From positions 1 through 64,000 of the forward strand of contig JAJDAP010000019.1 of NCBI GenBank assembly GCA_029261795.1: DNA of 64,000 nucleotides, read 5' to 3'. Source of the DNA: Deltaproteobacteria bacterium. Its GTDB lineage: Bacteria > Myxococcota_A > UBA9160 > UBA6930. A program made the translations under genes and the position numbers. Each line of letters opens with the position of its first letter. Within the stretch, counting starts at the first letter, position 1. Positions 1 to 64,000 of the stretch are shown piece after piece. Below the pieces are notes generated by a model. It was not told the origin of the DNA and ran no database searches. It saw only the letters and a list, made by a program, of their open reading frames with translations.

Positions 1-449
1 CCCGTGGTGGTCGTGTCCTCGACCAGCGCCACGGTCATGCCCGGCCGGAAGCCGCCTTCGAGTTGGCGGGCGAGACCGTGCTTCTTGGCTTCCTTGCGAA
101 CGAAGAAACCCAGCAACGGCGAAGCCGGGTCGTGATGGGCCGCCGCCGCGAGCACGGCTGAGACCAGGGGAACCGCGCCAACGGCCATCCCTCCGACGGC
201 GTCGACCCAGCTGCCGCCGACCATCAAGCCGCCGAGCACGAGTTCGCCGGCGAGTTTCTGCCCCTGCGGGCGCATCAGCGTCTGACGCAGGTCCAGATAG
301 AAATCCGATTTCTTTCCACTCGCGAGTGTCACCGCGCGGCGCTCGAAGGAGACATCGAGAATCAGCTCGAGCAGATCTCGGCGGCGCTGATCCCCTTCCC
401 GTTCGATCCGGGCCAGGATCTCGTTTCGCCGCTCGTCCCAATCCGTCAT
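1..449 (-). CDS. pyrE: Orotate phosphoribosyltransferase, 3' end beyond window
   Basis: Fifth step of pyrimidine synthesis: transfers the ribosyl-phosphate of PRPP to orotate, giving OMP. About 149 N-terminal residues are present. The protein opens MTDWDERRNEIL, carries the substrate-binding SGKKSDFYLDLR stretch near residues 46-57, and ends in the PRPP-binding loop VALVEDTTTTG at the window edge, which is the diagnostic PRTase signature. It starts 2 nt after the stop of the acyl-CoA dehydrogenase gene on the same strand, so the two are probably co-transcribed. The next enzyme of the pathway, pyrF, lies 1.5 kb upstream on the same strand. The missing C-terminus is the only limit on the call. 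Confidence 0.9.
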   Translation of the reverse strand, partial: MTDWDERRNEILARIEREGDQRRRDLLELILDVSFERRAVTLASGKKSDFYLDLRQTLMRPQGQKLAGELVLGGLMVGGSWVDAVGGMAVGAVPLVSAVLAAAAHHDPASPLLGFFVRKEAKKHGLARQLEGGFRPGMTVALVEDTTTT

Positions 450-451
450 GG

Positions 452-1630
452 CTATTGCTTCCGGACACCGAGCATGAACTCGGCGATCATCTTGGTGTGG
501 AGTTCGCTGGTGCCTTCGCCAAACTCGAGCGACTTCGCTTCGAGTAGCAGACGGCCCACTTCGTATTCCTCGGAGAGGCCGTAGCCGCCGTGGATCTGGA
601 TCGCGTCGAGGGCGTTGTCGACGGCGGCCTTGCTCGCGGTGAGCTTCGCCATGCTGGCCTCCATGCTCGCGCGCGGAATGCCGGCGTCCTTCATGCGGCC
701 GAGTTGATAGACGAAGTGGCGGGCCGCCTGGGTTCGCACCGTCATATCCGTGACCTTCTGCTGGATCATCTGGAACTCGCCGATCTTCTGGCCGAAGGCC
801 TCTCGCTCCATCGCGTAGGGCAATGCCAGATCGAGACAACGCTGGGCCTGGCCGACACATCGAGCGGCCACACTGAAGCGTCCCGTATCGAGCGCCGAGC
901 CCAACACGGGAAATCCGCCGCCGGGCTTGCCTAACAACGCCTCATCGGGGACGAACGCGTTCTCGAAGTGCACCTCGGCCAGTTTGTCGCGCTTCAGGGT
1001 GCGCATCGGGAAGTCGCCGATCGTGATGCCGTCGGTGGCCTTGGGATCGACCAGGAAGGCCGTCACGCCCTTGTGCTTCTTGTCGCGGTCGATGCTGGCC
1101 ACCACGAAGAAGAGGCCGGCGTGCTCGGCGTGGGAGATGAAGACCTTGGTGCCGGTCAGCTCGTAGCCGCCGTCGACCTTCTTGGCGGTGGAGGCCATGT
1201 TGCCGAGGTCGGTGCCGCCGCCGGTCTCGGTCAGACAGGCCGAGCAGAGAATCTCGCCCGAGGCGATACCGGGCAGCCAGCGCTGCTTCTGCTCGTCGGT
1301 CCCGTGGTTCAGGATCGAGCCGGCACAGAGCGAGTTGGCCACCGAGATCACCGAGGCCACCACCCAGTCGATCCGGGCGATCTCCTCCATGATGATCCCG
1401 TAGGTCACGACGTCGCTGAACGAGCCGCCGTATTCCTCGGGGATCATCGGGCCCATCAAGCCCAGCGGCGGCAGCTTGGCGACCAGCTCGGTGGGATAGC
1501 GGGCCTCGCGCTCGTAGGTCTCGACGTGGGGGAAGATCTCCTTTTCGGCGAATTCCCGAACGACGGCGCGCACCTGGCGCTGCTCATCGGTGAGGTCGAA
1601 GTCGGCCAATCGGTCAAGCGGGGTCTGCAT
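452..1630 (-). CDS. Acyl-CoA dehydrogenase
   Basis: FAD-dependent alpha,beta-dehydrogenation of an acyl-CoA. The 392-aa protein has the full family layout: N-terminal helical domain, central beta domain with the flavin-binding CLTETGGGTDLG segment, and a C-terminal helical domain with IQIHGGYG followed by GEGTSE, where the Glu is the expected catalytic base. I chose the ATG at 1630 (MQTPLDRL) over an upstream in-frame start because a GAGGAG ribosome site lies 6 nt before it and homology begins there. It directly precedes pyrE with a 2-nt gap, an unexpected partner. The acyl substrate cannot be read from sequence; short-chain or glutaryl-CoA-like enzymes are possible. Confidence 0.9.
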   Translation of the reverse strand: MQTPLDRLADFDLTDEQRQVRAVVREFAEKEIFPHVETYEREARYPTELVAKLPPLGLMGPMIPEEYGGSFSDVVTYGIIMEEIARIDWVVASVISVANSLCAGSILNHGTDEQKQRWLPGIASGEILCSACLTETGGGTDLGNMASTAKKVDGGYELTGTKVFISHAEHAGLFFVVASIDRDKKHKGVTAFLVDPKATDGITIGDFPMRTLKRDKLAEVHFENAFVPDEALLGKPGGGFPVLGSALDTGRFSVAARCVGQAQRCLDLALPYAMEREAFGQKIGEFQMIQQKVTDMTVRTQAARHFVYQLGRMKDAGIPRASMEASMAKLTASKAAVDNALDAIQIHGGYGLSEEYEVGRLLLEAKSLEFGEGTSELHTKMIAEFMLGVRKQ

Positions 1631-1766
1631 CAGGGCTCCTCGGGGGCGGCCCGGAGTCCGGACCGCGAAGGGACACACTGTAGATTTCCTGCGCGATTTC
1701 GCCTAGTTTGCCGCGCTCCTCGTTCAGCACCTCCCGCTCATCCCCCGGAAGGCCAGGACCCGAATC

Positions 1767-1895
1767 ATGCGCAAGAGCACCAAGCTTCCCCACCGAAATC
1801 GCAGCAAGACCGCCAAGGTCCGGGCGAAGCTCAAGCGGAAGCTCCAGCGCAAGCGCCTCCGCAGCTCCGGCGGTGAACGCAAGTACACGCGCTAG
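1767..1895 (+). CDS. Very basic 42-residue miniprotein
   Basis: An ATG-to-TAG frame encoding MRKSTKLPHRNR... and ending GGERKYTR. Over 40 percent of residues are Lys or Arg, with no hydrophobic segment, which resembles small ribosome-associated or nucleic-acid-binding proteins. A weak purine-rich site (aggac) precedes the ATG by about 9 nt. It sits alone on the plus strand between two minus-strand genes. The composition is so biased toward Arg/Lys that a chance frame in GC-rich DNA must be considered, but Lys codons are mainly AAG, the strong codon in this genome, and the frame fills the gap exactly. Function unknown; I do not recognise a named family. Confidence 0.5.
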   Translation: MRKSTKLPHRNRSKTAKVRAKLKRKLQRKRLRSSGGERKYTR

Positions 1896-1919
1896 GACGC
1901 CCTTCGGCGGCGCCCCGGA

Positions 1920-2846
1920 TCAGGCCTCGACTGCCCGGCCCAGGTCCTGGATGGCGGCTTCGAGCGCGCTGTCGATGGCCCGCTCCCACTCTCCGGCACT
2001 GCGGGCTCCCGCCGCGGCGGCCGGAAACAGGACGCCGCGCGAGGAGCTGACGACGCCGCCTTCGAGGCGGCCGTCGGGGCCCGGGACGAAGCCGGCAACG
2101 GCGTCACTCGCCGCGCCACCCTGGTAGCCGTAGCCGGGGACCAGGATCAAGCCGTTCGGAAGATGCTCGCGAACCAGCCGCGCCTGCTCGGGCTTGGTGG
2201 CCCCCACCACGGCGCCTACGCCAGACCAGCCGGTCTCGCGCCCGGCCAATCGCCCGGCGCGTTCTGCCAGGGAATCCGCGAGATGGAGGTGCAATGGTGA
2301 ACCCGTGACACTGCGGTCCTGGAAATCGCCGCTTCCCGGGTTGCTCGTCTTGACCAGCGTGAAGACGCCGCCGCCGGATTCGGCGGCCGCATCGAAGTAC
2401 GGCTCCAGCGTTTCGAGGCCAAGCCATGGGTTGACCGTGAGCGCATCGGCCAACATCGGCGCGTCCTTGCGAAGATAGGCGGCGGCATAACCTTCGGCGG
2501 TCGAGCCGATATCGCCACGCTTGGCATCGAGCAACACGAGCAGACCCCGCTCACGGGCGGCCACCATCATGCGAGCCAACACGCCGACGCCGGCGGGCCC
2601 GAGTTGCTCGAAGAAGGCACTCTGGGGCTTCACGATCGAGACGCGAAATGCGACGCGATCGAGGAAGGCGAGGCAGAAGCGCTCGACGGCCCGGGCGGTG
2701 GCGGGCTCTCCCGGCGACATCGATCCCTCGCGGAAGAGCGCGGGGAGATGCTCGAGGTGCGGATCGAGGCCGGCGCAGAGGGGATGGCCCAATGCACGGA
2801 CCCGCTGGATCAGGCGGTCGGCGAAGGCGAGGGGCACGGGGAGCAA
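1920..2846 (-). CDS. pyrF: Orotidine 5'-phosphate decarboxylase (type 2)
   Basis: Decarboxylates OMP to UMP, the last step of de novo pyrimidine synthesis. The 308-aa TIM-barrel protein has the catalytic motif LLDAKRGDIGSTAEGY with the key Lys near residue 109 and the flanking Asp pair, and the early CAGLDPH strand. Its length and the GSTAEGYA continuation fit the longer type 2 group found in Mycobacterium and Myxococcus rather than the E. coli type. The first in-frame start is a TTG with no clear ribosome site; a GTG three codons later is an alternative. It is divergent from tgt, with about 50 bp between. Confidence 0.93.
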   Translation of the reverse strand: MLPVPLAFADRLIQRVRALGHPLCAGLDPHLEHLPALFREGSMSPGEPATARAVERFCLAFLDRVAFRVSIVKPQSAFFEQLGPAGVGVLARMMVAARERGLLVLLDAKRGDIGSTAEGYAAAYLRKDAPMLADALTVNPWLGLETLEPYFDAAAESGGGVFTLVKTSNPGSGDFQDRSVTGSPLHLHLADSLAERAGRLAGRETGWSGVGAVVGATKPEQARLVREHLPNGLILVPGYGYQGGAASDAVAGFVPGPDGRLEGGVVSSSRGVLFPAAAAGARSAGEWERAIDSALEAAIQDLGRAVEA

Positions 2847-2899
2847 TCTAGCAGAACGGAAACATGCGATCGGCCCGGGTGCGGCTACGTTCCGCCGCC

Positions 2900-4027
2900 G
2901 TGAAACCGTTCAAACACACCCTCCAGAGCGTCGATGGCAGCGCGCGGGCCGGCGTCTTCTCGACCCCCCACGGCGAGATCGAGACGCCCGCGTTCATGGT
3001 GGTGGGGACCCAGGGTGCGGTGCGCGCCATGACGACGGACATGGTGCGGGCGACGCGCTCCCAGGTCCTGCTCGCGAATACCTATCACCTGGCACTGCGC
3101 CCGGGCGAGGGCCTCGTCCAGAAGCTCGGCGGCTTGCACGGCTTCATGGGATGGGAAGGCCCGATCCTGACCGATAGCGGCGGCTTCCAGGTCTTCTCGC
3201 TGGAGAGCAAGGAGATCACCGACCGCGGCGTCACGTTCAAGAACGAGCACTCGGGCAAGAGCATGGAGTTGACGCCGGAGCGTTCGATCGAGATCCAGAA
3301 CGCCCTCGGCGCCGACATCATCATGGCTTTCGACGAGTGCACGCCCTACCCGGCCGACGAGAAGCTCGCGGCCTCGGGCGTACGCCGGACGCTCTCCTGG
3401 ATGGAGCGCTGCATGAAGGCCCACACCCGCAGCGAGGAGCAGGCGCTCTTCGGAATCGTCCAGGGCAGCACCTACGAACACCTGCGCGAGAGCTGCGCGG
3501 CCTCGCTGGTTTCCCTCGACCTGCCGGGCTACGCCATCGGCGGCGTCTCGGTCGGCGAAGGACACGAGTTGTTATGCAAGATCACGGCGCACTCGGCACC
3601 GCTGTTGCCAGAGAACAAGCCGCGCTACCTGATGGGCGTCGGCCTTCCCGAGGATCTGGTCGCTTCGATCGGCTACGGCATCGATCTCTTCGATTGCGTC
3701 ATTCCCACACGTTATGCGCGCTCGGCCACGGTCTTCACCCGGCGCGGACGCATTCGACTCACGAATCGGCGCTTCCGCCGCGATACCTACCCGATCGATC
3801 CGAGCTGCGAATGCGCCGCTTGCGCCCAGGGCTTCAGCCGCGCCTACCTGCACCACCTGTTCCAGGCGAACGAGATCACCTCGGCGATCCTGTGTTCGAT
3901 CCACAACGTGCACTTCTACCAATCGCTGATGCGCGATGCGCGCAGCGCGATCATCGAACGCCGCTTCGAGGATTGGCGCGCGGCGTTCACCCAGGAGTAT
4001 GAACGCGGAGCGCGTTCGGCTTCCTAG
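2900..4027 (+). CDS. tgt: tRNA-guanine transglycosylase
   Basis: Exchanges guanine-34 for preQ1 in GUN-anticodon tRNAs during queuosine formation. The catalytic LTDSGGFQVFSL near residue 90, the second Asp in DLFDCVIPTR, and the zinc site CECAAC with the later Cys/His are all present. I placed the start at GTG 2900 (VKPFKHTLQ): it gives 375 residues, the standard bacterial length, begins where homology begins, and leaves room for promoters toward the divergent pyrF. An ATG at 2864 adds 12 unlike residues and would leave only 17 bp between the two genes. No preQ1-synthesis or queA gene is adjacent. Confidence 0.95.
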   Translation: MKPFKHTLQSVDGSARAGVFSTPHGEIETPAFMVVGTQGAVRAMTTDMVRATRSQVLLANTYHLALRPGEGLVQKLGGLHGFMGWEGPILTDSGGFQVFSLESKEITDRGVTFKNEHSGKSMELTPERSIEIQNALGADIIMAFDECTPYPADEKLAASGVRRTLSWMERCMKAHTRSEEQALFGIVQGSTYEHLRESCAASLVSLDLPGYAIGGVSVGEGHELLCKITAHSAPLLPENKPRYLMGVGLPEDLVASIGYGIDLFDCVIPTRYARSATVFTRRGRIRLTNRRFRRDTYPIDPSCECAACAQGFSRAYLHHLFQANEITSAILCSIHNVHFYQSLMRDARSAIIERRFEDWRAAFTQEYERGARSAS

Positions 4028-4043
4028 CGCGGACGATTCATGA

Positions 4044-4101
4044 AGGTCGGGCATTGAATCAACGTGGCATAGAGAACAGTCTATGCGACAGAACCCGACC
4101 T
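4044..4101. terminator. Nested inverted repeat after tgt
   Basis: Two nested stems lie 16 nt after the tgt stop: an outer AGGTCGGG (4044-4051) pairs with CCCGACCT (4094-4101), and inside it GCATAGA (4067-4073) pairs perfectly with TCTATGC (4080-4086) around a 6-nt loop. Single-stranded arms of 15 and 7 nt separate the stems. There is no T-tract, so a factor-independent terminator in the strict sense is not shown; a transcript-end structure between tgt and the convergent lipoprotein operon, or a small structured RNA, are the readings. Confidence 0.4.
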
Positions 4102-4160
4102 AACGAAGAAGTCCTCGAGAGGAAGCGGGCGGGAGGCGTCAGGAATGCACGCGGATCGCG

Positions 4161-4889
4161 TCAGCGCGCTGATTCGCGCCGCCGTGCGCGGTCGGCCTCA
4201 TAGCGTGGATGGTGGGGACCGACGAGTAGTGGGGCGGGACGCGTGTACGTTCGCTTGCCCATCTCGTTCGGCTTGCCCTCGATCGCCATCCGGTTGACCT
4301 CGCGCGACAGCTGCGTCTGCTCCTGCTCGCTCGACGGAGCGGTGAACAGGTTCCAGACCTGGCTGACGGCCCCGCCCCCACCCTGCGTGACGCTCGCCCC
4401 CTGGCTCGCCTGCCAGATCGTCTGGCCCTGGGCATCCGTCAGGAGGTAGTCGAAGAGAACCTCGCTGGTGTGGAGCGGATCGAGCCCGAGCTCCGCTACC
4501 CGAAGGTCCCACTTTTTGAGGGTCACGAAGAGCACCGCGTCGGCTCCGAAGAACTCGGCGATTTGCGATGCCCGCTCCGGCGAGAACTCCGCGAAGCCTG
4601 CGCCCTCGATTCCGCGTGCGAGGCCCGCCTGCTCTGCGATCTCCTTGGTCATGAAGACCGGGAACACGTAGTAACCGCGCTCGGCCAAGGGGGCCGTGAG
4701 CGTCGCGAGGAACCAATCGCTTGCGCGCGGGTGCGTCGGGCTCACCACCGGCGCGACGACCACCGAGCGGGGGTCGGCTGCGACCAGCGGGCTGTAGTCG
4801 AACACCTCGCGACGCGCCTGCCCGGGCACCGCGCAGCCGGAGAGCAGCGCGAGCGATAGCACCGCGAGAGTTCGCACTCCGGCGCTCAC
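4161..4889 (-). CDS. DUF799 (GNA1162-type) lipoprotein
   Basis: Predicted outer-membrane-associated lipoprotein, 242 aa, third gene of a three-lipoprotein operon. A signal peptide ends in the lipobox LLSGC near residue 18. The mature part has the family features SVVVAPVVSPT, GYYVFP, and GADAVLFVTLKKWD. I chose the GTG at 4889 rather than the longer frame because it forms a GTGA overlap with the stop of the preceding DUF4810 gene, matching the junction one gene earlier, and places the signal peptide at the N-terminus. DUF799 and DUF4810 proteins usually travel together and with a CsgG-like lipoprotein; the process they serve is unknown, with envelope transport or assembly suspected. Confidence 0.85.
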   Translation of the reverse strand: MSAGVRTLAVLSLALLSGCAVPGQARREVFDYSPLVAADPRSVVVAPVVSPTHPRASDWFLATLTAPLAERGYYVFPVFMTKEIAEQAGLARGIEGAGFAEFSPERASQIAEFFGADAVLFVTLKKWDLRVAELGLDPLHTSEVLFDYLLTDAQGQTIWQASQGASVTQGGGGAVSQVWNLFTAPSSEQEQTQLSREVNRMAIEGKPNEMGKRTYTRPAPLLVGPHHPRYEADRARRRESAR

Positions 4890-5254
4890 GACCCGGATAC
4901 CTCCCTCGCCTGCGCGATCGCCCAGGTCATGAATGTTTCGGACTCGGGCCACTCCTCGACCTCACGCTCGAAATAGGAGATCGCGGACTCGGTCTCGCCG
5001 CGCTTCAACAGGAGATACCCATACTCCGCTAGGACGCCGGGAGCGATCTTCCGACCAGCGGCGTCCGAGCGCTCGATGATGCGCTGGAGCGTTTCCTCGA
5101 ACCGCTTCGACTCGGGACCTCCCCGATTGATCTGGTTTCCGGAGTACGCCGACCACTGGTAGCCCGACCAGTCGTGGGTGCGGGTGCTGCGTTGCGCACA
5201 GCCGATGCTTGCCAGCAGGAGCAGGCCGAAGCCGAGCGCAGCGAAGCGGCTCAC
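4886..5254 (-). CDS. DUF4810 lipoprotein
   Basis: A 122-aa lipoprotein with a signal peptide and lipobox LLASIGC, then the family hallmark YQWSAYSGNQ and a helical region containing a TPR-like stretch (GYLLLKRGETESAISYFERE, near residues 82-101). The start is the GTG at 5254, which overlaps the upstream stop codon as GTGA; the longer open frame would bury the signal peptide. Its downstream neighbour is DUF799 through a second GTGA overlap, so all three proteins should be made in fixed ratio from one mRNA. Role unknown; the genes are probably parts of one envelope complex. Confidence 0.85.
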   Translation of the reverse strand: MSRFAALGFGLLLLASIGCAQRSTRTHDWSGYQWSAYSGNQINRGGPESKRFEETLQRIIERSDAAGRKIAPGVLAEYGYLLLKRGETESAISYFEREVEEWPESETFMTWAIAQAREVSGS

Positions 5255-5631
5255 TCGGCGCTCCCGGCGGCTGCGACGTTCCCGTGAGAAGCGCGTGCCT
5301 TCTCGACCGCGGAAGCCGGCAGGTCGACCGGATCGTGTCGGGAAACCACGTAGCCCTTCGCCCGCAGGCACGCCGACTTGTAGCGGTTGTGGATCGCGAA
5401 GTTCTCCGACGCCGCCGCGAAGACATCGTCGCCGATCTCCACGTGGGGGCCGTACTCGGCCTGCACCTCATCTGAGATCTCGTCGCAGTGCGCGATGTCG
5501 GCCTCGATCACGTGAGGCGGCAGGCTCTCCGAGTACGCGTTCGGTGTGATCGCAACAGGCGACCGACAACCGGCCAGCACGAGCGACGCGAGCACGCAGA
5601 ACACGACGAACCGGTGCGTGCGAAGGACCAT
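5251..5631 (-). CDS. Small lipoprotein, first gene of operon
   Basis: A 126-aa protein with a clear signal peptide (MVLRTHRFVVFCVLASLV) and lipobox LAGC. The mature part is rich in acidic residues and contains two Cys (AHCDEI and KSACLRAKGY) that could pair. It occupies the position where DUF799/DUF4810 operons usually carry a CsgG-like gene, but it is far too short and shows no CsgG features, so this is either a variant operon or a replaced first gene. No function can be assigned beyond periplasm-facing lipoprotein. Its stop overlaps the next start as GTGA. Confidence 0.7.
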   Translation of the reverse strand: MVLRTHRFVVFCVLASLVLAGCRSPVAITPNAYSESLPPHVIEADIAHCDEISDEVQAEYGPHVEIGDDVFAAASENFAIHNRYKSACLRAKGYVVSRHDPVDLPASAVEKARASHGNVAAAGSAE

Positions 5632-5908
5632 CGGCGGCAGTCTACAGAAGTTCTGCGCGCGTGGATCAGAAATCTCCTGGCGGCGGAGGCACTACGTGCG
5701 AAGGAGCGAACCACGAACCTGGTGGAGACAGAGATTCCGGCTTGACCAACGGCCCGCTGCTCCGCGGCGCGATCCGTCGGCGTCTGGAATTGGACGGTGG
5801 ATAGGCCATTCACGCTGGCTTCTGGCTCAAAGCGTTCGCGCGATGCGCATCACGTCAGGCCCCCCACCGCAAGCCTAACATCCAACGCCCCACTGGGTAG
5901 CACCTGGA

Positions 5909-7099
5909 TCAGTCGGTCACGGGCTCGTCCAGCGTCTCGAGATGGAGCCGCTCACCGCGGTACGGGTTTGCGGCAACCACCGCCTCGTCGAGTTCGACCC
6001 CGAGCCCGGGCTCGCTGGGCGGGAGGACGTGGCCCTCCTCCCAGCGGATGGGTTTGCGCAGCAGCTCCGCGTGGAAGCCGTCCCAGCTGCGGATGCCCTC
6101 GAGGATCAGGAAGTTGGGCGAGCAGGCGGCGAGCTGGATGTTGGCGGCGCCGACCACGGGTCCGCAATAGAGGTGCGGCGCGATCTGGGCGTAGTGGGCC
6201 TCGGCCATGCCCGCGATCTTCTTGCTCTCGAGCAGGCCCCCGACGCGGCCGGTGTTCATCTGGAGGATCGAGGCCGCCCCGGTCGCCAGTACGCGCGCGA
6301 ACTCGTGCTTGCCGACCAGACGCTCTCCGGTCGCGATCGGGATCGTGGTTCCGCGGGCGACCCGGGCCATCGCTTCCGGAGACTCGGGCGGAACCGGTTC
6401 CTCGAGCCACAAGGGATCGTAGGGCTCGAGCCGACGAGCGAGTCGCAGCGCGGCCGCCGGCGTCATCTGTCCGTGGGTGCCGATCAAGAGGTCGCAGCGG
6501 TTTCCGACGGCCTCGCGAACCGTGCGCACGAAACCCTCGGCGTGGTCGAGCGTCTCGGGCGAGAGCTGGCGGGGGTCGAACGCGCTGTAGGCACCGACCG
6601 GGTCGAACTTTACCGCGCTGAAACCCTCTTCCACGTAGGCGAGCGCGCGCTCGGCGGCGAGCACGGGATCGCTGTACACGTCGGTCGCGTCTCCATCCTC
6701 GGGATAGAGGTAGCTGTAGGCCCGAAGCCGTTCGTGAACGCGGCCACCGAGGAGATCGTGTATCGGCCGGCCGAGCTCCTTGCCGACGATGTCCCAGCAG
6801 GCCATCTCGATCGCACTCAGCACGGCGCCGAGACTCGGATCGGGCCGCTGGCCGTAACCGCTCGAGTAGATCGTTCGAAACAGCTGCTCGATCCGGAACG
6901 GATCGTGTCCGATGACGCGCCGCTCGCAGACGTCCTCGATCATGCGCACGACCACGTCGGGCCCGAACGGCGGGGAGTACGCCTCGCCCAGGCCCTCGAC
7001 ACCGCCGTCGGTGACGAGCTTCAGGAAGACGAAGTAGCGGCCGCCGAAGCCCGGAGGTGGATTGCCCACGACGAACGTTTGGAGGCCCGTGATCTTCAT
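5909..7099 (-). CDS. Enolase-superfamily sugar-acid dehydratase-like protein
   Basis: Mandelate racemase / muconate lactonizing enzyme family member, 396 aa. The N-terminal capping domain (residues 1-120) is followed by a barrel with the basic KFDPVG motif near residue 160, metal-ligand glutamates in WLEEPVPPE and ATGERL, and a later catalytic His in IAPHLYCGPV. This pattern fits galactonate-dehydratase-like acid sugar dehydratases. Where many relatives have an Asp-x-His pair at the first metal position, this protein reads GTHGQ; I have the impression a subgroup shares this form, but cannot check. Substrate unknown. It stands alone, with no sugar transporter or aldolase nearby. Confidence 0.82.
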   Translation of the reverse strand: MKITGLQTFVVGNPPPGFGGRYFVFLKLVTDGGVEGLGEAYSPPFGPDVVVRMIEDVCERRVIGHDPFRIEQLFRTIYSSGYGQRPDPSLGAVLSAIEMACWDIVGKELGRPIHDLLGGRVHERLRAYSYLYPEDGDATDVYSDPVLAAERALAYVEEGFSAVKFDPVGAYSAFDPRQLSPETLDHAEGFVRTVREAVGNRCDLLIGTHGQMTPAAALRLARRLEPYDPLWLEEPVPPESPEAMARVARGTTIPIATGERLVGKHEFARVLATGAASILQMNTGRVGGLLESKKIAGMAEAHYAQIAPHLYCGPVVGAANIQLAACSPNFLILEGIRSWDGFHAELLRKPIRWEEGHVLPPSEPGLGVELDEAVVAANPYRGERLHLETLDEPVTD

Positions 7100-7135
7100 G
7101 CGCCGGAGGGTATCCCAGCGTACGCGCGGGCCCTC

Positions 7136-7357
7136 CTAGGGACAGGCGCCGCCGTTGCAGAGATTGCCGCCCGTGTTGCCGGCGAAGCCGAAGATGCTCC
7201 CGAGCGTATTGGCCTCCACCGTGTATCCCGAATAGCTCGATTTGGCGCCGACCTCGAGCCCTACCGCCTCCGTCACGTCGAGGGGCAACGCACTCGCGGT
7301 GCTGGACAGCAACATAACAGCGAGCATGATGGAGACGGAGTGGAGGAAGGCGCGCAT
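7136..7357 (-). CDS. Small exported protein, function unknown
   Basis: A 73-aa precursor beginning MRAFLHSVSIMLAVMLLSSTASA, a textbook Sec signal peptide with an AxA-type cleavage site. The mature part is about 50 residues, Gly- and Asn-rich, and ends NLCNGGACP with two Cys near the C-terminus that could form a disulfide. The longer in-frame start upstream is rejected because it would put charged residues before the signal. No family recognised; it is followed by the enolase-superfamily gene 36 bp away on the same strand. Confidence 0.6.
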   Translation of the reverse strand: MRAFLHSVSIMLAVMLLSSTASALPLDVTEAVGLEVGAKSSYSGYTVEANTLGSIFGFAGNTGGNLCNGGACP

Positions 7358-7598
7358 GGTGTTCTCCCGACCGTGGTGGACTCGAAAGTATGTGGTTTGG
7401 CGCTGTGCAAAGTGTCGACCAAAGCGGGACACGGGCGCGTGTTCGTAGCATGAGTACCTGACGATACGGAGTCCGCATGCGCCCCACTCCGCGGCTGCCG
7501 TGGCCTTCTGTCCGATCCACTCGGCACGTGCCTTCCGGCGTGTCGTGCGGCGAACAATGTGGACCGATGTCAGGTTCGGGCCGTGGCGGGACTCGCCT

Positions 7599-8045
7599 CT
7601 ACGCGGCCGGGCTCGAACCCTTGCGCTGGCCCCCGTCCTTCGCTTTCGACCCGGTCAGCTCGTGGACGATCCGTTCCTCTTCGGCCTCGTGTTGGCGGAA
7701 GCGATCCAGCAGTGTCTCGAACCCCTCTCGGCCTGCGACCAGATCCCCTGCCTCCAGCCATCCCGCCAGCCGCTCGAGCTGATTGCGAATCCAACCGTGG
7801 CCGAGTTTCACGGCGCGCACCTTCTCGGCGTTCTCCGCCGAGAGAGCTTCGATGATCGGAAAGTAGACGAGTTCCTCGAGCGAGAAGTGGTTCTCGAAGG
7901 TCTCGGTGAGCAGCTCGAGTGACTTGCGGGCCTCCACGGCGCCTCCGTCATTCAGGGCTAGCGCGAATTCGGATACCAGCCGGTCGAGCTCGCTGTGCTC
8001 TTCCCACCAGACCTCGAATGCCGCTCCTTCATCCGCGTCCTGCAT
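7599..8045 (-). CDS. Hemerythrin-like (HHE) protein
   Basis: A 148-aa four-helix protein of the hemerythrin HHE class, which binds a diiron centre used for oxygen or NO sensing, storage or iron repair. Candidate ligands are spaced as expected: EEHSELDRL near residue 15, ENHFSLEELVYFP near 60, LGHGWIRNQLE near 88, and RQHEAEEERI near 130. The ATG at 8045 has an AGGAG site 5-8 nt upstream. A perfect ATGAC-N4-GTCAT palindrome and a TATCCT -10 lie just upstream, so it is predicted to belong to the same regulon as the molybdoenzymes, which fits a role in oxygen- or NO-poor conditions. Confidence 0.8.
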   Translation of the reverse strand: MQDADEGAAFEVWWEEHSELDRLVSEFALALNDGGAVEARKSLELLTETFENHFSLEELVYFPIIEALSAENAEKVRAVKLGHGWIRNQLERLAGWLEAGDLVAGREGFETLLDRFRQHEAEEERIVHELTGSKAKDGGQRKGSSPAA

Positions 8046-8096
8046 GCTCGCTCCTGCGTGGCCCGTACAGGATAGGACGCGGGCCTGGAGCCGCCC

Positions 8097-8110
8097 ATGA
8101 CAGCCGTCAT
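8097..8110. promoter_or_regulatory. Crp/Fnr-type operator A (hemerythrin promoter)
   Basis: Perfect palindrome ATGAC-AGCC-GTCAT. On the minus strand a TATCCT hexamer (8069-8074) lies 32 bp from its centre, followed by a 17-nt leader and the hemerythrin ATG at 8045. This is the spacing of a class II Crp/Fnr activator site centred at -41.5. Confidence 0.75.
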
Positions 8111-8265
8111 ACCGCCCCATCCTCGCAGCCCCTCGAGCACGGGCCGTGTGCACCGGGTGTGACCGCGATCGAACGAATCTGCGGATTCTGGTCCGGTGTG
8201 AGGCAAGGCGCCCCGCACTGGCCCTCGAGGCAGCGCCTAGCCGCCGCAGGGTCGTCGACGCTGGT

Positions 8266-8279
8266 ATGACAGTTGCACG
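8266..8279. promoter_or_regulatory. Possible degenerate operator (half site)
   Basis: A conserved left half ATGAC (8266-8270) is followed after 4 nt by GCACG in place of GTCAT. A TAGACC hexamer (8300-8305) is 30 bp from the centre, before the small Cys-rich gene and the Crp/Fnr gene. It could give weak autoregulation; the mismatch makes this tentative. Confidence 0.3.
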
Positions 8280-8320
8280 CTTGTTCGAGTGCGCACCCCT
8301 AGACCAAGGAAGACGACACG

Positions 8321-8635
8321 ATGCAGGACCAACAACCGTCGCCGGGCACGACCGAGGATCCGGCGATCTGTCACCAGGCACACTGCCCTTTGCAACGAGA
8401 GGATGTCGACGCGGCGCTACTCGCCGATGTCGTGGTAGCGGTTCTCGCCGGCGAGGAAACGCCTGCCGGCCTCGAGAGCGGCACGATCAATCGCCACGAC
8501 CTCTGTAGCGATTGCGTGCGGGCCGTCTTCGATGGTGGACGCCCGGCGTTCACGGAGGCCGAAGCCAAGGAGCGGGTCGAACGAGCCGCAGTGCGGCTGG
8601 AGCGGCGCGCGAATCGCCTGCGGCGCCACACCTAG
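8321..8635 (+). CDS. Small Cys/His protein upstream of the Crp/Fnr regulator
   Basis: A 104-aa soluble protein with two paired metal-binding-like groups: ICHQAHCPL near residues 16-24 and HDLCSDCV near residues 59-66, then a charged C-terminal helix (AEAKERVERAAVRLERRANR). The Cys/His arrangement suggests a zinc or iron site but matches no family I know. It ends 14 bp before the Crp/Fnr-type regulator on the same strand, so the two are very likely co-transcribed. Given a regulator without cysteines, a partner protein with four Cys could take part in sensing; that is inference only. Confidence 0.65.
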   Translation: MQDQQPSPGTTEDPAICHQAHCPLQREDVDAALLADVVVAVLAGEETPAGLESGTINRHDLCSDCVRAVFDGGRPAFTEAEAKERVERAAVRLERRANRLRRHT

Positions 8636-8649
8636 ACGGGGCGCCGGTC

Positions 8650-9315
8650 GTGAATCGCGTGTCCTTCGATCAGGGTTTGTTTGCCGAGTCGCTGGGCGAA
8701 AGCGCCCGGCGGCGGCTCGGCTCAGCCGCCCTTTTGCACAACTTCGAGGACGGAGAGTTCCTCTACCACGTGGGAAGGCCGGCTGAGCGGCTCTGGTTGG
8801 TGGCCTCCGGTGGGGTTCGCACCCTGCGCACCCAGCCGAACGGCCGGACTACGGTGCTCGAATCGCTCGGCCCGGGCGAGCCGTTCGGGCTGGCCGCCGT
8901 GATTCCGGGTAGCCCGCACGCCGAGACCGCAGAGGGCGTCGGGGACGGTACGGCCTGGTTCGTTTCGCGCGATACGCTGTTCGCGGCGTTGGCGAGCGAC
9001 GCCGCATTGGCCCAGGCCCTCCTGCCGATCGTGGCTCGGCGACTCCAGGGCGCCCATGATCGGCTCTTCTCCTTCGCCCACGAAAGCGTGACGTCGCGAA
9101 TGGCCCACGAACTGCTCGAGGCCGACGATGGGCTGCGCATCGAGACGACCCGCCGCGGTCTGGCTGAGGCGGTGGGGACCACCGTGGAGACCGCCATCCG
9201 CGTGCTCCGACGCTTCGAACGCTCGGGTTGGATCGAGGCGGGCGTGGGCTGGGTACGCGTGGTGGAGCCCGGGCGGCTGGCCGATGTCGCCCGGGGAGCC
9301 CAGTTCGACTCGTAG
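8650..9315 (+). CDS. Crp/Fnr-family transcription regulator
   Basis: A 221-aa regulator with an N-terminal cyclic-nucleotide-binding-like beta barrel (FEDGEFLYHVGRPAERLWLVASG near residues 31-53), a dimer helix, and a C-terminal winged helix. The recognition helix reads TTVETAIRVLRRFE; the Glu and Arg align with those that read the TGA core in CRP and FNR sites, and the ATGAC half-sites found in this window contain that core. It has no cysteine at all, so it cannot be an iron-sulfur FNR; a heme, nucleotide or other ligand is possible. The GTG start at 8650 lies 14 bp after the small Cys/His gene. It is the likely reader of the five palindromes. Confidence 0.9.
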   Translation: MNRVSFDQGLFAESLGESARRRLGSAALLHNFEDGEFLYHVGRPAERLWLVASGGVRTLRTQPNGRTTVLESLGPGEPFGLAAVIPGSPHAETAEGVGDGTAWFVSRDTLFAALASDAALAQALLPIVARRLQGAHDRLFSFAHESVTSRMAHELLEADDGLRIETTRRGLAEAVGTTVETAIRVLRRFERSGWIEAGVGWVRVVEPGRLADVARGAQFDS

Positions 9316-9366
9316 CCACACGCTCTTCGACAGGCTCGGCTGCAATAGATCCTCGGCCACGTTCTC

Positions 9367-9993
9367 TCAGGACTTGCGGCTCAGCCGTTCGATTCCGCCC
9401 ATGAAGAGCGCGGTGGCGAACTCGGTGGCCGTTTCCACGTCCGCTTGGCTGCGGACGTGCCGGAAGGCGAGTTCGCTCGCCACGGCCGCAGCGGCGCCGC
9501 CGACGAGATCGAAATCGATAGGCGGCACGACGCCCTCCCGCGCCTTCGCGCGCAGGTCTTGCGAAAGGTCCGCGGCCGCCGGATCCAGTGCCTTCAACGA
9601 GGTGAGTTCCTCGATCTCTCCGGCGTTGCGCATCAGCAGGGCGAGGATCATGTCGTCCTCGACGAAGATCTCGAAGCAGGCGCGGAAGGCCGAGCGCAGC
9701 AGGTCCTCGAGGGTATCGGCGGCCTCGCGCGCTTCGTGGACCCGGCGCCGAAGCTCGACCTGGAAGTTCTCGATCAGCTCGTGGAGCAGGGCGTCCTTGT
9801 CCGGGAAGTAGTTGTAGAACGTCCCGCTGGCCAGGTCGGTGCGGCGGATGATGTCACGCACGGTCGTCGCGCCGAAGCCGATCTCGGCGAACGCCTCGTG
9901 GGCCGCCTGCAGGATCGCGGCGCGATTGCGCGCCGTGTTCTGCTCGCGCTTGCCGAGCGCGGGGGTCTCCTCGTTGGCGTCCTCGTCCGACAC
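9367..9993 (-). CDS. TetR/AcrR-family regulator
   Basis: A 208-aa regulator with the N-terminal helix-turn-helix (TVRDIIRRTDLASGTFYNYFPDKDAL near residues 42-67) and a C-terminal ligand domain. It is the last gene of the minus-strand acyl-CoA operon, 14 bp after the ligase; the GTG at 9993 (VSDEDANEE) is chosen because the longer frame runs into the ligase in another frame and has no homology. It probably controls its own operon through the tandem TGACG-N4-CGTCA operator before the first gene, responding to an acyl-CoA made by the encoded enzymes. That link is inferred. Confidence 0.88.
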   Translation of the reverse strand: MSDEDANEETPALGKREQNTARNRAAILQAAHEAFAEIGFGATTVRDIIRRTDLASGTFYNYFPDKDALLHELIENFQVELRRRVHEAREAADTLEDLLRSAFRACFEIFVEDDMILALLMRNAGEIEELTSLKALDPAAADLSQDLRAKAREGVVPPIDFDLVGGAAAAVASELAFRHVRSQADVETATEFATALFMGGIERLSRKS

Positions 9994-10007
9994 GCGTCCG
10001 TCGATCC

Positions 10008-11627
10008 TCAGCGCGCTTCCGTGAAGACGTTGGGCGCATCGCTGGCGAAGTCCACCCGCAGGAAACGCTCCTGGGGTTTCTCCGAGGCCGTCTTGGGAAT
10101 CTCCGCGACTACCTGGAGGTAGCAGGGCACGAAGTTGCTCTCGAGCGCCTGGCGGCAGGCTGCGAAGACGGCATCCGCCGAGAACGCGTTGGCATCCGTC
10201 GGTACGATCGCGGCGACCACGTCCTTCTCGCCAGGCGCGCCGGACGCGGCCTCGACGCCGTAGACGAAGACGTCCGTGACCGAGGGCACCTCGGCGATCG
10301 CCTTCTCGACGAAACCGATATTCACGAAGTCGCCGTTGTGCCGGATCCCGCCGCCCTTGCGGTAGTCGAAGAAGAGCCAACCCTCAGCGTCGGTGTGGCC
10401 GATGTCGCCACTGCGGAGCCATCCGCCGCGCGTCTTCTTCTCCGACGCAGACGGATTCTCGTGGTACTCCACACTGACACGCGCGCCATCCATGGGCCGC
10501 GAGCAAATCTCACCCGCGACGCCCGTCGCACACTCCTGGTCGTTCTCGTCGAGGATCTTCATGTCGAGTCCCGGACCCGGTTTGCCGAACGACCCCACCG
10601 GTCCGACGCCCACGGGATTGAAGGCGAGCCCCCCTTCGACGGCACCATACCACTCCAGGATCTCGGTCTGGAAGCGCTTGGCGAAGGATTCCCAAATGGC
10701 GGCCGGCATGCCGGCGCTCATCACCCGGCGCACGGGGTTCTCCCCGTCGTCGGGCTTCTCGGGCTCGGAGTAGATGGCGGTCGCCATCCCGCCGAGAAGC
10801 GAGAAGGCAGTGCAGCCGTGCAGGCGACACACGTCCCAGAGCTTCGACTTCGTGAAGCGTCGGCTGAAGACCGCGCGCAGGCCCATGGCCAGGGAGGGTG
10901 CGAGCGTCACGGCCTGGGCGTTGCCGTGGGTCAGCGAGAGTCCGGTGTAGGGTCGGTCGGCGGGCTGGTAGCCGGCGATGAGTCCGACGGCCGCATAACT
11001 TCCGAAACGCGCGTTCGGGAACACGACGCCCTTGGGGTCTCCTGTGGTTCCCGAGGTGTAGATGATCTGCAGCGGAGCCTCGGGGTCCGCGAGGCGGACG
11101 TCGACCGTTGACGCCGGCTTCGAGAGCAGCTCCGTCAGGGATTCGGTGCCCGGGGCCTCGTTCAGGGCGAGGACCTCTTCAGCTTCGCCGGACGCGAGCG
11201 CCAGGGTCCAGTCGACCTGGGGGTTCTGCTGCCGCGCCGCGACCACCTCGCGAAGTGCGTAGTCGGCGCAGACGACACCCTTGCAGCCGGCATTGCGCAA
11301 CATGAACGCGAGCTTCTCGCCGCGGGTGCGCGGATCGATCGGGACGAATACGCAGCCCGTGGTCGACGCCGCGATCATGGCCTCCACGAACTCCGGGTGG
11401 TTCCGCATCATCAGCGCGAAGCGATCGCCGGGAGCCATCCCGCGGGCGACGAGGAATGCCGCGATGCGATTGGCGTTCGTCGCGAGTTCCGCGAACGTGC
11501 GGACCTCGTCGGGGGTGGCTCCTCCGTCGAGGCTCGCGTGCTCGAAGGTGAGCACGTCGAGGTCGGGCTTCTGTTCGGCGCGGACCTGGATCAGGTCCGC
11601 CAGAACCATCTCGTTGCGTTCCCGCAT
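10008..11627 (-). CDS. Acyl-CoA synthetase (AMP-binding)
   Basis: ATP-dependent activation of a carboxylic acid to its CoA thioester. The 539-aa protein has the AMP-binding P-loop-like motif YTSGTTGDPKGVV near residue 172, the YGAVEGG segment, the hinge motif GWLRSGDIGHTD, and the C-terminal Lys region (KTASEKPQER). ATG 11627 is chosen because GGAGG lies 6 nt upstream and the start then falls 20 bp after the thiolase gene. Together with the thiolase, nitroreductase-like and dehydrogenase genes upstream it forms a degradation-type operon; the acid activated is unknown. Confidence 0.88.
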   Translation of the reverse strand: MRERNEMVLADLIQVRAEQKPDLDVLTFEHASLDGGATPDEVRTFAELATNANRIAAFLVARGMAPGDRFALMMRNHPEFVEAMIAASTTGCVFVPIDPRTRGEKLAFMLRNAGCKGVVCADYALREVVAARQQNPQVDWTLALASGEAEEVLALNEAPGTESLTELLSKPASTVDVRLADPEAPLQIIYTSGTTGDPKGVVFPNARFGSYAAVGLIAGYQPADRPYTGLSLTHGNAQAVTLAPSLAMGLRAVFSRRFTKSKLWDVCRLHGCTAFSLLGGMATAIYSEPEKPDDGENPVRRVMSAGMPAAIWESFAKRFQTEILEWYGAVEGGLAFNPVGVGPVGSFGKPGPGLDMKILDENDQECATGVAGEICSRPMDGARVSVEYHENPSASEKKTRGGWLRSGDIGHTDAEGWLFFDYRKGGGIRHNGDFVNIGFVEKAIAEVPSVTDVFVYGVEAASGAPGEKDVVAAIVPTDANAFSADAVFAACRQALESNFVPCYLQVVAEIPKTASEKPQERFLRVDFASDAPNVFTEAR

Positions 11628-11647
11628 CGGGGCCTCCGTCTGGTTGC

Positions 11648-12880
11648 CTAGGACTTCAGGATGGTCACGCACATGGCGGCGACATCGGAACCGATATTGC
11701 CACCGCCGTTCTGGGCGAGACCGATCGTCGCTCCCTCGACCTGGCGTTTGCCCGAGCGCCCCTGGAGCTGCTCGGTGAGCTCGACGATCTGGGCGATTCC
11801 GGTGGCGCCGACAGGGTGCCCCTTGCGAAGCAGACCGCCCGAGGTGTTCACCGGCAGGCGCCCGCCGAGTCGGGTGGCTCCCTCATCGATGAGCTTGCCG
11901 CCGTCACCCTTCGGACACAGGCCCAGATAGTCGTAGGCCATGATCTCGGCGGGCGCCGACGCATCGTGAAGCTCGACGACGTCGAGATCCTGCGGCCCCA
12001 GACCCGCCTCTTCGTAGGCCTCGCGCGAGCACAGCTCGCCGGCACCTTCTTCGTCGTACTCGTGGTCCCAGCCCGAACGCAACACGCTGGAAACGACGCG
12101 CACGGGCCTTTCGATGCCGAGCTGCCGGGCCTTGGCTTCGCTCACCAGGACCACGGCGGCGCCGCCGTCACCGATCGGCGAGCACATGGGTCGCGTCAAC
12201 GGCTCGGCGATCATCGGCGCGGCCAACACCTGGTCCACGCTCAGGGCTTCGCGGAACTGGGCGCGTGGATTCATGCTGCCGTGGAAGGAGTTCTTGGCGG
12301 ACACACCCGCGAACTGCTCGACCGTCGTGCCGTAGCGCGACATGTGTCCGCGCGCGGCCGCCGCATAGATGTCCATGAACATCGAGCGCTTCTCGCCGGC
12401 GCCGGACGAACCTGCGCTGGCACCGCTCTGCTTCGCGCCCTCCTGGAGGCGCTGCATGATCTCCTGCATCGCCTCGACGTCGACGGCACCACTGAAGGCG
12501 CCGAACGACTTGCGCTTGTCCGCGTGGTAGAGCTTCTCCACACCGAGGGCCAGCACCACGTCGTAGAGCCCGGCCGTCACCATGGCGGCCGCCTGGTGGA
12601 GTGCCGTCGAGGCACTCGCGCAGGCGTTCTCGACGTTCACGACCGGCAGCTTGCCCAGGCCGATCGAGCGCAGGATCACCTGGCCGCGGATGCTCTCCTG
12701 GCCCGTTACGAGTCCGGCGGCAGCGTTGCCGACCCAGGCGGCTTCGAGCGCTTCCTGCTCGATCCCCGCGTCGGCGAGCGCCTGCTTCACCGCCTCGGCA
12801 CCGAGGGCCTTGAGCCCGGTATCCATGTGCTTTCCGAACGGCGTCATCCCGACGCCAGCCACGATGGCATTCAACTTCAT
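11648..12880 (-). CDS. Thiolase-family protein (SCP-x/lipid-transfer type)
   Basis: A 410-aa thiolase-fold protein expected to cleave or form a beta-ketoacyl-CoA. The nucleophilic Cys lies in VENACASAS near residue 89 and the catalytic His in GHPVGATG near 353. The usual second Cys motif CxG near the C-terminus is replaced by NGGGNIGSD, which is common in SCP-x-like thiolases acting on branched or sterol side-chain substrates rather than in classical FadA. Second-last enzyme of the acyl-CoA operon, 20 bp before the ligase. Confidence 0.85.
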   Translation of the reverse strand: MKLNAIVAGVGMTPFGKHMDTGLKALGAEAVKQALADAGIEQEALEAAWVGNAAAGLVTGQESIRGQVILRSIGLGKLPVVNVENACASASTALHQAAAMVTAGLYDVVLALGVEKLYHADKRKSFGAFSGAVDVEAMQEIMQRLQEGAKQSGASAGSSGAGEKRSMFMDIYAAAARGHMSRYGTTVEQFAGVSAKNSFHGSMNPRAQFREALSVDQVLAAPMIAEPLTRPMCSPIGDGGAAVVLVSEAKARQLGIERPVRVVSSVLRSGWDHEYDEEGAGELCSREAYEEAGLGPQDLDVVELHDASAPAEIMAYDYLGLCPKGDGGKLIDEGATRLGGRLPVNTSGGLLRKGHPVGATGIAQIVELTEQLQGRSGKRQVEGATIGLAQNGGGNIGSDVAAMCVTILKS

Positions 12881-12901
12881 CGTCGTTCTCCGACGCCGGC
12901 T

Positions 12902-13690
12902 TCAGATCAGGCCGTGTCCCTTGATTCCGAGGGCATTCTTCAGATACTCGAGCTCCGCCTCCCGCCACGGTACCGGCGCGCTCTCCTGCAGCATTCCGTC
13001 CTCGCCGAGTTCCTTCACCACGGCTTTCGAGCGCGGGAATGCCTTCCCGAAGCCGTTCATGTGGAACAGCTTCTCGAAGGGCTGACGCGGGCGTTGGCCG
13101 CCGGCTTCGGGACTCTCCGCCGGATAGCCGACGGTCTGGAGCAGCAGTATGCGTGCGGTCTCGGGCAGGCCCAGGTTCTGGCGGATCTGCTCGCCGTGCG
13201 GCGTTCCGAGACAGCAGGTGCCGAGTCCCTGTTCGAACGCCATCAAGGTGGCCTGGGCAATGCCCTGACCGCAATCGATCTCGTTCATGCCCGGCTGCTT
13301 GAAGTTCTCGCGGATCGATTCGAAGAACGGAATGATCTGCTCCTCGAGCGCCTGCTCCTTGCCTTCGCCGAAGCCGAGCGCGCCCGCCTTCAGCAGTTCG
13401 CGGAGCCGGTCGGACTGCTCGTCGACGGCTGCGGTTTCGACGTACCAGACGATCACCACCGGAGCGATGCGGATCTGGTAGCCCGCGATCGGCGCCGTCA
13501 GCGCCTCATGGACCTCGGGTGGCGCACTGTCCTTGAACACCGCGACAGCGCGGAGGCTCTGGACGTTGCCCCAATGGGAGGCGATGCGCGCCGCCTCCAA
13601 CATGCGCTGGATCTTCTCCGGCTCCACTGGCTTGTAGGGAAGCAGGAAGCGGATGGAGCGCCTGCGACCGATGACCTGTCTGAGTTCCAT
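12902..13690 (-). CDS. Nitroreductase-family FMN protein
   Basis: A 262-aa nitroreductase-fold protein with the N-terminal phosphate-binding RRRSIRFL motif near residue 9, EAARIASHWGNVQS near 33, and the GTCCLGTP segment near 150. Such proteins reduce quinones, nitro groups or enones using NAD(P)H and FMN. ATG 13690 is chosen for its GGGAGAT site and because homology begins at MELRQVIGRRRS. Its place between two acyl-CoA genes, 21 bp after the thiolase start region, suggests reduction of an unsaturated or oxidised acyl intermediate; no direct evidence. Confidence 0.82.
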   Translation of the reverse strand: MELRQVIGRRRSIRFLLPYKPVEPEKIQRMLEAARIASHWGNVQSLRAVAVFKDSAPPEVHEALTAPIAGYQIRIAPVVIVWYVETAAVDEQSDRLRELLKAGALGFGEGKEQALEEQIIPFFESIRENFKQPGMNEIDCGQGIAQATLMAFEQGLGTCCLGTPHGEQIRQNLGLPETARILLLQTVGYPAESPEAGGQRPRQPFEKLFHMNGFGKAFPRSKAVVKELGEDGMLQESAPVPWREAELEYLKNALGIKGHGLI

Positions 13691-13719
13691 GGGATCTCCC
13701 TTGGGGCCCTGGGGCCCGG

Positions 13720-14925
13720 TTAGAGTTTTTCGGCGCCGACCAGTCCGAGGACGTCGTTGCAACCGTCCTCGATCATCGAGGCGCGCGCGTCGCGAAGCAG
13801 CTTCTCGATCGGGTACTCGCGGCTCAGCCCGTTACCGCCGAACACCTGGAGCGCCTGGCTCGCCACCTCGAATGCGGTCTGGGTGCAGAACGTCTTCGAG
13901 GCAATCGAGTACTGGATCAGCGGGGGCTGGGTCGAGTTGTGGAGCATGACCCGCCGGGCCAGGGAACGAGCGGCCTCCACCTGGCTGAACATCCGGAAGA
14001 GCTTCCCCTTCACATTCTGGTGCTCGAAGATCGGCCGTCCTCCCTGCACGCGTTCCCGCGCGTAGGCGAGCGCGTGCTCGAAGGCGGCCTGCGCGACACC
14101 GACGAACGTCGTGCCCATCGAGGCGTTGGCGGTGGCGAGCACCATCTCGACGATCCCGCTGTACGCCTCGGTCCCGACCACCATGAACTCGGCGGGTATC
14201 CGCACGTCGTCGAAGAAGATCTCGCCCTGGTTGAGCGCCCGTTGTCCCAGCTTGTCGAGCGGTGCGCCGCGCGACACGCCATCGAGGTCGAGCGGGACCA
14301 GCGCCACACCACCACCCCGGAACCCCTGGCTCGGGTCGATCGTGCAGAACAGGGTGGCCACCGTCGCGATGGTTCCGTTCGAGACCCAGGCCGCTTTCTG
14401 GCCGCGGATCACGTACGCGTCGCCATCCCGGGTGGCGATGCAGTTGGGGCGGATCGCCGGATCGTCGAAGTGCGGCTGGTCGAAAGCGAGCGAGTCGCTT
14501 CCGTGGTCCGGCTCGGTGACGGCCCAGCAGCCGATCTGGGGGTGCTCGGCCGAGGCGAAGCGCTCGATCAATTCCGGCCGACCCGAGAGCCTGGCGAACA
14601 TCGCCGGGAATCCCGCGACCCCGAGGCTGATCGCCAGCCCCGAGTCTCCCCAGCCGATCTCCTCGTTCACCAGGTACCGGATCCGCGCCGCCGTGATCGG
14701 ATCCATGTCGTCATCGCTGGCGCCGAGCGCGTTCAACCCGAGTTCCTGGTATTTCTCGAAGACGCTCCACAGGACCGAATCCCGGGCGATCACGTCCGCC
14801 GGGTCGTGGAGCCGGTCCAACGTGGTGCCCGCTGGCCGCACCACCTCCTCCGCGAACTTGTGGGTGAAGTCCCGGATGTCGCGTTCTTCGTCGGAAAGGC
14901 CAAGGTCGAGGTCCACGGTGGGCAT
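13720..14925 (-). CDS. Acyl-CoA dehydrogenase, first gene of operon
   Basis: A 401-aa flavoprotein of the acyl-CoA dehydrogenase family. Features include the helical N-domain, CWAVTEPDHGSDS in the beta domain, and VFGGNGLSREYPIEKLLRDARASMIEDGCND near the C-terminus. The catalytic-loop Glu appears as IEDGCND instead of the usual YEGTS, a form I have seen in environmental homologues. It is the promoter-proximal gene of dehydrogenase, nitroreductase, thiolase, ligase, TetR. A promoter-like TTGACG overlaps the tandem operator 20-65 bp upstream. Confidence 0.88.
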   Translation of the reverse strand: MPTVDLDLGLSDEERDIRDFTHKFAEEVVRPAGTTLDRLHDPADVIARDSVLWSVFEKYQELGLNALGASDDDMDPITAARIRYLVNEEIGWGDSGLAISLGVAGFPAMFARLSGRPELIERFASAEHPQIGCWAVTEPDHGSDSLAFDQPHFDDPAIRPNCIATRDGDAYVIRGQKAAWVSNGTIATVATLFCTIDPSQGFRGGGVALVPLDLDGVSRGAPLDKLGQRALNQGEIFFDDVRIPAEFMVVGTEAYSGIVEMVLATANASMGTTFVGVAQAAFEHALAYARERVQGGRPIFEHQNVKGKLFRMFSQVEAARSLARRVMLHNSTQPPLIQYSIASKTFCTQTAFEVASQALQVFGGNGLSREYPIEKLLRDARASMIEDGCNDVLGLVGAEKL

Positions 14926-14942
14926 GCTGTTCTCCCAGAAAG

Positions 14943-14987
14943 TGACGCTTACGTCATTTATTGAACACTAAAATGACGCTGTCGTCA
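14943..14987. promoter_or_regulatory. Tandem TetR-type operator and promoter
   Basis: Two copies of TGACG-N4-CGTCA, at 14943-14956 (spacer CTTA) and 14974-14987 (spacer CTGT), with centres 31 bp apart (three helical turns). The distal copy contains a minus-strand TTGACG -35, and TTCAAT lies 17 bp on as -10. The position directly before the operon that ends in a TetR gene fits autoregulation. The distal copy overlaps the stop codon of the PLP-enzyme gene. Confidence 0.6.
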
Positions 14988-16145
14988 AGTTTTTGAAACG
15001 CTCTCCTCCGGGCACTCGAGGGCCTCATTGGACGGGGCACCGCTACGCCCGGAACGTGAGGGTGAGGCGCCCCGCACCCGGCGATGGGCCAGGACGACAC
15101 CCCGCGGCGATGCGTCGCAGCGCCGGCTGGGGGAGAGCTCGATTGCGTTGTGGGTGTTCCAGAAGAGCACCGGGCCGTGGGGCAGCTCGCCGGACCGGTT
15201 GGCCGCCATCAGGCCCGCAAGGCACTTCGCCGAGTACGTGGTCTCGAGCTGGAGGTCGCCCGCAGCTGCGGCCTCGAGGGCCGCCGCTGCCGCCGGCGTC
15301 GAGACGCCGTATCCCGGGCCGAGTTCGCTCGGGTCGAGTCGGAACTGCTTCGGCTCGACGGATGCTGCCGGGATCTCGGGCGCGAGGCCGCGCAGCAAGG
15401 CCAGACATTCGTTGGCCAGCCGCGCCAACCTTCGCGGCGACGGCGGCAGGATGTCGGTCACGAGGACTCCGCGGACCCGGGTGCAAAGGCCCGCCAGCTG
15501 GAGGCCGAGCACGAGCCCGGCCACTGTTCCACCGCTGCCGACGGGAACCCAGATCTCGGCGGGAGCGGGCAGGATTCCGGCTTCGACCTGCTCTGCCAGC
15601 TCGAGGGCGGCGGAAACGAAGCCGATGATGCCGTGCGCGGACGTCCCCCCGGTCGGGATGAGGTACGGCGCCTCGCCACCCAGGAAGGAGCGGGAGAGAA
15701 GTGCCGCGGTCGCGAGCCCGGCCCGCGCAACGCTGCCCGCGTAGACGAGCTCGGCGCCATGGGCGGCGTCGAGCGCGAGCGTGCACGCGACCTCGTCGCT
15801 GAGCGGTTCCGGAACCAGCACCAGGCTCGTCTTCAAGCCGGCCGAACGTGCCAGAACGCTGGTCGCGAGAGCGTGATGGCTGCCGAAAGCACCCGTGGTC
15901 ACGACGCGTTCGGCGCCGCGCTCGAGCGCATGTCCGAGGATGAACTCGAGCTTTCGGGGCTTGTTGCCGCCATAGAGCCGGCAGCATCGATCGTCGCGTT
16001 TGACGAAGAACCTTCCGGGCGGAAGTCCCTCGAGTCGGAAGGGCTCGACGGGTGTCGGCTCGTCGACGAAGCGCCGTCTTGGCAGCCGCTCGCGAAGCGC
16101 CGGCCAGGCTCGGAACAGGGCAAGGTCGTTCGGAGACACGGGCAC
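14985..16145 (-). CDS. PLP enzyme, ACC deaminase / D-cysteine desulfhydrase-like
   Basis: A 386-aa fold type II PLP enzyme. GGNKPRKLEF near residues 59-68 holds the PLP-binding Lys, followed by GAFGSHHALATSVLA for substrate binding and VPVGSGGTVAGLVLG for the phosphate. Relatives break down ACC, D-cysteine or L-cysteate. The GTG start at 16145 overlaps the stop of the methyltransferase (TAGTG), so the two are translationally coupled and under the same operator B. The last 40 residues are Arg/Ser-rich and beyond the family core. Substrate not readable. Confidence 0.8.
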   Translation of the reverse strand: MPVSPNDLALFRAWPALRERLPRRRFVDEPTPVEPFRLEGLPPGRFFVKRDDRCCRLYGGNKPRKLEFILGHALERGAERVVTTGAFGSHHALATSVLARSAGLKTSLVLVPEPLSDEVACTLALDAAHGAELVYAGSVARAGLATAALLSRSFLGGEAPYLIPTGGTSAHGIIGFVSAALELAEQVEAGILPAPAEIWVPVGSGGTVAGLVLGLQLAGLCTRVRGVLVTDILPPSPRRLARLANECLALLRGLAPEIPAASVEPKQFRLDPSELGPGYGVSTPAAAAALEAAAAGDLQLETTYSAKCLAGLMAANRSGELPHGPVLFWNTHNAIELSPSRRCDASPRGVVLAHRRVRGASPSRSGRSGAPSNEALECPEESVSKT

Positions 16146-17185
16146 TACCCCCGCGCGGAGTCGGCCGCGGGTTTTCGCGCGGTCACGAGTCGTGTCATGC
16201 CCGGTACGAATGTGCCGACGGTGATGTCCACGAATCCGGCATCGGCCAGCAGCCGGCCGATGAAGGCAGGGGTTAGGCCGACACCGCCTGGTGTAAATGC
16301 CGCGTGCTGCAACGCCCAGAGGGCGGGAAGCTGCGGCCCGCTGCGGTCGTCGTCGACCATGAAGTCGTGGATCAGCACGACGCCACCGGGCACGAGTGAT
16401 CGATACGCTCGCTCGTAGAGTTCGGCGACCCCTTCCGCCGAGACGCTGCCACTAACGTAGGAGAAGAGTACGGTGTCCTGGATCTTCGGCCATTCGACCT
16501 CGAGCGCGTTGCCGCAGACGAAGTCGATGCGCGCTTCGAGTCCGGCTTCTGCGACGAAGCGCTTGGCGACCTCGATCACGTTCGGAAAGTCGATCAAGGT
16601 CGACGCCAGTTCCGGGTGCGCCTGACAGAGGGCGATCGAGAAGGCACCGCTGCCGCCGCCGACATCGAGCAATCGCCGGGCATCCGAGAGGTCGAACACG
16701 GCGTCCAGCAGGGCGGCCGCCGGCAACGAGACGGCATGCTGCGATTCGCTGTAGAGAGAGGCCTCTTCCGGTGCCCCGAACCAGGCCTCGTAGTCTTCGA
16801 AGGGCACGGTGTCCCGCCGCCCGCGCAACACATCCGAGATGTTGTGGAGGAACGGATACATCTGTCGGCTGACCTGGTGACGGCAGTAGTCGCCGAAGCT
16901 GCCATCGGGCCCGGAGACGAGCATGGCCTGGCTCGCCGGCGCGTTCGCGAAGCCGCCTTCGGGCGGGTCCACCTGCTCGAGCAGCCCCAGCGAAACGAGG
17001 GCAGTGAGCAGTGTCTGGAGCCCGCGCTCCTCGGCTCCGGTGGCGCTCCGAAGCTCGGGGACTCCTTTCGCACCGTCGGACAGTGCGTCGAAGACGCCGA
17101 GCTCGACTCCGGCGAAGAGCGCCTTCGATCCCATGTAGGCGAAGGCCAGCTGGAAGACCTCTTCGGGTGTTTGAAGCGGTTGCAT
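16145..17185 (-). CDS. SAM-dependent methyltransferase (O-methyltransferase family 2)
   Basis: A 346-aa protein with an N-terminal dimerisation winged-helix domain and a C-terminal Rossmann methyltransferase domain: LLDVGGGSGAFSIAL near residues 166-180 binds SAM, and DTVLFSYVSGSV plus PGGVVLIHDFMVDDD follow. This is the layout of small-molecule O-methyltransferases such as CrtF and plant-type OMTs. First gene of a two-gene operon with the PLP enzyme; perfect operator B lies 55 bp before the ATG, with a GAGGAGG ribosome site. It is thus predicted to be co-regulated with the molybdoenzymes. Confidence 0.82.
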   Translation of the reverse strand: MQPLQTPEEVFQLAFAYMGSKALFAGVELGVFDALSDGAKGVPELRSATGAEERGLQTLLTALVSLGLLEQVDPPEGGFANAPASQAMLVSGPDGSFGDYCRHQVSRQMYPFLHNISDVLRGRRDTVPFEDYEAWFGAPEEASLYSESQHAVSLPAAALLDAVFDLSDARRLLDVGGGSGAFSIALCQAHPELASTLIDFPNVIEVAKRFVAEAGLEARIDFVCGNALEVEWPKIQDTVLFSYVSGSVSAEGVAELYERAYRSLVPGGVVLIHDFMVDDDRSGPQLPALWALQHAAFTPGGVGLTPAFIGRLLADAGFVDITVGTFVPGMTRLVTARKPAADSARG

Positions 17186-17233
17186 GGGGATGCCTCCTCG
17201 GATTCAGCCTCCCTCATGACTCCCGGTCCCGGT

Positions 17234-17247
17234 ATGACGGGGGTCAT
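17234..17247. promoter_or_regulatory. Crp/Fnr-type operator B (methyltransferase promoter)
   Basis: Perfect ATGAC-GGGG-GTCAT. On the minus strand GAGGCT (17206-17211) sits 32 bp from the centre, differing from the TAGGCT of operator C by one base. The predicted leader to ATG 17185 is short and carries the ribosome site. The -10 is the weakest of the set. Confidence 0.65.
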
Positions 17248-17280
17248 GCCGTGCGCTGCGCCGTCGAATCAGCGGCGGGT

Positions 17281-18006
17281 TCAAGAGGACTGCGGAACGC
17301 TCGCGGCCGGATCCATCCGCGGCCGGGCCGTTGTGTCGGGCGGCGGGCCGACGAGGGCGATCAAGTGGCCCCGCTCGTGGGCCAGGAAGGCCTCGAGTCG
17401 GGCCACGAGTTCGCGAAAGATCGGCATCGCCTCGTTCTGCGCCAAGCGGGCAGCCAGGTCGGGGACCCAGCGGCCAGGATGCCGCGTGACGAAGTCGCGC
17501 TGGGCGCGCCGCAGGGGCCCCGGATCGTCGCCGCTCTCGAGTGCCCTGGCTTCGAGGAAGGCGAGGAAGTGCAGGAACTCGAGCTCGGTCGTCAGGTGAT
17601 CGGGGAGCTCGTGGGGAGCTTCTCTCAGCGTCAAGCCGAAGTGGTTGTAGAAGCGGACGGCCTCTTCCATCGTCTTCATTCGCACGCCCCCGTAGAGACC
17701 GCCATACAACGGACAGGGGGGGCCGTTGCCACCGACGTCGAAGAGTCGCGTATACTCGACGGCAAGGTCGTCGGGCTCGGCACCGCCATCGCGCAGCGCG
17801 TTCCCGTCGATGGAACGGGCCAGCTCCGGGTCCACCGCTCCGAGCACGGCCGACACTGCGGCAGCGAGCGTGCCGTCGCGGATGTCCTCGGAGAACTCGG
17901 TGTCCGGGTAGTCGAACGCGCGCGCGAATGTCTCGTAGACCCGGCAACGCGCAGCCGCCCGTTGCGCCTCCGGCTGCAAGAGGGTTTTCATTTCGGTTCC
18001 ACTCAT
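17281..18006 (-). CDS. TorD/DmsD-family molybdoenzyme chaperone
   Basis: A 241-aa all-helical chaperone that binds the Tat signal of a molybdoenzyme and guards cofactor loading before export. Typical features are YETFARAFDYPD, EYTRLFDVGGNGPPCPLYGG near residues 83-102, and MEEAVRFYNHFGL then DHLTTELEFLHFLAFLE. Homologues accompany ethylbenzene-dehydrogenase-type operons (the EbdD/NarJ role). ATG 18006 overlaps the stop of alpha-1 as ATGA. Last gene of the minus operon and the only chaperone for three Tat-bearing alpha subunits. Confidence 0.88.
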   Translation of the reverse strand: MSGTEMKTLLQPEAQRAAARCRVYETFARAFDYPDTEFSEDIRDGTLAAAVSAVLGAVDPELARSIDGNALRDGGAEPDDLAVEYTRLFDVGGNGPPCPLYGGLYGGVRMKTMEEAVRFYNHFGLTLREAPHELPDHLTTELEFLHFLAFLEARALESGDDPGPLRRAQRDFVTRHPGRWVPDLAARLAQNEAMPIFRELVARLEAFLAHERGHLIALVGPPPDTTARPRMDPAASVPQSS

Positions 18007-20933
18007 GCCCTCGCTCCCCCGGGCCCGACCCGTTCCACATCCACGGTTCCACCCCGCGGAGCGTGGCCCGGTGCGCCGTAGATCATCCGGTAGTGGATCT
18101 GCCCGTAGCCCCCCGCGAGATGGAGCGCCTTCCACGGCGCCACGACCGGTTCCTGTTGGCCCTTCCAGTTCTTGAACTGATAGGGCTCCCAGGCGTGATA
18201 GGTGATCAACTGACCCGGTTGGACGCTGCCCGCCAGCTTGACCAACGCCTCGAACTCTCCGTTGTCGTTGAACACGCGCACGCGGTCTCCTTCGTGAATC
18301 CCACGGGCCTCGGAATCCCGCGTCGACATCCAGACCGCCGGCTCGCCGCGCTGGAGTCGCAACATCAGCGGAGAATCGCGCCAGGTCGCGTGGATCGACC
18401 AGCGTGTGTGACCGCCCGTCAGACGGAGCGGATGGTCGCCGCCCGCGCGCGGTGCCTCCTTGTGGACCGGCAGCGTCTCGCCCACCTCTTCGTACCAGGG
18501 ATGGTCGATCAGGAACTGCTGACGGCCCGAGAACGTGGGCCAGACTTCCTTGCCCTCGACGAAGCGTTGATGGGGGAAGAGGGTTCGGCCGGGTTGGTGG
18601 TCGGTTCCGACGGCATAGAGGGGATCGGGCGTTCCCGCTGCATGGACGATCGGGAGCAGGCCGGTTTTCGACGCCTCCTCGAATCCCACGCCGCCTGTGG
18701 ATCGGGTGTTGGCGAGCAGGAAGTCGAGCGCTCCCCGAGCGTCCGCTTCGTTGAAGCGCCCCCCGTCGGACCAGCGGTCGTAGAGGGTCGAGAGATCGTT
18801 GTCGGCGCCGACCGAGTCGCGGACCACGTCCACACCGCGATCGCGCGCGCGCTCCTGGATCTTGCGCGCGAGCAGGCCGAAGATCTCCCACTCCTGCTTG
18901 GCTTCGCCGAGCGGCTCGACGGCCTTCTCGCATAGCACCAGGTAGGGGAGGTAGGCCTGGCTGTACTTGAGGGAATCGCGCTCGTAGTAGCCCGAAGTCG
19001 GCAGGATCACGTCCGAGACCATGCCCGTGCTGCTGACCTTGAAGTTGACGTCGACGATCATGTCGAGCTTGGGCCACAGATGCTTTCGCGCGGTCTGTGG
19101 GGACGGCCAGCGCCGCAGGGGGTTCGGGCCGGTGAAGATGAACACCTTGGGGTCAGTTCCAGGTGCGGGGCGGATCGGGATCCAGCCTTTCTCGATCGAC
19201 TCCTCCAGGTAGGCCGATGTCGGACGCGGCACCGCCGGGTCCTGCCAGTCCGGCCGATTCCAGATCTCGTCGTAGCCGGCGTGCACGTAGAGCCACGGCA
19301 TCAGCGGTGTGTTCCCGCGCCGGGGCACGATGTCCTGCATCAGGTCCTCGAACTCGCGCCAGTCGAAGCGCCCGCGCAGGCCGTCCCAGATCGCTGTCGC
19401 CCGCTGGCGCAACGAAAGCGAGGTGGTGCCACGCCGGTTGAGTTCGTCGAAGCCTTCGACCGGCCACCAGGAGGCCACGCGCAAGCCGCCTCCACTCTTG
19501 CCCTGGTTGGCCGTGAGCGCCATCAGCAGGATCTCGGCGCGCTGCGCCAGGTCGCTGTGGTAGTGCTTGCAGGCACCCCAGGACGAGTAGATCATCGCGC
19601 GCGGGGCAGCCGCCAACTCTCGCGCGATGCGTTCGATGGCGGCCGCTCCGATGCCCGTGATCGAAGAGACGGAGGCGGGCCGGTAGCCGGCGTCGAGCTG
19701 CCGGCGCAGGCGTTCGAGGAGCGGCAACACCTCGACGCGGGTTCCGTCGGCAAGCGCCACCGAGCGCCGGCCCGCGAGCGCCGGTCGGAGCTGCCCCAGA
19801 TCCAGGGTTCGCGCATCGTCACCCTGGCAGCCCCGGACCGGCGCCAATGCATCCGCCACCTCGTCCCAGAAGTAGACGAGATCTTCGCGGCCGTCCTCCT
19901 GGAGATCCGACTCGCGCAGGTAGCGGCCCGTATCCTCGCGCACCAGGATCGGTAGATCGGTCTGCTCGCGCACGTAGTCCACGTCGTACAGTTCTTCCGA
20001 CAGGATCACCTGCGCCATTCCGAGGGCCAGCGCGGCATCGGTTCCGACGCGCGGGTTCAGCCAGTAGTCGGCGTGGATGGCGCTGGCGCTGTAATCGGGC
20101 GCGATGACGACGAGCCGCGCGCCCCGATAGCGCGCTTCGTGCATGAAGTGCACTTCGGGGATCCGCGTGTAGGCGGGATTGCCCACCCACACGACGATGA
20201 AGTCGGACTTGAACCAGTCGTCGGAGGTCCCTTCGGCGTTGTACATGCCCCAGGTCTGGACCGCGCCATAGGGCATGTCGCCGACCCCGGCCCAGGAGTC
20301 GAGGATCGTCGCGTTCAACAACCCGAAGAGCCGCATCTCGCTGGCGGTGTCGGGTCCGAAGTCGATGTTGGTGGTGCCGTGGTCGTAGACCACCGCGCCG
20401 GTGCCGGAGGCGAGCGACGCATCGATCACCGCGTCGGCGACCGCGCCCAACGCCTCGTCCCAGGAGACGCGTCTCCAGCGCCCGGATCCGCGCTCTCCCA
20501 CCCGCCGCAACGGGTGCAGCACCCGCGAGCCCTCGTACATGAGGTGCGTGTAGCAGGCCCCCTTCTGGCAGCCGCGCGGATTGAAATCGGGCACGCCCGC
20601 TTCGACGGGCTCGTAGATCGCATTCTGCTCCTCCCGCCAGGCGATCCCGTCGCGGACGAAGACGTTCCACGAACAGGCCGAGATGCAGTTGGCGCGGGCG
20701 TGCGAAGTGTGGACCACGCGGTCCCAACGCAGCCGCTCACGCCAGAGATCACCGACGCCTTCGTATCGAGGACTCGCCGCGGACACGGGCGCAGCGTAAA
20801 TGTCAGCCGGATCGGCGGAGGGCGAGTCCTTCGCGCGGAGATGGACCAGGCCCAGGGCCAACCCTGCCGCGCTGGCGCCCGCAGCCACGATGAAGCTCCG
20901 CCTCGAGATGCGGCCTGCGGGGATGACCTTCAT
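18003..20933 (-). CDS. Type II DMSO-reductase-family molybdoenzyme, alpha subunit 1
   Basis: Catalytic subunit holding bis-MGD molybdenum and one [4Fe-4S] cluster, 976 aa. The N-terminus is a Tat signal (SRRSFIVAAG, Arg pair at residues 11-12). The FS0 cluster region reads HARANCISACSWN, then FNPRGCQKGAC. SDDWF before IVVWVGNPAYTRIP aligns with the Asp molybdenum ligand of NarG, which marks type II enzymes. APDYSASAIHADYW and the C-terminal GGHTRWSIHATWRD are shared with the other three alphas here. The ATG at 20933 overlaps the alpha-2 stop (ATGA). Relatives include ethylbenzene, p-cymene and steroid C25 dehydrogenases and selenate, chlorate and DMS enzymes; the substrate is open. Confidence 0.88.
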   Translation of the reverse strand: MKVIPAGRISRRSFIVAAGASAAGLALGLVHLRAKDSPSADPADIYAAPVSAASPRYEGVGDLWRERLRWDRVVHTSHARANCISACSWNVFVRDGIAWREEQNAIYEPVEAGVPDFNPRGCQKGACYTHLMYEGSRVLHPLRRVGERGSGRWRRVSWDEALGAVADAVIDASLASGTGAVVYDHGTTNIDFGPDTASEMRLFGLLNATILDSWAGVGDMPYGAVQTWGMYNAEGTSDDWFKSDFIVVWVGNPAYTRIPEVHFMHEARYRGARLVVIAPDYSASAIHADYWLNPRVGTDAALALGMAQVILSEELYDVDYVREQTDLPILVREDTGRYLRESDLQEDGREDLVYFWDEVADALAPVRGCQGDDARTLDLGQLRPALAGRRSVALADGTRVEVLPLLERLRRQLDAGYRPASVSSITGIGAAAIERIARELAAAPRAMIYSSWGACKHYHSDLAQRAEILLMALTANQGKSGGGLRVASWWPVEGFDELNRRGTTSLSLRQRATAIWDGLRGRFDWREFEDLMQDIVPRRGNTPLMPWLYVHAGYDEIWNRPDWQDPAVPRPTSAYLEESIEKGWIPIRPAPGTDPKVFIFTGPNPLRRWPSPQTARKHLWPKLDMIVDVNFKVSSTGMVSDVILPTSGYYERDSLKYSQAYLPYLVLCEKAVEPLGEAKQEWEIFGLLARKIQERARDRGVDVVRDSVGADNDLSTLYDRWSDGGRFNEADARGALDFLLANTRSTGGVGFEEASKTGLLPIVHAAGTPDPLYAVGTDHQPGRTLFPHQRFVEGKEVWPTFSGRQQFLIDHPWYEEVGETLPVHKEAPRAGGDHPLRLTGGHTRWSIHATWRDSPLMLRLQRGEPAVWMSTRDSEARGIHEGDRVRVFNDNGEFEALVKLAGSVQPGQLITYHAWEPYQFKNWKGQQEPVVAPWKALHLAGGYGQIHYRMIYGAPGHAPRGGTVDVERVGPGGARA

Positions 20934-23806
20934 GTTAGTTCCATCTCGACCCGGGTGTCCCGGTCGGTGTGGCTCGGCTGCAGACAGATCCCCATCGGCC
21001 GCAGGTGGAACTGGCCTCCTGCGAGTTCGACCGGGTTCAGCGGCGACGGAATCAGGTTCTGGAAACCCTTGCCGCCCGGGAACTGGAAGTTGTCCCAGGC
21101 GTGGTAGACGATGACCTGTCCCGGACGCGTGCCCGGCGCGAGCTTCGTCATGATCTCGAAGGAGTCGAGATCGTTGAAGACCCGCACCCGGGCACCGTCG
21201 TGGATTCCCCGGCTGGCGGCATCGTCCGGGTTCACCCACATGACCGGCTCGCCGCGCTGTTGCTGGAGCATGAGCTTGTCGTCGCGCCAAGCGGAATGGA
21301 TGCTCCAGCGCGTGTGGCCTCCTGTGAGCTGGAGCGGGTAGTTCCCGCCGGCGGTGGGCGGGTCCTTGTGAGCCGGCAGCGTCTCGCCCATCTCCACGTA
21401 CAACGCCTGGTCGAGGTAGAACTGGATGCGCCGCGAGAGTGTGGGATAGGGCTCCTTGTCGAAAACGTGATCGGTGAATGGGGTGATCGTGTCGTCGGGC
21501 GCAATCTTCGTCGCGTTCCCGATCGATGCGAGGCTCTTGCCCACACTGGTGAAGCGAGCCCACCCACGCTTCTTGAGATCCTCCCACTCGACACCCTCGA
21601 GGTTGCTGGCGTTCTCGATCAACGTGCGAGCCACCTTCTCTTCGTCGTCGGGACCGAACTCGCCGTCGGAGCTGAACTGTGCGTAGAGTCCCTTGAAGGA
21701 ACGCGCCCGGCCGCTTCGATCGGTGAAATCCTCGATTCCCTTCAGCGCGGCCCGGGCGTCCACCGCCCGCGCCAGGCGCGCGAAGATCTCCCAATCGGAC
21801 TTGGCCTCCTGGAACGAGGTCGCCTTCTCGCCGGCGTGGATGAAGGGCATGAGGGGCGTCACCCACTTGTGCTCGGTGCGCTCGTACCAGGCAGCCGCGG
21901 GAAGAACGTAGTCGGACTGGAGCGCGCTCGACGTCATGCGCCAATCGATGGTCACGATGGTCCGGAGCTTGGGCCAGAGGTTCTTCAGCAGGAGCGGGTA
22001 GGAGCGGATCCGGCGCAGCGGGTTGCTCACCAACGAGATCATCACGCGCGGGTCGTTGCCCGGCTTCGGCCAGACGTGCTGCCAGCCCTTCGCGAGCGAT
22101 TCCTCCAGGACCTCGCGAACCGGACGCTCGAGATAGGGGTCCCAGGCCTGGAGCGCGTCGCTCGCCTCGAGCAGGCCGCCGTGCACGTACCAGAAGAGCG
22201 CACCGCTGACTTCCTGGCCCGATTCGAAACCGCGTCGGCTGCGTTCGTAGACGATCATCTCGTCGGTGAAGCCCGCCAACTTGAGTCGCGCCTCATCGAG
22301 CAGACCGGCGGTTTCGATCAGCATCCGCGTGGGCGTGCCGAACATCGAGAGCACGAAGTCCTCGAGCCCGTCGTGCATCAGGAACGGGAAGCCGACGAAG
22401 CCGCTTCCCTTCTTGCCGAAGTTTCCCGTCAGCGCGAACACGAGGGCCTGCGCCCGCTCGATGAGATTGCCGTGGTAGTACTTGGCGAAGTTGCTGGTCG
22501 TCACCATCGAGGCAGACTTCGCGCGCGCCAGGCGTCGGGCCAGATCGCGGATCTGGCGAGCCGGCGTCCCGCAAACGGCCGACGCCTTCTCCGGCGAATA
22601 GCCCGCCAGATGTTCCCGGAGCAATGAGAAGACCGGCCGCACCCAGGCCCTCTTCCCGTCGTGCAGCACGACCTCGAAGCGCCCTTCGAGATCCAGGGCG
22701 AGGCCGCCGAGGGCGAGGCTGCGCCGCGGGGCGGGAAGGATGCCGCGCGCGGCGTCGTGGACGTGGAGTTCGTCCTCGTCGCCAGCAGCCGAAAGGTCCG
22801 AGCCGCGCAGGAACCGCAGGGTGTCTTCGCGCACAAGCATCGGGAGATCCGTCTGTTCGCGCACGAAGTCGCGATCGACCAGGTCTTCCTCGACGAGCAC
22901 GTGCGCGACGCCGAGGCCCAGCGCAGCGTCGGTGCCGGGTTTCACCGCGATGAAATGGTCCGCGTGCATCGCGCTCGCGCTGTAGTCGGGCGAAATGCAG
23001 ACGAACTCGGCGCCCTTGTAGCGCGCCTCCGTCAGGAAGTGTGCGTTGGGAATCTGGGTATAGGCCGGGTTGGCGCCCCAACACAGGATCAGGTCCGAGA
23101 AGAAGTAGTCGTCGGCCGAACGTTCGAAGACGATCTTTCCGAACGTCTCCGCGGCCCCGCGGTGGCCGTCACCGATCTCGGTATTCATGTCGAGGCTCGT
23201 CGAATCGAGCAGGGTGCGAAGGCGCGCCTGGCCCGCGGTCTGGGCGCCGAGCGAGATGCCCGGGCCCAGGTCGTAGATGATCCGATCCGTGCCCTCTTCG
23301 ACGATCGTCTCGATCATCGAGTCGGCGATCTCGTCGAGCGCCTGATCCCACGAGATGCGCTTCCACTTCCCCGACCCACGCGAGCCCACCCGCTTGAGCG
23401 GATGACGCACCCGTGCCGGGTCGTACATGCGCTCGCTGAAGCACGCGCCCTTCTGGCAACCCCGCGGATTGAAGTCGGGGACATCGGGTCGTACCTGCGG
23501 GTAGTCCGCGGCCTGCTCTTCGCGCCAGACCATGCCGTCCTTCACGTACACGTTCCACGCGCAGTGGGCCTGATACCAGCAGTTCACCCAGTGGCTGCTG
23601 CGCACGACCTTGTCCCACGCCCAGCGCTCGCGGTAGACGTCGCGCCAATCGCCGTAGACCGGAACGGTACCCGCCGACACGCTGGGCGGCGCGGCGCCCG
23701 TCGCCGACCGCAAGCGCCAGAAATAGACGCCGGCGCCCAGACCCACGGCCCCAAGGGCCGCTGTTCGCAGGAAGCCGCGGCGTGTGACGCCGGCGCCCGC
23801 ACTCAT
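20930..23806 (-). CDS. Type II DMSO-reductase-family molybdoenzyme, alpha subunit 2
   Basis: A 958-aa catalytic subunit. Tat signal TRRGFLRTAALG (Arg pair at residues 9-10). FS0 ligands in SHWVNCWYQAHCAWNV, then FNPRGCQKGACFSERMYD; the spacing between the first two Cys is longer than in alpha-1. ADDYFFSDLILCWGANPAYTQIP holds the candidate Asp ligand to Mo. The ATG at 23806 overlaps the beta-1 stop as ATGA. Because it follows beta-1 directly it is the most likely primary partner of beta-1 and gamma, with alpha-1 as an alternative catalytic subunit from the same mRNA. Closest in character to hydrocarbon/steroid hydroxylating dehydrogenases, by motif impression only. Confidence 0.88.
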   Translation of the reverse strand: MSAGAGVTRRGFLRTAALGAVGLGAGVYFWRLRSATGAAPPSVSAGTVPVYGDWRDVYRERWAWDKVVRSSHWVNCWYQAHCAWNVYVKDGMVWREEQAADYPQVRPDVPDFNPRGCQKGACFSERMYDPARVRHPLKRVGSRGSGKWKRISWDQALDEIADSMIETIVEEGTDRIIYDLGPGISLGAQTAGQARLRTLLDSTSLDMNTEIGDGHRGAAETFGKIVFERSADDYFFSDLILCWGANPAYTQIPNAHFLTEARYKGAEFVCISPDYSASAMHADHFIAVKPGTDAALGLGVAHVLVEEDLVDRDFVREQTDLPMLVREDTLRFLRGSDLSAAGDEDELHVHDAARGILPAPRRSLALGGLALDLEGRFEVVLHDGKRAWVRPVFSLLREHLAGYSPEKASAVCGTPARQIRDLARRLARAKSASMVTTSNFAKYYHGNLIERAQALVFALTGNFGKKGSGFVGFPFLMHDGLEDFVLSMFGTPTRMLIETAGLLDEARLKLAGFTDEMIVYERSRRGFESGQEVSGALFWYVHGGLLEASDALQAWDPYLERPVREVLEESLAKGWQHVWPKPGNDPRVMISLVSNPLRRIRSYPLLLKNLWPKLRTIVTIDWRMTSSALQSDYVLPAAAWYERTEHKWVTPLMPFIHAGEKATSFQEAKSDWEIFARLARAVDARAALKGIEDFTDRSGRARSFKGLYAQFSSDGEFGPDDEEKVARTLIENASNLEGVEWEDLKKRGWARFTSVGKSLASIGNATKIAPDDTITPFTDHVFDKEPYPTLSRRIQFYLDQALYVEMGETLPAHKDPPTAGGNYPLQLTGGHTRWSIHSAWRDDKLMLQQQRGEPVMWVNPDDAASRGIHDGARVRVFNDLDSFEIMTKLAPGTRPGQVIVYHAWDNFQFPGGKGFQNLIPSPLNPVELAGGQFHLRPMGICLQPSHTDRDTRVEMELT

Positions 23807-24831
23807 GCTTTCGTCCATTCGATCGTCGCCGGGTCCCGGTCGAAGCCGCCGAACATCTCCTTCCATCGGTAGGCGATGAGGAGGTCCATCAACTCCGATT
23901 TCCCGCCACCACGGGTCTTGGCCATCTCGGCCTTCAGGACTTCGAGTGCGTCGAGGACGACTGGGCCAAACAACGAAATCAGGTACTCGTTCGGAATGCG
24001 CGGCTGCGACTCGTCGAGTTCCCCCTTCTCGTCGTAACGGGGCGGAGCCAGAGGCGGAACGTAGAAGACATTGGGTTCGGTCTCGTAATCCGGGTGCAGC
24101 GGCAGCGCCACCTTCCACTGGTCGACGAGCTTCCAGATGGGAGCCTCGTGGTCGTCGCGGTAGCCGAGGAATCGGACGCGACCCGGACACTGGCGTGCAC
24201 ACGCGTTGGCCACCCCCTGCTCGATTCGGGGGAAACAGAAGATGCACTTCTGCGCGACCTTGGCCGCTTGGTTGAAGTAAATCTTCTTGTAGGGGCACGC
24301 CTCCATGCAGAAGCGGTAACCGCGGCAGCGATCCTCATCGACCAGCACGATGCCGTCCTCCTGCCGCTTGACGATCGCCTTGCGCGGGCAGGCCTCGAGG
24401 CAGGCGGGGTGCGTGCAGTGGTTGCAGATGCGGGGCAGATAGAAGTAGTAGGCGTTCGGGTATTCCCCGGCGCCCTGGTCCTCGTCCCAGTTCGGGCCCC
24501 AGTCGGGTTCCTCGCCCTGGACCTTCAGATGCGCCTTCGCGCCCTTGCCGCCGAAGAAGACCTCCTCGTGGTTGAACTCCCAGGCCTCGCCGAAGTCCCG
24601 GCGCGTCGGCATCCGGCCGGGGCGCGCGTGACCGTCGCGGAAGCCTCCACCCATCTGCTCCCAGTCGCGCGGTGTGCCGCGGCCGGGCTGGGTGTTGACC
24701 GAGTTCCACCACATGTATTCCATGCCCTCGTCCCGGGTCCAGAGCCGCTTGCAGGCAATCGTGCAGGTTTGACAGCCGATGCACTTGTTCAGGTCCATCA
24801 CCATCGCGAGCTGTCTCTTGTTAGGCGCCAT
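23803..24831 (-). CDS. Molybdoenzyme iron-sulfur beta subunit 1
   Basis: A 342-aa NarH/EbdB-type electron-transfer subunit. Four Cys groups are present: CIGCQTCTIAC (residue 17 on), CNHCTHPACLEAC, CRGYRFCMEAC and CIFCFPRIEQGVANACARQC. In the third group the position of one Cys is a Tyr, as NarH has Trp there, predicting three [4Fe-4S] and one [3Fe-4S] cluster. There is no signal peptide; it should be exported by hitchhiking with a Tat-bearing alpha. Start ATG 24831 shares its A with the gamma stop (TGATG), and the stop overlaps alpha-2 (ATGA). Confidence 0.92.
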   Translation of the reverse strand: MAPNKRQLAMVMDLNKCIGCQTCTIACKRLWTRDEGMEYMWWNSVNTQPGRGTPRDWEQMGGGFRDGHARPGRMPTRRDFGEAWEFNHEEVFFGGKGAKAHLKVQGEEPDWGPNWDEDQGAGEYPNAYYFYLPRICNHCTHPACLEACPRKAIVKRQEDGIVLVDEDRCRGYRFCMEACPYKKIYFNQAAKVAQKCIFCFPRIEQGVANACARQCPGRVRFLGYRDDHEAPIWKLVDQWKVALPLHPDYETEPNVFYVPPLAPPRYDEKGELDESQPRIPNEYLISLFGPVVLDALEVLKAEMAKTRGGGKSELMDLLIAYRWKEMFGGFDRDPATIEWTKA

Positions 24832-25505
24832 CACGATCTCCTCCCAGCCGGCATCGCGTCCAGCACGAGGTCCCTCCATGTCGGCCCCGAGTAGGCCTTG
24901 ATCCCGGCCCGCTCGCCGTTGGCGCCGTCCCATACCGCAATCGCGAGCCCGGTCTTCTGCCCGGGTTCGAGCTGGGCCACCGGCTCGGGGGTATCGATCC
25001 GCAATGCCCGCGCGATCACGACCTGCCAGCGGCCCGCCTTCCAGATGCCGCGACCTCGCACCCATTCGCCGTCGAGGGTGCGGCTCGATCCGATCCCCTC
25101 GGCGACCACGTGACGGCCGCCATCCGCATCCGCCCGCCAGTACCACGCGTTCACCGCCCCTCCGGGCCCGCCCATCGTGACGATCGAGGCACCCGGTACG
25201 GTCGGCAGCAGGACGGCGGCCGCATCAGGAAACTGGTCACTGTCCGAGGCCTGGCCGTTCTCGGTCGCGTCATCCCACTCGAGACGGAACGCCAGATCAC
25301 GCCCATCGTGGGCCGCGGCGACCTCGACCCGATCGATGTTGCCGATCTTCCGCTCCATCCAGCGGCTGCGGATCGCGCTGGAGGGCTGAAGCCCAAGCGG
25401 CGTGCCTTCGAGCTTCAGCTGCTCGCGCGGAACGCTCCCCCAGGCGGGAGCGCCCGGATCGAGAAGCGTGTCGACTCCGCTGTTCGGGAGATAGGGGGCT
25501 TGCAT
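24831..25505 (-). CDS. Ethylbenzene-dehydrogenase-type heme b gamma subunit
   Basis: A 224-aa protein of the EB_dh (EbdC/DdhC/SerC-like) heme-binding family, which takes electrons from the beta subunit and passes them to a periplasmic carrier. EbdC ligates heme b with Met and Lys; candidates here are the Met in IVTMGGPGG near residue 90 and Lys in GIWKAGRW or GQKTGLAIAVWDG. GQKTGLAIAVWDGANGER is the most recognisable family stretch. ATG 25505 has GGAGGA 7 nt upstream. Oddity: no signal peptide is visible after this start, whereas relatives are usually Sec-exported. Confidence 0.75.
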   Translation of the reverse strand: MQAPYLPNSGVDTLLDPGAPAWGSVPREQLKLEGTPLGLQPSSAIRSRWMERKIGNIDRVEVAAAHDGRDLAFRLEWDDATENGQASDSDQFPDAAAVLLPTVPGASIVTMGGPGGAVNAWYWRADADGGRHVVAEGIGSSRTLDGEWVRGRGIWKAGRWQVVIARALRIDTPEPVAQLEPGQKTGLAIAVWDGANGERAGIKAYSGPTWRDLVLDAMPAGRRS

Positions 25506-25669
25506 CCGGAAGTCCTCCACCGGCGGACGAAGCCGGCTAACAGGTGGCCGAGGGCGGCGCGGGCCGGGATCAGGCACTCGAGGAGCGAGGTCTTCCCGCT
25601 CCCCGGGCGACCCACGACGCCGACGACCAGGGGTTCCCCCGTGCGATCTCGAAGCGTCGAATCCGACAT
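25415..25669 (-). pseudogene. Truncated mobB-like P-loop ORF
   Basis: An 84-aa frame starting MSDSTLRDRTGEP and continuing with VVGVVGRPGSGKTSLLECLI, a Walker A P-loop of the MobB type (molybdopterin-guanine dinucleotide biosynthesis adapter; full length about 170 aa). After roughly 30 residues homology stops; the rest is the out-of-frame shadow of the gamma gene start. So the N-terminus of a cofactor-maturation GTPase seems to have been cut and fused upstream of the operon. It is the first frame after operator C on the minus strand, with a GGAG site 8 nt before its ATG. It may still be translated; activity is doubtful. Confidence 0.45.
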
Positions 25670-25728
25670 CCTCACGTCTCCGCTGCGTTGCTCGACGACG
25701 AACCTAGACGAGGTGGCCGACGGGCGGC

Positions 25729-25742
25729 ATGACGGTGGTCAT
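25729..25742. promoter_or_regulatory. Crp/Fnr-type operator C, bidirectional
   Basis: Perfect ATGAC-GGTG-GTCAT between divergent molybdoenzyme operons. Minus-strand TAGGTT (25701-25706) lies 32 bp from the centre, and plus-strand TAGGCT (25764-25769) lies 31 bp away, so one dimer could serve both promoters in class II position. Downstream are the mobB-like/gamma/beta/alpha/alpha/torD operon and the cytochrome b gene. Confidence 0.75.
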
Positions 25743-25789
25743 ACCGGGCATTGAATGCGCGCGTAGGCTGTTAGGTGGTAGGAGGTACA

Positions 25790-26320
25790 ATGAATCCCGG
25801 CGGCATCCGGCGCGGCCTCCACTCCGGGTACGCGCTGACCTCGCTGTTGTTGATCGCGTCGGGCCTGCTCCTGTGGGATGCCGACCTCCGCACGCGAATC
25901 GTGGGGGGATACGGCCGGGAGATCCTGGATTTCCACCTGTGGGTAGGCTGGCTGTTCGTCGCTCTTCCGCTCCTGGTGCTGGCCACCGCCCGCCCGCTGC
26001 TTCGCGACCTCAGGCGGCGCCTCGGCCCGCCGGATCCGCCCCTTGCGTGGCCCAAGGTCCACATCGTGGGCAGCCTGTTGGCCGTAAGCGTGCTCAGCGC
26101 CACCGGTGTCGTCCTCTGGGCAGACCCTGAACTGCCGCTGGCATGGGTGGACGCGATGAGTGCACTCCACCTGGCGACGAGCGGGCTGCTGACCCTGTCG
26201 ATCCCCGTCCACCTCGTGCTCGCTCGGCGAAAGATTGCGAGCCGGAGCCGCGAGATCCTCGGTCGTGCGTCGGCCGACGGTCCCCCGTCCCCGTTCGACT
26301 TCAATGAGAGCGGCGACTGA
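25790..26320 (+). CDS. Di-heme-type membrane cytochrome b
   Basis: A 176-aa membrane protein with four predicted helices: GYALTSLLLIASGLLLW, LWVGWLFVALPLLVLA, HIVGSLLAVSVLSATGVVLW and a fourth holding LHLATSGLLTLSIPVHLVL. His residues in LHSG, DFHLW, KVHIV, ALHLA and PVHLV sit at helix ends, as in cytochrome b561 / formate-dehydrogenase gamma proteins that bind two hemes b and exchange electrons with the quinone pool. A full AGGAGG site precedes ATG 25790 by 4 nt. It is followed 112 bp later by alpha-3, with operator D between, and is the only membrane anchor in the cluster. Confidence 0.82.
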   Translation: MNPGGIRRGLHSGYALTSLLLIASGLLLWDADLRTRIVGGYGREILDFHLWVGWLFVALPLLVLATARPLLRDLRRRLGPPDPPLAWPKVHIVGSLLAVSVLSATGVVLWADPELPLAWVDAMSALHLATSGLLTLSIPVHLVLARRKIASRSREILGRASADGPPSPFDFNESGD

Positions 26321-26344
26321 ATCCGTCGTCTCGAGCTTGCGGCT

Positions 26345-26358
26345 ATGACGCCCGTCAT
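26345..26358. promoter_or_regulatory. Crp/Fnr-type operator D (alpha-3 promoter)
   Basis: Perfect ATGAC-GCCC-GTCAT flanked by T and A. TATCCC (26381-26386) lies 32 bp from the centre, predicting transcription from about 26393 and a 40-nt leader to the alpha-3 ATG. It gives alpha-3/beta-2 their own promoter although the cytochrome b gene just upstream has operator C. Confidence 0.75.
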
Positions 26359-26432
26359 AACACCCGCGCGCGGGAAGAGATATCCCTTTCGAGGCGCGCG
26401 CCGGAGCATGGCGACGAGCAGGGAGGATTCCG

Positions 26433-29216
26433 ATGGCGGAAGCGATTTCTCGACGCACCGAGGGAACCTGGGCAGACGTCTACCGGGATCGTTGGACCTG
26501 GGACAGCGTGCATTTCGGGAGCCACGCGGTGGATTGCTATCCCGGCGGCTGTTCATGGCGCGTGTTCGTGAAGGACGGCAAGGTCGTGCGCGAGGAGCAG
26601 GCCGCACTTCACACACCGGTCGAAGCCGGCATCCCCGACATGAACCCGATGGGTTGCCAGAAGGGTGCGTGTTGGGGCCACTGTCACTACTCGCAGGACC
26701 GGGTGACCCATCCGCTCAAGCGCGTCGGCGAGCGCGGTCAAGGAAAGTTCGAGCGTGTCTCTTGGGACGAAGCTCTGGGCGACATCGCCGATGCCATGCT
26801 GGACGCGATCGAGGACCAGGGGCCGGAAGCGATCCTCTCGCTGCTGACACCCGAAGTCGGCGCAGCCCCTGCGCGGCTCTTCGCCAACTTCCTCGGCACG
26901 CCGACGACCGATGGCAACGCGGAGTTCCAGGACTTCAGCCCGGGTTGGCACCTGACCTGGGGCCTCTACAACCCCGTGTCGACCATGGACGACTGGTTCC
27001 TCGCGGAGCTCACGCTGATCTGGCACGCCAATCCCGTCTACACGAATATCCACTGGTACCACTACCTCGCCGAATCCCGTTACAACGGCGGCGAGGTGGT
27101 GACCATCGCTCCCGACTACAGCCCGTCAGCGATTCACGCCGATCATCATCAGCCGATCCGGATCGGCACGGATGCCGCGTTCGCGCTCGCGATGTGCAAG
27201 GTGATCATCGACGCCGGGCTCTACCAGAAGCAGTTCGTTCAGGAGCAGACCGATCTGCCCCTGCTGGTGAGAACGGACACCGGCCGTTTCCTGCGCGGGA
27301 ACGAGATGATGGCCGGCGATCGGGAGGATCAGTTCTTCTGGTGGGACACCCGGACCGGCTCCGCGGTGCCCGCGCCGCGCGGGACGCTGGCCACCGCGGG
27401 CGTGGATCCGGCCCTCGAGGGGCGCTTCACCACGACGCTCGTGGACGGCACCAGCGTGGAAGTCGAACCGGTGATGGCGCGGCTTCGGCGTCATCTCGAG
27501 GACTACACCCCCGAGAAGGCCGGAGAGATCTGCGAGATCCACCCCGACAACATCCGCCAGCTCGCTCGCAAGGTGGCCACGCGCAAGACCAAGATCTTCA
27601 TCGGTTGGAACTCGGGCAAGTACTACCACGGCGATCTGATGGAACGCGCCATGGCCCTGCTGCTCGGGCTCACCGGCAACTGGGGAAAGAAGGGAACCGG
27701 GACGCGCTCCTGGGCGATCATGGGAATGGACGGCGGCTCGTTCATGGCGCGCAAGGCCGGACCGGGCCAGGAGGAAGCGCAGAAGCTGATCACCCAGCTG
27801 ATGGCGATGCGGCGCCTGCTCACCCTGGAGGATCCCACGCTGACGGCGGAGATGACCCAGAACCGCGCCGCCGAGGCCGCCGGCGAACTCGGCGGCATGG
27901 GCGTCGTCGTTCCGCCGGCCTTCGTCTGGTACCACCAGTTCGGTTACAAGGAGCGCTGGAACAACCCCGAGAACAACGATCCGTCGATGAAGCGGACCTT
28001 CGACGAGTACATCCGCGAAGCCGTCGACAAGGGCTGGTGGGACCAGAGCTACGCGAAGGCCTACGAGGAAGTGGAACCCCGGGTGTTGTTCGAGGCGGGT
28101 GGAAACCTGCTACGGCGACAGCGTGGCGGACAGAAGCTCCTGCTGGAGAGTCTATGGCCGAAGCTGGAGATGGTGGTTTCCTGCGACTATCGAATGACGA
28201 CCACCGGCCTCTACTCGGACTACATCCTGCCCGCGGCCCAGCACTACGAAAAGCTGGGCAACAGCATGCCCTCCGTGCACCACCTGAACTTCGTCCTCTG
28301 CGACCGCGCGGTGGAGCCGCTCGGCGAGGCACTTCCCGACTACGAGATCGGCGTCCGAATCCTCGCTGCGATCGAAGACCGGGCTCGCAAGCGGGGCATG
28401 CGCGAGTTCAAGGACCGCAAGGGAAACGTGCGCACTCTCGAGAACCTGGTAGCGACCGCGACACTGGGCGGTGCGATGCGCGAGGAAGAGACCCGCTTCG
28501 ACGAGTCGATCCGCGACAACGCGGTCTACGGCGTCCTGCCGAAGGGAACCACGCTGAACACCTTGCGCGAGAAGGGGCAGGTCCGCTTCACCGGCTGGGG
28601 AACCGTTGGCCACGGGATCTCCCAAGCATCGACGATCAAGGAGGATGAGGTCCACAACCCCCTGCGTTGGCACACCGAAGACAAGGTGCCCTACGACACG
28701 CTGGTGCGTCGCGCCCAGTACTACATCGATCACGAGTGGTTCCTGGAAGCCGGCGAGGAACTGCCCACGCACAAGGAGCCGCCGGCGCACGGCGGTGCGA
28801 AGCGACGCTTCATGATGACCAGCGGCCACAACCGCTGGAGCGTTCACTCCATGAACATGACGAATAACGTCATCATGAACACGTACCGTGGCGAACCGTT
28901 CGTGTGTCTGAACGACGACGACGCCGCCGGGCTCGGCATCGAGAACGGAGAGCAGGTCAAGCTCGTCAGCGACGTGGGCGAGAGCCTCCTTGCCGCCAAG
29001 ATCACGCCCTCCTGCCGGCCGGGTCAGGTGATCGTGTACAACGGCTTCGAGCCTTACATGCACGAGAACTGGTACAGCCAGGCCGATCTCGAACCCGGTC
29101 ACGTGAAGCACCTGGGCCTGGTCGGGAACTACGGACACTTGAAGTACCGGATGTTCTCCTGGCAGCCGATCCCGGCCGATCGGGCCGTCCGCGTCGACGT
29201 CGAGCGGGTCGCCTGA
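26433..29216 (+). CDS. Type II DMSO-reductase-family molybdoenzyme, alpha subunit 3 (no Tat signal)
   Basis: A 927-aa catalytic subunit. FS0 ligands lie in SHAVDCYPGGCSWRVFVKDG and MNPMGCQKGAC; MDDWFLAELTLIWHANPVYT holds the candidate Asp molybdenum ligand; APDYSPSAIHADHH and GHNRWSVHSMNM match the other alphas. The start at 26433 has AGGGAGG 6 nt upstream, and the protein goes straight from MAEAISRRTEGTWADVY into the mature fold: no Tat signal hydrophobic stretch, unlike alphas 1, 2 and 4. So it should stay in the cytoplasm, as NarG and assimilatory enzymes do. It is paired with beta-2, 34 bp downstream, and perhaps with the cytochrome b upstream. Confidence 0.88.
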   Translation: MAEAISRRTEGTWADVYRDRWTWDSVHFGSHAVDCYPGGCSWRVFVKDGKVVREEQAALHTPVEAGIPDMNPMGCQKGACWGHCHYSQDRVTHPLKRVGERGQGKFERVSWDEALGDIADAMLDAIEDQGPEAILSLLTPEVGAAPARLFANFLGTPTTDGNAEFQDFSPGWHLTWGLYNPVSTMDDWFLAELTLIWHANPVYTNIHWYHYLAESRYNGGEVVTIAPDYSPSAIHADHHQPIRIGTDAAFALAMCKVIIDAGLYQKQFVQEQTDLPLLVRTDTGRFLRGNEMMAGDREDQFFWWDTRTGSAVPAPRGTLATAGVDPALEGRFTTTLVDGTSVEVEPVMARLRRHLEDYTPEKAGEICEIHPDNIRQLARKVATRKTKIFIGWNSGKYYHGDLMERAMALLLGLTGNWGKKGTGTRSWAIMGMDGGSFMARKAGPGQEEAQKLITQLMAMRRLLTLEDPTLTAEMTQNRAAEAAGELGGMGVVVPPAFVWYHQFGYKERWNNPENNDPSMKRTFDEYIREAVDKGWWDQSYAKAYEEVEPRVLFEAGGNLLRRQRGGQKLLLESLWPKLEMVVSCDYRMTTTGLYSDYILPAAQHYEKLGNSMPSVHHLNFVLCDRAVEPLGEALPDYEIGVRILAAIEDRARKRGMREFKDRKGNVRTLENLVATATLGGAMREEETRFDESIRDNAVYGVLPKGTTLNTLREKGQVRFTGWGTVGHGISQASTIKEDEVHNPLRWHTEDKVPYDTLVRRAQYYIDHEWFLEAGEELPTHKEPPAHGGAKRRFMMTSGHNRWSVHSMNMTNNVIMNTYRGEPFVCLNDDDAAGLGIENGEQVKLVSDVGESLLAAKITPSCRPGQVIVYNGFEPYMHENWYSQADLEPGHVKHLGLVGNYGHLKYRMFSWQPIPADRAVRVDVERVA

Positions 29217-29250
29217 TCGACCCAGGAAAGAAGCAAGGAGTCACGACACC

Positions 29251-30288
29251 ATGGCAACGCTCATTCGATCGAACCGTCAACTCGCCTGGGTCTTCGACCT
29301 CAACAAATGCATCGGCTGCCAGACCTGCTCGGTCGCCTGTCGGGTGCTCTGGAACGAGGGAGAGGAGGGGGCGGAGCAACAGTGGTGGATGTCCGTGAAC
29401 ACCATGCCCGGCCGTGGTACGCCGAAGGATTGGGAGAGCATGGGCGGCGGCTACGACGCGAACGGCGTGCTCCAGTCCGGGCAGGTACCGACCCCCGAGC
29501 AGTTCGGCGGCGGCTGGGACTACAACTACGACGAGGTGCTACGCGGCGGCCACGGTCGGAGCGTCCACCTGCAGAAGACCGCGGGCAGCAAGACCTGGGG
29601 CATGAACTGGGACGAGGACGAAGGCGCGGGCGAGTTCCCCAACGCCTACTTCTTCTACGCGCCGCGCATGTGCAACCACTGCAGCGAGCCGGCCTGCCTC
29701 GAAGCGTGCCCGACCGGCGCACTCTTCAAGCGAGAGGAGGACGGACTCGTACTTCGCGACGAAGACACCTGCCAGGGCAATCAGCACTGTGCCGGCGCCT
29801 GTCCCTACAAGAAGATCTACTTCAACGAGGCGCGCGGCGTCAGCCAACACTGCATCGGTTGCTTCCCGCGCATCGAGCAGGGCGTCGCGCCCGCTTGTGT
29901 TCGGCAGTGCCCGGGACGCGCCGCCTTCGTGGGCTACCTCGACGACGACGATGGCGCGGTGTCGAAGCTCGTGAAGAAATGGAAGGTGGCGTTGCCGCTC
30001 CATCCCGAAATGGGCACGAAGCCGAACGTCTACTACGTGCCGCCGCTGGCGCCGGCACCGCTCCGTGAGGACGGCAGCTTCGACGAAGGCGGCGACCGCA
30101 TTCCGCCCTCCTACCTGGAGGGGCTGTTCGGTACCGAGGTCCACGGCGCCCTCGACGTCCTACGGACCGAGCTCGACCGCAAGCGTCGCGGACGCGAATC
30201 GGAAGTGATGGATACGCTGATCCTCTACCGCTGGAAGGATGCCCTCGGTCACCTGGACCGGGATCCCGCCGAGATCGTCTGGGAGTGA
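29251..30288 (+). CDS. Molybdoenzyme iron-sulfur beta subunit 2
   Basis: A 345-aa paralogue of beta-1, same architecture: CIGCQTCSVAC, CNHCSEPACLEAC, CQGNQHCAGAC and CIGCFPRIEQGVAPACVRQC. Asn occupies the position of the fourth ligand in the third group, so again a [3Fe-4S] cluster is predicted. The shared segments GAGEFPNAYFFY and CPYKKIYFNEA make the relationship clear. It follows alpha-3 by 34 bp and ends 4 bp before the convergent alpha-4 gene, so it may also serve alpha-4, which has no beta of its own. Confidence 0.92.
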   Translation: MATLIRSNRQLAWVFDLNKCIGCQTCSVACRVLWNEGEEGAEQQWWMSVNTMPGRGTPKDWESMGGGYDANGVLQSGQVPTPEQFGGGWDYNYDEVLRGGHGRSVHLQKTAGSKTWGMNWDEDEGAGEFPNAYFFYAPRMCNHCSEPACLEACPTGALFKREEDGLVLRDEDTCQGNQHCAGACPYKKIYFNEARGVSQHCIGCFPRIEQGVAPACVRQCPGRAAFVGYLDDDDGAVSKLVKKWKVALPLHPEMGTKPNVYYVPPLAPAPLREDGSFDEGGDRIPPSYLEGLFGTEVHGALDVLRTELDRKRRGRESEVMDTLILYRWKDALGHLDRDPAEIVWE

Positions 30289-30292
30289 GCTG

Positions 30293-33151
30293 CTAGGCGG
30301 TCTCCGGCAGGGGAGCCAGGTCGACCCGGGTGTCGCGGTCGACCTGGTTCGGCTCGTAGTGCGAGTAGCCCCAGTGCAGCTGGCCATAGTCGCCGACGAG
30401 CTGGGTGATCTTGAACGGGCTCGGCGCCAGGGACTGGTGACAGCGGCCTCCGCGGAACTGGTAGGGCTCCCAGGCGTGGAAGATGTGGGCCTGGCGCGGC
30501 TGGATCGCTCCCGTGAGTTTGGCGCGGCAGACGAACTCGCCCAGGTCGTTGAAGACGCGCACCAGGCCGTGATCCCGGATCCCGCGCGCGCCGGCGTCCG
30601 TCTCGTTCAGGTAGATCACGGGCTCTCCACGTTGTAGCCGGAGCATCAGATCCTGGTCGCGCCACATGGCGTGCACGCTCCAGCGGGTGTGCCCGCCCGT
30701 GAGCGTGAAGGGATGGGCGCCGCCACTGGCCGGCGGCGCCTTGTGCATCGGCAGCTCTTCCCCGACCTCGAGGAACCAGGGATGGTCGATGTAGAACTGC
30801 TGGCGGCCCGTGAGCGTCGGGTAGGGATGCTTCTTCTCGACGAAGTCCCGCAGCGGCACAACGGGTTCGTCGGGGTCGTAGTCGGAGTAGATCCCGGCGG
30901 TTCCGCCCGCCGAACCGAGGCTGCTGATCCGCATGGCCCCGCCCCGTTTGCGCAGCGTCGCGAGATCGATTCCCTTCGACGCCCCGGAGGCGCCCAGGAT
31001 GAACTCGGCGATCGCCTCTTCGTCACGCGGCCCGAAGCGACCCGAATCGCTGAAACGTTCACCGAGATCGCCGAGGCTGCACGCCTGACCCCGGAACCCG
31101 CGCACCTGGGTAATCTCCCGGCGCTCGGCATCGCTGCCCACCTGCTGCGCCAGCAGCGAGAAGATCTCCCATTCGGGCTTCGATTCCCCGAGTGGCGCGA
31201 CGGCACGGTCGCCTAGCGTGAGATAGGGAACGAAGCTGGCGATGTACTTGATTCCGACCTTCTCGTACCAACCTGCGGCCGGGAGCAGAAAATCCGCGTG
31301 ACGCCCGGTTTCGTTGAGCCGGAAGTTGATGTCGACCACCAGTCGGGCGGAGCTGAACAACGTCTCGCGCACACGCCATCCCATCCGCGTGTGCCGCAGG
31401 ACGTTTCCGAACAGAGAGAACACGACGTCGGGCGGGCGTTCGCCGGGGGGCGGAGAGATCGGGAAGTGGCCCTTCTGAAGGGCCTCCTCGAGGTAGGGGG
31501 CGGCTCCGCGTTCCAGCCCGGGATCGCCGTGGGCCGCCGCCGTCTCGAACTCTGCGAGGCCGCCGTGGACCGCGTGAAAGATCGTGCTCGGGATGTACAT
31601 CGACTCGAACTCGGCGCGCAGGGCCTTGGGGTCGACCATCGACCGCGCGGCGGTCCAGGCCAGGCTGGGAAGTCCCAGCCGATCTTGCATCGCGACCAGT
31701 CCCATGCCGTCGAGCGCGACGAATGCGCCGGAGCGCCAACCGCCACCCGCGCGGCCCAGGTTCCCGGTGAGTGAGGCGAGCAGGATCTGCGAGCGCTGCG
31801 CCAGATCGGAATGATAGTTCTTGCACATGCCCCACTGCGAGAGGATGAGCGCCGAGTCGGCCGCCGCGAACTCCCGGCCGAATCGGCGGATCAGTCCGGC
31901 GGAAAGACCCGTGATGCCCGCGGCGGCCTCGGGCTCGGCGCTGGCCAGCCGCTCACGCAGCAGGGAGAAAGCCGTGCGCACCGCGGTCCGCCTCCCATCC
32001 AGCAGCGTGACCTCCGCGCGGACATCCAACTGCGGCATCACGCCATCCGGGACACGCAGACTTCGCTGGTCGCTGCCGGCGCAACCCGGTGCCCACGCAG
32101 GCGCGGCCGCGCCGCCATCCCACCACGCGAAGACATCACTCCGTCCGCCGCGGACCACGTCCGCCTCGCGCAGGAAGCGCCCATCGTCAGCGCGGATCAG
32201 GAACGGGAGATCGGTCTGCTCGAGCAGGTACTCCTCGTCGTAGAGCCCCTCCTCGATCACGAGCTGGCAAGCGGCCAACGCCAGCGCGGCATCGGTTCCG
32301 GGGCGAACGGGCACGAAGCAATCGGCGTGGATCGAACTCTGGTTGTAGTCCGGTGCGACGACCACCACGCGAGCCCCGTTGTAGCGGGCCTCGTTCACGA
32401 AGTGCGCATCGGGGATCCGCGCGGTTGCGGGATTGCATGCCCACAGCACCAGGTACTTCGAGCGGAACCAGTCGTCCGAGCTGCCATCGGTGTGGGGGGT
32501 TCCGAGCGTGATGGTGCCGCCGACGGCGAGATCACCGATCTGGGCCATCGAGTCCGTGATCGGCGCGCCGATCTGGCGGAAGAAGCGAAGACCGGCCGCC
32601 GTGTTGGCGCCGTAGTCGACGTTCGGGCCGAGTTCCAGCACGACGCCTTCGCCGCCCCGCTCGGCGAGCGTGTCCACCAGCCCCGACGCGATCTCGCCGA
32701 GCGCCTCGTCCCAGGAGACCCGCCGGAACTTCCCCGAGCCGCGCCCCCCGATCTGCTTCAGCGGATGGCGCAATCGGGCGCTGCTGGTCATGAGGTCGCT
32801 GCAACTCGCGCCCTTCTGGCAGCCCCGCGGATTCCAGTCCGGCACCTCTGCGTTGGAGGCGATGTAAGGCGCGGATTGCTCCTCGCGCCACACGATGCCG
32901 TCGCGCACGTAGAGGTTCCAGGCGCAGGACGACACGCAGTTCACGTTCGTATGGGTTCCGCACGCGACGCGATCCCAGCTCCAACGCTGCCGGTAGACGT
33001 CCCGCCAGTCCCCGTACCCAAGCGACGCAGCCACCACGGGAGGCGAGCTCGGGCGCAAGCGGTGCAGACTCACGCCGAGGGCGGTCGCCGCTCCGACGAG
33101 CGCAGTGGCCGCTCCCGCACGCAGGAACTCGCGTCGAGACAAGGACACCAC
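30293..33151 (-). CDS. Type II DMSO-reductase-family molybdoenzyme, alpha subunit 4
   Basis: A 952-aa catalytic subunit with a Tat signal (SRREFLRAGAAT, Arg pair at residues 6-7). FS0 region THTNVNCVSSCAWN and WNPRGCQKGASC; SSDDWFRSKYLVLWACNP holds the candidate molybdenum Asp; APDYNQSSIHADCF and GGHTRWSVHAMWRD follow the family. Overall closest in motif wording to alpha-1 (for example GMCKNYHSDLAQR versus GACKHYHSDLAQR). It is a stand-alone gene, with operator E 69 bp upstream and no beta, gamma or chaperone of its own, so it presumably borrows beta-1/gamma or beta-2 and the single TorD. Confidence 0.88.
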   Translation of the reverse strand: MVSLSRREFLRAGAATALVGAATALGVSLHRLRPSSPPVVAASLGYGDWRDVYRQRWSWDRVACGTHTNVNCVSSCAWNLYVRDGIVWREEQSAPYIASNAEVPDWNPRGCQKGASCSDLMTSSARLRHPLKQIGGRGSGKFRRVSWDEALGEIASGLVDTLAERGGEGVVLELGPNVDYGANTAAGLRFFRQIGAPITDSMAQIGDLAVGGTITLGTPHTDGSSDDWFRSKYLVLWACNPATARIPDAHFVNEARYNGARVVVVAPDYNQSSIHADCFVPVRPGTDAALALAACQLVIEEGLYDEEYLLEQTDLPFLIRADDGRFLREADVVRGGRSDVFAWWDGGAAAPAWAPGCAGSDQRSLRVPDGVMPQLDVRAEVTLLDGRRTAVRTAFSLLRERLASAEPEAAAGITGLSAGLIRRFGREFAAADSALILSQWGMCKNYHSDLAQRSQILLASLTGNLGRAGGGWRSGAFVALDGMGLVAMQDRLGLPSLAWTAARSMVDPKALRAEFESMYIPSTIFHAVHGGLAEFETAAAHGDPGLERGAAPYLEEALQKGHFPISPPPGERPPDVVFSLFGNVLRHTRMGWRVRETLFSSARLVVDINFRLNETGRHADFLLPAAGWYEKVGIKYIASFVPYLTLGDRAVAPLGESKPEWEIFSLLAQQVGSDAERREITQVRGFRGQACSLGDLGERFSDSGRFGPRDEEAIAEFILGASGASKGIDLATLRKRGGAMRISSLGSAGGTAGIYSDYDPDEPVVPLRDFVEKKHPYPTLTGRQQFYIDHPWFLEVGEELPMHKAPPASGGAHPFTLTGGHTRWSVHAMWRDQDLMLRLQRGEPVIYLNETDAGARGIRDHGLVRVFNDLGEFVCRAKLTGAIQPRQAHIFHAWEPYQFRGGRCHQSLAPSPFKITQLVGDYGQLHWGYSHYEPNQVDRDTRVDLAPLPETA

Positions 33152-33213
33152 ACTACCTCCACCGGCAAGGGCCCGATACCGAGGAAGCTAGTCTTTGCAG
33201 GTCAGGGCGCGGT

Positions 33214-33227
33214 ATGACGCCCGTCAT
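33214..33227. promoter_or_regulatory. Crp/Fnr-type operator E (alpha-4 promoter)
   Basis: Perfect ATGAC-GCCC-GTCAT, same spacer as operator D. Minus-strand TAGCTT (33185-33190) lies 33 bp from the centre; the leader to ATG 33151 would be about 27 nt. Confidence 0.72.
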
Positions 33228-33566
33228 GGCGTGCGGACATTCTTTCCGTGAAGGAAGATCCGACGCGACGCCTCTCGGCTTTGCGTGAATGGCGAATCCT
33301 CTTCAGTGACGGACGTCGATACGACCGCGTGACGCTCGTACTTGTTCGAGCATCAATGAAGTGATCGGACGTTCGAGCCGCTGCTATGCGTGATATGCCC
33401 ACTGGTCCACATGGGTCTTTCGGGTCCAACTGGGGCGCCCAGGGGCAAATCCGCCACCGGTCGCGCTCCTCGCCTCGGCGTGTTCGCGAGTTCAGGCGAA
33501 CCGCAGGCTCCTAGCGCTAGTCTCTCGATTCGCTCCGCTGATGGGGCGCTGGGATCGGGAGGCGGC
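33228..33566. other. Intergenic region, no convincing gene
   Basis: Between operator E and the phospholipase D gene. Codon pattern is weaker than in flanking genes. A 38-codon frame starting GTG at about 33248 (VKEDPTRRLSALREW...) has no recognisable homology and no ribosome site. Otherwise I see nothing; the promoter of the phospholipase D gene must lie here. Confidence 0.5.
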
Positions 33567-34949
33567 ATGCATCGCGACGGCGACCACATTCCCTACGTGA
33601 ACTCTGGCCCCTATCCCATTCGCGCGGGCAACCGGGTCTCGCCACTGGTCGATGGCGAACCCGCGTTCCGCCGGATCTGCGAGTCCGTCGAATCGGCGCG
33701 CAAGAGTGTCTGGGTCACGATCGCGTTCCTGAGCCCCGCGTTCCTGATGCCCGATGGCCGCGGAAGCCTGTTCGACGTACTCGATGCTGCGGTTGCACGG
33801 GGTCTCGACGTGCGGGTGATCTTCTGGCGCCATGTGCTTCTGGCCAAGGTCGATCCAGATTCTCATTTCGCCGGCACCGAGACCCATCGCGCAATGCTCG
33901 CCGAACGCGGCTCCCGCTTCCTGGCCCGCTGGGATCAAGCGCACGATCGCTACTGCCAGCACCAGAAGAGTTGGCTGGTGGATGCCGGTGAGCCGGGGGA
34001 GGTGGGCTTCGTCGGTGGGATCAACTTGAACCCGAACTCCTGCGTGCCGGTTGGGCATCCGGCGACCGACCTCGGCAACACCCACGATGTCTACGTCGAG
34101 CTGCAGGGCCCGGCGGTCAGCGATGTGCACCACAACTTCGTCCAGCGCTGGAACGAGGCGAGCGACCGTGAAGAAAGCGACGGACTCTGGCCCAGCGCCA
34201 GCGCCCAGGATCTACTGTCGTTCCCGGCGACCGCAACGGACCCGGTCGGCGAGGTTCCGGTCCAGATCCAGCGGACCGTTCGCAAGGAGCGCTATCGCGA
34301 CGGTCGAGCCGCACCGGGCTGCGAGCCGTTCGACATCGAGGCGGGTGACTACAGTGTGATCGATCAGTACCGCCGGGCCCTGGACTCCGCACGGACGAGC
34401 ATCTACATCGAAGATCAGGCCATCGGTGCGCCCGAAGTCGTGGATCGCCTGAAGTCGGCGCTCGAGCGCGGGGTCGAGGTCGTCTTCCTCGTGCCCAAGG
34501 ACGTGAATCGAGAGATGGCCGCCGGGCGGAGTGACCCGAACAGCAAGGCCTTCTTCGATTCGCTGGCGGCGCTCGGGGATCACGACAACTTCACGTTGGC
34601 TTGCATTGCGCAGAGCCTGCCCGGGGGCGGCCACCAGAACATCTACGTACATGCGAAGATCGCATTGGTGGATGACGTCTGGTGCACGATCGGATCGGCG
34701 AACGTCGGCAACCGCTCCTTCTATGGCGATACCGAACTCAACGCGTCGTTCTGGCACGGTCCGACGGTGTCGGCGTTGCGTCGGGAGCTGCTGCTCGAAC
34801 ACCTGGCGATCGATACGGCAGGCAAGAGCGACGTCGAGGCGCTCCGCCTCTACGCAGAGATCGCCCGTGGCAATGTCGCGCGTTACGCGGCAGGTGAGAA
34901 GCTCGCGGGTCTCGCCTTTGCCGTGGATCCGTCGACTTACGGCGCGTAG
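33567..34949 (+). CDS. Phospholipase D / cardiolipin synthase-like protein
   Basis: A 460-aa PLD-superfamily protein with both HKD motifs: HQKSWLVD near residue 132 and HAKIALVD near 364, the second followed by IGSANVGNRSFYGD. These form one active site for phosphodiester hydrolysis or transphosphatidylation. There is no membrane segment at the N-terminus, so it is unlike typical ClsA and closer to soluble bacterial or eukaryote-like PLDs. ATG 33567 is chosen for GGGAGG 4 nt upstream and because homology begins after VSPLVDGEPAF. No functional link with neighbours seen. Confidence 0.85.
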   Translation: MHRDGDHIPYVNSGPYPIRAGNRVSPLVDGEPAFRRICESVESARKSVWVTIAFLSPAFLMPDGRGSLFDVLDAAVARGLDVRVIFWRHVLLAKVDPDSHFAGTETHRAMLAERGSRFLARWDQAHDRYCQHQKSWLVDAGEPGEVGFVGGINLNPNSCVPVGHPATDLGNTHDVYVELQGPAVSDVHHNFVQRWNEASDREESDGLWPSASAQDLLSFPATATDPVGEVPVQIQRTVRKERYRDGRAAPGCEPFDIEAGDYSVIDQYRRALDSARTSIYIEDQAIGAPEVVDRLKSALERGVEVVFLVPKDVNREMAAGRSDPNSKAFFDSLAALGDHDNFTLACIAQSLPGGGHQNIYVHAKIALVDDVWCTIGSANVGNRSFYGDTELNASFWHGPTVSALRRELLLEHLAIDTAGKSDVEALRLYAEIARGNVARYAAGEKLAGLAFAVDPSTYGA

Positions 34950-35069
34950 CGCCTTCGAGGAGTGCGTACCCGGCTACGGCCACATGTTCGCGATCGAGGG
35001 TCCGGAAGGCCCACCGCGCCGATCCTGGGTTCCTGCGCGCGCTCCGGACCGCAGGGTCTCCTGGCGCCT

Positions 35070-35738
35070 CTAGCGGGAAGCGGAACCAGGCGTGAGTGCA
35101 CCCACGATGCTCGCGAAGACGGCGCCCGCGATCTGATCCGCACCGTGCTCGTTCGGGTGTCCGGCGTCCCCGATCCAATAGCCATCCACCGTGTCGAGCG
35201 CAGCGTTGAGCGGGATCACGAAGATCGGTGGCGCCTCTGCTCCGAAGCGATCGAGCAGCGCCGTGAGCACGGCATGCTGGATGCGTCGGTGTCGCCAGGG
35301 ATCACCGAAATCCTCGCGCGAGCCGCCATAGACCTGTTCGAAGGTCCGCGCGCTCCTCGTGAAGGGCGCGGGCAACACGATGCCCAGTTTCGCTTCGGGC
35401 GCTGCGTCGGCGAACGCGGCAACGAGCCGGTCCGCGTGGGTCACCATCTCTCCGACCCCCGCAGCGACGGCGGTCGGATCGTCGCGGTCCAACGCGAAGG
35501 TCTCGTTGAGGCCGAGCTGGAAGACGACCACGTCGAGCTTTCCGAGGATGCCCTGACGTTCCACGTAGCCGGTGACATCCAACGCGGGTTCCCCGGCAAC
35601 GAGCCGAACGAATGGACTCTTGGCGATCTTGTAGATCGCCTCCTGACCCGGAGCGTGGTGGGTGGCGAAGAGCTTGAAGCTCCAACCCCCGTAGCCTTCG
35701 TGGAAGACCCCGGGTGCGGCCTCGCGCAACATCGGCAA
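35070..35738 (-). pseudogene. SGNH/GDSL-like hydrolase, N-terminus missing
   Basis: A 222-aa frame covering only the latter part of an SGNH hydrolase of the type found beside MBOAT O-acyltransferases. VFQLGLNETFA near residue 92 resembles the GxN block and GDAGHPNEHGADQIA near residues 188-202 the DxxH-like block, but the N-terminal GDS nucleophile block is absent. In-frame sequence upstream hits a stop within 17 codons. The break lies at about 35740-35775, next to a second broken gene, so this looks like a deletion scar. Confidence 0.6.
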
Positions 35739-35752
35739 CTCCGCAGTGAGCT

Positions 35753-35998
35753 CGGGATGATGATCGCCCGGAACTCATGTGCGGCGAGATGCTCTCGGCC
35801 GCATCCGATCTCGGTGCCTCGCGGATCGTGGGCCGATACGTCCCGACGCGAAAGAACATGATGGTGGCCGATCTCTACGAGCGACTCGGATTCGACCAGG
35901 TCGGCAAGGCGGCGACGGACGGTTCCACCACCTGGGCCCTCGATCTCGGCGGCGGTGCGTCGATCCGGAACGATTTCGTCGAGGTCGAGCGGGCCTAA
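35753..35998 (+). pseudogene. FkbH-like protein, C-terminal remnant
   Basis: The last 75-80 codons of a FkbH-type protein (HAD-like domain plus GNAT domain). GRYVPTRKNMMVADLYERLGF is near-diagnostic for the C-terminal GNAT part (residues given only in part: GRYVPT, KNMMVAD, ERLGF). Family coding potential continues in frame upstream of the first ATG (35777) into the junction with the SGNH remnant. FkbH and SGNH genes often occur together in sugar O-acylation loci, so both fragments probably come from one lost locus. Confidence 0.6.
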
Positions 35999-36361
35999 CG
36001 TTTCCGGCGCTCGGCGGGCCTTCTCGGATCGGCCTCGCCGCAAACTACGCTCTCATAGGAGAAATTGCCAGGCGAAGTCGGCGGGCCCGGCCGTCTCCCG
36101 GGTGGAACCGGTGCGAAGCATCTCGCTCATCGGGTTCTGCGCACATACTGAAAATGAAAGTCAGCTTCAGCACCAGATTGAAGTCGTGGATACGCTCGGC
36201 GGAGGCCGAATCGCCGGCACCCACCGATCGATTCGGAGCCCGGGCCCGGCACCGACGATGGTCCTCGGGCGGCGATTCGCCCCTCGCGTGCGGTGCTCGA
36301 CGAGGGGGGGATGGCCGACGGCGTTCCGCAATCGAAGTATCATCACGACGAAGGAGTCGAG
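35999..36361. other. Non-coding, possibly decayed region
   Basis: Nothing recognised. It contains a short AT-richer patch around 36144-36185 (ACTGAAAATGAAAGTCAGCTTCAG) unlike the flanks, which may hold a promoter for the CBS gene, and a GAAGGAG ribosome site just before 36362. Confidence 0.4.
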
Positions 36362-36850
36362 ATGAGTTCCACGGCCGCCAATCACATGCGAACGAAGCTA
36401 GTGACCGTCTCGCCGGACATGCCGCTGGCGGAGTTCGAAGACGTGCTGCTCCGGAACAAGATCCAGGGGGCGCCGGTGGTCGAGGGCGGGCGGCTCGTGG
36501 GCATCGTCTCCCGCTCGGATGTCGTGCGCCAGCTCAAGGTCGAGGAAGCGCGGATCGCGGCTTCGGCGTTCTATCTCGAGCCCTTCGACGCCGACGTGCA
36601 ACGCGCGGAAGATCACGAGCGTGTGCTGCTCTCGGCGGCGAGTCGGCTCCCGAAGCTGCGCGTTCGCGACATGATGATGACCGACCTCGTGACCGTATCC
36701 CCCGACACGCCGCTCACGGAGGTGGCACGCCGGATGCTCGACCGGCGCGTGCACCGGGTGCTCGTCACCGAGGGCGAGACGTTGCTCGGCCTCGTCTCGA
36801 CCCTCGACCTGGTGGCGCTGTTCGCCGACGGGCGCGCTGCGCTGCGCTGA
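36362..36850 (+). CDS. Tandem CBS-domain protein
   Basis: A 162-aa protein made of two CBS domains: MRTKLVTVSPDMPLAEFEDVL...GIVSRSDVV (residues 9-60) and MMTDLVTVSPDTPLTEVARRML...GLVSTLDLVALF (residues 104-155), joined by a helical linker. Such stand-alone pairs bind adenine nucleotides and act as energy-state regulators. GGAG lies 7 nt before ATG 36362. No partner enzyme nearby. Confidence 0.85.
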   Translation: MSSTAANHMRTKLVTVSPDMPLAEFEDVLLRNKIQGAPVVEGGRLVGIVSRSDVVRQLKVEEARIAASAFYLEPFDADVQRAEDHERVLLSAASRLPKLRVRDMMMTDLVTVSPDTPLTEVARRMLDRRVHRVLVTEGETLLGLVSTLDLVALFADGRAALR

Positions 36851-36896
36851 TCAGACGGCTGGCCGGCGGTCGCTCCGACATGGGCCCGCCGGAAGC

Positions 36897-37613
36897 CTAA
36901 CGCGCGTTCTCGGGCTCGCGGACCAACGGCACGAAGCGCACGGGGTAGACGCCGCGCTCCTCGAGCCCTTCCCGGGTGCGCTCGACCACACGCAGCATCT
37001 GGTTCCGGTCACCGACGGGGATCACCAGTTTTGCGCCTACGGCCAACTGATCGAGCAACGGCGGTGGGATCTCGGCGGGCGCCGCAGTGACGACGATGGC
37101 GTCGAAGGGCGCTTCGCCCGCCAGGCCCTTCCAGCCGTCGCCCGTGATGACGTCGACGTTCTCGTAGCCGAGCTCGGCCAGGAGCTTTCGAGAGCGCGCT
37201 GCCAGCTCCGGCACGATCTCGATGGTGTAGACCCGCGCTGCGAGTTCGCCGAGCACCGCCGCCTGGTAGCCCGAGCCCGTGCCGACCTCGAGAATCCTGT
37301 CGCGCGGCTGGGGGTCCGCCAGCGCGGTCATCGAAGCCACGATGAAGGGTTGGCTGATCGTCTGGCCGTACCCGATCGGGAGGGGGCCGTCTCGATAGGC
37401 GCGGTCGGCCAGCGCCGCGGGCACGAAGCGGTGCCGCGGTACCTTGCGCATGGCATCGAGGACACGCGGGTTCTCGATACCGCGGCCTTCGAGCTGATCG
37501 CGCACCATCTGCTCGCGGCGCGCGGCGAAGTCCGGCGTCTCGCTGCACAGGCCCGTCGGTGCTGCCATCAGCATGATCGCGAGTCGCACGGCCAAGGACG
37601 TTCTCCTCGACAT
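36897..37613 (-). CDS. pcm: Protein-L-isoaspartate O-methyltransferase, exported
   Basis: Repairs isoaspartyl damage using SAM. The 238-aa protein has HRFVPAALADRAYRDGPLPIGYGQTISQP and the SAM loop ILEVGTGSGYQAAVL near residues 106-120, followed by VTAAPAEIPPPLLDQL. It begins with MSRRTSLAVRLAIMLMAAPTG, a probable signal peptide ending near residue 23 (LCSETP), so it should act in the periplasm, where SAM is not expected; exported PCMTs of this kind do exist in proteobacteria. Alone on its strand, divergent from the autotransporter. Confidence 0.85.
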   Translation of the reverse strand: MSRRTSLAVRLAIMLMAAPTGLCSETPDFAARREQMVRDQLEGRGIENPRVLDAMRKVPRHRFVPAALADRAYRDGPLPIGYGQTISQPFIVASMTALADPQPRDRILEVGTGSGYQAAVLGELAARVYTIEIVPELAARSRKLLAELGYENVDVITGDGWKGLAGEAPFDAIVVTAAPAEIPPPLLDQLAVGAKLVIPVGDRNQMLRVVERTREGLEERGVYPVRFVPLVREPENAR

Positions 37614-37907
37614 ACCCGTGAAGGCTACCGGATCCGGTACGCCAGGGAGTTCTCAGGGCCGGGGCCCTCGAATTTCGCGGCCTACTTTTCCGGGCTCGTC
37701 GCCAAGAACCGAGCGTCACCCATGCACTAGCGAGGCACCGACTTCTCGGAGACCGTGCTGGGAACTCCGAACCTGTAGACGCATCCCCTCGAGGATCTTT
37801 CGTGTGCAGCCGATAGGCAGGCTCGATCGGCCAATTGACAGATCCTGGATCGACTGAACGATGTTAGGATCGACGGCGATGTTGGGGGGTCCTGCTAGGA
37901 GCCCCGG
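37614..37907. promoter_or_regulatory. Divergent PCMT / autotransporter upstream region
   Basis: 294 bp without a gene. A perfect TTGACA (37835-37840) points toward the autotransporter; no good -10 follows at 17 bp (ACGATG), so the promoter is only tentative. GGAG at 37898-37901 is the autotransporter ribosome site. Confidence 0.3.
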
Positions 37908-40900
37908 TTGAGCCCCATCCCGATCCGATCGACGATTCGACTGGCCCGTCTCTGTCTGAGGGCGGCCCCATTGGCACTGATCCTGGCCGGGATCGGTTTC
38001 GCCACATCCGCATCGGCCGAGTCGATCCGCTGTGTCGCCGGTTCCTGTTCGTCGGGTGCGTCCATCGCATTCTCCGGGCCGGACATCGTCACCGCCGGTC
38101 CCGGGCTGTCCGTGCTCTCCACCGGTTCGACCGGCCGGCGGGGTCGCGGCGCCTCGCTGATTCGCGGCAGCCGGGCTGGAGGATCGGGCAGCACCGGGCC
38201 GACGGTCACGATCAACAGCTCAGGAAACATCACGACCACCGGGAGCGGAGCTTTCGCGATTCGCGCATTCAGCCAGGGCGGCGCGGGAGGACGCGGTGGC
38301 GGTTCGGGCTGCTGCAACGCGAGTGATGGAGGCAAGGGCGGGAACGGCGGCAGCGTGAGCGTGCGCGGTAGCGGAGACCTCTCCATGCGCGGCCCCGGTG
38401 CCATCGCGATCCTCGCGGTCAGCCAGGCCGGCAAGGGCGGCAAGGGTGGCAACGGCGGGACATTCGGGGGCGGTGGCGACGGCGGTGGTAGTGGCCTCGG
38501 AGGAAGCATCCTCGTCGATGGCAGCTGGAACATCACGACCCGGGGGAACGACGCGCACGGAATCGCCGGCTACAGCCTCGGCGCCGAGGCGGGCCGCGGC
38601 GGCAAGAACGGCGCGATCCCGATCGGCGGAGGACCCGGGTCCGGTGGAAATTCCGGTTCCGGCGGAAGCGTCACGATCCGCACGGGCGGAGACATCGCCA
38701 CGACCGGGAGCGATTCGCACGGAGCGATCGCCAGTAGCGTCGGCGGGCACGGAGGCCGGGGCGGCGGCAGCGCCGGATTCGTGAGCTTCTCGGCGAGCGG
38801 CGGCAGTGCCGGCCACGGCGGTAGCGCCTTGCTGACGAACACGGGCGCCATCACCACGAGGGGCGCCCGTTCCCACGCGATCTTCTCGGAGAGCGTCGGT
38901 GGTGGTGGTGGCAGCGGCGGCAGCGGATTCGGCGTTTTCTACTCGAGTGGCGGTGGCGGCGGCCGCGGCGGGAACGGGGGCACCGCGTTCGCGAGCAACG
39001 CGGGCATGGCGACGACGATCGGCGCGAACTCCCACGGGATCTTCGCGCAGAGCGTCGGCGGCGGCGGGGGCAGTGGTGGCGGCTCGGGCGGCGCGTTCTC
39101 CTTCGGTGGCTCCGGGTCGGGAGGCGGGAGCGGCGCTGGCGTGACCGCGCGGAACACGGGGAGCATCGAGGTCAGCGGTGCAGGTTCGCGCGGAATCTTC
39201 GCCCAGAGCGTGGGCGGCGGCGGCGGAGACGGCGCGTTCTCGGGCGGCATCCTCGCAGTCGGAGGCCGGGGAAGCTCCACGAGCCCGGGCGGCAACGTGC
39301 TGGTCGAGAACAGCGGCAACATCTCCGCCACCGGATCCAACGCCATCTTCGCCCAGAGCGTGGGCGGTGGCGGTGGCAACGGAGGCGCCTCCGGCGGTTG
39401 GTTCGGTGTCGGCGGCGCGGGCGGCGGCGGCGGCAACGGTGGCATCGTGACCGTCAACGAAACCGGTCAGCTGTCCACTCAGGCGGCGGATTCGAGCGCC
39501 CTGTTCGTCCAGAGCGTCGGCGGTGGCGGCGGCAACGGTGGTGGCACGATCGCGGTCGGCGCCTTCTTCAGTGCCGGTGTCGGCGGCTCGGGTGGAACGG
39601 CGAGCGACGGTGGCCGGGTCGACGTCAACGCCACGGCCGGTGGTTCGTCGACGATGGGAGCACGATCCCACGGAATCTTCGCCCAGAGTGTCGGCGGCGG
39701 TGGTGGCAACGGCGGCTTCGCCGGCAGCGTCGCCATCGGGACGAAGTTCGCCGTCGGTGTCGCCATCGGCGGCAAGGCCGGCGGCGGCGGCAAGGGCGGC
39801 AGCGTCGATGTCCAGAGCGGCAAGACGATCCAGACCCTGGGCAAGGACGCGCACGGAATCCAGGCGCAGAGCGTGGGCGGCGGTGGCGGCAACGGCGGCT
39901 TCGCGATCGCGGCCGCGGGCTCGGACGGATTCTCCGGAACCATTTCGGTAGGCGGTTCCGGCGGTGCGGGCGGCGACGCCAGCACGGTGGTTCTCGGCAG
40001 CGACGGCGACATCACGACCGGGGGCCTGCGCTCCTACGGAATCCTCGCCCAGAGCGTGGGCGGCGGCGGTGGCGACGGCGGCTTCAGTATCGGCGCATCC
40101 TTCGCGGCCGGACCCGCCGCGGCACTCAGCTTCGGTGGAAGCGGCACGGCCGGCGGTGCTGGCGGTACCGTCGATGTCGACGTCACCAGTGACATAACAA
40201 CGAGCGGAGAGCTTGCGCACGGGGTCGTTGCCCAGAGTGTGGGCGGCGGCGGCGGCAGTGGCGGCTTCGCGATCTCGGGCGCGGGCTCCAGCCAGGGTGG
40301 CGGACTCGCCTTCGGCATGGGCGGTTCTGGCGCGAAGGGCGGCAACGCCAACCAGGTGGATCTCGACTCCGCCGGCACCGTGAAGACGCAGGCCAAGGGC
40401 GCACACGGCCTGATCGCCCAGAGCGTGGGCGGCGGGGGCGGGAACGCCGGTTTCGCGGGCACGATCTCGGGCGGCTTCGGAGACGGCGCGTCGCTCTCGG
40501 CAGCGATCGGTGGAACCGGCGGCCCTGGCGGCGACGGTGGCCGTGTCCACCTCGGCAACACCGGAACGGTCACGACCGCGGCCGATGCGGCCTACGGGGT
40601 ATTCGCCCAGAGCGTCGGTGGTGGCGGCGGCGACGGTGGTTTCGCAATGGCGGTGGCCCTTGGCCAGGGCGAGAAGAGCGTGACGCTCAGCGCCGCCGTG
40701 GGCGGAAGCGGTGGCGTCGGCGGCGAGGGCAAGGCGGTCGGGATCACCAACCAGGGCTTCATCGAAACCAGCGGTGTGAAATCGCACGGTCTCTTTGCCC
40801 AGAGTCTCGGCGGCGGCGGGGGTACGGGAGGCTTCGCCGCGAGCGGCTCGCTCAGCTCGACGCCGAGCGGTGTGCAGCTGGGCGTGAGCGTTGGCGGCAG

Positions 40901-43900
40901 TGGGGGTACGGGTACGGCTGCCGGCCGTGTCGATGTCTCCAATCAGCAGAGCATCATCACCCACGGCGAATCCGCACTCGGCATCTACGCACACAGCCTG
41001 GGTGGCGGGGGCGGAGATGGAGGGCTCAGCTTCAGCGGCGCCTTCGGGGCGGGCACTTCGAAGAACCTCGCGGTTTCGGTCGGCGGTGCGGGTGGCAGCG
41101 CCAGCAGTGGCGGCTTCGTCTCCGTGATCAACGACGGCCTCGTCGACACGAGCGGACACAACGCACATGCGATCCAGGCGCAGAGTGTCGGCGGCGGGGG
41201 TGGAAATGGCGGCATGGCGATCGCCGCGACACTGGGTTCGGGCGGCGAGAAGACCAACGTCAACGCATCGATCGCCGTCGGTGGAAGCGGGGGCGCGGGC
41301 AACAAGGGCGGCACCGTCGAAGTCACGACCAACGATCGGATCGTGACCCGCGGCGACGATGCGCATGGGATCTTCGCCCAGAGTGTGGGCGGCGGCGGCG
41401 GAACCGGAGGGTCGAGCCTGGCGGGCAGCGTCGGGCTGTCGGCCGCCCAGCCCGGCAAGAGCATCAACGTGGTCGTCGCGGTCGGCGGCGCGGGGGGTAG
41501 CGGGAATACCGGCGGCGCGGTCAACGTCCAGAACACGAGCCTCGTCGACACCTTCGGTCGCGGCTCGGTGGGAATCGTGGCCCAGAGTGTCGGCGGTGGC
41601 GGCGGCATGGGCGGCTCGGCACGCGGCGTCTCGCTCCTGCTCGACAAGAAGAACCCGTTCAACAAGAATGCCAGCCAGAACGCCAACCTGCAGATCGCGG
41701 TCGGCGGTAGCGGCGGAATGGCCAGCGACGGCGGCACCGTCTTCGCCGGGAACTCCGGCGTCATCACCACCCGAGGCATCGGCGCACGCGGAATCTTCGC
41801 CCAGAGCGTGGGCGGCGGGGGCGGCCGCGGCGGGATGGGCATCTTCGGCTTGCCCGTCCCCGTTTCCCTGGCCAATCAGATCAGCCTGTTCAAGGACATC
41901 TCGATCACGGTCGGAGGCGACCAGGGCAGCCAGGGCAACGGTGGAATCGTGACCGTTCGCAACGCGGCCGACATCGTGACGATGTCGAGCAAGGCCGACG
42001 GCATCTTCGCTCAAAGTGTTGGCGGCGGTGGTGGTGTCGGCGAGAACTTCTGCGAAGACACCGCGGCCGGCGATCCGGGCCCGCCGGCGGGAACCGCCGT
42101 GTGCGCCCCGCCCGGATCCGGAGGCACCGCACAGACCGGCGTGACGGCCAAGCTCTCGATCGGGGGCGACGGAAGCAACGCGGGCTTCGGCGCCATGGTC
42201 GACGTCGAACACACCGGAACGATCGAGACGTTCGGCAACGGCGCAAACGGCATCTTCGCCCAGAGCGTGGGCGGCGGAGGTGGCGTTGCCGGCAACGTCG
42301 ACCGCGGCCTCAAGGACGGGACGTTGCTCGGGATCGAGCTGGGCTTCTCGAACATCGGCATCCTGCCTCCGATCGGCGGTTCCGGAGGAGGTGGCGGAGA
42401 CGGCGGACTCGTCACGATCCAGAGCAGTGGCGACATCGTCACGCACGGCAGTGGCGCAAACGCCATCTTCGCCCAGAGCGTGGGCGGCGGAGGTGGCGTT
42501 GCCGGCAACATCGGCAACAACCTGATCTCGTCGGATCTCTTCTCGGCGGCGGGGAGCAGCGGCGGCGCCGGCTCCGGTGGCAACGTCGTCGTCGATCACA
42601 GCGGCGACATCGTGACCTTCGGCGACGTTTCCCACGGTGTCTTCGCGCAAAGCGCAGGCGGGACCGGTTCCGGCGGCGACGTCATGGTGACCGTGGACGG
42701 CAACATCGCGGCGAACGGGCTCGGCTCGGACGGCGTCGTCGTCCAGAGCCGCGGCGACGCCGGGGTCGGCGACGTCACCGTTACCCTACTCGGCGCGGGT
42801 GTCGTGCAGGGCGGAACGGGCGACGCGGCCGGCGTGCGCTTCCTGGATGGCGGCACCAACGTGGTCGCGAACGGTGGACTGCTCCACGCGCTCGGCGGTA
42901 CCGCCGTCGCCGGGGGTACCGGAGACGATTCGGTCGACAACACCGGCACCGTGGTCGGAGATCTGCGGCTAGGCACCGGAGCCAATGTCTTCGACAACCG
43001 GGCAGGCGCATCGTTCCGAGCCGGGCCCGTTGCCGATCTGGGCGGCGGCCGCTTGACCAATGCGGGCACGGTCCAAATCGAGAACGCAACGCCGGCAACC
43101 ACGCAGCTGAACGGCCGCTTCGAGCAGACGCCCACCGGGCGCTACATCGCGCGCTTCCACAAGGACGGCAGCCGGGACCTGATCGCGGCGACAGGCACCG
43201 CCGCGATCGGGGGCACGCTCGAGGTCGTGCGCAATCCCGGCTTCTACGCCGATCAGCTCGGTGACTTCGTGCTGACCACGCCTCAGACCTCCGGCGCGCT
43301 CGCCGCGCTCGATATTCCGACGGCGACGCCCCTGTTGCGCTTCGATGTCTCGGTCCAGCCGGGCGGCGTCTTCGTCGACCCGGTGGCGCAGCCGTTCGCC
43401 TCGATCGCGCGGAACAAGGTCCAACGTGCGACCTCGACCTACCTGGACGCGGTCGTTCCGGTTCGCACACCGAGCCTCGATCTGGTCCTCGGAGAGTTCC
43501 AGATGCTCCAGCCCCACCAGTACGAGCAAGCCCTGGCGAGCCTCTCCGGCGACTCCTACGACGACTACACGACGACCACACTCTCGACGACCGAACGCTA
43601 CGGCCGGGCATTGCTAGGCGGTATCGGTCAGGCCAGAGAGGTCCAGCGCAGATTCCTGGCAGACCTGATCGCGAAGCGGGAAGCGGTCGATCCGGTGACC
43701 GGGCTCTCACCGGTCGGCGCGAACCTGTTCGATACCCGCGGCGTCACGTTCTGGACGGCCGGCTTCAACGGAAGCGGCGAACAGCGCAAGGACGACGGCT
43801 ACACGGGCTACGACTTCGACGGCTACGGCGGCCTGCTAGGCGCCAGCGCGTGGATCGACGAGACCTCGTCGATCGGAATCTCCGGTGGCTGGTCGCGCTC

Positions 43901-44570
43901 GCGGTTGGATCTCCACGAACGACGTGGTGATGGAGCGGTTCGCAGCGGTTACGGCTCCATCTACGGCTCGTGGTTCAGCGAGGATCGTCACGTCGAAGGC
44001 GCGATCACCTATGCGCGCCATCGCTACGACTCGGAACGGCCGATCCAGATCGGCAACATCGCCCAGACGGCGTACAGCGAACACGGTGGCGCCTCGCTCG
44101 GGCTGACGGCAACCGCGGGCTGGAACACCGAACTCTGGAGCTTCGCAGCAACGCCTTACGTAGCCCTCGAGGCCATGCGTCTCTGGGAGCGCGGCTTCAC
44201 CGAGCGCGGAGCGGAGGATCTGAACCTCGTCGTGAACGCCCGCACGACCGATTCCCTCGTCGGAGAAGTCGGTGTGCGCATGTCGCGACGCATCGTGTTC
44301 GATGGCGGCAGCGTTTCGAGCGGATTCGTGATCGGCTGGCGGCACGATTTCGACATCGACGATCGCACGGTCCGCTCCGGCTTCGCGGCGGTCCCGACCC
44401 GCTACAGCCTCGATGGACGAGATATCGAGAGCAACTCGGGACGGGCCGGCCTGGAGATCCGCTTCGAACAGGAGGATGGCCCGTTCAGCGCGGCGCTCCA
44501 ACTCGATTCGCTCTTCCGCAACGGATCGAGTGAACGCAAGATCGGCCTGCGGCTCGGCTACCTCTTCTAG
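37908..44570 (+). CDS. Giant Gly-rich repeat autotransporter
   Basis: A 2220-aa type V secreted surface protein. The TTG start has GGAG 6 nt upstream and opens a signal peptide (LCLRAAPLALILAGIGFATSASA). Residues about 100-1620 are a passenger of roughly 26 repeats, each ending in a form of HGIFAQSVGGGGGNGG, spaced about 55-70 residues, which should build a beta-solenoid. A linker follows, then the autotransporter barrel (about residues 1935-2220; GVTFWTAGFNGSGE, GISGGWSRSRLDL) ending in LRLGYLF with a C-terminal Phe as required for BAM insertion. Likely an adhesin or surface-layer protein. GC-rich Gly codons make recombination between repeats likely. Confidence 0.92.
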   Translation: MSPIPIRSTIRLARLCLRAAPLALILAGIGFATSASAESIRCVAGSCSSGASIAFSGPDIVTAGPGLSVLSTGSTGRRGRGASLIRGSRAGGSGSTGPTVTINSSGNITTTGSGAFAIRAFSQGGAGGRGGGSGCCNASDGGKGGNGGSVSVRGSGDLSMRGPGAIAILAVSQAGKGGKGGNGGTFGGGGDGGGSGLGGSILVDGSWNITTRGNDAHGIAGYSLGAEAGRGGKNGAIPIGGGPGSGGNSGSGGSVTIRTGGDIATTGSDSHGAIASSVGGHGGRGGGSAGFVSFSASGGSAGHGGSALLTNTGAITTRGARSHAIFSESVGGGGGSGGSGFGVFYSSGGGGGRGGNGGTAFASNAGMATTIGANSHGIFAQSVGGGGGSGGGSGGAFSFGGSGSGGGSGAGVTARNTGSIEVSGAGSRGIFAQSVGGGGGDGAFSGGILAVGGRGSSTSPGGNVLVENSGNISATGSNAIFAQSVGGGGGNGGASGGWFGVGGAGGGGGNGGIVTVNETGQLSTQAADSSALFVQSVGGGGGNGGGTIAVGAFFSAGVGGSGGTASDGGRVDVNATAGGSSTMGARSHGIFAQSVGGGGGNGGFAGSVAIGTKFAVGVAIGGKAGGGGKGGSVDVQSGKTIQTLGKDAHGIQAQSVGGGGGNGGFAIAAAGSDGFSGTISVGGSGGAGGDASTVVLGSDGDITTGGLRSYGILAQSVGGGGGDGGFSIGASFAAGPAAALSFGGSGTAGGAGGTVDVDVTSDITTSGELAHGVVAQSVGGGGGSGGFAISGAGSSQGGGLAFGMGGSGAKGGNANQVDLDSAGTVKTQAKGAHGLIAQSVGGGGGNAGFAGTISGGFGDGASLSAAIGGTGGPGGDGGRVHLGNTGTVTTAADAAYGVFAQSVGGGGGDGGFAMAVALGQGEKSVTLSAAVGGSGGVGGEGKAVGITNQGFIETSGVKSHGLFAQSLGGGGGTGGFAASGSLSSTPSGVQLGVSVGGSGGTGTAAGRVDVSNQQSIITHGESALGIYAHSLGGGGGDGGLSFSGAFGAGTSKNLAVSVGGAGGSASSGGFVSVINDGLVDTSGHNAHAIQAQSVGGGGGNGGMAIAATLGSGGEKTNVNASIAVGGSGGAGNKGGTVEVTTNDRIVTRGDDAHGIFAQSVGGGGGTGGSSLAGSVGLSAAQPGKSINVVVAVGGAGGSGNTGGAVNVQNTSLVDTFGRGSVGIVAQSVGGGGGMGGSARGVSLLLDKKNPFNKNASQNANLQIAVGGSGGMASDGGTVFAGNSGVITTRGIGARGIFAQSVGGGGGRGGMGIFGLPVPVSLANQISLFKDISITVGGDQGSQGNGGIVTVRNAADIVTMSSKADGIFAQSVGGGGGVGENFCEDTAAGDPGPPAGTAVCAPPGSGGTAQTGVTAKLSIGGDGSNAGFGAMVDVEHTGTIETFGNGANGIFAQSVGGGGGVAGNVDRGLKDGTLLGIELGFSNIGILPPIGGSGGGGGDGGLVTIQSSGDIVTHGSGANAIFAQSVGGGGGVAGNIGNNLISSDLFSAAGSSGGAGSGGNVVVDHSGDIVTFGDVSHGVFAQSAGGTGSGGDVMVTVDGNIAANGLGSDGVVVQSRGDAGVGDVTVTLLGAGVVQGGTGDAAGVRFLDGGTNVVANGGLLHALGGTAVAGGTGDDSVDNTGTVVGDLRLGTGANVFDNRAGASFRAGPVADLGGGRLTNAGTVQIENATPATTQLNGRFEQTPTGRYIARFHKDGSRDLIAATGTAAIGGTLEVVRNPGFYADQLGDFVLTTPQTSGALAALDIPTATPLLRFDVSVQPGGVFVDPVAQPFASIARNKVQRATSTYLDAVVPVRTPSLDLVLGEFQMLQPHQYEQALASLSGDSYDDYTTTTLSTTERYGRALLGGIGQAREVQRRFLADLIAKREAVDPVTGLSPVGANLFDTRGVTFWTAGFNGSGEQRKDDGYTGYDFDGYGGLLGASAWIDETSSIGISGGWSRSRLDLHERRGDGAVRSGYGSIYGSWFSEDRHVEGAITYARHRYDSERPIQIGNIAQTAYSEHGGASLGLTATAGWNTELWSFAATPYVALEAMRLWERGFTERGAEDLNLVVNARTTDSLVGEVGVRMSRRIVFDGGSVSSGFVIGWRHDFDIDDRTVRSGFAAVPTRYSLDGRDIESNSGRAGLEIRFEQEDGPFSAALQLDSLFRNGSSERKIGLRLGYLF
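38230..42690 (+). repeat. About 26 tandem coding repeats
   Basis: DNA repeats of about 150-220 bp inside the autotransporter, each containing the core ATCTTCGCCCAGAGCGTGGG or a variant, then a run of GGC/GGT/GGG. Early copies (before 38890) and the last two are divergent; copies between 39040 and 42500 are close, which suggests recent expansion or gene conversion in the middle. Confidence 0.85.
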
Positions 44571-44575
44571 CAGTC

Positions 44576-44600
44576 ATCTCGGCGGACGGTCGTCCGAGAT
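44576..44600. terminator. Hairpin after autotransporter
   Basis: ATCTCGG at 44576-44582 pairs with CCGAGAT at 44594-44600, and GGAC with GTCC inside, with a small bulge and GGTC loop. It begins 6 nt after the stop codon. There is no T-run, so termination is probable from position rather than sequence. Confidence 0.4.
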
Positions 44601-44687
44601 CTCGTGCCCGGACGCCATGTGAAAGCCGGCAGCGCAGGGTTTTCCAAACCACTACCGAGCCCAGCGGGCCACAACCTCTCGAAGGAA

Positions 44688-45374
44688 TCAGCGATCACGC
44701 TTCCTCAGGTGCCGTTCAAGAAAGGTCCGCGAGGCCCAGCGTGTGGACGGAATGATGAGTCGGTAGAGCGGTCGCATGAGCCAATTCGGCAGACCGACCG
44801 CTCTCTCTTCGTGACCGACGCGCGCCCGCGGATGATCGAGAAAGCCGGGCGCCGGGTAGCGACAACGGCGGGCGTCGCGCCAGAACTCGATCGCCTTCAG
44901 GTGCTTGATGTTCTTGTAGCCGTAGTGGCCGGGGGCCACGAGTCGCAGCGGCGCGCCGTGGGCGACCGAGAGCGGTTGGCCGTCGAGGGTGTCGGCGAGC
45001 AGGACGTCGTCGGCCAGCAGATCTTCGAGCGGCAGGCTCGCACGGTTTCCGTCCTGTCCCCGGAAGACGACGAGGCGGGCGTCCGCTTCCGGCCGCACTT
45101 CGGGAACGACCAGTTGCTCGTAGAAGTCGCGGAACCGCACCCCGGACCATTCGAGGCCGCACTTCGACCAGGTCGTCACGCAGTGGAGATCACTCACCGG
45201 CTTCGTGCGCGGGAGTTCGAGGAAACGCGCCTCGACCGAGAGCGGGTTCGCAACATCGCCGCGGACCTCGAATGCCACGCACCCGGTCCGGTCCGGGAAG
45301 CGGTTCTGGAACTGCAGGAGTCCGAAGCGGGGAAGATCGTCGATCGCCCGCTGTCCTTTCGGAAGCGTTCCCAT
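44688..45374 (-). CDS. Sulfite oxidase-family molybdopterin protein, cytoplasmic
   Basis: A 228-aa protein of the sulfite-oxidase/MsrP fold that binds a single molybdopterin. The Mo-ligand Cys lies in SDLHCVTTWSK near residue 67, followed by WSGVRF, and HGAPLRLVAPGHYGYKNIKHLKAIEF near residues 140-165. There is no Tat signal and no heme partner, so unlike MsrP it is likely cytoplasmic. It is not close to the other molybdoenzymes and has no matching operator in front. Substrate unknown. Confidence 0.85.
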   Translation of the reverse strand: MGTLPKGQRAIDDLPRFGLLQFQNRFPDRTGCVAFEVRGDVANPLSVEARFLELPRTKPVSDLHCVTTWSKCGLEWSGVRFRDFYEQLVVPEVRPEADARLVVFRGQDGNRASLPLEDLLADDVLLADTLDGQPLSVAHGAPLRLVAPGHYGYKNIKHLKAIEFWRDARRCRYPAPGFLDHPRARVGHEERAVGLPNWLMRPLYRLIIPSTRWASRTFLERHLRKRDR

Positions 45375-45460
45375 GACGAGAAGGTACCGAATTCAGGGGC
45401 CAGGGCAGTTGGGACGTTCAAGCCCCACTTCCGCTCGGGCGCCCGTGGATAGATGTTATG

Positions 45461-46345
45461 TCAAGACACCAACGTCCGCGCGAACTTCCCGAGCCGTGCG
45501 ATGGCTTCTTGTGCATCGGGGAGTTCGTCCGGGAACAGATGCCAGTCGTGGAACATGTCCTCGCAGGGGTCTAGCGTTGCGGCGACACCGGCCGCGCGCG
45601 CACGCGCGGCGAGGCGCGTGGCATCGTCGTACAACACTTCGGCGGTGCCCACCTGGATGAACAGCGGCGGCAGATCCGAGAGATTGGCATAGAGCGGGGC
45701 TGCGAGCGGTGTTCTGGGGTCGAGCCCATCGAGGTAGAGCTGCGCGAGCGGCAGCGACAGTTCGCGAGAGTTCCAGTCGTCCGCCGCGCGCGCGGTCATC
45801 GATTCCCCTGCGCATTCGAGATCGACCCACGGCGAGATGCAGACGCCCGCCGCCGGAAGCGGGGCCCCGGAATCGCGCAGCGCGACCAGCGTCGCAACCG
45901 TGAGCCCACCCCCGGACGAGTCGCCCGCGATGATCAGGCGCGACGGTTCGTGCCCCTCAGCCAGTAGCCAGCGATACGCCGCCACCGCGTCCTCGACGGC
46001 CGCAGGATGCGGATGTTCGGGTGCACGTCGATAGTCGAGTGCGAGCGCGCTTCCCTCGGCAACCAACGCGATCCGCTGTATCAGGTGACGGTGCGAGTCA
46101 ATCGACCCAAGCACGTAGCCACCCCCATGGAGGTAGAGCACGATCCGATCGCCAGCTGCCGCGGCCTCCGGCAACCATTCCGCCGGGACGCCACCGGCGT
46201 CGACGGGCACGCCGGAATCGGCCTGTGGATCAGCGAAGATGTCTTCAACCGCCTGCCGGAGCACGGCCGGCCCGGCTGCGGGATCGACCGACCCCAGGTG
46301 CGTTCGGATCCGCACCAACAGGGATTCGAGTGCTGCAGATCTCAT
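45461..46345 (-). CDS. Alpha/beta hydrolase, HSL-type esterase
   Basis: A 294-aa carboxylesterase of the hormone-sensitive-lipase family: oxyanion motif HGGGYVLGS near residue 73, nucleophile GDSSGGG near 142, and C-terminal Asp/His in DPCEDMFHDWHLF near 256. Prefers short acyl esters in most relatives. ATG 46345 has AGGAG 8 nt upstream. It follows a GNAT gene by 15 bp on the same strand. Confidence 0.88.
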   Translation of the reverse strand: MRSAALESLLVRIRTHLGSVDPAAGPAVLRQAVEDIFADPQADSGVPVDAGGVPAEWLPEAAAAGDRIVLYLHGGGYVLGSIDSHRHLIQRIALVAEGSALALDYRRAPEHPHPAAVEDAVAAYRWLLAEGHEPSRLIIAGDSSGGGLTVATLVALRDSGAPLPAAGVCISPWVDLECAGESMTARAADDWNSRELSLPLAQLYLDGLDPRTPLAAPLYANLSDLPPLFIQVGTAEVLYDDATRLAARARAAGVAATLDPCEDMFHDWHLFPDELPDAQEAIARLGKFARTLVS

Positions 46346-46360
46346 CGCTCGTTCTCCTGA

Positions 46361-46954
46361 TCAGGGCCGTGCAAAGGCTGCGAAGTTCCACCGCAGCGTG
46401 CGTGCGCAGCGCGCGAGGGAGTAGAGCAGAGAATCGGCTCGACCCCCCAAGCACCGCTCGCTCGGACATGGCCCGCGCCTCTCCGTGAAACCCAGCTTCG
46501 CGAGGACGTGGAGCGTTCGGCCGTTCTCCGGCAGCGCCACGGCCTCGATGACGGACAGTTCGAGCTGCGAGAAGCCGTAGCCGATCACGAGGCGTGCGGC
46601 GCGGGTGCCGAAGCCTGCCCCCCAATGGGCGCGCCCGATCGCGGCGCCGAGTTCGGCGCTGTGGTCCTTCGGGTCGAGGCCAACGAACCCGATGCTGCCG
46701 ATGCTGGTTCCCGGATCATCCGGGACGATCGCCCAGCGGAGCCCGGCCTGCTCGCGGAAGGCCTTGCGGTGGTGGGCCAGACCGTCGTCGAGGACTTGCA
46801 TCGAGGTAGCGACGGGATCGCCTGCCAACTCCGCCGCCTCTTCGTCCGAGAGGCGCTCGAACCACGCCGGGAGATCTTGCTCGCCGAGTTCGCGGAGCAA
46901 GAGGCCGTCTTCGCGAAGGCGGGGAAACCGGTCCGGGAACGGTGCGTAGGACAT
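46361..46954 (-). CDS. GNAT acetyltransferase (RimJ/RimL-like)
   Basis: A 197-aa N-acetyltransferase. The acetyl-CoA site is RAHWGAGFGTRAARLVIGYGF near residues 108-128, with the following LELSVIEAVALPENGRTLHVLAKLGF typical of the group that acetylates protein or small-molecule amines. The last 40 residues are unlike the family and Cys/Arg-rich. Probably in one operon with the esterase downstream. Confidence 0.8.
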   Translation of the reverse strand: MSYAPFPDRFPRLREDGLLLRELGEQDLPAWFERLSDEEAAELAGDPVATSMQVLDDGLAHHRKAFREQAGLRWAIVPDDPGTSIGSIGFVGLDPKDHSAELGAAIGRAHWGAGFGTRAARLVIGYGFSQLELSVIEAVALPENGRTLHVLAKLGFTERRGPCPSERCLGGRADSLLYSLARCARTLRWNFAAFARP

Positions 46955-46993
46955 TGAAGCGCTTGCTAGTCGGCCGGAACCTGGCCGACCGCG

Positions 46994-47392
46994 CTAGCGG
47001 GGGTCCAAGCGCAAGAAGTAGCGCGGCGGAAATCCCGTCAAGACCCGGAACATGAGCCCGGGATCGTGTTCGCTGTAAACGCGCGCGCTCTCTGCCTCGC
47101 CGACGGGAACTGCGAGGTAGTCGCCCTTCACGCCGTTCACGGTGGCCTGGACATTCGGGTTCTCGAGCGCGCGGTTGTACCAGGCCCTGGGCCAATGGTT
47201 GGCCGCCACATAGAAGTTCCCGCCGCTCTCGAGCTGAGACACGACCCGGTCGCGACTTTCGCCGGCGGCCGTGGTGGAAATGACCAGCGTCGTTTCGCCG
47301 GCGGGCTGGAGGAATCCGATCAATGACTCGAAGGCCACGATGATTCCCACGTAGACCAACAAGGCAATCACGACGATCTTGACGGCTTTCAC
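46994..47392 (-). CDS. Membrane-anchored Ddn/nitroreductase-like protein
   Basis: A 132-aa protein: one N-terminal membrane helix (VVIALLVYVGIIVAFESLIGFL) and a small split-barrel domain with GGNFYVAANHWPRAWYNRALENPNVQATVNG near residues 57-87, resembling the F420-dependent Ddn/quinone reductase family. GTG 47392 is chosen for GGGAGAT 5 nt upstream and because the longer frame shows no homology. Cofactor not proven: the usual Arg/Lys-rich start of the domain is altered. Confidence 0.6.
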   Translation of the reverse strand: MKAVKIVVIALLVYVGIIVAFESLIGFLQPAGETTLVISTTAAGESRDRVVSQLESGGNFYVAANHWPRAWYNRALENPNVQATVNGVKGDYLAVPVGEAESARVYSEHDPGLMFRVLTGFPPRYFLRLDPR

Positions 47393-47550
47393 TGTGGATC
47401 TCCCAGGAGGCGCGCCCCAAGGCACCGGTTGCTCAGGCTCGGGCCCCCGCAGCCTACCATGACCAGCCCCGAGCGAGCGGATCGCTCGGGCGAATACGCC
47501 GCTGCCGGAATCTGGCGCAGCTCGAAGGTCCCCGCGCCCGACCCGTCCGG

Positions 47551-47988
47551 CTAGGGCTCGAATCTCCAGAATCGGATGTTGGGCGACATCTCCGCAAGCC
47601 CGTACTTGGCCTGGTACCGAGCCGAGATCGCGGCGACCTCCGCGGCATCGGTCACGTCGACGAGGCGCCCGTCGTAGAGAGATCCGTCGATCCCGATCCG
47701 CACGCGGGGATCGCGATCGACCCAACCCGGCCAGTTCTTAGTCTCGGGATCGCGGGCCGCGAGGTAGAGGCGCCCATCGAGCGAGCCGCACCAGACCGTG
47801 ACCGAGTGCGGGATGAAGTACGGCGGCTTTACCTGGACCGCGATCTCGCGGTGCTCGTCCGTGAACGCCCAGTCCGCGGGCGCAGCGATCACCCGACCTG
47901 GAAGCATCAGCCCCGGTCGGCGGTCCTGGGGTGAGAGGCAGCCGAGCAGGAGCACGGCGACGAACACAGCAAGCAGGCTTCTCATCAT
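47551..47988 (-). CDS. Split-barrel flavin-like lipoprotein
   Basis: A 145-aa lipoprotein: signal peptide MMRSLLAVFVAVLLLGC with the lipobox Cys, then a domain with VTVWCGSLDGRLYLAARDPETKNWPGWVDRDPRV near residues 60-95 that resembles pyridoxamine-phosphate-oxidase-like split barrels. The start ATG 47988 shares its A with the stop of the VOC gene (TGATG), with GAGGAG upstream. Third gene of a GST-VOC-lipoprotein operon. A surface-exposed version of this fold is unusual; ligand unknown. Confidence 0.65.
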   Translation of the reverse strand: MMRSLLAVFVAVLLLGCLSPQDRRPGLMLPGRVIAAPADWAFTDEHREIAVQVKPPYFIPHSVTVWCGSLDGRLYLAARDPETKNWPGWVDRDPRVRIGIDGSLYDGRLVDVTDAAEVAAISARYQAKYGLAEMSPNIRFWRFEP

Positions 47989-48539
47989 CAAAGCTCCTCG
48001 GCCTCGGGCAAGATGGGCTTGCCCGACGACCAATCGATCTCTCGAATCGGCGACTGGACGCCATCCCAGGCTTCGTGGGCCGCATGGATTCCCTCGAAGA
48101 GTCCGACCATCAGCTCGCTGCGTGCCATCAGCTGGATCATCACGCCCGGATGCTCTGCAGAATCGAGGTATGCGTGCGCTGACCCGTAGCGCTGCCGCAC
48201 GAGATAGGCCGGACCGAGTTCGGCGAGGCTGGCATCGAGATCATCCACCCACATCGCAAGGTGCTGTAGACCTCCCTCGGGATGTCCGTGCAGGTACTCG
48301 GCGTAGATCGTGGGAGCCTCATCGTGTTGCGCAATGACTTCGATCTGTTGATCACCCGAATAGGCGAACGCGGCGGAAAGGTCCGGCTGGATCGCGGAAC
48401 CATCGAACTCGCCGGGCGGTTTGATGTGACGTTCGACGAAGAAAGGACCCACCCCGCGCGCGATCCAATGGCCCATGGCCCGTTCCACGTCGGGAACCAC
48501 GTAGCCTTGCTGAACGACGGGCCCGAATAGCTTGCTCAA
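47988..48539 (-). CDS. VOC (glyoxalase-like) protein
   Basis: A 183-aa vicinal-oxygen-chelate protein with paired beta-alpha-beta modules: GYVVPDVERAMGHWIARGVGPFF near residues 12-34 and LQHLAMWVDDLDASLAEL near 90-108. The His residues in LQHLAMW and a later acidic residue could bind metal. Overlaps the GST stop as ATGA. With the GST it may detoxify or open an electrophilic ring compound. Confidence 0.75.
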   Translation of the reverse strand: MSKLFGPVVQQGYVVPDVERAMGHWIARGVGPFFVERHIKPPGEFDGSAIQPDLSAAFAYSGDQQIEVIAQHDEAPTIYAEYLHGHPEGGLQHLAMWVDDLDASLAELGPAYLVRQRYGSAHAYLDSAEHPGVMIQLMARSELMVGLFEGIHAAHEAWDGVQSPIREIDWSSGKPILPEAEEL

Positions 48540-49177
48540 GACGGCAACCGCGTCGCCGGATGTTCGCTGACGCTAGGCCGGCCATTCACCCGCTCGTGCC
48601 AGGCTGCGAGATTCTTCAGCGCATCGTCGTAGGGCAACGCGACGAGGTTGGCGGAGAAATCGATGGTCGTGAGCGCCAGGATGTCGGCAATCGAGAAGGC
48701 CTCGCCGGCGATGTACGGATGCTCGCCGAGCTCCCGATCCAGGAACTTGTGGAAATCCCGAGCCAGCACCCGATTCTGTTCGGCGACCTCGGCAATCTGG
48801 TTCTTCATCACGGCCTTGGTGAGCGGCGAGCCGTGGATCCAGACCATGCCGACCGGACGCATCAGGTTGAGTTCCATGCGCCGGCTCCACATCTCGATGC
48901 GGGCCTGCTCCTCGGCGCTCTGGCCAAACATCGAGGGCTCCGGGTGGAGCACCTCGAAATAGCGACAGATCGCCACGGACTCGGCGATATGGCTGCCATC
49001 ATCGAGTTCGAGCACCGGAATGCCACCGAGCCGGTTCCGCTTCTCCATGAACTCGGGCGTTCGATTCGCCCGGGTCATGATGTCGACGGTCTCGCAGGGA
49101 ACATCGAGGCCCTTTTCGGCCAGATACAGGTGGACGCGCCTGGGGTTCGGAGCGCCGGGGTAGGTGTAGAGCTTCAT
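48536..49177 (-). CDS. Glutathione S-transferase
   Basis: A 213-aa GST: thioredoxin-like N-domain (residues 1-80) with LYTYPGAPNPRRVHLYLAEKG and GGIPVLELDDGSHIAESVAICRYFE, and a helical C-domain with GEAFSIADILALTTIDF. Residues around the first loop would supply the glutathione-activating hydroxyl (Tyr or Ser not clear). First gene of the GST-VOC-lipoprotein operon. Confidence 0.88.
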   Translation of the reverse strand: MKLYTYPGAPNPRRVHLYLAEKGLDVPCETVDIMTRANRTPEFMEKRNRLGGIPVLELDDGSHIAESVAICRYFEVLHPEPSMFGQSAEEQARIEMWSRRMELNLMRPVGMVWIHGSPLTKAVMKNQIAEVAEQNRVLARDFHKFLDRELGEHPYIAGEAFSIADILALTTIDFSANLVALPYDDALKNLAAWHERVNGRPSVSEHPATRLPS

Positions 49178-49261
49178 GGGGGCACGCTAGCAGGCCGCCG
49201 GGGCCTCCGGTCTGTGGTGACGCGTTGCGGTGGCGCCGGAATCCATCAAGATCTGCGCCCC

Positions 49262-50356
49262 ATGTCCCTTCGCTGCGGAATCGTCGGAATGCCCAATGTC
49301 GGCAAGAGCACGTTGTTCAACGCGCTGACCGAGGCCCGGATCGCGGCCGAGAACTACCCTTTCTGCACGATCGAGCCGAACTCGGGCATCGTGCCGGTGC
49401 CGGATGAACGCCTCGCCGCCCTCGATGCGATCGTGCATTCGAAGCAGGTCATCCCGGCCACGGTCGAGTTCACCGACATCGCCGGCCTGGTGCGAGGCGC
49501 ATCCAAGGGGGAGGGCCTGGGCAATCAATTCCTCGGTCACATTCGCGAGACCGCCGCCGTGGTGCACGTCGTGCGCTGCTTCGATGATCCGGACGTTACG
49601 CACGTCGACGAAACGATCGACCCGGTGCGTGACGTCGAGACGATCGAGACCGAACTCGCACTCGCGGATCTCGAAACCGTGGAGAAGCGCCATGAGCGGG
49701 CGGCCCGTGCCGCCAGGGCCGGCAAGGCCGAGGACAAGGCCGAGGCCGCGTTCTTCGAGGCCCTGCTCGCCCACGTCGCGGACGGCAAGCCCGCACGTTC
49801 GTTCGAGGTGCCGGAAATTCACGCGAAGGCGTTTCGCGAGTGCTTCTTGTTGACGGCGAAACCGATCCTGTACGTCGCCAATCTCGATGAGGACGGTCTC
49901 GCGAACGGTCACGCGCACGTGGATGCCCTCGACGCCTACGCCGCCAAGGTCGGCGCTTCGGTACTGCGAGTCTGCGCGAAGACCGAGATGGACCTGATCG
50001 AACTCGACCCCGACGAGCGTGGTCTCTTCCTCGAAGAACTCGGTCTGGAAGAGCCGGGTCTCAATCGGCTCGTGCGCGCGGCCTATACGCTGTTGGATCT
50101 GATCACGTTCCTGACCGCTGGCGAGAAGGAAGTGCGCGCCTGGGAGATCTACCGCGGCATGACGGCGCCGCAGGCCGCCGGCACGATCCACACGGATTTC
50201 GAGCGCACCTTCATTCGCGCCGAGATCATCCCGTTCGAGGAATACACGGCGAACGGCGGCGAAGTCGGCGCCAAGGCCGCCGGCAAGATGCGCGTCGAAG
50301 GCAAGGAATACGTGATGCAGGATGGCGACGTGACACATTTTCGGGTCGGTGCATGA
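49262..50356 (+). CDS. ychF: Ribosome-associated ATPase/GTPase YchF
   Basis: Universal OBG-family P-loop NTPase, 364 aa, which prefers ATP and interacts with the ribosome. [15 protein letters not shown] near residue 8, the C-terminal TGS-like domain ([19 protein letters not shown]...[17 protein letters not shown]), and the ending FRVGA are characteristic. Start ATG 49262 gives the family length. Overlaps rnhA as ATGA. Confidence 0.95.
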
Positions 50357-50832
50357 ACGCTTCCAACCCGGAGCTGGAGGAGGTCCTCGCCCGCTACAAC
50401 GCGGGGCCGAACAGTGGTGTCTTCACCGACGGCTCCTGCGAAGGCAACCCTGGCCCGGGCGGCTGGGGATTCGTCTGGGTCGAGAACGGCGAAATCCTCC
50501 TCGAGCGATCCGGCCATGATCCCGCCACGACCAACAACCGCATGGAACTCCAGGCCTTGATCGAGGCGTTGCGCGCATTGCCGCGCGATGCGGAAGTCAC
50601 GGTTCACTCGGACAGCCAGTTGTGTGTGAACACGGTCAACCAATGGGCCGCCGGTTGGGAACGCCGCGGCTGGAAGCGCAAGGGTGGGCCGATCAAGAAC
50701 CTCGAGCAGGTGAAGGAACTCTACGCCCTCGCCGGGGATCGACCGGGTGTGCGCCTCGAATGGATCAAGGCCCACGACGGTTCGCGCTGGAACGAGTACG
50801 CCGACGTGCTGGCTTCGAGTTGGCTCCGCTAG
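50353..50832 (+). CDS. rnhA: Ribonuclease HI
   Basis: Cleaves RNA in RNA-DNA hybrids. The 159-aa protein has the catalytic acidic set in FTDGSC, RMELQAL, HSDSQL and NEYADVL, plus the basic GWERRGWKRKGG handle. Its ATG overlaps the ychF stop (ATGA). Confidence 0.94.
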   Translation: MNASNPELEEVLARYNAGPNSGVFTDGSCEGNPGPGGWGFVWVENGEILLERSGHDPATTNNRMELQALIEALRALPRDAEVTVHSDSQLCVNTVNQWAAGWERRGWKRKGGPIKNLEQVKELYALAGDRPGVRLEWIKAHDGSRWNEYADVLASSWLR

Positions 50833-50863
50833 GCCGCCGCGACAAGCCCGAGGCCAACTGATC

Positions 50864-51490
50864 TCACAGCGCCGCGAGTCGTTCGATCCTGCGAACGCGT
50901 CGCTTCAGCAGCCACGCGTAGAGCGCGGCCTCGGCGATCGGGACGAGGGCATACTCCCATTCGAAACTCGCCGGGAAGCGAATTCCGCTCGCCTCGAGCT
51001 GCTCCGGCGTCAGGTGGAGGCGCAGGAACGTGTGTTGCACCCAGAACAGCGGATTCCAATGGGTCACGGGATGGAGCCACCAGGGCAGGAAGTAGACGCC
51101 CAGCGGGAGCAGGGCGCAGAGACCGACGAGGCCCGAGACCTCGTGGGCACGACCGTTCTTTCCGGGGAAGGCCTCGAAGGCGACACCGACCATGGGAACC
51201 ACGACGGCAGCGGCCGTGCAAGCGATGATGCCGGCGGCGAGTGAGCTCCAGGGAAGGCCGTAGACCCCGGTCACGAGCGCCACGGTGGCGAAGCCGAAGG
51301 CGAGGCCGACGGGTGCGCGGCGCGCCTTGCCCTCGGCGGCCGCCAGGCGTTCGAGCCCGAACGCCACACTGGTCACCGCGATCGCCACGCCCGGTAGCCA
51401 GGGCCCGATGACCAGGGAGCCCGGCTGCAGCCAGCGAAATAACAACGCCCCGAGGGCACCGTAGGCGAGCGCGCGGAACATTCGCTTCAC
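50864..51490 (-). CDS. Polytopic membrane protein, unknown
   Basis: A 208-aa protein with about five to six hydrophobic helices (ALAYGALGALLFRWLQ, GVAIAVTSVAFGLERL, LAFGFATVALVTGVYGL, SLAAGIIACTAAAVVVPMVGVAF, VSGLVGLCALLPLGVYFLPWWL, ALVPIAEAALYAWLLKRR). Short conserved-looking part HPVTHWNPLFWVQHTF. GTG 51490 with AGAGGG upstream is preferred to the internal ATG at 51481. Family not recognised. Confidence 0.65.
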   Translation of the reverse strand: MKRMFRALAYGALGALLFRWLQPGSLVIGPWLPGVAIAVTSVAFGLERLAAAEGKARRAPVGLAFGFATVALVTGVYGLPWSSLAAGIIACTAAAVVVPMVGVAFEAFPGKNGRAHEVSGLVGLCALLPLGVYFLPWWLHPVTHWNPLFWVQHTFLRLHLTPEQLEASGIRFPASFEWEYALVPIAEAALYAWLLKRRVRRIERLAAL

Positions 51491-51548
51491 TTTGGACCCT
51501 CTGCTGCGTTTGCCTCGCGATCGGAAATTTCGGGCTTCAGTTGCGTCA

Positions 51549-51571
51549 TCGGCGCCCATTGTAGGCGCCGA
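51549..51571. promoter_or_regulatory. Perfect 8-bp inverted repeat in divergent promoter
   Basis: TCGGCGCC (51549-51556), 7-nt spacer, GGCGCCGA (51564-51571), between the membrane-protein gene and the isomerase-like gene. It may be an operator for one or both; as RNA it would form a hairpin 40 nt before the isomerase start. Confidence 0.4.
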
Positions 51572-51610
51572 CCCGATACGCTCCAGGGCGGCGACGGCAG
51601 GAGGAGCGAC

Positions 51611-52453
51611 TTGAGCGAACTCGGCCCTGACGATCTGGTACTGCATGCGGGCAGCTGCCAGAACCGGAGTTTCCGCGAACTGTGCGAAACCGCCGTGGCC
51701 GGCGGCTTCCGCGCGGTCACGATCTACCCGACCCACTACCGCGGCGCCCACGCCGAGGGCCTCTCGGACGCCGACCTCCGCCAGATCCTGGCCGACCACG
51801 ATCTGGTGGTGGCCGACCTCGACGCCGTGCTCGACTGGATTCCGGGCCAGGAGGTCCCACCGGCCTTCGCTGGCGGCGAGAAGCTCTTCTACGAGATCCA
51901 GGATGCGCTCGGCGGGATCAGCCTCAACCTGGCCTACATGGGCGGGCCCGTGGAGCCCGAACGGGCCGCCGAAGGAATGGCCGGCGTTTGCGAACGCGCG
52001 GGCCAGCGCGGCCTGGTCGTGACACTCGAGTACTTGCCGTGGTCCGGCATCCCCGACGCCGCGAGCGGCTGGGAAATCGTCCAACGGACGGGCTGTGAAA
52101 ACGCGACGCTCATGTTCGACGCCTGGCATACCTTCCGTGGCTCGACCGACGAGGCCCAACTCCGCGCGGTTCCGGGCGAACGCTGGGGAAGCATCCAACT
52201 CGACGACGCCCCGGCCGAAGCGCAAGCCGACCTCATCGCGGAAACACTCAGCGCCCGACTGCTGCCGGGCGAAGGCGACGCCCCGGTTGCCGAGTGGCTC
52301 GGCATCCTGCGCGAGAATGGCTGCCGCGTGCCGGTTGGCGTCGAAGTGTTCTCGGCGGAACTCGACGCGCTCTCAGCGAAGGAAGCAGGGCGGCGTCTCG
52401 GAGACACGAGCCGCGCGGTCATCGCGCGCGCGAACGAAGCGGCCGTCCGATGA
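51611..52453 (+). CDS. Xylose-isomerase-like TIM barrel protein
   Basis: A 280-aa sugar-phosphate isomerase/epimerase family member. Strands typical of the fold include LVLHAGSCQNRSF, LVVTLEYLPWSG and ATLMFDAWHTFRG; acidic residues and His there could bind metal. The TTG start is supported by GGAGGAG 4 nt upstream and by there being no better start. Overlaps the GNAT gene as ATGA. Substrate unknown. Confidence 0.75.
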   Translation: MSELGPDDLVLHAGSCQNRSFRELCETAVAGGFRAVTIYPTHYRGAHAEGLSDADLRQILADHDLVVADLDAVLDWIPGQEVPPAFAGGEKLFYEIQDALGGISLNLAYMGGPVEPERAAEGMAGVCERAGQRGLVVTLEYLPWSGIPDAASGWEIVQRTGCENATLMFDAWHTFRGSTDEAQLRAVPGERWGSIQLDDAPAEAQADLIAETLSARLLPGEGDAPVAEWLGILRENGCRVPVGVEVFSAELDALSAKEAGRRLGDTSRAVIARANEAAVR

Positions 52454-52938
52454 ACGCCACCGTTGCGCAAGCGAACCTCGCGAACCCCTCCGACGGCAAG
52501 GCGCTGCTCGCGGTGCTCGACTCCTATGCGAGCGACCCGATCGGCGGCGGCATCCCGCTCTCGGACGAGGTCAAGGCCCGCCTGATTCCCGAGCTCGCGA
52601 AACTGCCGAACGCACTGCCGCTACTCGCCTTCGATGGCGATGAGCCCATCGGCCTGGCGAATTGCTTCTTCGGCTTCTCGAGCTTCGCGGCACGACCGCT
52701 GCTCAACGTGCACGATCTCGCGGTCGTCCCTGCCAGGCGGGGACAGGGGATCGGCCGACTACTACTGGCCGAAGCCGAACGTCATGCACGGGAGCGGGGC
52801 TGTTGCCGCCTGACGCTCGAGGTTCAGGAAACGAACGAGCGAGCGCGCGGCCTCTACCGGAGCTTCGGCTTCCAGGATCTGGAAATCGGCAACGATGCGA
52901 TGCGGACGTTCTTCCTGAGCAAGCCGCTCGGCGACTAA
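52450..52938 (+). CDS. GNAT acetyltransferase
   Basis: A 162-aa N-acetyltransferase with the acetyl-CoA loop VVPARRGQGIGRLLLAEAERHARERG near residues 96-121 and ARGLYRSFGFQDL. Translationally coupled to the isomerase-like gene. Its TAA overlaps the stop of the convergent zinc-ribbon gene (shared CTAA). Confidence 0.85.
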   Translation: MNATVAQANLANPSDGKALLAVLDSYASDPIGGGIPLSDEVKARLIPELAKLPNALPLLAFDGDEPIGLANCFFGFSSFAARPLLNVHDLAVVPARRGQGIGRLLLAEAERHARERGCCRLTLEVQETNERARGLYRSFGFQDLEIGNDAMRTFFLSKPLGD

Positions 52939-53390
52939 CAATCACCGAGGAAGCTCAGAAACTCCAACGCCACGTAGATCGCGTCCGGCACCTGATCACC
53001 TGGGTGACTCTCGGCCATGTCGGAGACCTTGGCGAGTTCTCGCCGCGACACGAACACGCCCGAACACCCTGCGCAGCGATGGATGGTGCGCTCGCGCAGG
53101 CTCCCGCTCTCGAGCGTGTTCGCCTGGCAGCGCGGGCAGCTTCGAGATTCGAGCCCGGGAACGATCTTGAAGGTCCGATCCACTGAAACCGTGCTGCCGC
53201 CGGTGCTCGCCCGGTAGGCCTCCAACTCGCCCGCGTCGAACCAGGCACCTTCGCAGTTCGAGCAGAGGTCGACGTCAACGCCACCTATTCGATGCTCGGC
53301 CAGAATGGCCTGGCACTGCGGGCAGATCACACTGCCGGCCCCATCGTCACGCTGCGCCTCCCTGCCTGACATCGGACTCGCGCTCGGCAT
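52935..53390 (-). CDS. Double zinc-ribbon protein (TFIIB-like)
   Basis: Up to 151 aa with two zf-TFIIB-type groups: CPQCQAIL...LCSNCEGAWFDAGELEAY (residues 23-58) and CPRCQANTLESG...HRCAGCSGVFVSRRELAK (residues 85-122). Likely a small zinc protein of unknown role. The start is uncertain: ATG 53390, ATG 53372 or a later GTG; the first two overlap the upstream nitroreductase gene. Confidence 0.78.
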   Translation of the reverse strand: MPSASPMSGREAQRDDGAGSVICPQCQAILAEHRIGGVDVDLCSNCEGAWFDAGELEAYRASTGGSTVSVDRTFKIVPGLESRSCPRCQANTLESGSLRERTIHRCAGCSGVFVSRRELAKVSDMAESHPGDQVPDAIYVALEFLSFLGDC

Positions 53391-54021
53391 CGAAGCGGTT
53401 CCAGAAAAGCACCTCGTCGATGGGCTTTCGCGGGGGCGTGCCGTACTTCCCGATCGGCCAGCCGATCGGAATCAACGCCGTCGTCGGGCAACCCTCGGGA
53501 AGGCCCAACCACTCGTCGCACTCCTTCTGGAAGGAGCGGTGCAACGTGGTGAGGCTCGCACCGAGACCGACTGCACGGCAGGCAAGCAGGATGTTCATCA
53601 CTGCGGGCATGAGTGCCTGATCCTGCGCCTGACCGCGCCGCGTCCAACCCGCCACGAACAAGTGCACGGGCGCCTCGTGGAGATGCTCGGCCAGGTGGAT
53701 GGCCGCGCGCTGCATTTTCTTCTTGCGCTCGGGGAAGTCCGGATCCTTCTCCGCCAGCTCCACGGCGGGTTGGATGTACTTCAAGAAAATAGGGCGATAG
53801 CGGTCGGCCACCCAGCGACGCCGCCCGGGATCGGTCACGGCGATGAACTTCCAGGGTTGCCGATTCCCGCCGCTCGGCGCGAAGGTCCCGGCCTCGCACA
53901 CCTTGCGAATCAACGCATCCGGGACCGGGTCCGGCTTCAGCCGTCGGATCGCACGGGTGGTACGGATGGCTTCGAGGAGCGGTACGTCCTCGCCCAGGGT
54001 CGCGATGTCGATGGCAGTCAT
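53347..54021 (-). CDS. Nitroreductase
   Basis: A 224-aa FMN-dependent oxidoreductase: IRTTRAIRRLKPDPVPDALI near residue 19 binds FMN phosphate, CEAGTFAPSGGNRQPWKFIAVTD near 42-64, and LLACRAVGLGASLTTLH near 145. Paralogue-level relative of the protein at 12.9-13.7 kb but not close to it. Divergent from the alpha/beta hydrolase, 22 bp away. Confidence 0.88.
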   Translation of the reverse strand: MTAIDIATLGEDVPLLEAIRTTRAIRRLKPDPVPDALIRKVCEAGTFAPSGGNRQPWKFIAVTDPGRRRWVADRYRPIFLKYIQPAVELAEKDPDFPERKKKMQRAAIHLAEHLHEAPVHLFVAGWTRRGQAQDQALMPAVMNILLACRAVGLGASLTTLHRSFQKECDEWLGLPEGCPTTALIPIGWPIGKYGTPPRKPIDEVLFWNRFDAERESDVRQGGAA

Positions 54022-54043
54022 GGCGGCAAGCTAGACTGGGCGG

Positions 54044-54880
54044 ATGGCTGAAGCAAAACGCGTCTCGGTCGGCGAGCTCGACTTCCACTATCACGACGTA
54101 GGAACCGGCGAGCGCCCGTTCGTGCTCGTCCACGGCTTCACGGGGTCGAGCGACGATTTCGTCGATGCCCTGCCCCGGCTCTCACAGCGCGGCCGGACCG
54201 TCGCTCCGGACAACCGGGGCCACGGCGGCACTTCGAACCCGGGCAGCGGCTACAGCCTCGAAGGCATGGCGGAGGACTTTCGTGGCTTCCTCGATGCCAC
54301 GGGAATCGAGGCCTGCGATCTACTCGGCCATTCGCTCGGCGGCATGATCGCGTTGCGCTTCACGCTGGCACACCCACAACGGGTGCATTCCCTGGTGTTG
54401 ATGGACACGACCTCGCACGCGATCGACGGGGCTTCCACCGCGATGTTCGAGATGGGTGCCAAGCTGATGCGCGAACACGGCGGCGCCGCGCTCGTTGCGG
54501 CCATGCGTGCCGGGATTCCGGCCAGCCGCGACCCCGAAGGCCCGGCGGCCCGCAACATGCTCCGGATGGGCGAAGACGTCTACTGGGGCCGCATCGAGCG
54601 CAAGCTCTCCTCGATGGACCCTGAGGCGTTTCTCGGCCTGGCGCGTGAAATGGCCGAGCAGGAGTCGCTCGATGCCCGGCTGGGCGAGATCCGATGCCCG
54701 ACGACGGTGCTGGTGGGCGAGCGGGACGAGCCTTTCGTAGGGCCATCGAAGGATATGGCCGCCGCGATCCCGGACGCTGAGCTGGCGATCATCTCCGACG
54801 CCCAGCATTCCCCGCAGTTCGAGAACGAACCGATCTGGTTCGAGACGATCGAAGCCCACCTGGACCGTGCCCGCGGCTAG
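54044..54880 (+). CDS. Alpha/beta hydrolase
   Basis: A 278-aa alpha/beta-fold hydrolase: oxyanion HGFTGSS near residue 30, nucleophile GHSLGGM near 95, Asp in LVGERDEPF near 225, and His in SDAQHSPQFE near 252. Looks like the esterase/ring-cleavage hydrolase group (3-oxoadipate enol-lactonase-like). Convergent with the carotenoid oxygenase gene. Confidence 0.88.
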   Translation: MAEAKRVSVGELDFHYHDVGTGERPFVLVHGFTGSSDDFVDALPRLSQRGRTVAPDNRGHGGTSNPGSGYSLEGMAEDFRGFLDATGIEACDLLGHSLGGMIALRFTLAHPQRVHSLVLMDTTSHAIDGASTAMFEMGAKLMREHGGAALVAAMRAGIPASRDPEGPAARNMLRMGEDVYWGRIERKLSSMDPEAFLGLAREMAEQESLDARLGEIRCPTTVLVGERDEPFVGPSKDMAAAIPDAELAIISDAQHSPQFENEPIWFETIEAHLDRARG

Positions 54881-54919
54881 CGTTTCCGAGCCGCAGACGC
54901 GTTCAGGTGGATTCGAACG

Positions 54920-56254
54920 CTAGGCGTCCGGCGCCCAATTGCCGTGGAAGCCGAACGGAACGCGCCCCGGAAGCTCGATCACTGCGGCGGGCTCTCCCTG
55001 GAAATCCTGTGCATTCAGGATCACCACGTCGGCCGCGTTGCGCTTCTTGTCGTGCACGTACGAGAGCAACCAACCGTCGTCCTCGTCGGCGCCCGCGTGG
55101 CGCGGCACGAAGACCGGCTCCTGGAATTGGCGATGCTCGCCTTCGTTGCGCTCGAGGGTCTCGCCGGTCTGGAGATCGTGCTTCAACAAGCCACCGAAGA
55201 GGAGGCCCTCTCCGACGTGGCCGCAGTAGCCGTAGCGATAGGGCTTGCCGATCAGTCGCTCGTCGATGCGCGGGAACTCCTGAGCGCGTTCGTCGAGCCG
55301 GCTCTCCTTCACGGGACCGCCCTCGGGATCGATCAACCAGCGGTCGAGCGTCGGGATGCCGTCGTTCGGCCCGGTCATGTCCGTCGCGAACATCTTCGGA
55401 TGGCGCACGACGTCGAGCACCACGCGACCGTCCGAGTCTTCGTAGGAGTTCAGCGGGTGGAACAGGAAGCAGGGATCGACCTCGTGCCAGCTGATATCGG
55501 CGGCCTCGCCGTCACGCGGCAGCAAGCCGACCCGCGTGCCGTAGTCGTCGAACCAGCGGTAGGGAAGCGGGTAGTCCTGCTCGAGCAGCGCCGCATCGAA
55601 CAGCACCGGCATGTCGAAGACGATGAAGTAGTTCTCGGTGAGCGAGCAGTCGTGGACCATGGTCTTGCCGGCCACCGGGATCTCGATGGTCTTGCGAACG
55701 CGCCCGTCGGTGCCGACGACGTTGTACTGCAGCTCGTCGAGCCCCACGTAGTAACCGACCACGTGGAGTTCCCCGGTATCGGGGTCGCGCTTCGGGTGCG
55801 CGGAAAACGGGCCCGGCAGGGTTCCGTCGAAATCGGAAAACGCCACGGTATCGAGTTCATCCGTGAGCTCGACCGGATTCCCGCCGGCTTCTACGATCGC
55901 GAAGGTCTTGCCTGCGTGCGAAATAACATTGGTGTTCGCGGCACCGCCGCCGATCTCGCTGAAGCGGGGGCCCGGCGTCGCCGGCCAGCCCTTCACTTCG
56001 CAAACCCGGTCGTCGCGTACGAAGCGGCTGCGATAGTGCTCGGCCTTGCCGTCGCGCAACCACAGGCCGTGGACCAGACCATTACCGACGAACCAATGAT
56101 GGTTCGGGCCCGGTTCGCTCACCGGGTTGGGGCCGATGCGCATCAGGCGGCCATTCAGCTCGGCCGGAATCTCTCCCTTGACCGGCAGGTCGTGGGCCGT
56201 CGTCTCGTCGGCCACGGGTGCGTAGTTGTCCTCGAGATAGGCGTTGTCGGTCAT
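54920..56254 (-). CDS. Carotenoid oxygenase (RPE65/CCD family)
   Basis: A 444-aa Fe(II) seven-bladed propeller that cleaves alkene bonds of carotenoids, stilbenes or lignin-derived compounds. Candidate iron-binding His residues: AHPKRDP near residue 153, MVHDCSLTENY near 199, FHPLNSYED near 266, and the C-terminal FHGNW near 438. Characteristic LNGRLMRIGPNP at residues 33-44. Its start overlaps the TetR stop as ATGA, so the regulator is co-transcribed and likely senses the substrate or product. Confidence 0.92.
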   Translation of the reverse strand: MTDNAYLEDNYAPVADETTAHDLPVKGEIPAELNGRLMRIGPNPVSEPGPNHHWFVGNGLVHGLWLRDGKAEHYRSRFVRDDRVCEVKGWPATPGPRFSEIGGGAANTNVISHAGKTFAIVEAGGNPVELTDELDTVAFSDFDGTLPGPFSAHPKRDPDTGELHVVGYYVGLDELQYNVVGTDGRVRKTIEIPVAGKTMVHDCSLTENYFIVFDMPVLFDAALLEQDYPLPYRWFDDYGTRVGLLPRDGEAADISWHEVDPCFLFHPLNSYEDSDGRVVLDVVRHPKMFATDMTGPNDGIPTLDRWLIDPEGGPVKESRLDERAQEFPRIDERLIGKPYRYGYCGHVGEGLLFGGLLKHDLQTGETLERNEGEHRQFQEPVFVPRHAGADEDDGWLLSYVHDKKRNAADVVILNAQDFQGEPAAVIELPGRVPFGFHGNWAPDA

Positions 56255-56865
56255 CGGTCGTCTCCTTCGAGCGCGTGAATGGGAATGAAGCCCGCCAGGG
56301 CGGTATCAAGGATGGTTTCGAGCGAAGCGCCGCTCACTGCACCGAGCGCACCTTGCGACCACAGGGTCGCGACGCCGTGAACCAGCGACCAGAGTGCGGC
56401 GGCCAATGCGCGCGTATCGCACTCGGGTTCGAGGCCGGCGTCCTGGGCCACGCGAACCTGATGGAGGAGTTTGTCGAAGGCAGCGTCCGCATGCTGAGCG
56501 AACCCCGGATGGGCCCGGTCGAGGAGCTCCGGGCGAAACATCAGGGCGAACAAGCCCGGATTGGCGACCGCCTGCTCGACGTAGGCATGGGCGGCGCCGG
56601 CCAGCCGCAGTAGTGGCGAAGAACTGCCCCCGGGTACCTGGGCCGCGGCCTTGTCCATCGATTCCGCCAGGAGCTGGAAGCCGCGGCCGGCGACCTCGGC
56701 ACGCAGCGCGGCGAGGCTCGGGAAATGGCGTAGGGGCGCCCCGTGGGAGACGCCGGCCCTCCGCGCGATCTCGCGCAGCGAAAGCCCCTCGATCCCAGAC
56801 TCGGCCAGAAGCCCGAGTGCCGTCTGGACGAGGTGCTCGGCGGGGTCGGAGAGGTCACTTGCCAT
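56251..56865 (-). CDS. TetR-family regulator of the carotenoid oxygenase
   Basis: A 204-aa regulator: HTH SLREIARRAGVSHGAPLRHFPSLAAL near residues 29-54, C-terminal TetR_C-like domain with FALMFRPELLD. Two 13-bp palindromes touch the region 1-36 bp upstream of the ATG, giving a strong case for autorepression of this gene and the downstream oxygenase. Confidence 0.9.
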   Translation of the reverse strand: MASDLSDPAEHLVQTALGLLAESGIEGLSLREIARRAGVSHGAPLRHFPSLAALRAEVAGRGFQLLAESMDKAAAQVPGGSSSPLLRLAGAAHAYVEQAVANPGLFALMFRPELLDRAHPGFAQHADAAFDKLLHQVRVAQDAGLEPECDTRALAAALWSLVHGVATLWSQGALGAVSGASLETILDTALAGFIPIHALEGDDR

Positions 56866-56866
56866 G

Positions 56867-56900
56867 TAGACACTGTCTATTAAAATGTAGACAGTGTCAA
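56867..56900. promoter_or_regulatory. Paired TetR operator and -35
   Basis: TAGACA-C-TGTCTA (56867-56879, perfect) and TAGACA-G-TGTCAA (56888-56900, one mismatch), centres 21 bp apart, i.e. two helical turns. The distal copy contains a perfect minus-strand TTGACA -35. The proximal copy is one base from the ATG, so repressor would block both initiation and early elongation. Confidence 0.65.
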
Positions 56901-56929
56901 CAGTTTTCTTTCCCGGACACCCGGCTGGG

Positions 56930-57655
56930 CTAGATCATGCCCCCGTTCACCGAAATCGCCTGGCCGGTGATGTAGGCGGCTCCCTCTGAGAACAGGAATG
57001 CCACGGTTGCGGCGACCTCGTCGGGCGTCCCGAAACGGCCCAGCGGCACCCGCTTCGCCAGCGCGGCGAGTTTCGGATCTGCACTCATCTCGGTCTCGAT
57101 CAGCCCGGGCACCACCGTGTTGACGGTGATCTTCCGCTTGGCGAGTTCCAGCGAGAGCGACTTCGCCGCGGCGATGAGCCCCGCCTTGGAGGCCGCGTAG
57201 TTGGTCTGGCCGCGGTTACCCGAGAGTGCCGAGACCGAGGAGATCACCACGATCCTGCCCCCCGCATGGGCCCGCACCATCGGCATCACCAGGGGGTGGA
57301 GGACGTTGTAGAAGCCGCCCAGGTTGGTTTCGAGAACGCTGTCCCAGGCGTCGCCGGTCATCGCCGGAAAGGCGGCATCCGAATGGATTCCGGCACTGGC
57401 GACCACGCCCCAGAAGGCGCCGCGCTCGGCGACGGTGGCTTCGAGTTGGCCGCGGGCCTGCTCGCGGTCCGCGACATCGAAGCCGAGCAGCGCGCCCTCT
57501 CCCCCGGCCGCTTCGATTGCCGTGAGCGCCTCCTGCGCCGCGGCCTGCCCCGAGCGGTAATGGAGCGTCAGGTGGAAGCCCGCTCGCGAAAGTTCGAGGG
57601 CCGTCGCGCGGCCGATCCCGCCGCTCGCACCGGTAACCAGGACCCGCCGCGTCAT
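56930..57655 (-). CDS. 3-oxoacyl-ACP reductase-like SDR
   Basis: A 241-aa short-chain dehydrogenase of FabG type: GASGGIGRA near residue 9, catalytic Ser in VISSVSAL, Tyr/Lys in NYAASKAG near 154. Reads as the ketoreductase of the aryl-polyene-like cluster (ApeQ role), reducing the beta-keto group of the growing ACP-bound polyene. Last gene of the minus operon; overlaps the GT gene as ATGA. Confidence 0.85.
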   Translation of the reverse strand: MTRRVLVTGASGGIGRATALELSRAGFHLTLHYRSGQAAAQEALTAIEAAGGEGALLGFDVADREQARGQLEATVAERGAFWGVVASAGIHSDAAFPAMTGDAWDSVLETNLGGFYNVLHPLVMPMVRAHAGGRIVVISSVSALSGNRGQTNYAASKAGLIAAAKSLSLELAKRKITVNTVVPGLIETEMSADPKLAALAKRVPLGRFGTPDEVAATVAFLFSEGAAYITGQAISVNGGMI

Positions 57656-58383
57656 CGGCGCTGCCGCCCGAACAACTTGGGAATGCGCAGCAGCATTCCG
57701 CCCACCAACCGAACGTGGACCTTGGCGATCAACCAGGTGTCATAGCCGGCGGCGAAATGGGAGATTCCGCCCTCGTGATAGCGGACGTCGGTGGGCACGT
57801 TGACGATCTCGAGGCCTTGCCAGTAGAGGCGCACCGCGATCTCGGGATCGAAATCCATGCGGTCGCCCATCGGTGTCTCCTCGATCAGCCGAATCGTGGC
57901 GTCGAGGGGAAAGCAGCGGAAGCCACAAAGCGGGTCCTCGATGGCGAACGAGAGTGTCTCAACCCAGACCCAGAACTGTGAGAGCATCCGACCATAGAGG
58001 CGAAGCCTGGGCGCCGAGTCGTCGAAGACCGGGCGACCCAACACCAGCGCCTCGGGGAACTTCTGCGCGGCCTCGAGCAAGCGCGGGATGTCCTTCGCTT
58101 CGTGCTGACCGTCCGCGTCCAGTTGGAGTGCATGGCTGTAGCCGCGCTCGTGGGCGGTGCGGTAGCCGGTGCGAAGGGCGGCACCACGACCGCCGTTCTC
58201 GCGACGGTGGATCACCTGCACCCAGTCGTAGGCCGCTTCGACGCGTTCCAACTCGGCGCGCGTCTCCGCGTGGCTTCCATCATTCACGATCAAGCACGGA
58301 AGCCCGGTGAAGGCGATCGATTCGAGCACCGCCTCGATGGTGCTGCCGTGGTCATAGTTGGGAATCAGCAGGCAGGGGTTCAA
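57652..58383 (-). CDS. Family 2 glycosyltransferase
   Basis: A 243-aa GT-A-fold transferase: CLLIPNYDHGSTIEAVLESI at the N-terminus, LIVNDGS near 36, and LQLDADGQHEAKDI near 92 with the DxD-like Asp pair. The TTG start at 58383 overlaps the ligase stop (TTGA). GT2 genes are regular members of aryl-polyene clusters, where they are thought to help attach the pigment to a lipid carrier. Confidence 0.85.
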   Translation of the reverse strand: MNPCLLIPNYDHGSTIEAVLESIAFTGLPCLIVNDGSHAETRAELERVEAAYDWVQVIHRRENGGRGAALRTGYRTAHERGYSHALQLDADGQHEAKDIPRLLEAAQKFPEALVLGRPVFDDSAPRLRLYGRMLSQFWVWVETLSFAIEDPLCGFRCFPLDATIRLIEETPMGDRMDFDPEIAVRLYWQGLEIVNVPTDVRYHEGGISHFAAGYDTWLIAKVHVRLVGGMLLRIPKLFGRQRR

Positions 58384-59843
58384 ACCGGCTCCCCGGCGCT
58401 GGGCGGCCCCTCGAATAGCGTTCTCAGCAGCGGCACCGTCACCTTGCCCTGAGCGTCCTCGGGCAGCGCAGCGACGAATCGCCACGCCCGAGGAAGCAGG
58501 GTCCGTTCCCATTCGCTCGCGAGCGCATTGGATAGCGCCACGCCGACGTCGCGCCGACCTCCGTTCGCAAGCGCCTCCTCACCCGGCCGGGTCAACACCA
58601 CGACGGCGGCGACGCGACGCTCGCCCCCCAGCTCCAGCGGCAACAGGGCCGTGGCTTCGACCCATTCGTGCTCGAGCAGGCGCTCCTCCATCTCGGGAAG
58701 CGAGAGCCGCTTCTCGCCGATCTTCAGCACGCGATCGACACGGCCTAGCATCCGAAAACGCCCATCCGCCTGGAGTTCGACCCGGTCTCCCATCGCGAAC
58801 CCTTCGCCGGCCTCGTCCTGACTGACGAAGCGCGAATGCACCCGGAGCCGACCCTCTGGCTCATCCCGGGCGATTCGTACGGCGCGAAGCGGCGTCCACA
58901 GGGGCGAACTGTCCCGAGCGCTGCCCTGACGGCGCCAGGCCACGCCGCCGGTTTCCGTGGAGCCGAACAATTCGAGCGGCGCCCGCCCGCCGGCCTTCTC
59001 CCAGCGTCGGGCGGTTTCGGGGTCGAGGGGGCCCCCGGAGGAGAACACCACGCGGCACTGGCCCGCAATCCGTTCCAAACCATCGCGCTCCGCCAACCGC
59101 TTCAAATGCGCGGGGACACTGGCGAACGCACAGGGACCCTGGGCGGCCAAGCGAGCCGTCAGTTCCTCGGCGTGCAGTCGGATCCGAGCATCGAAGACGC
59201 GGCCCACGGCGAGTGGCCAGAGCAGCCGGAACAACATTCCGTAGAGGTGCTGATGCGAGGCGGAACCGAACACGGGCGCGTCCCCGACCTCGGCACCGAG
59301 CTCAGCGTCCAGCACCTGGACTTCATTCCCGAGATGGAACAACTGTTTGGGGACCGCCTTGCCCCGGCCCGTCGTTCCCGAGGTGAACAACTCCAACGCG
59401 GGCGCTTCGCGCGACAGCACACCGAAGAGGCCGAGCGGCACACTGCCGGCGGTAGGCTCGTGCTCGGTCGAGAGAACCGGGCGACCGGGCACTGCTACGC
59501 CCACGTCACTCACGGTGGCGATGACCAGATCTTGAAGGGCCGCCAATGCACCGGGCTGGGTATTCGGCGGACAGACGGCCACGCGCCCGGCGTGCCAGAG
59601 TGCAAACAGCCCGACCCCGAACGCGAAGGCATCCTGGGTTGCGAGCGCCACTGGGCCCGGCGGAAGCGCCGACACCTCGTCTCGAAGGCGTGCGACCGCG
59701 CCGCGGAACTCGCCCCAGTGGACAGGGCGATCGCCGCCCCGCACGTCGCTCCGCCAGGCAACCAGCGCATCGGCGTCGCGCGGCCGATCGAGCAGCCCAG
59801 CGAGATCGATGCCGCTGTCGCCCGGCCGGGCCGGATCAGCCAT
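58380..59843 (-). CDS. AMP-dependent ligase of the polyene cluster
   Basis: A 487-aa adenylating enzyme: ELFTSGTTGRGKAVPKQ near residue 151, ELFGSTETGG near 290, GDRVELQADGRFRMLGRVDRVLKIGEKRLS near 350-380. Similar to the acyl/aryl-ACP ligase that activates the aromatic starter unit (ApeH role; 4-hydroxybenzoate-like starter in related pathways). Starts 8 nt inside the acyltransferase gene. Confidence 0.85.
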   Translation of the reverse strand: MADPARPGDSGIDLAGLLDRPRDADALVAWRSDVRGGDRPVHWGEFRGAVARLRDEVSALPPGPVALATQDAFAFGVGLFALWHAGRVAVCPPNTQPGALAALQDLVIATVSDVGVAVPGRPVLSTEHEPTAGSVPLGLFGVLSREAPALELFTSGTTGRGKAVPKQLFHLGNEVQVLDAELGAEVGDAPVFGSASHQHLYGMLFRLLWPLAVGRVFDARIRLHAEELTARLAAQGPCAFASVPAHLKRLAERDGLERIAGQCRVVFSSGGPLDPETARRWEKAGGRAPLELFGSTETGGVAWRRQGSARDSSPLWTPLRAVRIARDEPEGRLRVHSRFVSQDEAGEGFAMGDRVELQADGRFRMLGRVDRVLKIGEKRLSLPEMEERLLEHEWVEATALLPLELGGERRVAAVVVLTRPGEEALANGGRRDVGVALSNALASEWERTLLPRAWRFVAALPEDAQGKVTVPLLRTLFEGPPSAGEPV

Positions 59844-60630
59844 CGAGACCGAGCGCCTTCTCGAAAGTCTCGTGCAGCTCCGCGGTCAAGCGCCGCGCCG
59901 CCCGCGAACGCGGCTCTCCGGCCGCCATCGACTCGACGTACGGGGCCATCGGAATGGTCGCGCCAACGCGAAGCGCGTACTCGAAGGCGCGGTCCGGTAC
60001 GTCCCACCAGGCCTGGTCCTTCATCAGGGTCGGTGGATCGCAGCTGGCGACGACCGGGATGATGTCTGTACCGGACTCGAGCGCCACCCGGGCAGCACCG
60101 CGATGGAACTCGCCGAGCCCGCCCTTCGGCGAACGCGTTCCTTCGGGGAACAACACGACCGAGTGGCCGAGTCGAAGTTGCTCGGCGCACTCCTTCACCA
60201 TGGTGCGCGCGCTCTGGTTCGAGATGTAGCCGGCGCCGCGAACCGTGCCGCCCATGAAGAAATTCGTCTGGTTCGAATGTTTGGTGACGACGACGGCATG
60301 GGGCATCTGCGACAGGACGACGACGGCATCGAGCAGGGTCGGGTGATTGGCCATCACCAGGACCCCGGGCTCGCGCAGCTTGTCGATGTTGCCAGGGGCC
60401 AGGCGCATCACGCCGAGGCCGCGAATCAAGAGCACGAAGTGGGCGAAGGCCCGGTTGACCGTCGCCTGGACCCGGAGCTGACGCTCGGCGGGATCCCGGC
60501 GAACCAGACGGAGCCAGGGAACCGTGATGGCGAAGATGCCGAGGGAGTAGAGCCCGAATGCGGCGAATCCGAATCCGGTGCGGGCTATGCGCCATGCCCG
60601 CGCGATCATTCGCGCTCCCTGCTCCATCAC
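59836..60630 (-). CDS. Lysophospholipid-type acyltransferase
   Basis: A 264-aa membrane-associated PlsC-like acyltransferase: one N-terminal helix (GFAAFGLYSLGIFAITVPWL), NHPTLLDA (HX4D) near residue 95 and FPEGTRS near 158. In aryl-polyene clusters such enzymes are thought to transfer the polyene to an outer-membrane lipid. GTG 60630 (followed by ATG) is preferred for GAGGGG 5-6 nt upstream; a longer frame starts at GTG 60681. Confidence 0.82.
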   Translation of the reverse strand: MMEQGARMIARAWRIARTGFGFAAFGLYSLGIFAITVPWLRLVRRDPAERQLRVQATVNRAFAHFVLLIRGLGVMRLAPGNIDKLREPGVLVMANHPTLLDAVVVLSQMPHAVVVTKHSNQTNFFMGGTVRGAGYISNQSARTMVKECAEQLRLGHSVVLFPEGTRSPKGGLGEFHRGAARVALESGTDIIPVVASCDPPTLMKDQAWWDVPDRAFEYALRVGATIPMAPYVESMAAGEPRSRAARRLTAELHETFEKALGLDG

Positions 60631-60714
60631 GCTCGCCCCTCGGATCCTCGCCACCGACGGTAGTGGAAGGGCCCTGCCCACGCATCCAGGCTCGAGAACG
60701 GCCAGCGCCCCATG

Positions 60715-62277
60715 CTAGAGGAACCCGCGGCGGCCCATGAAACGCATCAGGGCGAGCGGTTCGCGCGGTTCCGCGCCCAGGGACATGAGCGTGTCGGAAC
60801 GGAATCGGTTGAACAGATCAGCCATTCTCTCGAGCGTTTCGGCTTCCTGGGTCGCCTGACCGACGTCGGTCAGGAAGCCCAGACACTCGCGTCCGTCGGA
60901 GTACTCGCCCAGGTTCCGGCGATGATAGGCGCCGGTCTCCTGGAGGTGGGCGCGCACCTTCTGCAGTGCCGTGCGGACGTGAGCGAGCGAACGCAAGACC
61001 AGGGGCCGCTGGGCAATCTGCGATTCGAGCCAGGCGCGATCGAGATGCTGATCGCGCATGTAGGCATCGACCCAGATGTTGTAGTAGCTGCCGATATCGA
61101 AATTCCACTTCAGCTTGCCGAGCTCGTAGCTGCCGAGCAGATCGTACTGGCCGCGGTACAACTCGAAGGTCGCCTCCTGGCGGAAATCCATGAACGCGTT
61201 GTAGAGCTGCGCGCGTTCCGCGACGGCCTCGAACGATTCACCCTCGGTGTCGCGGCGGATCAGGTCGGCCAGGAAATCGTTCTCCAGCGCGATGAAGTCG
61301 GCACCCGGGCTGTAGAGCGGATCGGGGAAGCAAGCCGCCTCGCCGCTGAGCCCCCAACGATTGGCAGCGAAGAACTGGCTGGTTCGGTAGGACAGGTTCG
61401 TGTAGCAACCGTGATCGATGGGCTTCGCTTGCTCGATCAGGGATGACACCGCGTGGTGTTGGTTCAGGAAGGCGACGAAACCCTCCTGCGTTCGGAGCTC
61501 GGGCGAGAAGAGCGCTTTGTCCGCCACCAGCCCGATGCTCGTCACGCCATCCCGGAGCGGGATGAACCAGATCCAATAGCCGGGGTAGTGGAAGTGCATC
61601 GTCGAGAGTCGTCGCGGCGTGTGCCGGATGCGCGCGCGAAAAGCCTCGGAGCCCATCGTGTCGACGTCGGCCACACCCTCGAAGCGACCCCAGACGGAGG
61701 CGTTCGCCAGTTCGGTCTCGGCTTCCGCGAGGCCTTGGCTCCGGGCCAGGGTTCGCACGCGGCCACTCGCATCGATCAGCCAGCGCGCGCGGAGCCTCCG
61801 CTCTGGTCCGCCGCCCTCGGGTCGCACCGAGAATTCGTGGGCCTCGCCCGCTTCACCCAACTGGATCTCGCGCACCTGCACGCCACGGTGGATCTCCACA
61901 CCGTCCGCCGCATTCATGGCCGCCAGGTCGGAATCGAGGCGAGCACGGTCGATCTGGAATGCCGGGTGGAACGGCAGCGACTCGGAACCGATCTCGCTCA
62001 TCTGCTCGAGCGGCGCGCTCCGCTCGGCGTCGTCGTAGAAATATCGAAGGCCGTTCTTGGGGTAGTGCCGATCGTAGAGATAGGACGAGAGGCCCAGCCG
62101 CCGGACGAAGTAGTTCGTGGCGATCTCGACCATCGACTCGCCCAGTTTGTGGGGGTCGGAGGTCGTCCGTTCGAAGATCGCGATGCGAAGCTCGGGCACG
62201 CTGCGCCGGAGCTGGCGAGCGAGCAGCTGCCCGGCCATCCCACCGCCGATGATCGCTACGCCCAGTGTCGAACTCAC
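60715..62277 (-). CDS. FAD-dependent halogenase-like oxidoreductase
   Basis: A 520-aa flavoprotein with the FAD fold GGGMAGQLLA at residue 11, HKLGESMVE near 43 and the flavin-halogenase signature WxWxIP as WIWFIP near 234. ASGRVRTLARSQ is the second FAD motif. The GTG at 62277 (SSTLGVAIIGGG) has GGAGG 6 nt upstream. Xanthomonadins, brominated aryl polyenes, have a halogenase-like gene in their cluster, so this is the obvious candidate for halogenating the aromatic head; substrate and activity are unproven. First gene of the minus operon. Confidence 0.78.
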   Translation of the reverse strand: MSSTLGVAIIGGGMAGQLLARQLRRSVPELRIAIFERTTSDPHKLGESMVEIATNYFVRRLGLSSYLYDRHYPKNGLRYFYDDAERSAPLEQMSEIGSESLPFHPAFQIDRARLDSDLAAMNAADGVEIHRGVQVREIQLGEAGEAHEFSVRPEGGGPERRLRARWLIDASGRVRTLARSQGLAEAETELANASVWGRFEGVADVDTMGSEAFRARIRHTPRRLSTMHFHYPGYWIWFIPLRDGVTSIGLVADKALFSPELRTQEGFVAFLNQHHAVSSLIEQAKPIDHGCYTNLSYRTSQFFAANRWGLSGEAACFPDPLYSPGADFIALENDFLADLIRRDTEGESFEAVAERAQLYNAFMDFRQEATFELYRGQYDLLGSYELGKLKWNFDIGSYYNIWVDAYMRDQHLDRAWLESQIAQRPLVLRSLAHVRTALQKVRAHLQETGAYHRRNLGEYSDGRECLGFLTDVGQATQEAETLERMADLFNRFRSDTLMSLGAEPREPLALMRFMGRRGFL

Positions 62278-62372
62278 CGATCGCCTCCACATCTCATCCG
62301 TGGGTGCCAGCGTAGCAAGTGGCCGATCGCCGATGCAGGCCACGCGAAGCATCCTGTAACCTTTGGGGGGCC

Positions 62373-63566
62373 ATGTCCAAGCCGTGCTCACTTGCTGCCC
62401 TGGGAATCATCAACGCCCTCGGCGCTGACCGCGACGTGATCTGGCGACGCACCCTCGCGGGCGACACCTCGAGCATGAAGCCTCACCCGGACCTGACTGC
62501 CGGTGGCGATTGGCTGGTCGGCGCCGTGGACGACATGCGGTTGCCGACGCTTCCCGACGGCCTCGAGCGGTATTCCTGTCGCAACAACCGCTTCACCATG
62601 GGCGCCTTCGAACAGATCGAGACGGAGGTGATGAACGCGGTCCGCGCGGTAGGCGCCGACCGCGTCGGCGTCGTGATGGGGACGAGCACCTCTGGCAGCA
62701 GGGAATGCGAAGCAGCCATTCTTCACGAGCATCACCACGGCAGCTTGCTCCCGGAGTTCCGCTACGAGCAGCTCGAACTCGGCGGCGCCGCCAGCTTTCT
62801 TGCCGAGCTCCTGGAGCTCGGCGGTCCAGCGCTCTCGATCTCCACTGCCTGTTCATCCGGCGCGCGCGCGCTCGTCTCGGCTCGCTCGCTCCTCGAGCTC
62901 GGCGTCTGCGACGTCGTGCTGGCGGGCGGCTCGGACTCCCTCTGCGGGCTCACGAGCCACGGCTTCGCCTCCCTCAAGGCGGTGGCGGCAGGACTGACGA
63001 ACCCGTTCTCGGCCAACCGCGACGGGCTCAACCTCGGCGAAGGCGCCGCCCTGTTCCTGGTCACCCGAGAGAACGCGGGAATCCAGTTGCTAGGCGTCGG
63101 TGAGAGTAGCGAGGCGCATCACATCTCTTCCCCGGACCCGGAGGGGACCGGTGCGGCCGCTTCGATGCGCGAGGCGATGGAAGACGCAGGTGCCGCCGCC
63201 GATGACGTCGGCTACCTGAATCTCCACGGGACCGGGACCCGGCTCAACGATTCCATGGAGAGCCTGGCGGTTTCTCGGGTGCTGGGCGGCGAAACGCCTT
63301 GCTCCTCCACGAAGCCGCTGATCGGCCATTGCCTGGGCGCCGCCGGCGCGATGGAACTCGGCTTCTGCTGGATGGCCCTGGATGCGTCGGCTGGCCAGCA
63401 GATCCCGATCCCGCCCCATCGTTACGATGGCGACGGCGACACTGAACTGGCGTCGATCCGATTGGCTGGTGTAGGCGAATCCACGGATCGCGCCATCCTG
63501 CTCACAAATTCGTTCGGCTTCGGCGGCAACAACTGCACGCTCGCGGTCGGGAGGGCGACTTCATGA
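62373..63566 (+). CDS. Beta-ketoacyl synthase
   Basis: A 397-aa KAS I/II-type condensing enzyme: Cys in TACSSGA near residue 165, His in HGTGT near 285 and GHCLGAAGA near 321, and the closing NSFGFGGNN. The catalytic triad is complete. ATG 62373 is preferred; a longer frame starts at 62319. It resembles the KS of aryl-polyene clusters (ApeO role), and overlaps the next KS-like gene (ATGA). Confidence 0.9.
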   Translation: MSKPCSLAALGIINALGADRDVIWRRTLAGDTSSMKPHPDLTAGGDWLVGAVDDMRLPTLPDGLERYSCRNNRFTMGAFEQIETEVMNAVRAVGADRVGVVMGTSTSGSRECEAAILHEHHHGSLLPEFRYEQLELGGAASFLAELLELGGPALSISTACSSGARALVSARSLLELGVCDVVLAGGSDSLCGLTSHGFASLKAVAAGLTNPFSANRDGLNLGEGAALFLVTRENAGIQLLGVGESSEAHHISSPDPEGTGAAASMREAMEDAGAAADDVGYLNLHGTGTRLNDSMESLAVSRVLGGETPCSSTKPLIGHCLGAAGAMELGFCWMALDASAGQQIPIPPHRYDGDGDTELASIRLAGVGESTDRAILLTNSFGFGGNNCTLAVGRATS

Positions 63567-64000
63567 TGGACGTCGTCGTGCGACGCTTCTCCGCATGGGG
63601 AACCAGCCAGGCCGACGCGGTGCTGGCCTCGCACGAAGACTGGTCCGCCTGGGCCAAGGCGCCGGCGCCGCTCGGGCATGAAGGCAAACCCCCGGTCGCC
63701 TTCCTGGCAGCGGCCGTCCGCCGCCGCTCCAGCCGGCTCACGCGACTGATGCTCGAAAGCGCCTTCGCCTGCACCGAGGAGGGCGAACGCGGCTCGGTCC
63801 GTACGGTCTTCTCGTCGCGACACGGCGCCATTCACGTCGCGATCAAGATCCTGGCGAGCCTCGCTCGCCAGGAGAGCGTCTCGCCGCTCCAGTTCAGCCA
63901 CTCGGTCCACAATGCCCAGGCGGGTCTGTTCTCGATTGCCGCCGGCAACCGGGAGGCCTCGAGTTCGATCGCCGCCGGAACCGACACGTTCGCCCACGGT
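63563..64000 (+). CDS. KS chain-length-factor-like protein, truncated by window
   Basis: The first 146 residues. RHGAIHVAIKILASLARQE and FSHSVHNAQAGLFSIAAGN are characteristic of the second, partly degenerate ketosynthase-like protein of aryl-polyene clusters (ApeC role), which pairs with the catalytic KS and sets chain length. The segment where the nucleophilic Cys would lie reads SSSIAAGTDTFAHG, without Cys. More cluster genes (ACP, dehydratases, thioesterase, exporter) should follow to the right. Confidence 0.82.
   Translation, partial: MMDVVVRRFSAWGTSQADAVLASHEDWSAWAKAPAPLGHEGKPPVAFLAAAVRRRSSRLTRLMLESAFACTEEGERGSVRTVFSSRHGAIHVAIKILASLARQESVSPLQFSHSVHNAQAGLFSIAAGNREASSSIAAGTDTFAHG

Follow-up and report, generated by a model that had tools for sequence, protein, structure and literature searches.

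A predicted Crp/Fnr subfamily and its TATGAy-N4-rTCATA operator at hemerythrin and molybdenum-enzyme genes of an uncultured deltaproteobacterial lineage

Comparative analysis makes it highly probable that a subfamily of Crp/Fnr regulators binds the palindrome TATGAy-N4-rTCATA and activates class II promoters of hemerythrin and molybdenum-enzyme genes. In the window (the whole 64,000-nucleotide stretch of DNA analyzed), the initial annotation had described five perfect copies of ATGAC-N4-GTCAT at 8097, 17234, 25729, 26345 and 33214; a scan of the entire window recovered all five at these positions and no further exact copy, against a chance mean of 0.05 copies and a maximum of 1 in 100 dinucleotide shuffles. 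A search for TATGA-N6-TCATA allowing up to one mismatch returned the identical five sites and none besides (shuffle mean 0.13). The sites of the earlier 14-bp motif are thus real, but judged by its sequence the box extends to 16 bp and is better written TATGAy-N4-rTCATA:

Box 1, 8096..8111, unstranded: CATGACAGCCGTCATA, upstream of hemerythrin (minus strand)
Box 2, 17233..17248, unstranded: TATGACGGGGGTCATG, upstream of the O-methyltransferase gene series (minus strand)
Box 3, 25728..25743, unstranded: CATGACGGTGGTCATA, bidirectional
Box 4, 26344..26359, unstranded: TATGACGCCCGTCATA, perfect 16-bp consensus
Box 5, 33213..33228, unstranded: TATGACGCCCGTCATG, upstream of a molybdoenzyme alpha subunit (minus strand)

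Extending the 14-bp search to the whole genome (5.74 Mb, 139 contigs), as had been proposed, gave nine exact copies, with one for the reversed-pattern control; the four copies outside the window resemble chance occurrences, because they carry a flank other than A or G on one or both sides and have no TAnnnT at the right distance.

Each box is accompanied by −10-like hexamers, all six of which were found at the distance earlier claimed for them, 31–33 bp (measured from palindrome center to hexamer center):

8069..8074, minus strand: TATCCT of box 1, 32 bp
17206..17211, minus strand: GAGGCT of box 2, 32 bp, weak
25701..25706, minus strand: TAGGTT of box 3, 32 bp, toward the gamma–beta–alpha–alpha–chaperone genes
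25764..25769, plus strand: TAGGCT of box 3, 31 bp, toward cytochrome b561
26381..26386, plus strand: TATCCC of box 4, 32 bp, weak
33185..33190, minus strand: TAGCTT of box 5, 33 bp

Taken alone, two of these six (GAGGCT and TATCCC) are weak elements; the site at 25729 serves two divergent promoters. Every site lies upstream of the gene previously named for it, with the correction that the one at 17234 heads a whole series and not a methyltransferase gene alone. The genes concerned are as follows:

7599..8045, minus strand: hemerythrin (HHE) protein, 148 aa (Pfam PF01814), conserved neighbor of crp
8321..8635, plus strand: protein of 104 aa carrying C-x4-C and HxxCxxC-like motifs, encoded between the hemerythrin gene and crp
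8650..9315, plus strand: Crp/Fnr-family regulator (Pfam PF00027, PF13545, PF00325; GTG start assumed)
10008..17185, minus strand: probable six-gene operon after box 2, consisting of the next six entries
16145-17185, minus strand: O-methyltransferase
14985-16145, minus strand: PLP enzyme
13720-14925, minus strand: acyl-CoA dehydrogenase
12902-13762, minus strand: nitroreductase
11648-12880, minus strand: thiolase
10008-11672, minus strand: AMP-binding enzyme (AMP ligase)
17281..25577, minus strand: DMSO reductase type II/EbdABCD-like gene set downstream of box 3, consisting of the next five entries
about 24831-25577, minus strand: gamma subunit
about 23803-24834, minus strand: beta subunit
about 20930-23788, minus strand: alpha subunit
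about 18036-20909, minus strand: second alpha subunit
about 17281-17955, minus strand: chaperone
25775..26320, plus strand: cytochrome b561-type membrane protein (Pfam PF01292)
26433..30288, plus strand: EbdAB-like molybdoenzyme pair (alpha 26433-29216, beta 29251-30288)
30293..33151, minus strand: molybdoenzyme alpha subunit with RR-motif (Tat-like), after box 5

The alpha, beta, gamma and chaperone genes match the families of the ethylbenzene and steroid C25 dehydrogenases, but their products score under the equivalog cut-offs, none reaching those for EbdA-D (ethylbenzene dehydrogenase). Against the DMSO reductase type II models, one beta subunit (530 vs 481) and the chaperone (153.1 vs 152.3) lie above cut-off, and the other beta (468 vs 481), the alphas (869–916 vs 985) and gamma (150 vs 170) lie below. 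The 104-aa protein was rejected as a conserved crp partner, no homolog having been found in any fetched relative locus.

The product of 8650-9315, which the initial annotation had put forward as the regulator of the boxes, belongs to the Crp/Fnr superfamily (PF00027, PF13545 and PF00325 all above cut-off, giving a cNMP-binding fold and a winged HTH). CRP structures are the best Foldseek matches of its model, which is of moderate confidence (pLDDT 67) and leaves the ligand unsettled; among NCBIfam equivalogs the best is FixK (Caulobacter), at 55 bits against a cut-off of 300, and no equivalog cut-off was reached. Cysteines number zero in the window protein and 0–3 per true ortholog, with none in any column conserved at 90% or more, and the columns presumed to match E. 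coli CRP Glu72 and Arg82 contain chiefly Ala/Leu and Tyr/Pro across 30 orthologs (columns placed by eye, the E. coli sensor domain being unaligned). Lacking a cysteine cluster and, by this placement, the canonical cAMP-pocket Glu/Arg, the protein would therefore be neither an Fe–S FNR nor a standard cAMP receptor. Its recognition helix is GTTVETAIRVLRRFE, and (V/I)-E-T-A-I-R is invariant across 30 regulator sequences. We consider this protein the likely binder of the boxes, an assignment consistent with the co-occurrence of regulator and box over many families.

Of the 379 genomes of the phylum, 28 have an ortholog of the regulator, and every one of these belongs to this order or its sister family. 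Regulator, site and spacing of the promoter recur across the order and the class around it, and a restriction to this one genome was rejected. The hemerythrin gene stands directly beside crp in 28 of 29 ortholog loci. Upstream of crp, 25 of 29 loci have a box that scores at least 8.8 of 11.4 at a distance of no more than 700 bp, often with a −10 toward hemerythrin; random stretches drawn from these loci reach that score in 14% of cases, and the other four loci have no recognizable box there. Near orthologs we collected 40 exact palindromes, chosen by the palindrome alone and not by the −10. In this set a TAnnnT starts 28–31 bp from the center in 25 cases, against about 0.1 per offset elsewhere, and all 80 half-sites carry A or G as their outer flank. 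Besides box and TAnnnT no promoter element is conserved, and there is no conserved −35. This is the layout of a class II promoter, with box and −10 at −41.5-type spacing and no −35 (the start position being inferred), so that the spacing first claimed for the window reappears in relatives where it had not been selected for.

The composite of box and −10 tracks the regulator. It is present in 24 of the 28 regulator-bearing genomes (74 matches) and in 14 of the 351 that lack the regulator (16 matches; Fisher P = 3e-24, a figure drawn, like the other statistics here, from related, non-independent genomes), and a reversed control gave a handful of matches. The scan of relatives that had been suggested at the outset, run as a census of the order (80 genomes in all) with the 16-bp box and −10, was positive in 17 of the 25 genomes that encode the regulator and in 0 of the 55 others, with a control of 0/80; the genomes tested are those from which the composite patterns had been derived. 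One regulator-bearing genome (G356) has no composite match, and three more (G284, G295 and G339) have just one each with the relaxed 16-bp form.

Orthologs of the target genes bear the same promoter in relatives: those of the box 5 alpha subunit have the same box and −10, and acyl-CoA dehydrogenase orthologs in G129 and G346 (72–73% identical) have their own. Boxed targets across the genomes include DMSO reductase type II enzymes, MobB, cytochrome b561 and hemerythrin, and further di-iron proteins (AurF, Coq4-like) and acyl-CoA dehydrogenase. On these comparative data the pattern therefore points to a regulon. Its original description as a molybdoenzyme regulon suits this genome but is too narrow generally, the conserved core being the crp–hemerythrin pair. 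Molybdoenzyme alpha genes occur in 21 of the 28 genomes that have the regulator and in 7 of the 52 that lack it (P = 6e-8); since no such enzyme was detected in 7 of the 28, molybdoenzymes appear to be frequent but not obligatory targets. Two genomes (G003 and G014) have many alpha genes and no detected regulator.

That the regulator acts mainly as a repressor (for example of crp), the −10 spacing coming from another activator or a weak promoter, we regard as unlikely. Boxes often lie about 30–100 bp upstream of the crp start, where they could block its promoter, but repressor sites usually overlap the −10 or the start, whereas here the −10 faces hemerythrin and other targets at class II spacing with no conserved −35, the arrangement of an activator. 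Less likely still is that the palindrome is read by another DNA-binding protein whose co-occurrence with this Crp reflects linkage or lineage: the evidence is comparative and composite matches occur in those 14 genomes without an ortholog, yet the symmetry and half-site spacing of the box are those of Crp/Fnr sites, it sits between crp and the hemerythrin gene, and the order census shows no genome that has it without the regulator. An origin by chance, or by repeats spread through molybdoenzyme gene duplication, has next to no probability: a spacer GCCC is common to two of the five copies, but 0.05 copies are expected, spacers and flanks differ, sites elsewhere precede unrelated genes (hemerythrin, MobB, AurF, Coq4, acyl-CoA dehydrogenase), and the −10 spacing in relatives and the regulator–box co-occurrence refute it.

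We therefore retain the activator reading, in which the protein at 8650-9315 would found a Crp/Fnr subfamily whose dimer binds TATGAy-N4-rTCATA and activates sigma-70-type promoters in class II arrangement, the box, with its center near −41.5, taking the place of the −35 and TAnnnT serving as the −10. The most conserved target would be the divergent hemerythrin gene adjoining crp; further targets here would be three molybdoenzyme units (ethylbenzene/steroid C25 dehydrogenase-like), cytochrome b561 and the acyl-CoA-related operon. The regulator most likely responds to a state of low oxygen or of nitrogen oxides, perhaps sensing it together with hemerythrin. A more speculative proposal, which we hold to be rather improbable, is that the adjacent hemerythrin is a sensory partner, a di-iron protein that binds O2 or NO and controls the cysteine-free activator directly or by titrating its signal, the targets being molybdoenzymes for oxygen-independent C–H hydroxylation.

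For oxygen-independent hydroxylating molybdoenzymes of the ethylbenzene/steroid C25 dehydrogenase type, which had no regulator in the literature searched, the analysis predicts a regulator together with its operator and regulon. Some genomes of this uncultured lineage hold at least 10 copies of such enzymes. It also describes a predicted Crp/Fnr activator paired almost without exception with a hemerythrin gene; our search of mainly open-access literature found neither such pairs nor a description of the box motif.

Compared with known systems, the regulator shares with FNR, ANR, FixK and DNR (TTGAT-N4-ATCAA) the fold, the half-site spacing, a V/I-E-x-x-x-R recognition helix and, as predicted here, class II activation, but its box has an outer A in place of T and inside mostly C in place of T, and the protein has Ile at the FNR Ser212 position. 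Identity with Fe–S FNR was rejected on the missing FNR-type cysteines and on the box, which differs from the FNR box as originally claimed. HcpR, DNR and NnrR were likewise rejected, their boxes (TTGAC-N4-GTCAA, TTGAT-N4-ATCAA and TTGcg-N4-cgCAA) and regulon content being different. The E. coli CRP helix has Arg180-Glu181...Arg185 and goes with a TGTGA box. The dyad spacing of E. coli CRP and Desulfovibrio HcpR (TGTGA-N6-TCACA) is the same as here and one base pair differs per half-site, but A replaces G at the base pair read by Arg180, the Arg is Val/Ile, and the canonical cAMP-pocket Glu and Arg are absent (by the same eye-placed columns); the helix and the TATGA box thus set CRP aside.

The recognition code of the family gains a data point, Val/Ile-180 and Glu-181 with an ATGA box. 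Published correlations link R180 with G3 and E181 with A6 (PMC1274295); Val/Ile-180 with Glu-181 would predict TTGA and the box is ATGA, which implicates a further residue, such as the Ile at the FNR Ser212 position. That this Ile alone sets the outer A is not secured: G051, G023 and G217, distant homologs sharing the ETAIR helix, lack a box of this kind in the vicinity of their gene, and G275, whose helix is ETVSR, carries TTGACTTGGGTCAA immediately upstream of its gene.

HcpR1 of deltaproteobacteria, with the box wyTTGACnnnnGTCAArw (PMC1274295), shares the TGAC-N4-GTCA core and is likewise a Crp/Fnr protein without a cysteine cluster from related bacteria, but its outer base is T where ours is A, and its targets are hcp/frdX where those predicted here are hemerythrin and molybdoenzymes. 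The box, which is neither FNR (TTGAT), CRP (TGTGA) nor HcpR (TTGAC), appears to be a kind of DNA switch site with no earlier description in the literature searched.

The palindrome ATGAC-N4-GTCAT occurs exactly five times in the window, as the initial annotation had claimed, against 0.05 copies in shuffled sequence; each copy also carries the -10-like hexamer described for it, 31-33 bp from the palindrome centre, with two of the six hexamers (GAGGCT and TATCCC) weak. The whole genome holds nine copies, and one of the reversed pattern that serves as background control. The four copies outside the window (C26, C47, C103 and C118) look like background: the A/G flank is missing on at least one side, and no TAnnnT stands at the expected spacing. 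The window features are as follows.

8097, box 1: upstream of the hemerythrin gene 7599-8045 (minus)
8321-8635 (plus): 104-aa protein carrying paired-cysteine motifs, encoded between the hemerythrin and crp genes; none of the fetched loci has a homolog
8650-9315 (plus): crp, the Crp/Fnr-family regulator
17234, box 2: upstream of an O-methyltransferase, PLP enzyme, acyl-CoA dehydrogenase, nitroreductase, thiolase and AMP-binding enzyme series
25534-25668 (minus): mobB remnant with P-loop N-terminus MSDSTLRDRTGEPLVVGVVGRPGSGKTSLLECLIPAR, homology ending after ~37 residues
25729, box 3: flanked by a cytochrome b561 gene (plus) on one side and molybdoenzyme gamma-beta-alpha-alpha-chaperone genes (minus) on the other
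26345, box 4: upstream of alpha-beta genes
33214, box 5: upstream of a further alpha gene
37908-44570 (plus): 2220-aa open reading frame with high second-position GC and no Pfam match

The palindrome recurs in loci around regulator orthologs, where the reversed control is almost absent. Among 40 sites chosen by palindrome alone, the base just outside is always a purine (A 64 times, G 16 times), and 25 sites have a TAnnnT beginning 28-31 bp from the centre (other offsets, ~0.1 each); fixed columns in a logo of such pattern-selected sites are there by construction. An unbiased count of all perfect 5-bp palindromes in 30 loci returned TATGA-N6-TCATA (41 copies, 25 loci) and ATGAC-N4-GTCAT (35 copies, 22 loci) as the only ones with several A/T bases, the rest being GC-rich background. 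Flank bias and unbiased count therefore define the box as TATGAy-N4-rTCATA, consistent with the earlier denial that it is an FNR box (TTGAT-N4-ATCAA).

Box and regulator co-occur. A composite pattern (ATGAC box, R flank and -10) gave 74 matches in 24/28 genomes with the regulator versus 16 matches in 14/351 without (Fisher p 3e-24, indicative only, as are all these association p-values, because the genomes are related; the patterns were tested on genomes that suggested them). The reversed pattern gave a handful. Across the complete 80-genome set for the order, the 16-bp form occurs in 17/25 genomes with the regulator and 0/55 without (reversed control, 0). Counting sites only, their density is three times as high in genomes that have the regulator, control density being equal.

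Hemerythrin adjoins crp in 28/29 loci, divergently in 27 (distances taken from stop-to-stop frames), and a box, in many cases with its -10 directed at hemerythrin, lies ≤700 bp upstream of crp in 25/29; random stretches of these loci contain one in 14% of cases. Recurrent candidate targets include orthologs of the alpha at 30293-33151 (65-78% identity, five other genomes; the G271 counterpart is a 44% paralog), MobB encoded divergently from cytochrome b561, di-iron proteins (AurF-like and related), Coq4-like proteins, and orthologs of the window acyl-CoA dehydrogenase. In relatives an intact mobB runs divergently from cytochrome b561 at the corresponding box; the window has the remnant in its place. 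NCBIfam models assign the window molybdoenzymes to DMSO reductase type II, nearest ethylbenzene dehydrogenase, though mostly under curated cut-offs; their nearest solved structures are a DMSO reductase type II molybdopterin subunit and ethylbenzene dehydrogenase alpha. Alpha genes occur in 21/28 genomes with the regulator versus 7/52 without, so molybdoenzymes are typical, not obligatory, targets. Genome G152 (loci L145, L146, L148, L149), with no alpha detected, has boxes upstream of P450, globin and flavin monooxygenase genes, which would be O2-linked enzymes of the same predicted regulon. DMSO reductase type II alpha genes are unusually expanded in several genomes (G089, G103, G223, G271, G301, G346 and others): each has ~10 or more, often as tandem pairs. 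Box and predicted regulon are judged real and conserved; the earlier reading of a Crp/Fnr-type box and regulon holds, refined to a 16-bp box and non-obligatory molybdoenzymes.

The regulator combines a cNMP-binding domain with a Crp-type HTH (recognition helix GTTVETAIRVLRRFE), and a profile search found clear orthologs in 28/379 phylum genomes (nine families), limited to this order and a sister family. Thirty sequences share invariant T167, R168, R169, G176, T177, E180, T181, A182, I183, R184 and R187, with Val or Ile at 179. Aligned with the E. coli CRP and FNR helices, the equivalents are R180 (V/I here), E181, G184 (I here) and R185 in CRP, and V208, E209, S212 (I here) and R213 in FNR. 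In G275, a perfect TTGACTTGGGTCAA (L108, 2399-2412) lies upstream of a distant Crp gene with an ETVSR helix, a pairing that would fit a Ser212/outer-T relation.

Crp/Fnr proteins that act as class II activators are known for this layout, with a box at -41.5, a TAnnnT -10 and no -35, and the regulator would activate from this position. An FNR-type Fe-S switch is ruled out, the protein having no cysteines; canonical cAMP-pocket residues (columns placed by eye) are apparently absent. Hemerythrins bind O2 or NO, and their constant presence beside crp points to oxygen or a nitrogen oxide as the probable signal. Such a link has precedent, since other NO-responsive regulators count hemerythrin-like dnrN genes among their targets (PMC1274295).

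Literal motif searches of the literature found no paper on the box, and PMC1274295 makes no mention of ATGAC or TATGA boxes. It describes TTGAC-N4-GTCAA for HcpR1, TTGAT-N4-ATCAA for DNR, GTAAC-N4-GTTAC for HcpR2, and wTGTGA-N6-TCACAw for CRP and Desulfovibrio HcpR (PMC1274295). The CRP box and the present one differ at a single base pair in each half-site; in CRP that pair is recognised by Arg180, a residue replaced in this regulator.

Follow-up and report, generated by a model that had tools for sequence, protein, structure and literature searches.

A type II polyketide synthase aryl-polyene cluster with two halogenase-like flavoproteins in uncultured Myxococcota

Our analysis recovered a type II polyketide synthase (PKS) aryl-polyene cluster of uncultured Myxococcota, which begins near the end of the window (the whole 64,000-nucleotide stretch studied here, C19:1-64000) and extends well beyond it. 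Its assignment to aryl-polyene biosynthesis can be made with high confidence, and it represents a new variant of this well-known pigment family, distinguished by an added module and by two halogenase-like enzymes. On balance, the best explanation of the whole is that one of these enzymes, FDH1, most likely halogenates the aryl head of the polyene.

Gene content and organization of the cluster

The cluster occupies positions 56930-64000 of the window and runs on along contig C19 (95,705 bases) to about 79.5 kb (Table 1), in a genome of 5.74 Mb in 139 contigs that is 91% complete. The G+C content is even over the cluster region (66-69%), and an Rfam scan of the window returned zero matches. Domain and family matches placed the ketoreductase (KR), GT2, ligase, acyltransferase, flavoprotein, ketosynthase (KS) and chain-length factor (CLF) genes exactly where the original prediction had located them, and the genes to the right confirm its expectation that the cluster continues past the window. 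The acyl carrier protein (ACP) and dehydratase genes whose absence would have counted against it are likewise present there, as two ACPs and an ApeI/ApeP-type dehydratase, and so is the thioesterase it had listed, of the 4HBT type.

Table 1. Genes and motifs of the aryl-polyene cluster on contig C19
Feature	Position	Strand	Best match or basis
FabG-type 3-ketoacyl-ACP reductase (ApeQ-like KR)	56930..57655	-	NF004200 6e-103
GT2 glycosyltransferase-like, cf. GT part of ApeJ	57652..58383	-	PF00535 1.6e-15
AMP-forming aryl/acyl ligase LIG1 (ApeH-like)	58380..59843	-	PF00501 3e-19
Lysophospholipid/glycerol acyltransferase (ApeD-like)	59836..60681	-	PF01553 3.9e-17
FDH1, halogenase-like FAD enzyme	60715..62292	-	PF04820 Trp_halogenase 7e-15
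FDH1 DPLYSPG (DPxxSxG motif)	61303..61323	-	
FDH1 WIWFIP (WxWxIP motif)	61558..61575	-	
FDH1 Lys codon of PKNGLR (putative catalytic-Lys counterpart)	62056..62058	-	KxGxxF motif
FDH1 GGGMAG (FAD-binding GxGxxG motif)	62230..62247	-	
Beta-ketoacyl-ACP synthase (ApeO-like KS)	62373..63566	+	NF006618 3e-137
CLF-like partner (ApeC / Lysobacter ORF16 type)	63563-64315, cut by window end at 64000	+	PF13723
LpxL-type acyltransferase	64312-65352	-	
ACP1	from 65330	-	
Dehydratase, 275 aa, fused ApeI/ApeP type	65631-66458	-	PF22818 1.4e-7, PF22817 8e-4
ACP2	from 66465	-	
Aromatic ammonia lyase	about 66973-68514	+	PF00221 2e-153
4HBT thioesterase	68511-68945	+	
COG4648-like membrane protein	68932-69768	-	
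Ligase LIG2	69636-71069	-	
COND, condensation-fold acyltransferase (predicted)	71066-72451	-	fold model, HxxxDG
FDH2, second halogenase-like flavoprotein	72498-~73739	-	PF04820
Small secreted protein	73823-74260	-	
FAD oxidoreductase	74304-75593	-	PF12831
CrtI-family desaturase	75682-77217	+	
Methyltransferase	77225-77920	-	
Membrane-LpxL fusion	77917-79521	-	
ABC transporter	right after membrane-LpxL fusion		

The KS displays the Cys-His-His active-site motifs (ACSSG, HGTGT and IGHCLGAAG), and the CLF frame overlaps its stop by 4 bases, making this a coupled KS-CLF pair; the CLF match to PF13723 improves from 1e-36 for the part in the window to 6.5e-57 for the full protein. On the other side of the KS, the longest open reading frame of FDH1 opens with a GTG at 62391; however, given the divergent KS start at 62373, the ATG at 62292 is probably the true start, which leaves an 80-base divergent intergenic stretch between the two genes. 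Similarly, the GT2 gene has its probable start at 58383, within a longer frame opening at 58512. LIG1 additionally matches the 4-coumarate--CoA ligase family TIGR02372 (7e-26, below its cut-off), and the ammonia lyase carries the GASGD motif. In the fused dehydratase the first half is ApeI-like and the second ApeP-like, the match of the latter falling below the Pfam cut-off, and in relatives the two halves are encoded by two separate genes.

Two further genes have unusual features of their own. The desaturase belongs to the CrtI family, although the cluster is of a non-carotenoid type, and it adjoins FDH2 in most relatives. The methyltransferase has an N-terminal signal-like stretch ending in the lipobox-like LLTACAPF, which is unusual for a SAM enzyme. 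To the left of the cluster, positions 54920-56865 encode an RPE65/carotenoid-cleavage-type dioxygenase overlapping a TetR gene; its best NCBIfam match is to the 8'-apo-carotenoid 13,14-cleaving dioxygenase, below the cut-off. This pair adjoins the cluster here, in the congener G001 and in G010. It was rejected as part of the cluster, given that good orthologs (64-78%) occur in genomes lacking FDH1 and that, outside the two congeners and G010, the pair lies away from the cluster.

Relationship to known aryl-polyene, xanthomonadin and flexirubin systems

Gene functions were assigned after the characterized aryl-polyene systems (PMC8253772, PMC3691225). With the clusters of E. coli CFT073 and Xenorhabdus (apeA-R; PMC8253772) the present one shares the KS and CLF, KR, ApeI/ApeP dehydratases, two ACPs, ligase, thioesterase, ApeD acyltransferase, the functions of ApeJ and a COG4648-like protein. 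These components, together with synteny in relatives, bear out the aryl-polyene identity that had been proposed. In contrast to those clusters, the glycosyltransferase and acyltransferase functions of ApeJ are here on separate genes, ApeI and ApeP are fused, and the export genes apeL and apeM are wanting, whereas the ammonia lyase, the two halogenase-like genes and a second ligase/condensation/desaturase module are additional.

The suggestion that the cluster is xanthomonadin-like holds only loosely. As in the xanthomonadin-type clusters of Xanthomonas, Lysobacter (ORF16-17) and Azoarcus (arc) (PMC3691225, PMC3949708), a KS-CLF pair with a nearby halogenase-like gene, here directly beside the KS, is combined with GT2 and KR genes. 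However, this is not a xanthomonadin cluster proper, because an aromatic ammonia lyase is found where XanB2, the chorismatase supplying the 3-HBA starter, had no match among the cluster proteins, and because FDH1 shares no more than 36-38% identity with the Lysobacter/Variovorax-type protein and falls outside its clade. The ammonia lyase, a FabG-type reductase and the aryl-polyene core are instead shared with the flexirubin clusters of Bacteroidetes. In this comparison too the cluster stands apart: the lyase scores 310 bits against a cut-off of 700 for flexirubin FlxA, and the KR matches the FlxB family (1.7e-74) below its cut-off. Literature searches for aryl polyenes in combination with an ammonia lyase, or with a tryptophan halogenase, returned nothing useful.

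The added module includes COND, a protein with no Pfam match whose structural model (pLDDT 80) finds 8s6l as its best PDB match, followed by NRPS condensation and epimerization domains. Its condensation-domain fold together with the preserved HxxxDG motif suggests that COND most likely transfers acyl groups as an enzyme of the condensation type. This raises the tentative possibility, which can be reconciled with our main explanation, of a flexirubin- or arcuflavin-like hybrid product, in which COND would join the aryl polyene to a second unit, aromatic or lipid, that LIG2 activates and ACP1 carries. The fold and motif of COND are consistent with such a role, as is the class-wide grouping of ACP1, COND, the FAD oxidoreductase and LIG2; the low score of the lyase against FlxA speaks against it, as does the failure to recognize DarA/DarB-type dialkylresorcinol genes among the cluster genes scanned.

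The halogenase-like flavoproteins FDH1 and FDH2

The window had been predicted to encode a WxWxIP flavoprotein resembling halogenases, and motifs and fold both agree with this; a second such protein, FDH2, is encoded outside the window. FDH1 possesses the FAD-binding GxGxxG motif, the WxWxIP and DPxxSxG motifs and the Lys of the KxGxxF motif, the residue whose loss would have counted against the prediction. This Lys is invariant in 21 aligned FDH1 orthologs, and the combination of Lys, WxWxIP and DPxxSxG is retained in nearly all of 80 FDH1 homologs, including the Lysobacter and Variovorax types, and is invariant in 11 FDH2 sequences. By its KxGxxF motif the FDH1 residue corresponds to K76 of CndH, the catalytic Lys of that enzyme. 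The printed HMMER alignment of FDH1 with CmlS sets the Lys one residue off, hence the probable equivalence to the halogenase catalytic Lys is founded on the motif rather than on measured coordinates.

Among PDB sequences, the closest chains are CmlS for FDH1 (1.3e-22) and FasV for FDH2 (6e-39). The AlphaFold model of FDH1 (pLDDT 87.5) has as its best Foldseek matches CtcP, CmlS, PltM, PltA, CndH and Bmp2. FDH1 shares the fold, and both proteins the motifs, of the phenol/pyrrole-type flavin-dependent halogenases (CmlS, CndH, PltA, CtcP, Bmp2, FasV), although its identity to any solved halogenase is low, at about 20%. Of the 45 best PDB fold matches of the model, all are halogenases except 3nix, a flavoprotein with no stated halogenase function that is interspersed among them and scores as well as they do. 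No flavin reductase gene was recognized in the cluster.

Alternatively, FDH1 and FDH2 might belong to the halogenase superfamily yet act as flavin monooxygenases, either hydroxylases or epoxidases, in which case the pigment would be an oxygenated, non-halogenated aryl polyene. The score of 3nix points in this direction, and the NCBIfam scans also gave scores for the non-halogenating QhpG and LodB. A precedent is furnished by Azoarcus BH72: its cluster gene arcA is called a halogenase, but the aryl heptaene arcuflavin that it makes is not brominated (PMC3949708). Lysobacter enzymogenes, whose pigment is also non-brominated, lacks the gene (PMC3949708, PMC3691225). As the arcA case illustrates, sequence does not have the power to prove halogenation. 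Nevertheless, known hydroxylases, such as the p-nitrophenol and other monooxygenases, rank after the halogenases in the fold search, and the joint retention of the Lys, WxWxIP and DPxxSxG motifs also speaks for halogenases, making the monooxygenase alternative appreciable though somewhat doubtful. Judged from sequence features, halogenation of the pigment by FDH1 appears evenly poised.

Phyletic distribution and conserved gene neighborhoods

FDH1 matches with E-values up to 1e-30 were recovered in 38 of 148 genomes, of which 24 have matches below 1e-130. COND is present in 23 of these 24 and occurs elsewhere once, weakly; with FDH1 counted at E below 1e-130, the two are thus found together in 23 of the 148 genomes, FDH1 alone in one and COND alone in none (Fisher 5e-26, a value overstated by the relatedness of the genomes). 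The eight relatives examined share the same gene content and much of the gene order, including the placement of the KR beside FDH1; this retention in related genomes implies that the grouping of the cluster genes is not a matter of chance.

In a tree of 79 rows, FDH1 of the window pairs with that of the congener, while the KS/CLF-linked proteins of Lysobacter (L. pythonis, L113), Variovorax (L112) and two more gammaproteobacterial proteins group in a separate clade with good support that excludes FDH1. Homologs are also found in Nitrospirales (with KS/CLF), Nannocystis and Planctomycetota, indicating that the family extends beyond clusters of this type; at least 496 stretches from several phyla encode a relative. 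Among the matches listed in a search of plasmids, relatives are at 33% identity or less. In Nannocystis exedens (L066:9556-14672) the homolog is flanked by two hotdog-dehydratase-like proteins together with a KS and an acyltransferase, which may represent a further aryl-polyene-like cluster. In three further loci (L036:8631-11551, L034:8492-11551 and L010:57-3054) FDH1 and FDH2 are divergently paired, and no PKS genes were recognized around them; the genomes concerned also contain cluster genes elsewhere.

Apparent absence of the aryl-polyene export genes

Contrary to the original prediction, LolA and MMPL genes do not follow in the cluster, and apparently the whole 91%-complete genome is without them: searches of cluster and genome recovered no ApeL or ApeM (aryl-polyene-type LolA and MMPL), both of which occur in most relatives. 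LolA and MMPL proteins encoded elsewhere in the genome were rejected as the missing exporters, being at most distantly similar to the aryl-polyene type. Among the relatives, both genes are present in G007, G010, G018, G037, G054, G066 and G072, MMPL also in G019 and G046, and LolA in G009 and G011. Neither gene is found in the genome of the window, in the congener G001 or in G005, G012 and G013, which belong to a second genus of the same family. Incompleteness of the assemblies could cover one such loss, though not easily five, and in the two congeners the cluster is intact on one contig.

These absences might be read as signs of a decaying, exporter-less remnant, with little or no surface pigment made in the genus. 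This is improbable: every biosynthetic gene has an open, conserved frame, with 51-84% identity between the two congeners, in both of which an ABC transporter follows the cluster. That this transporter has taken over export is a guess.

Proposed pathway and implications

Under the explanation that we prefer, namely an aryl-polyene cluster with FDH1 most likely acting on the aryl head, gene content, motifs, predicted folds and synteny allow the following chemistry to be inferred. The ammonia lyase would convert Phe or Tyr to cinnamate or coumarate, which a ligase would load on an ACP for extension with malonyl units by the KS-CLF, KR and ApeI/ApeP-type dehydratase to the polyene; thioesterase, GT2 and acyltransferases would then release the polyene and couple it to a lipid of the membrane. 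FDH1 would chlorinate or brominate the aryl head by means of reduced FAD, O2 and halide, via a hypohalous species held by the Lys, and the second conserved module (ACP1, LIG2, COND, FAD oxidoreductase, FDH2 and CrtI-type desaturase) might add or tailor a second unit. A more elaborate version, which we regard as speculative and rather unlikely in its entirety, is a class-wide two-module pathway of uncultured Myxococcota with an ammonia-lyase starter, in which FDH1 halogenates the head and FDH2 a carrier-bound second unit, the free-standing COND joins the two units, and the LolA/MMPL exporter has been dropped in some genera.

Should this hold, a membrane pigment that is halogenated and of new structure would be made by an entire uncultured class. 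The FDH1 family would then furnish a large set of candidate halogenase-like enzymes, many of them encoded beside polyene-type KS genes, and would offer a way to ask what maintains a halogenase-like gene in producers such as Azoarcus, in which no halogen is found.
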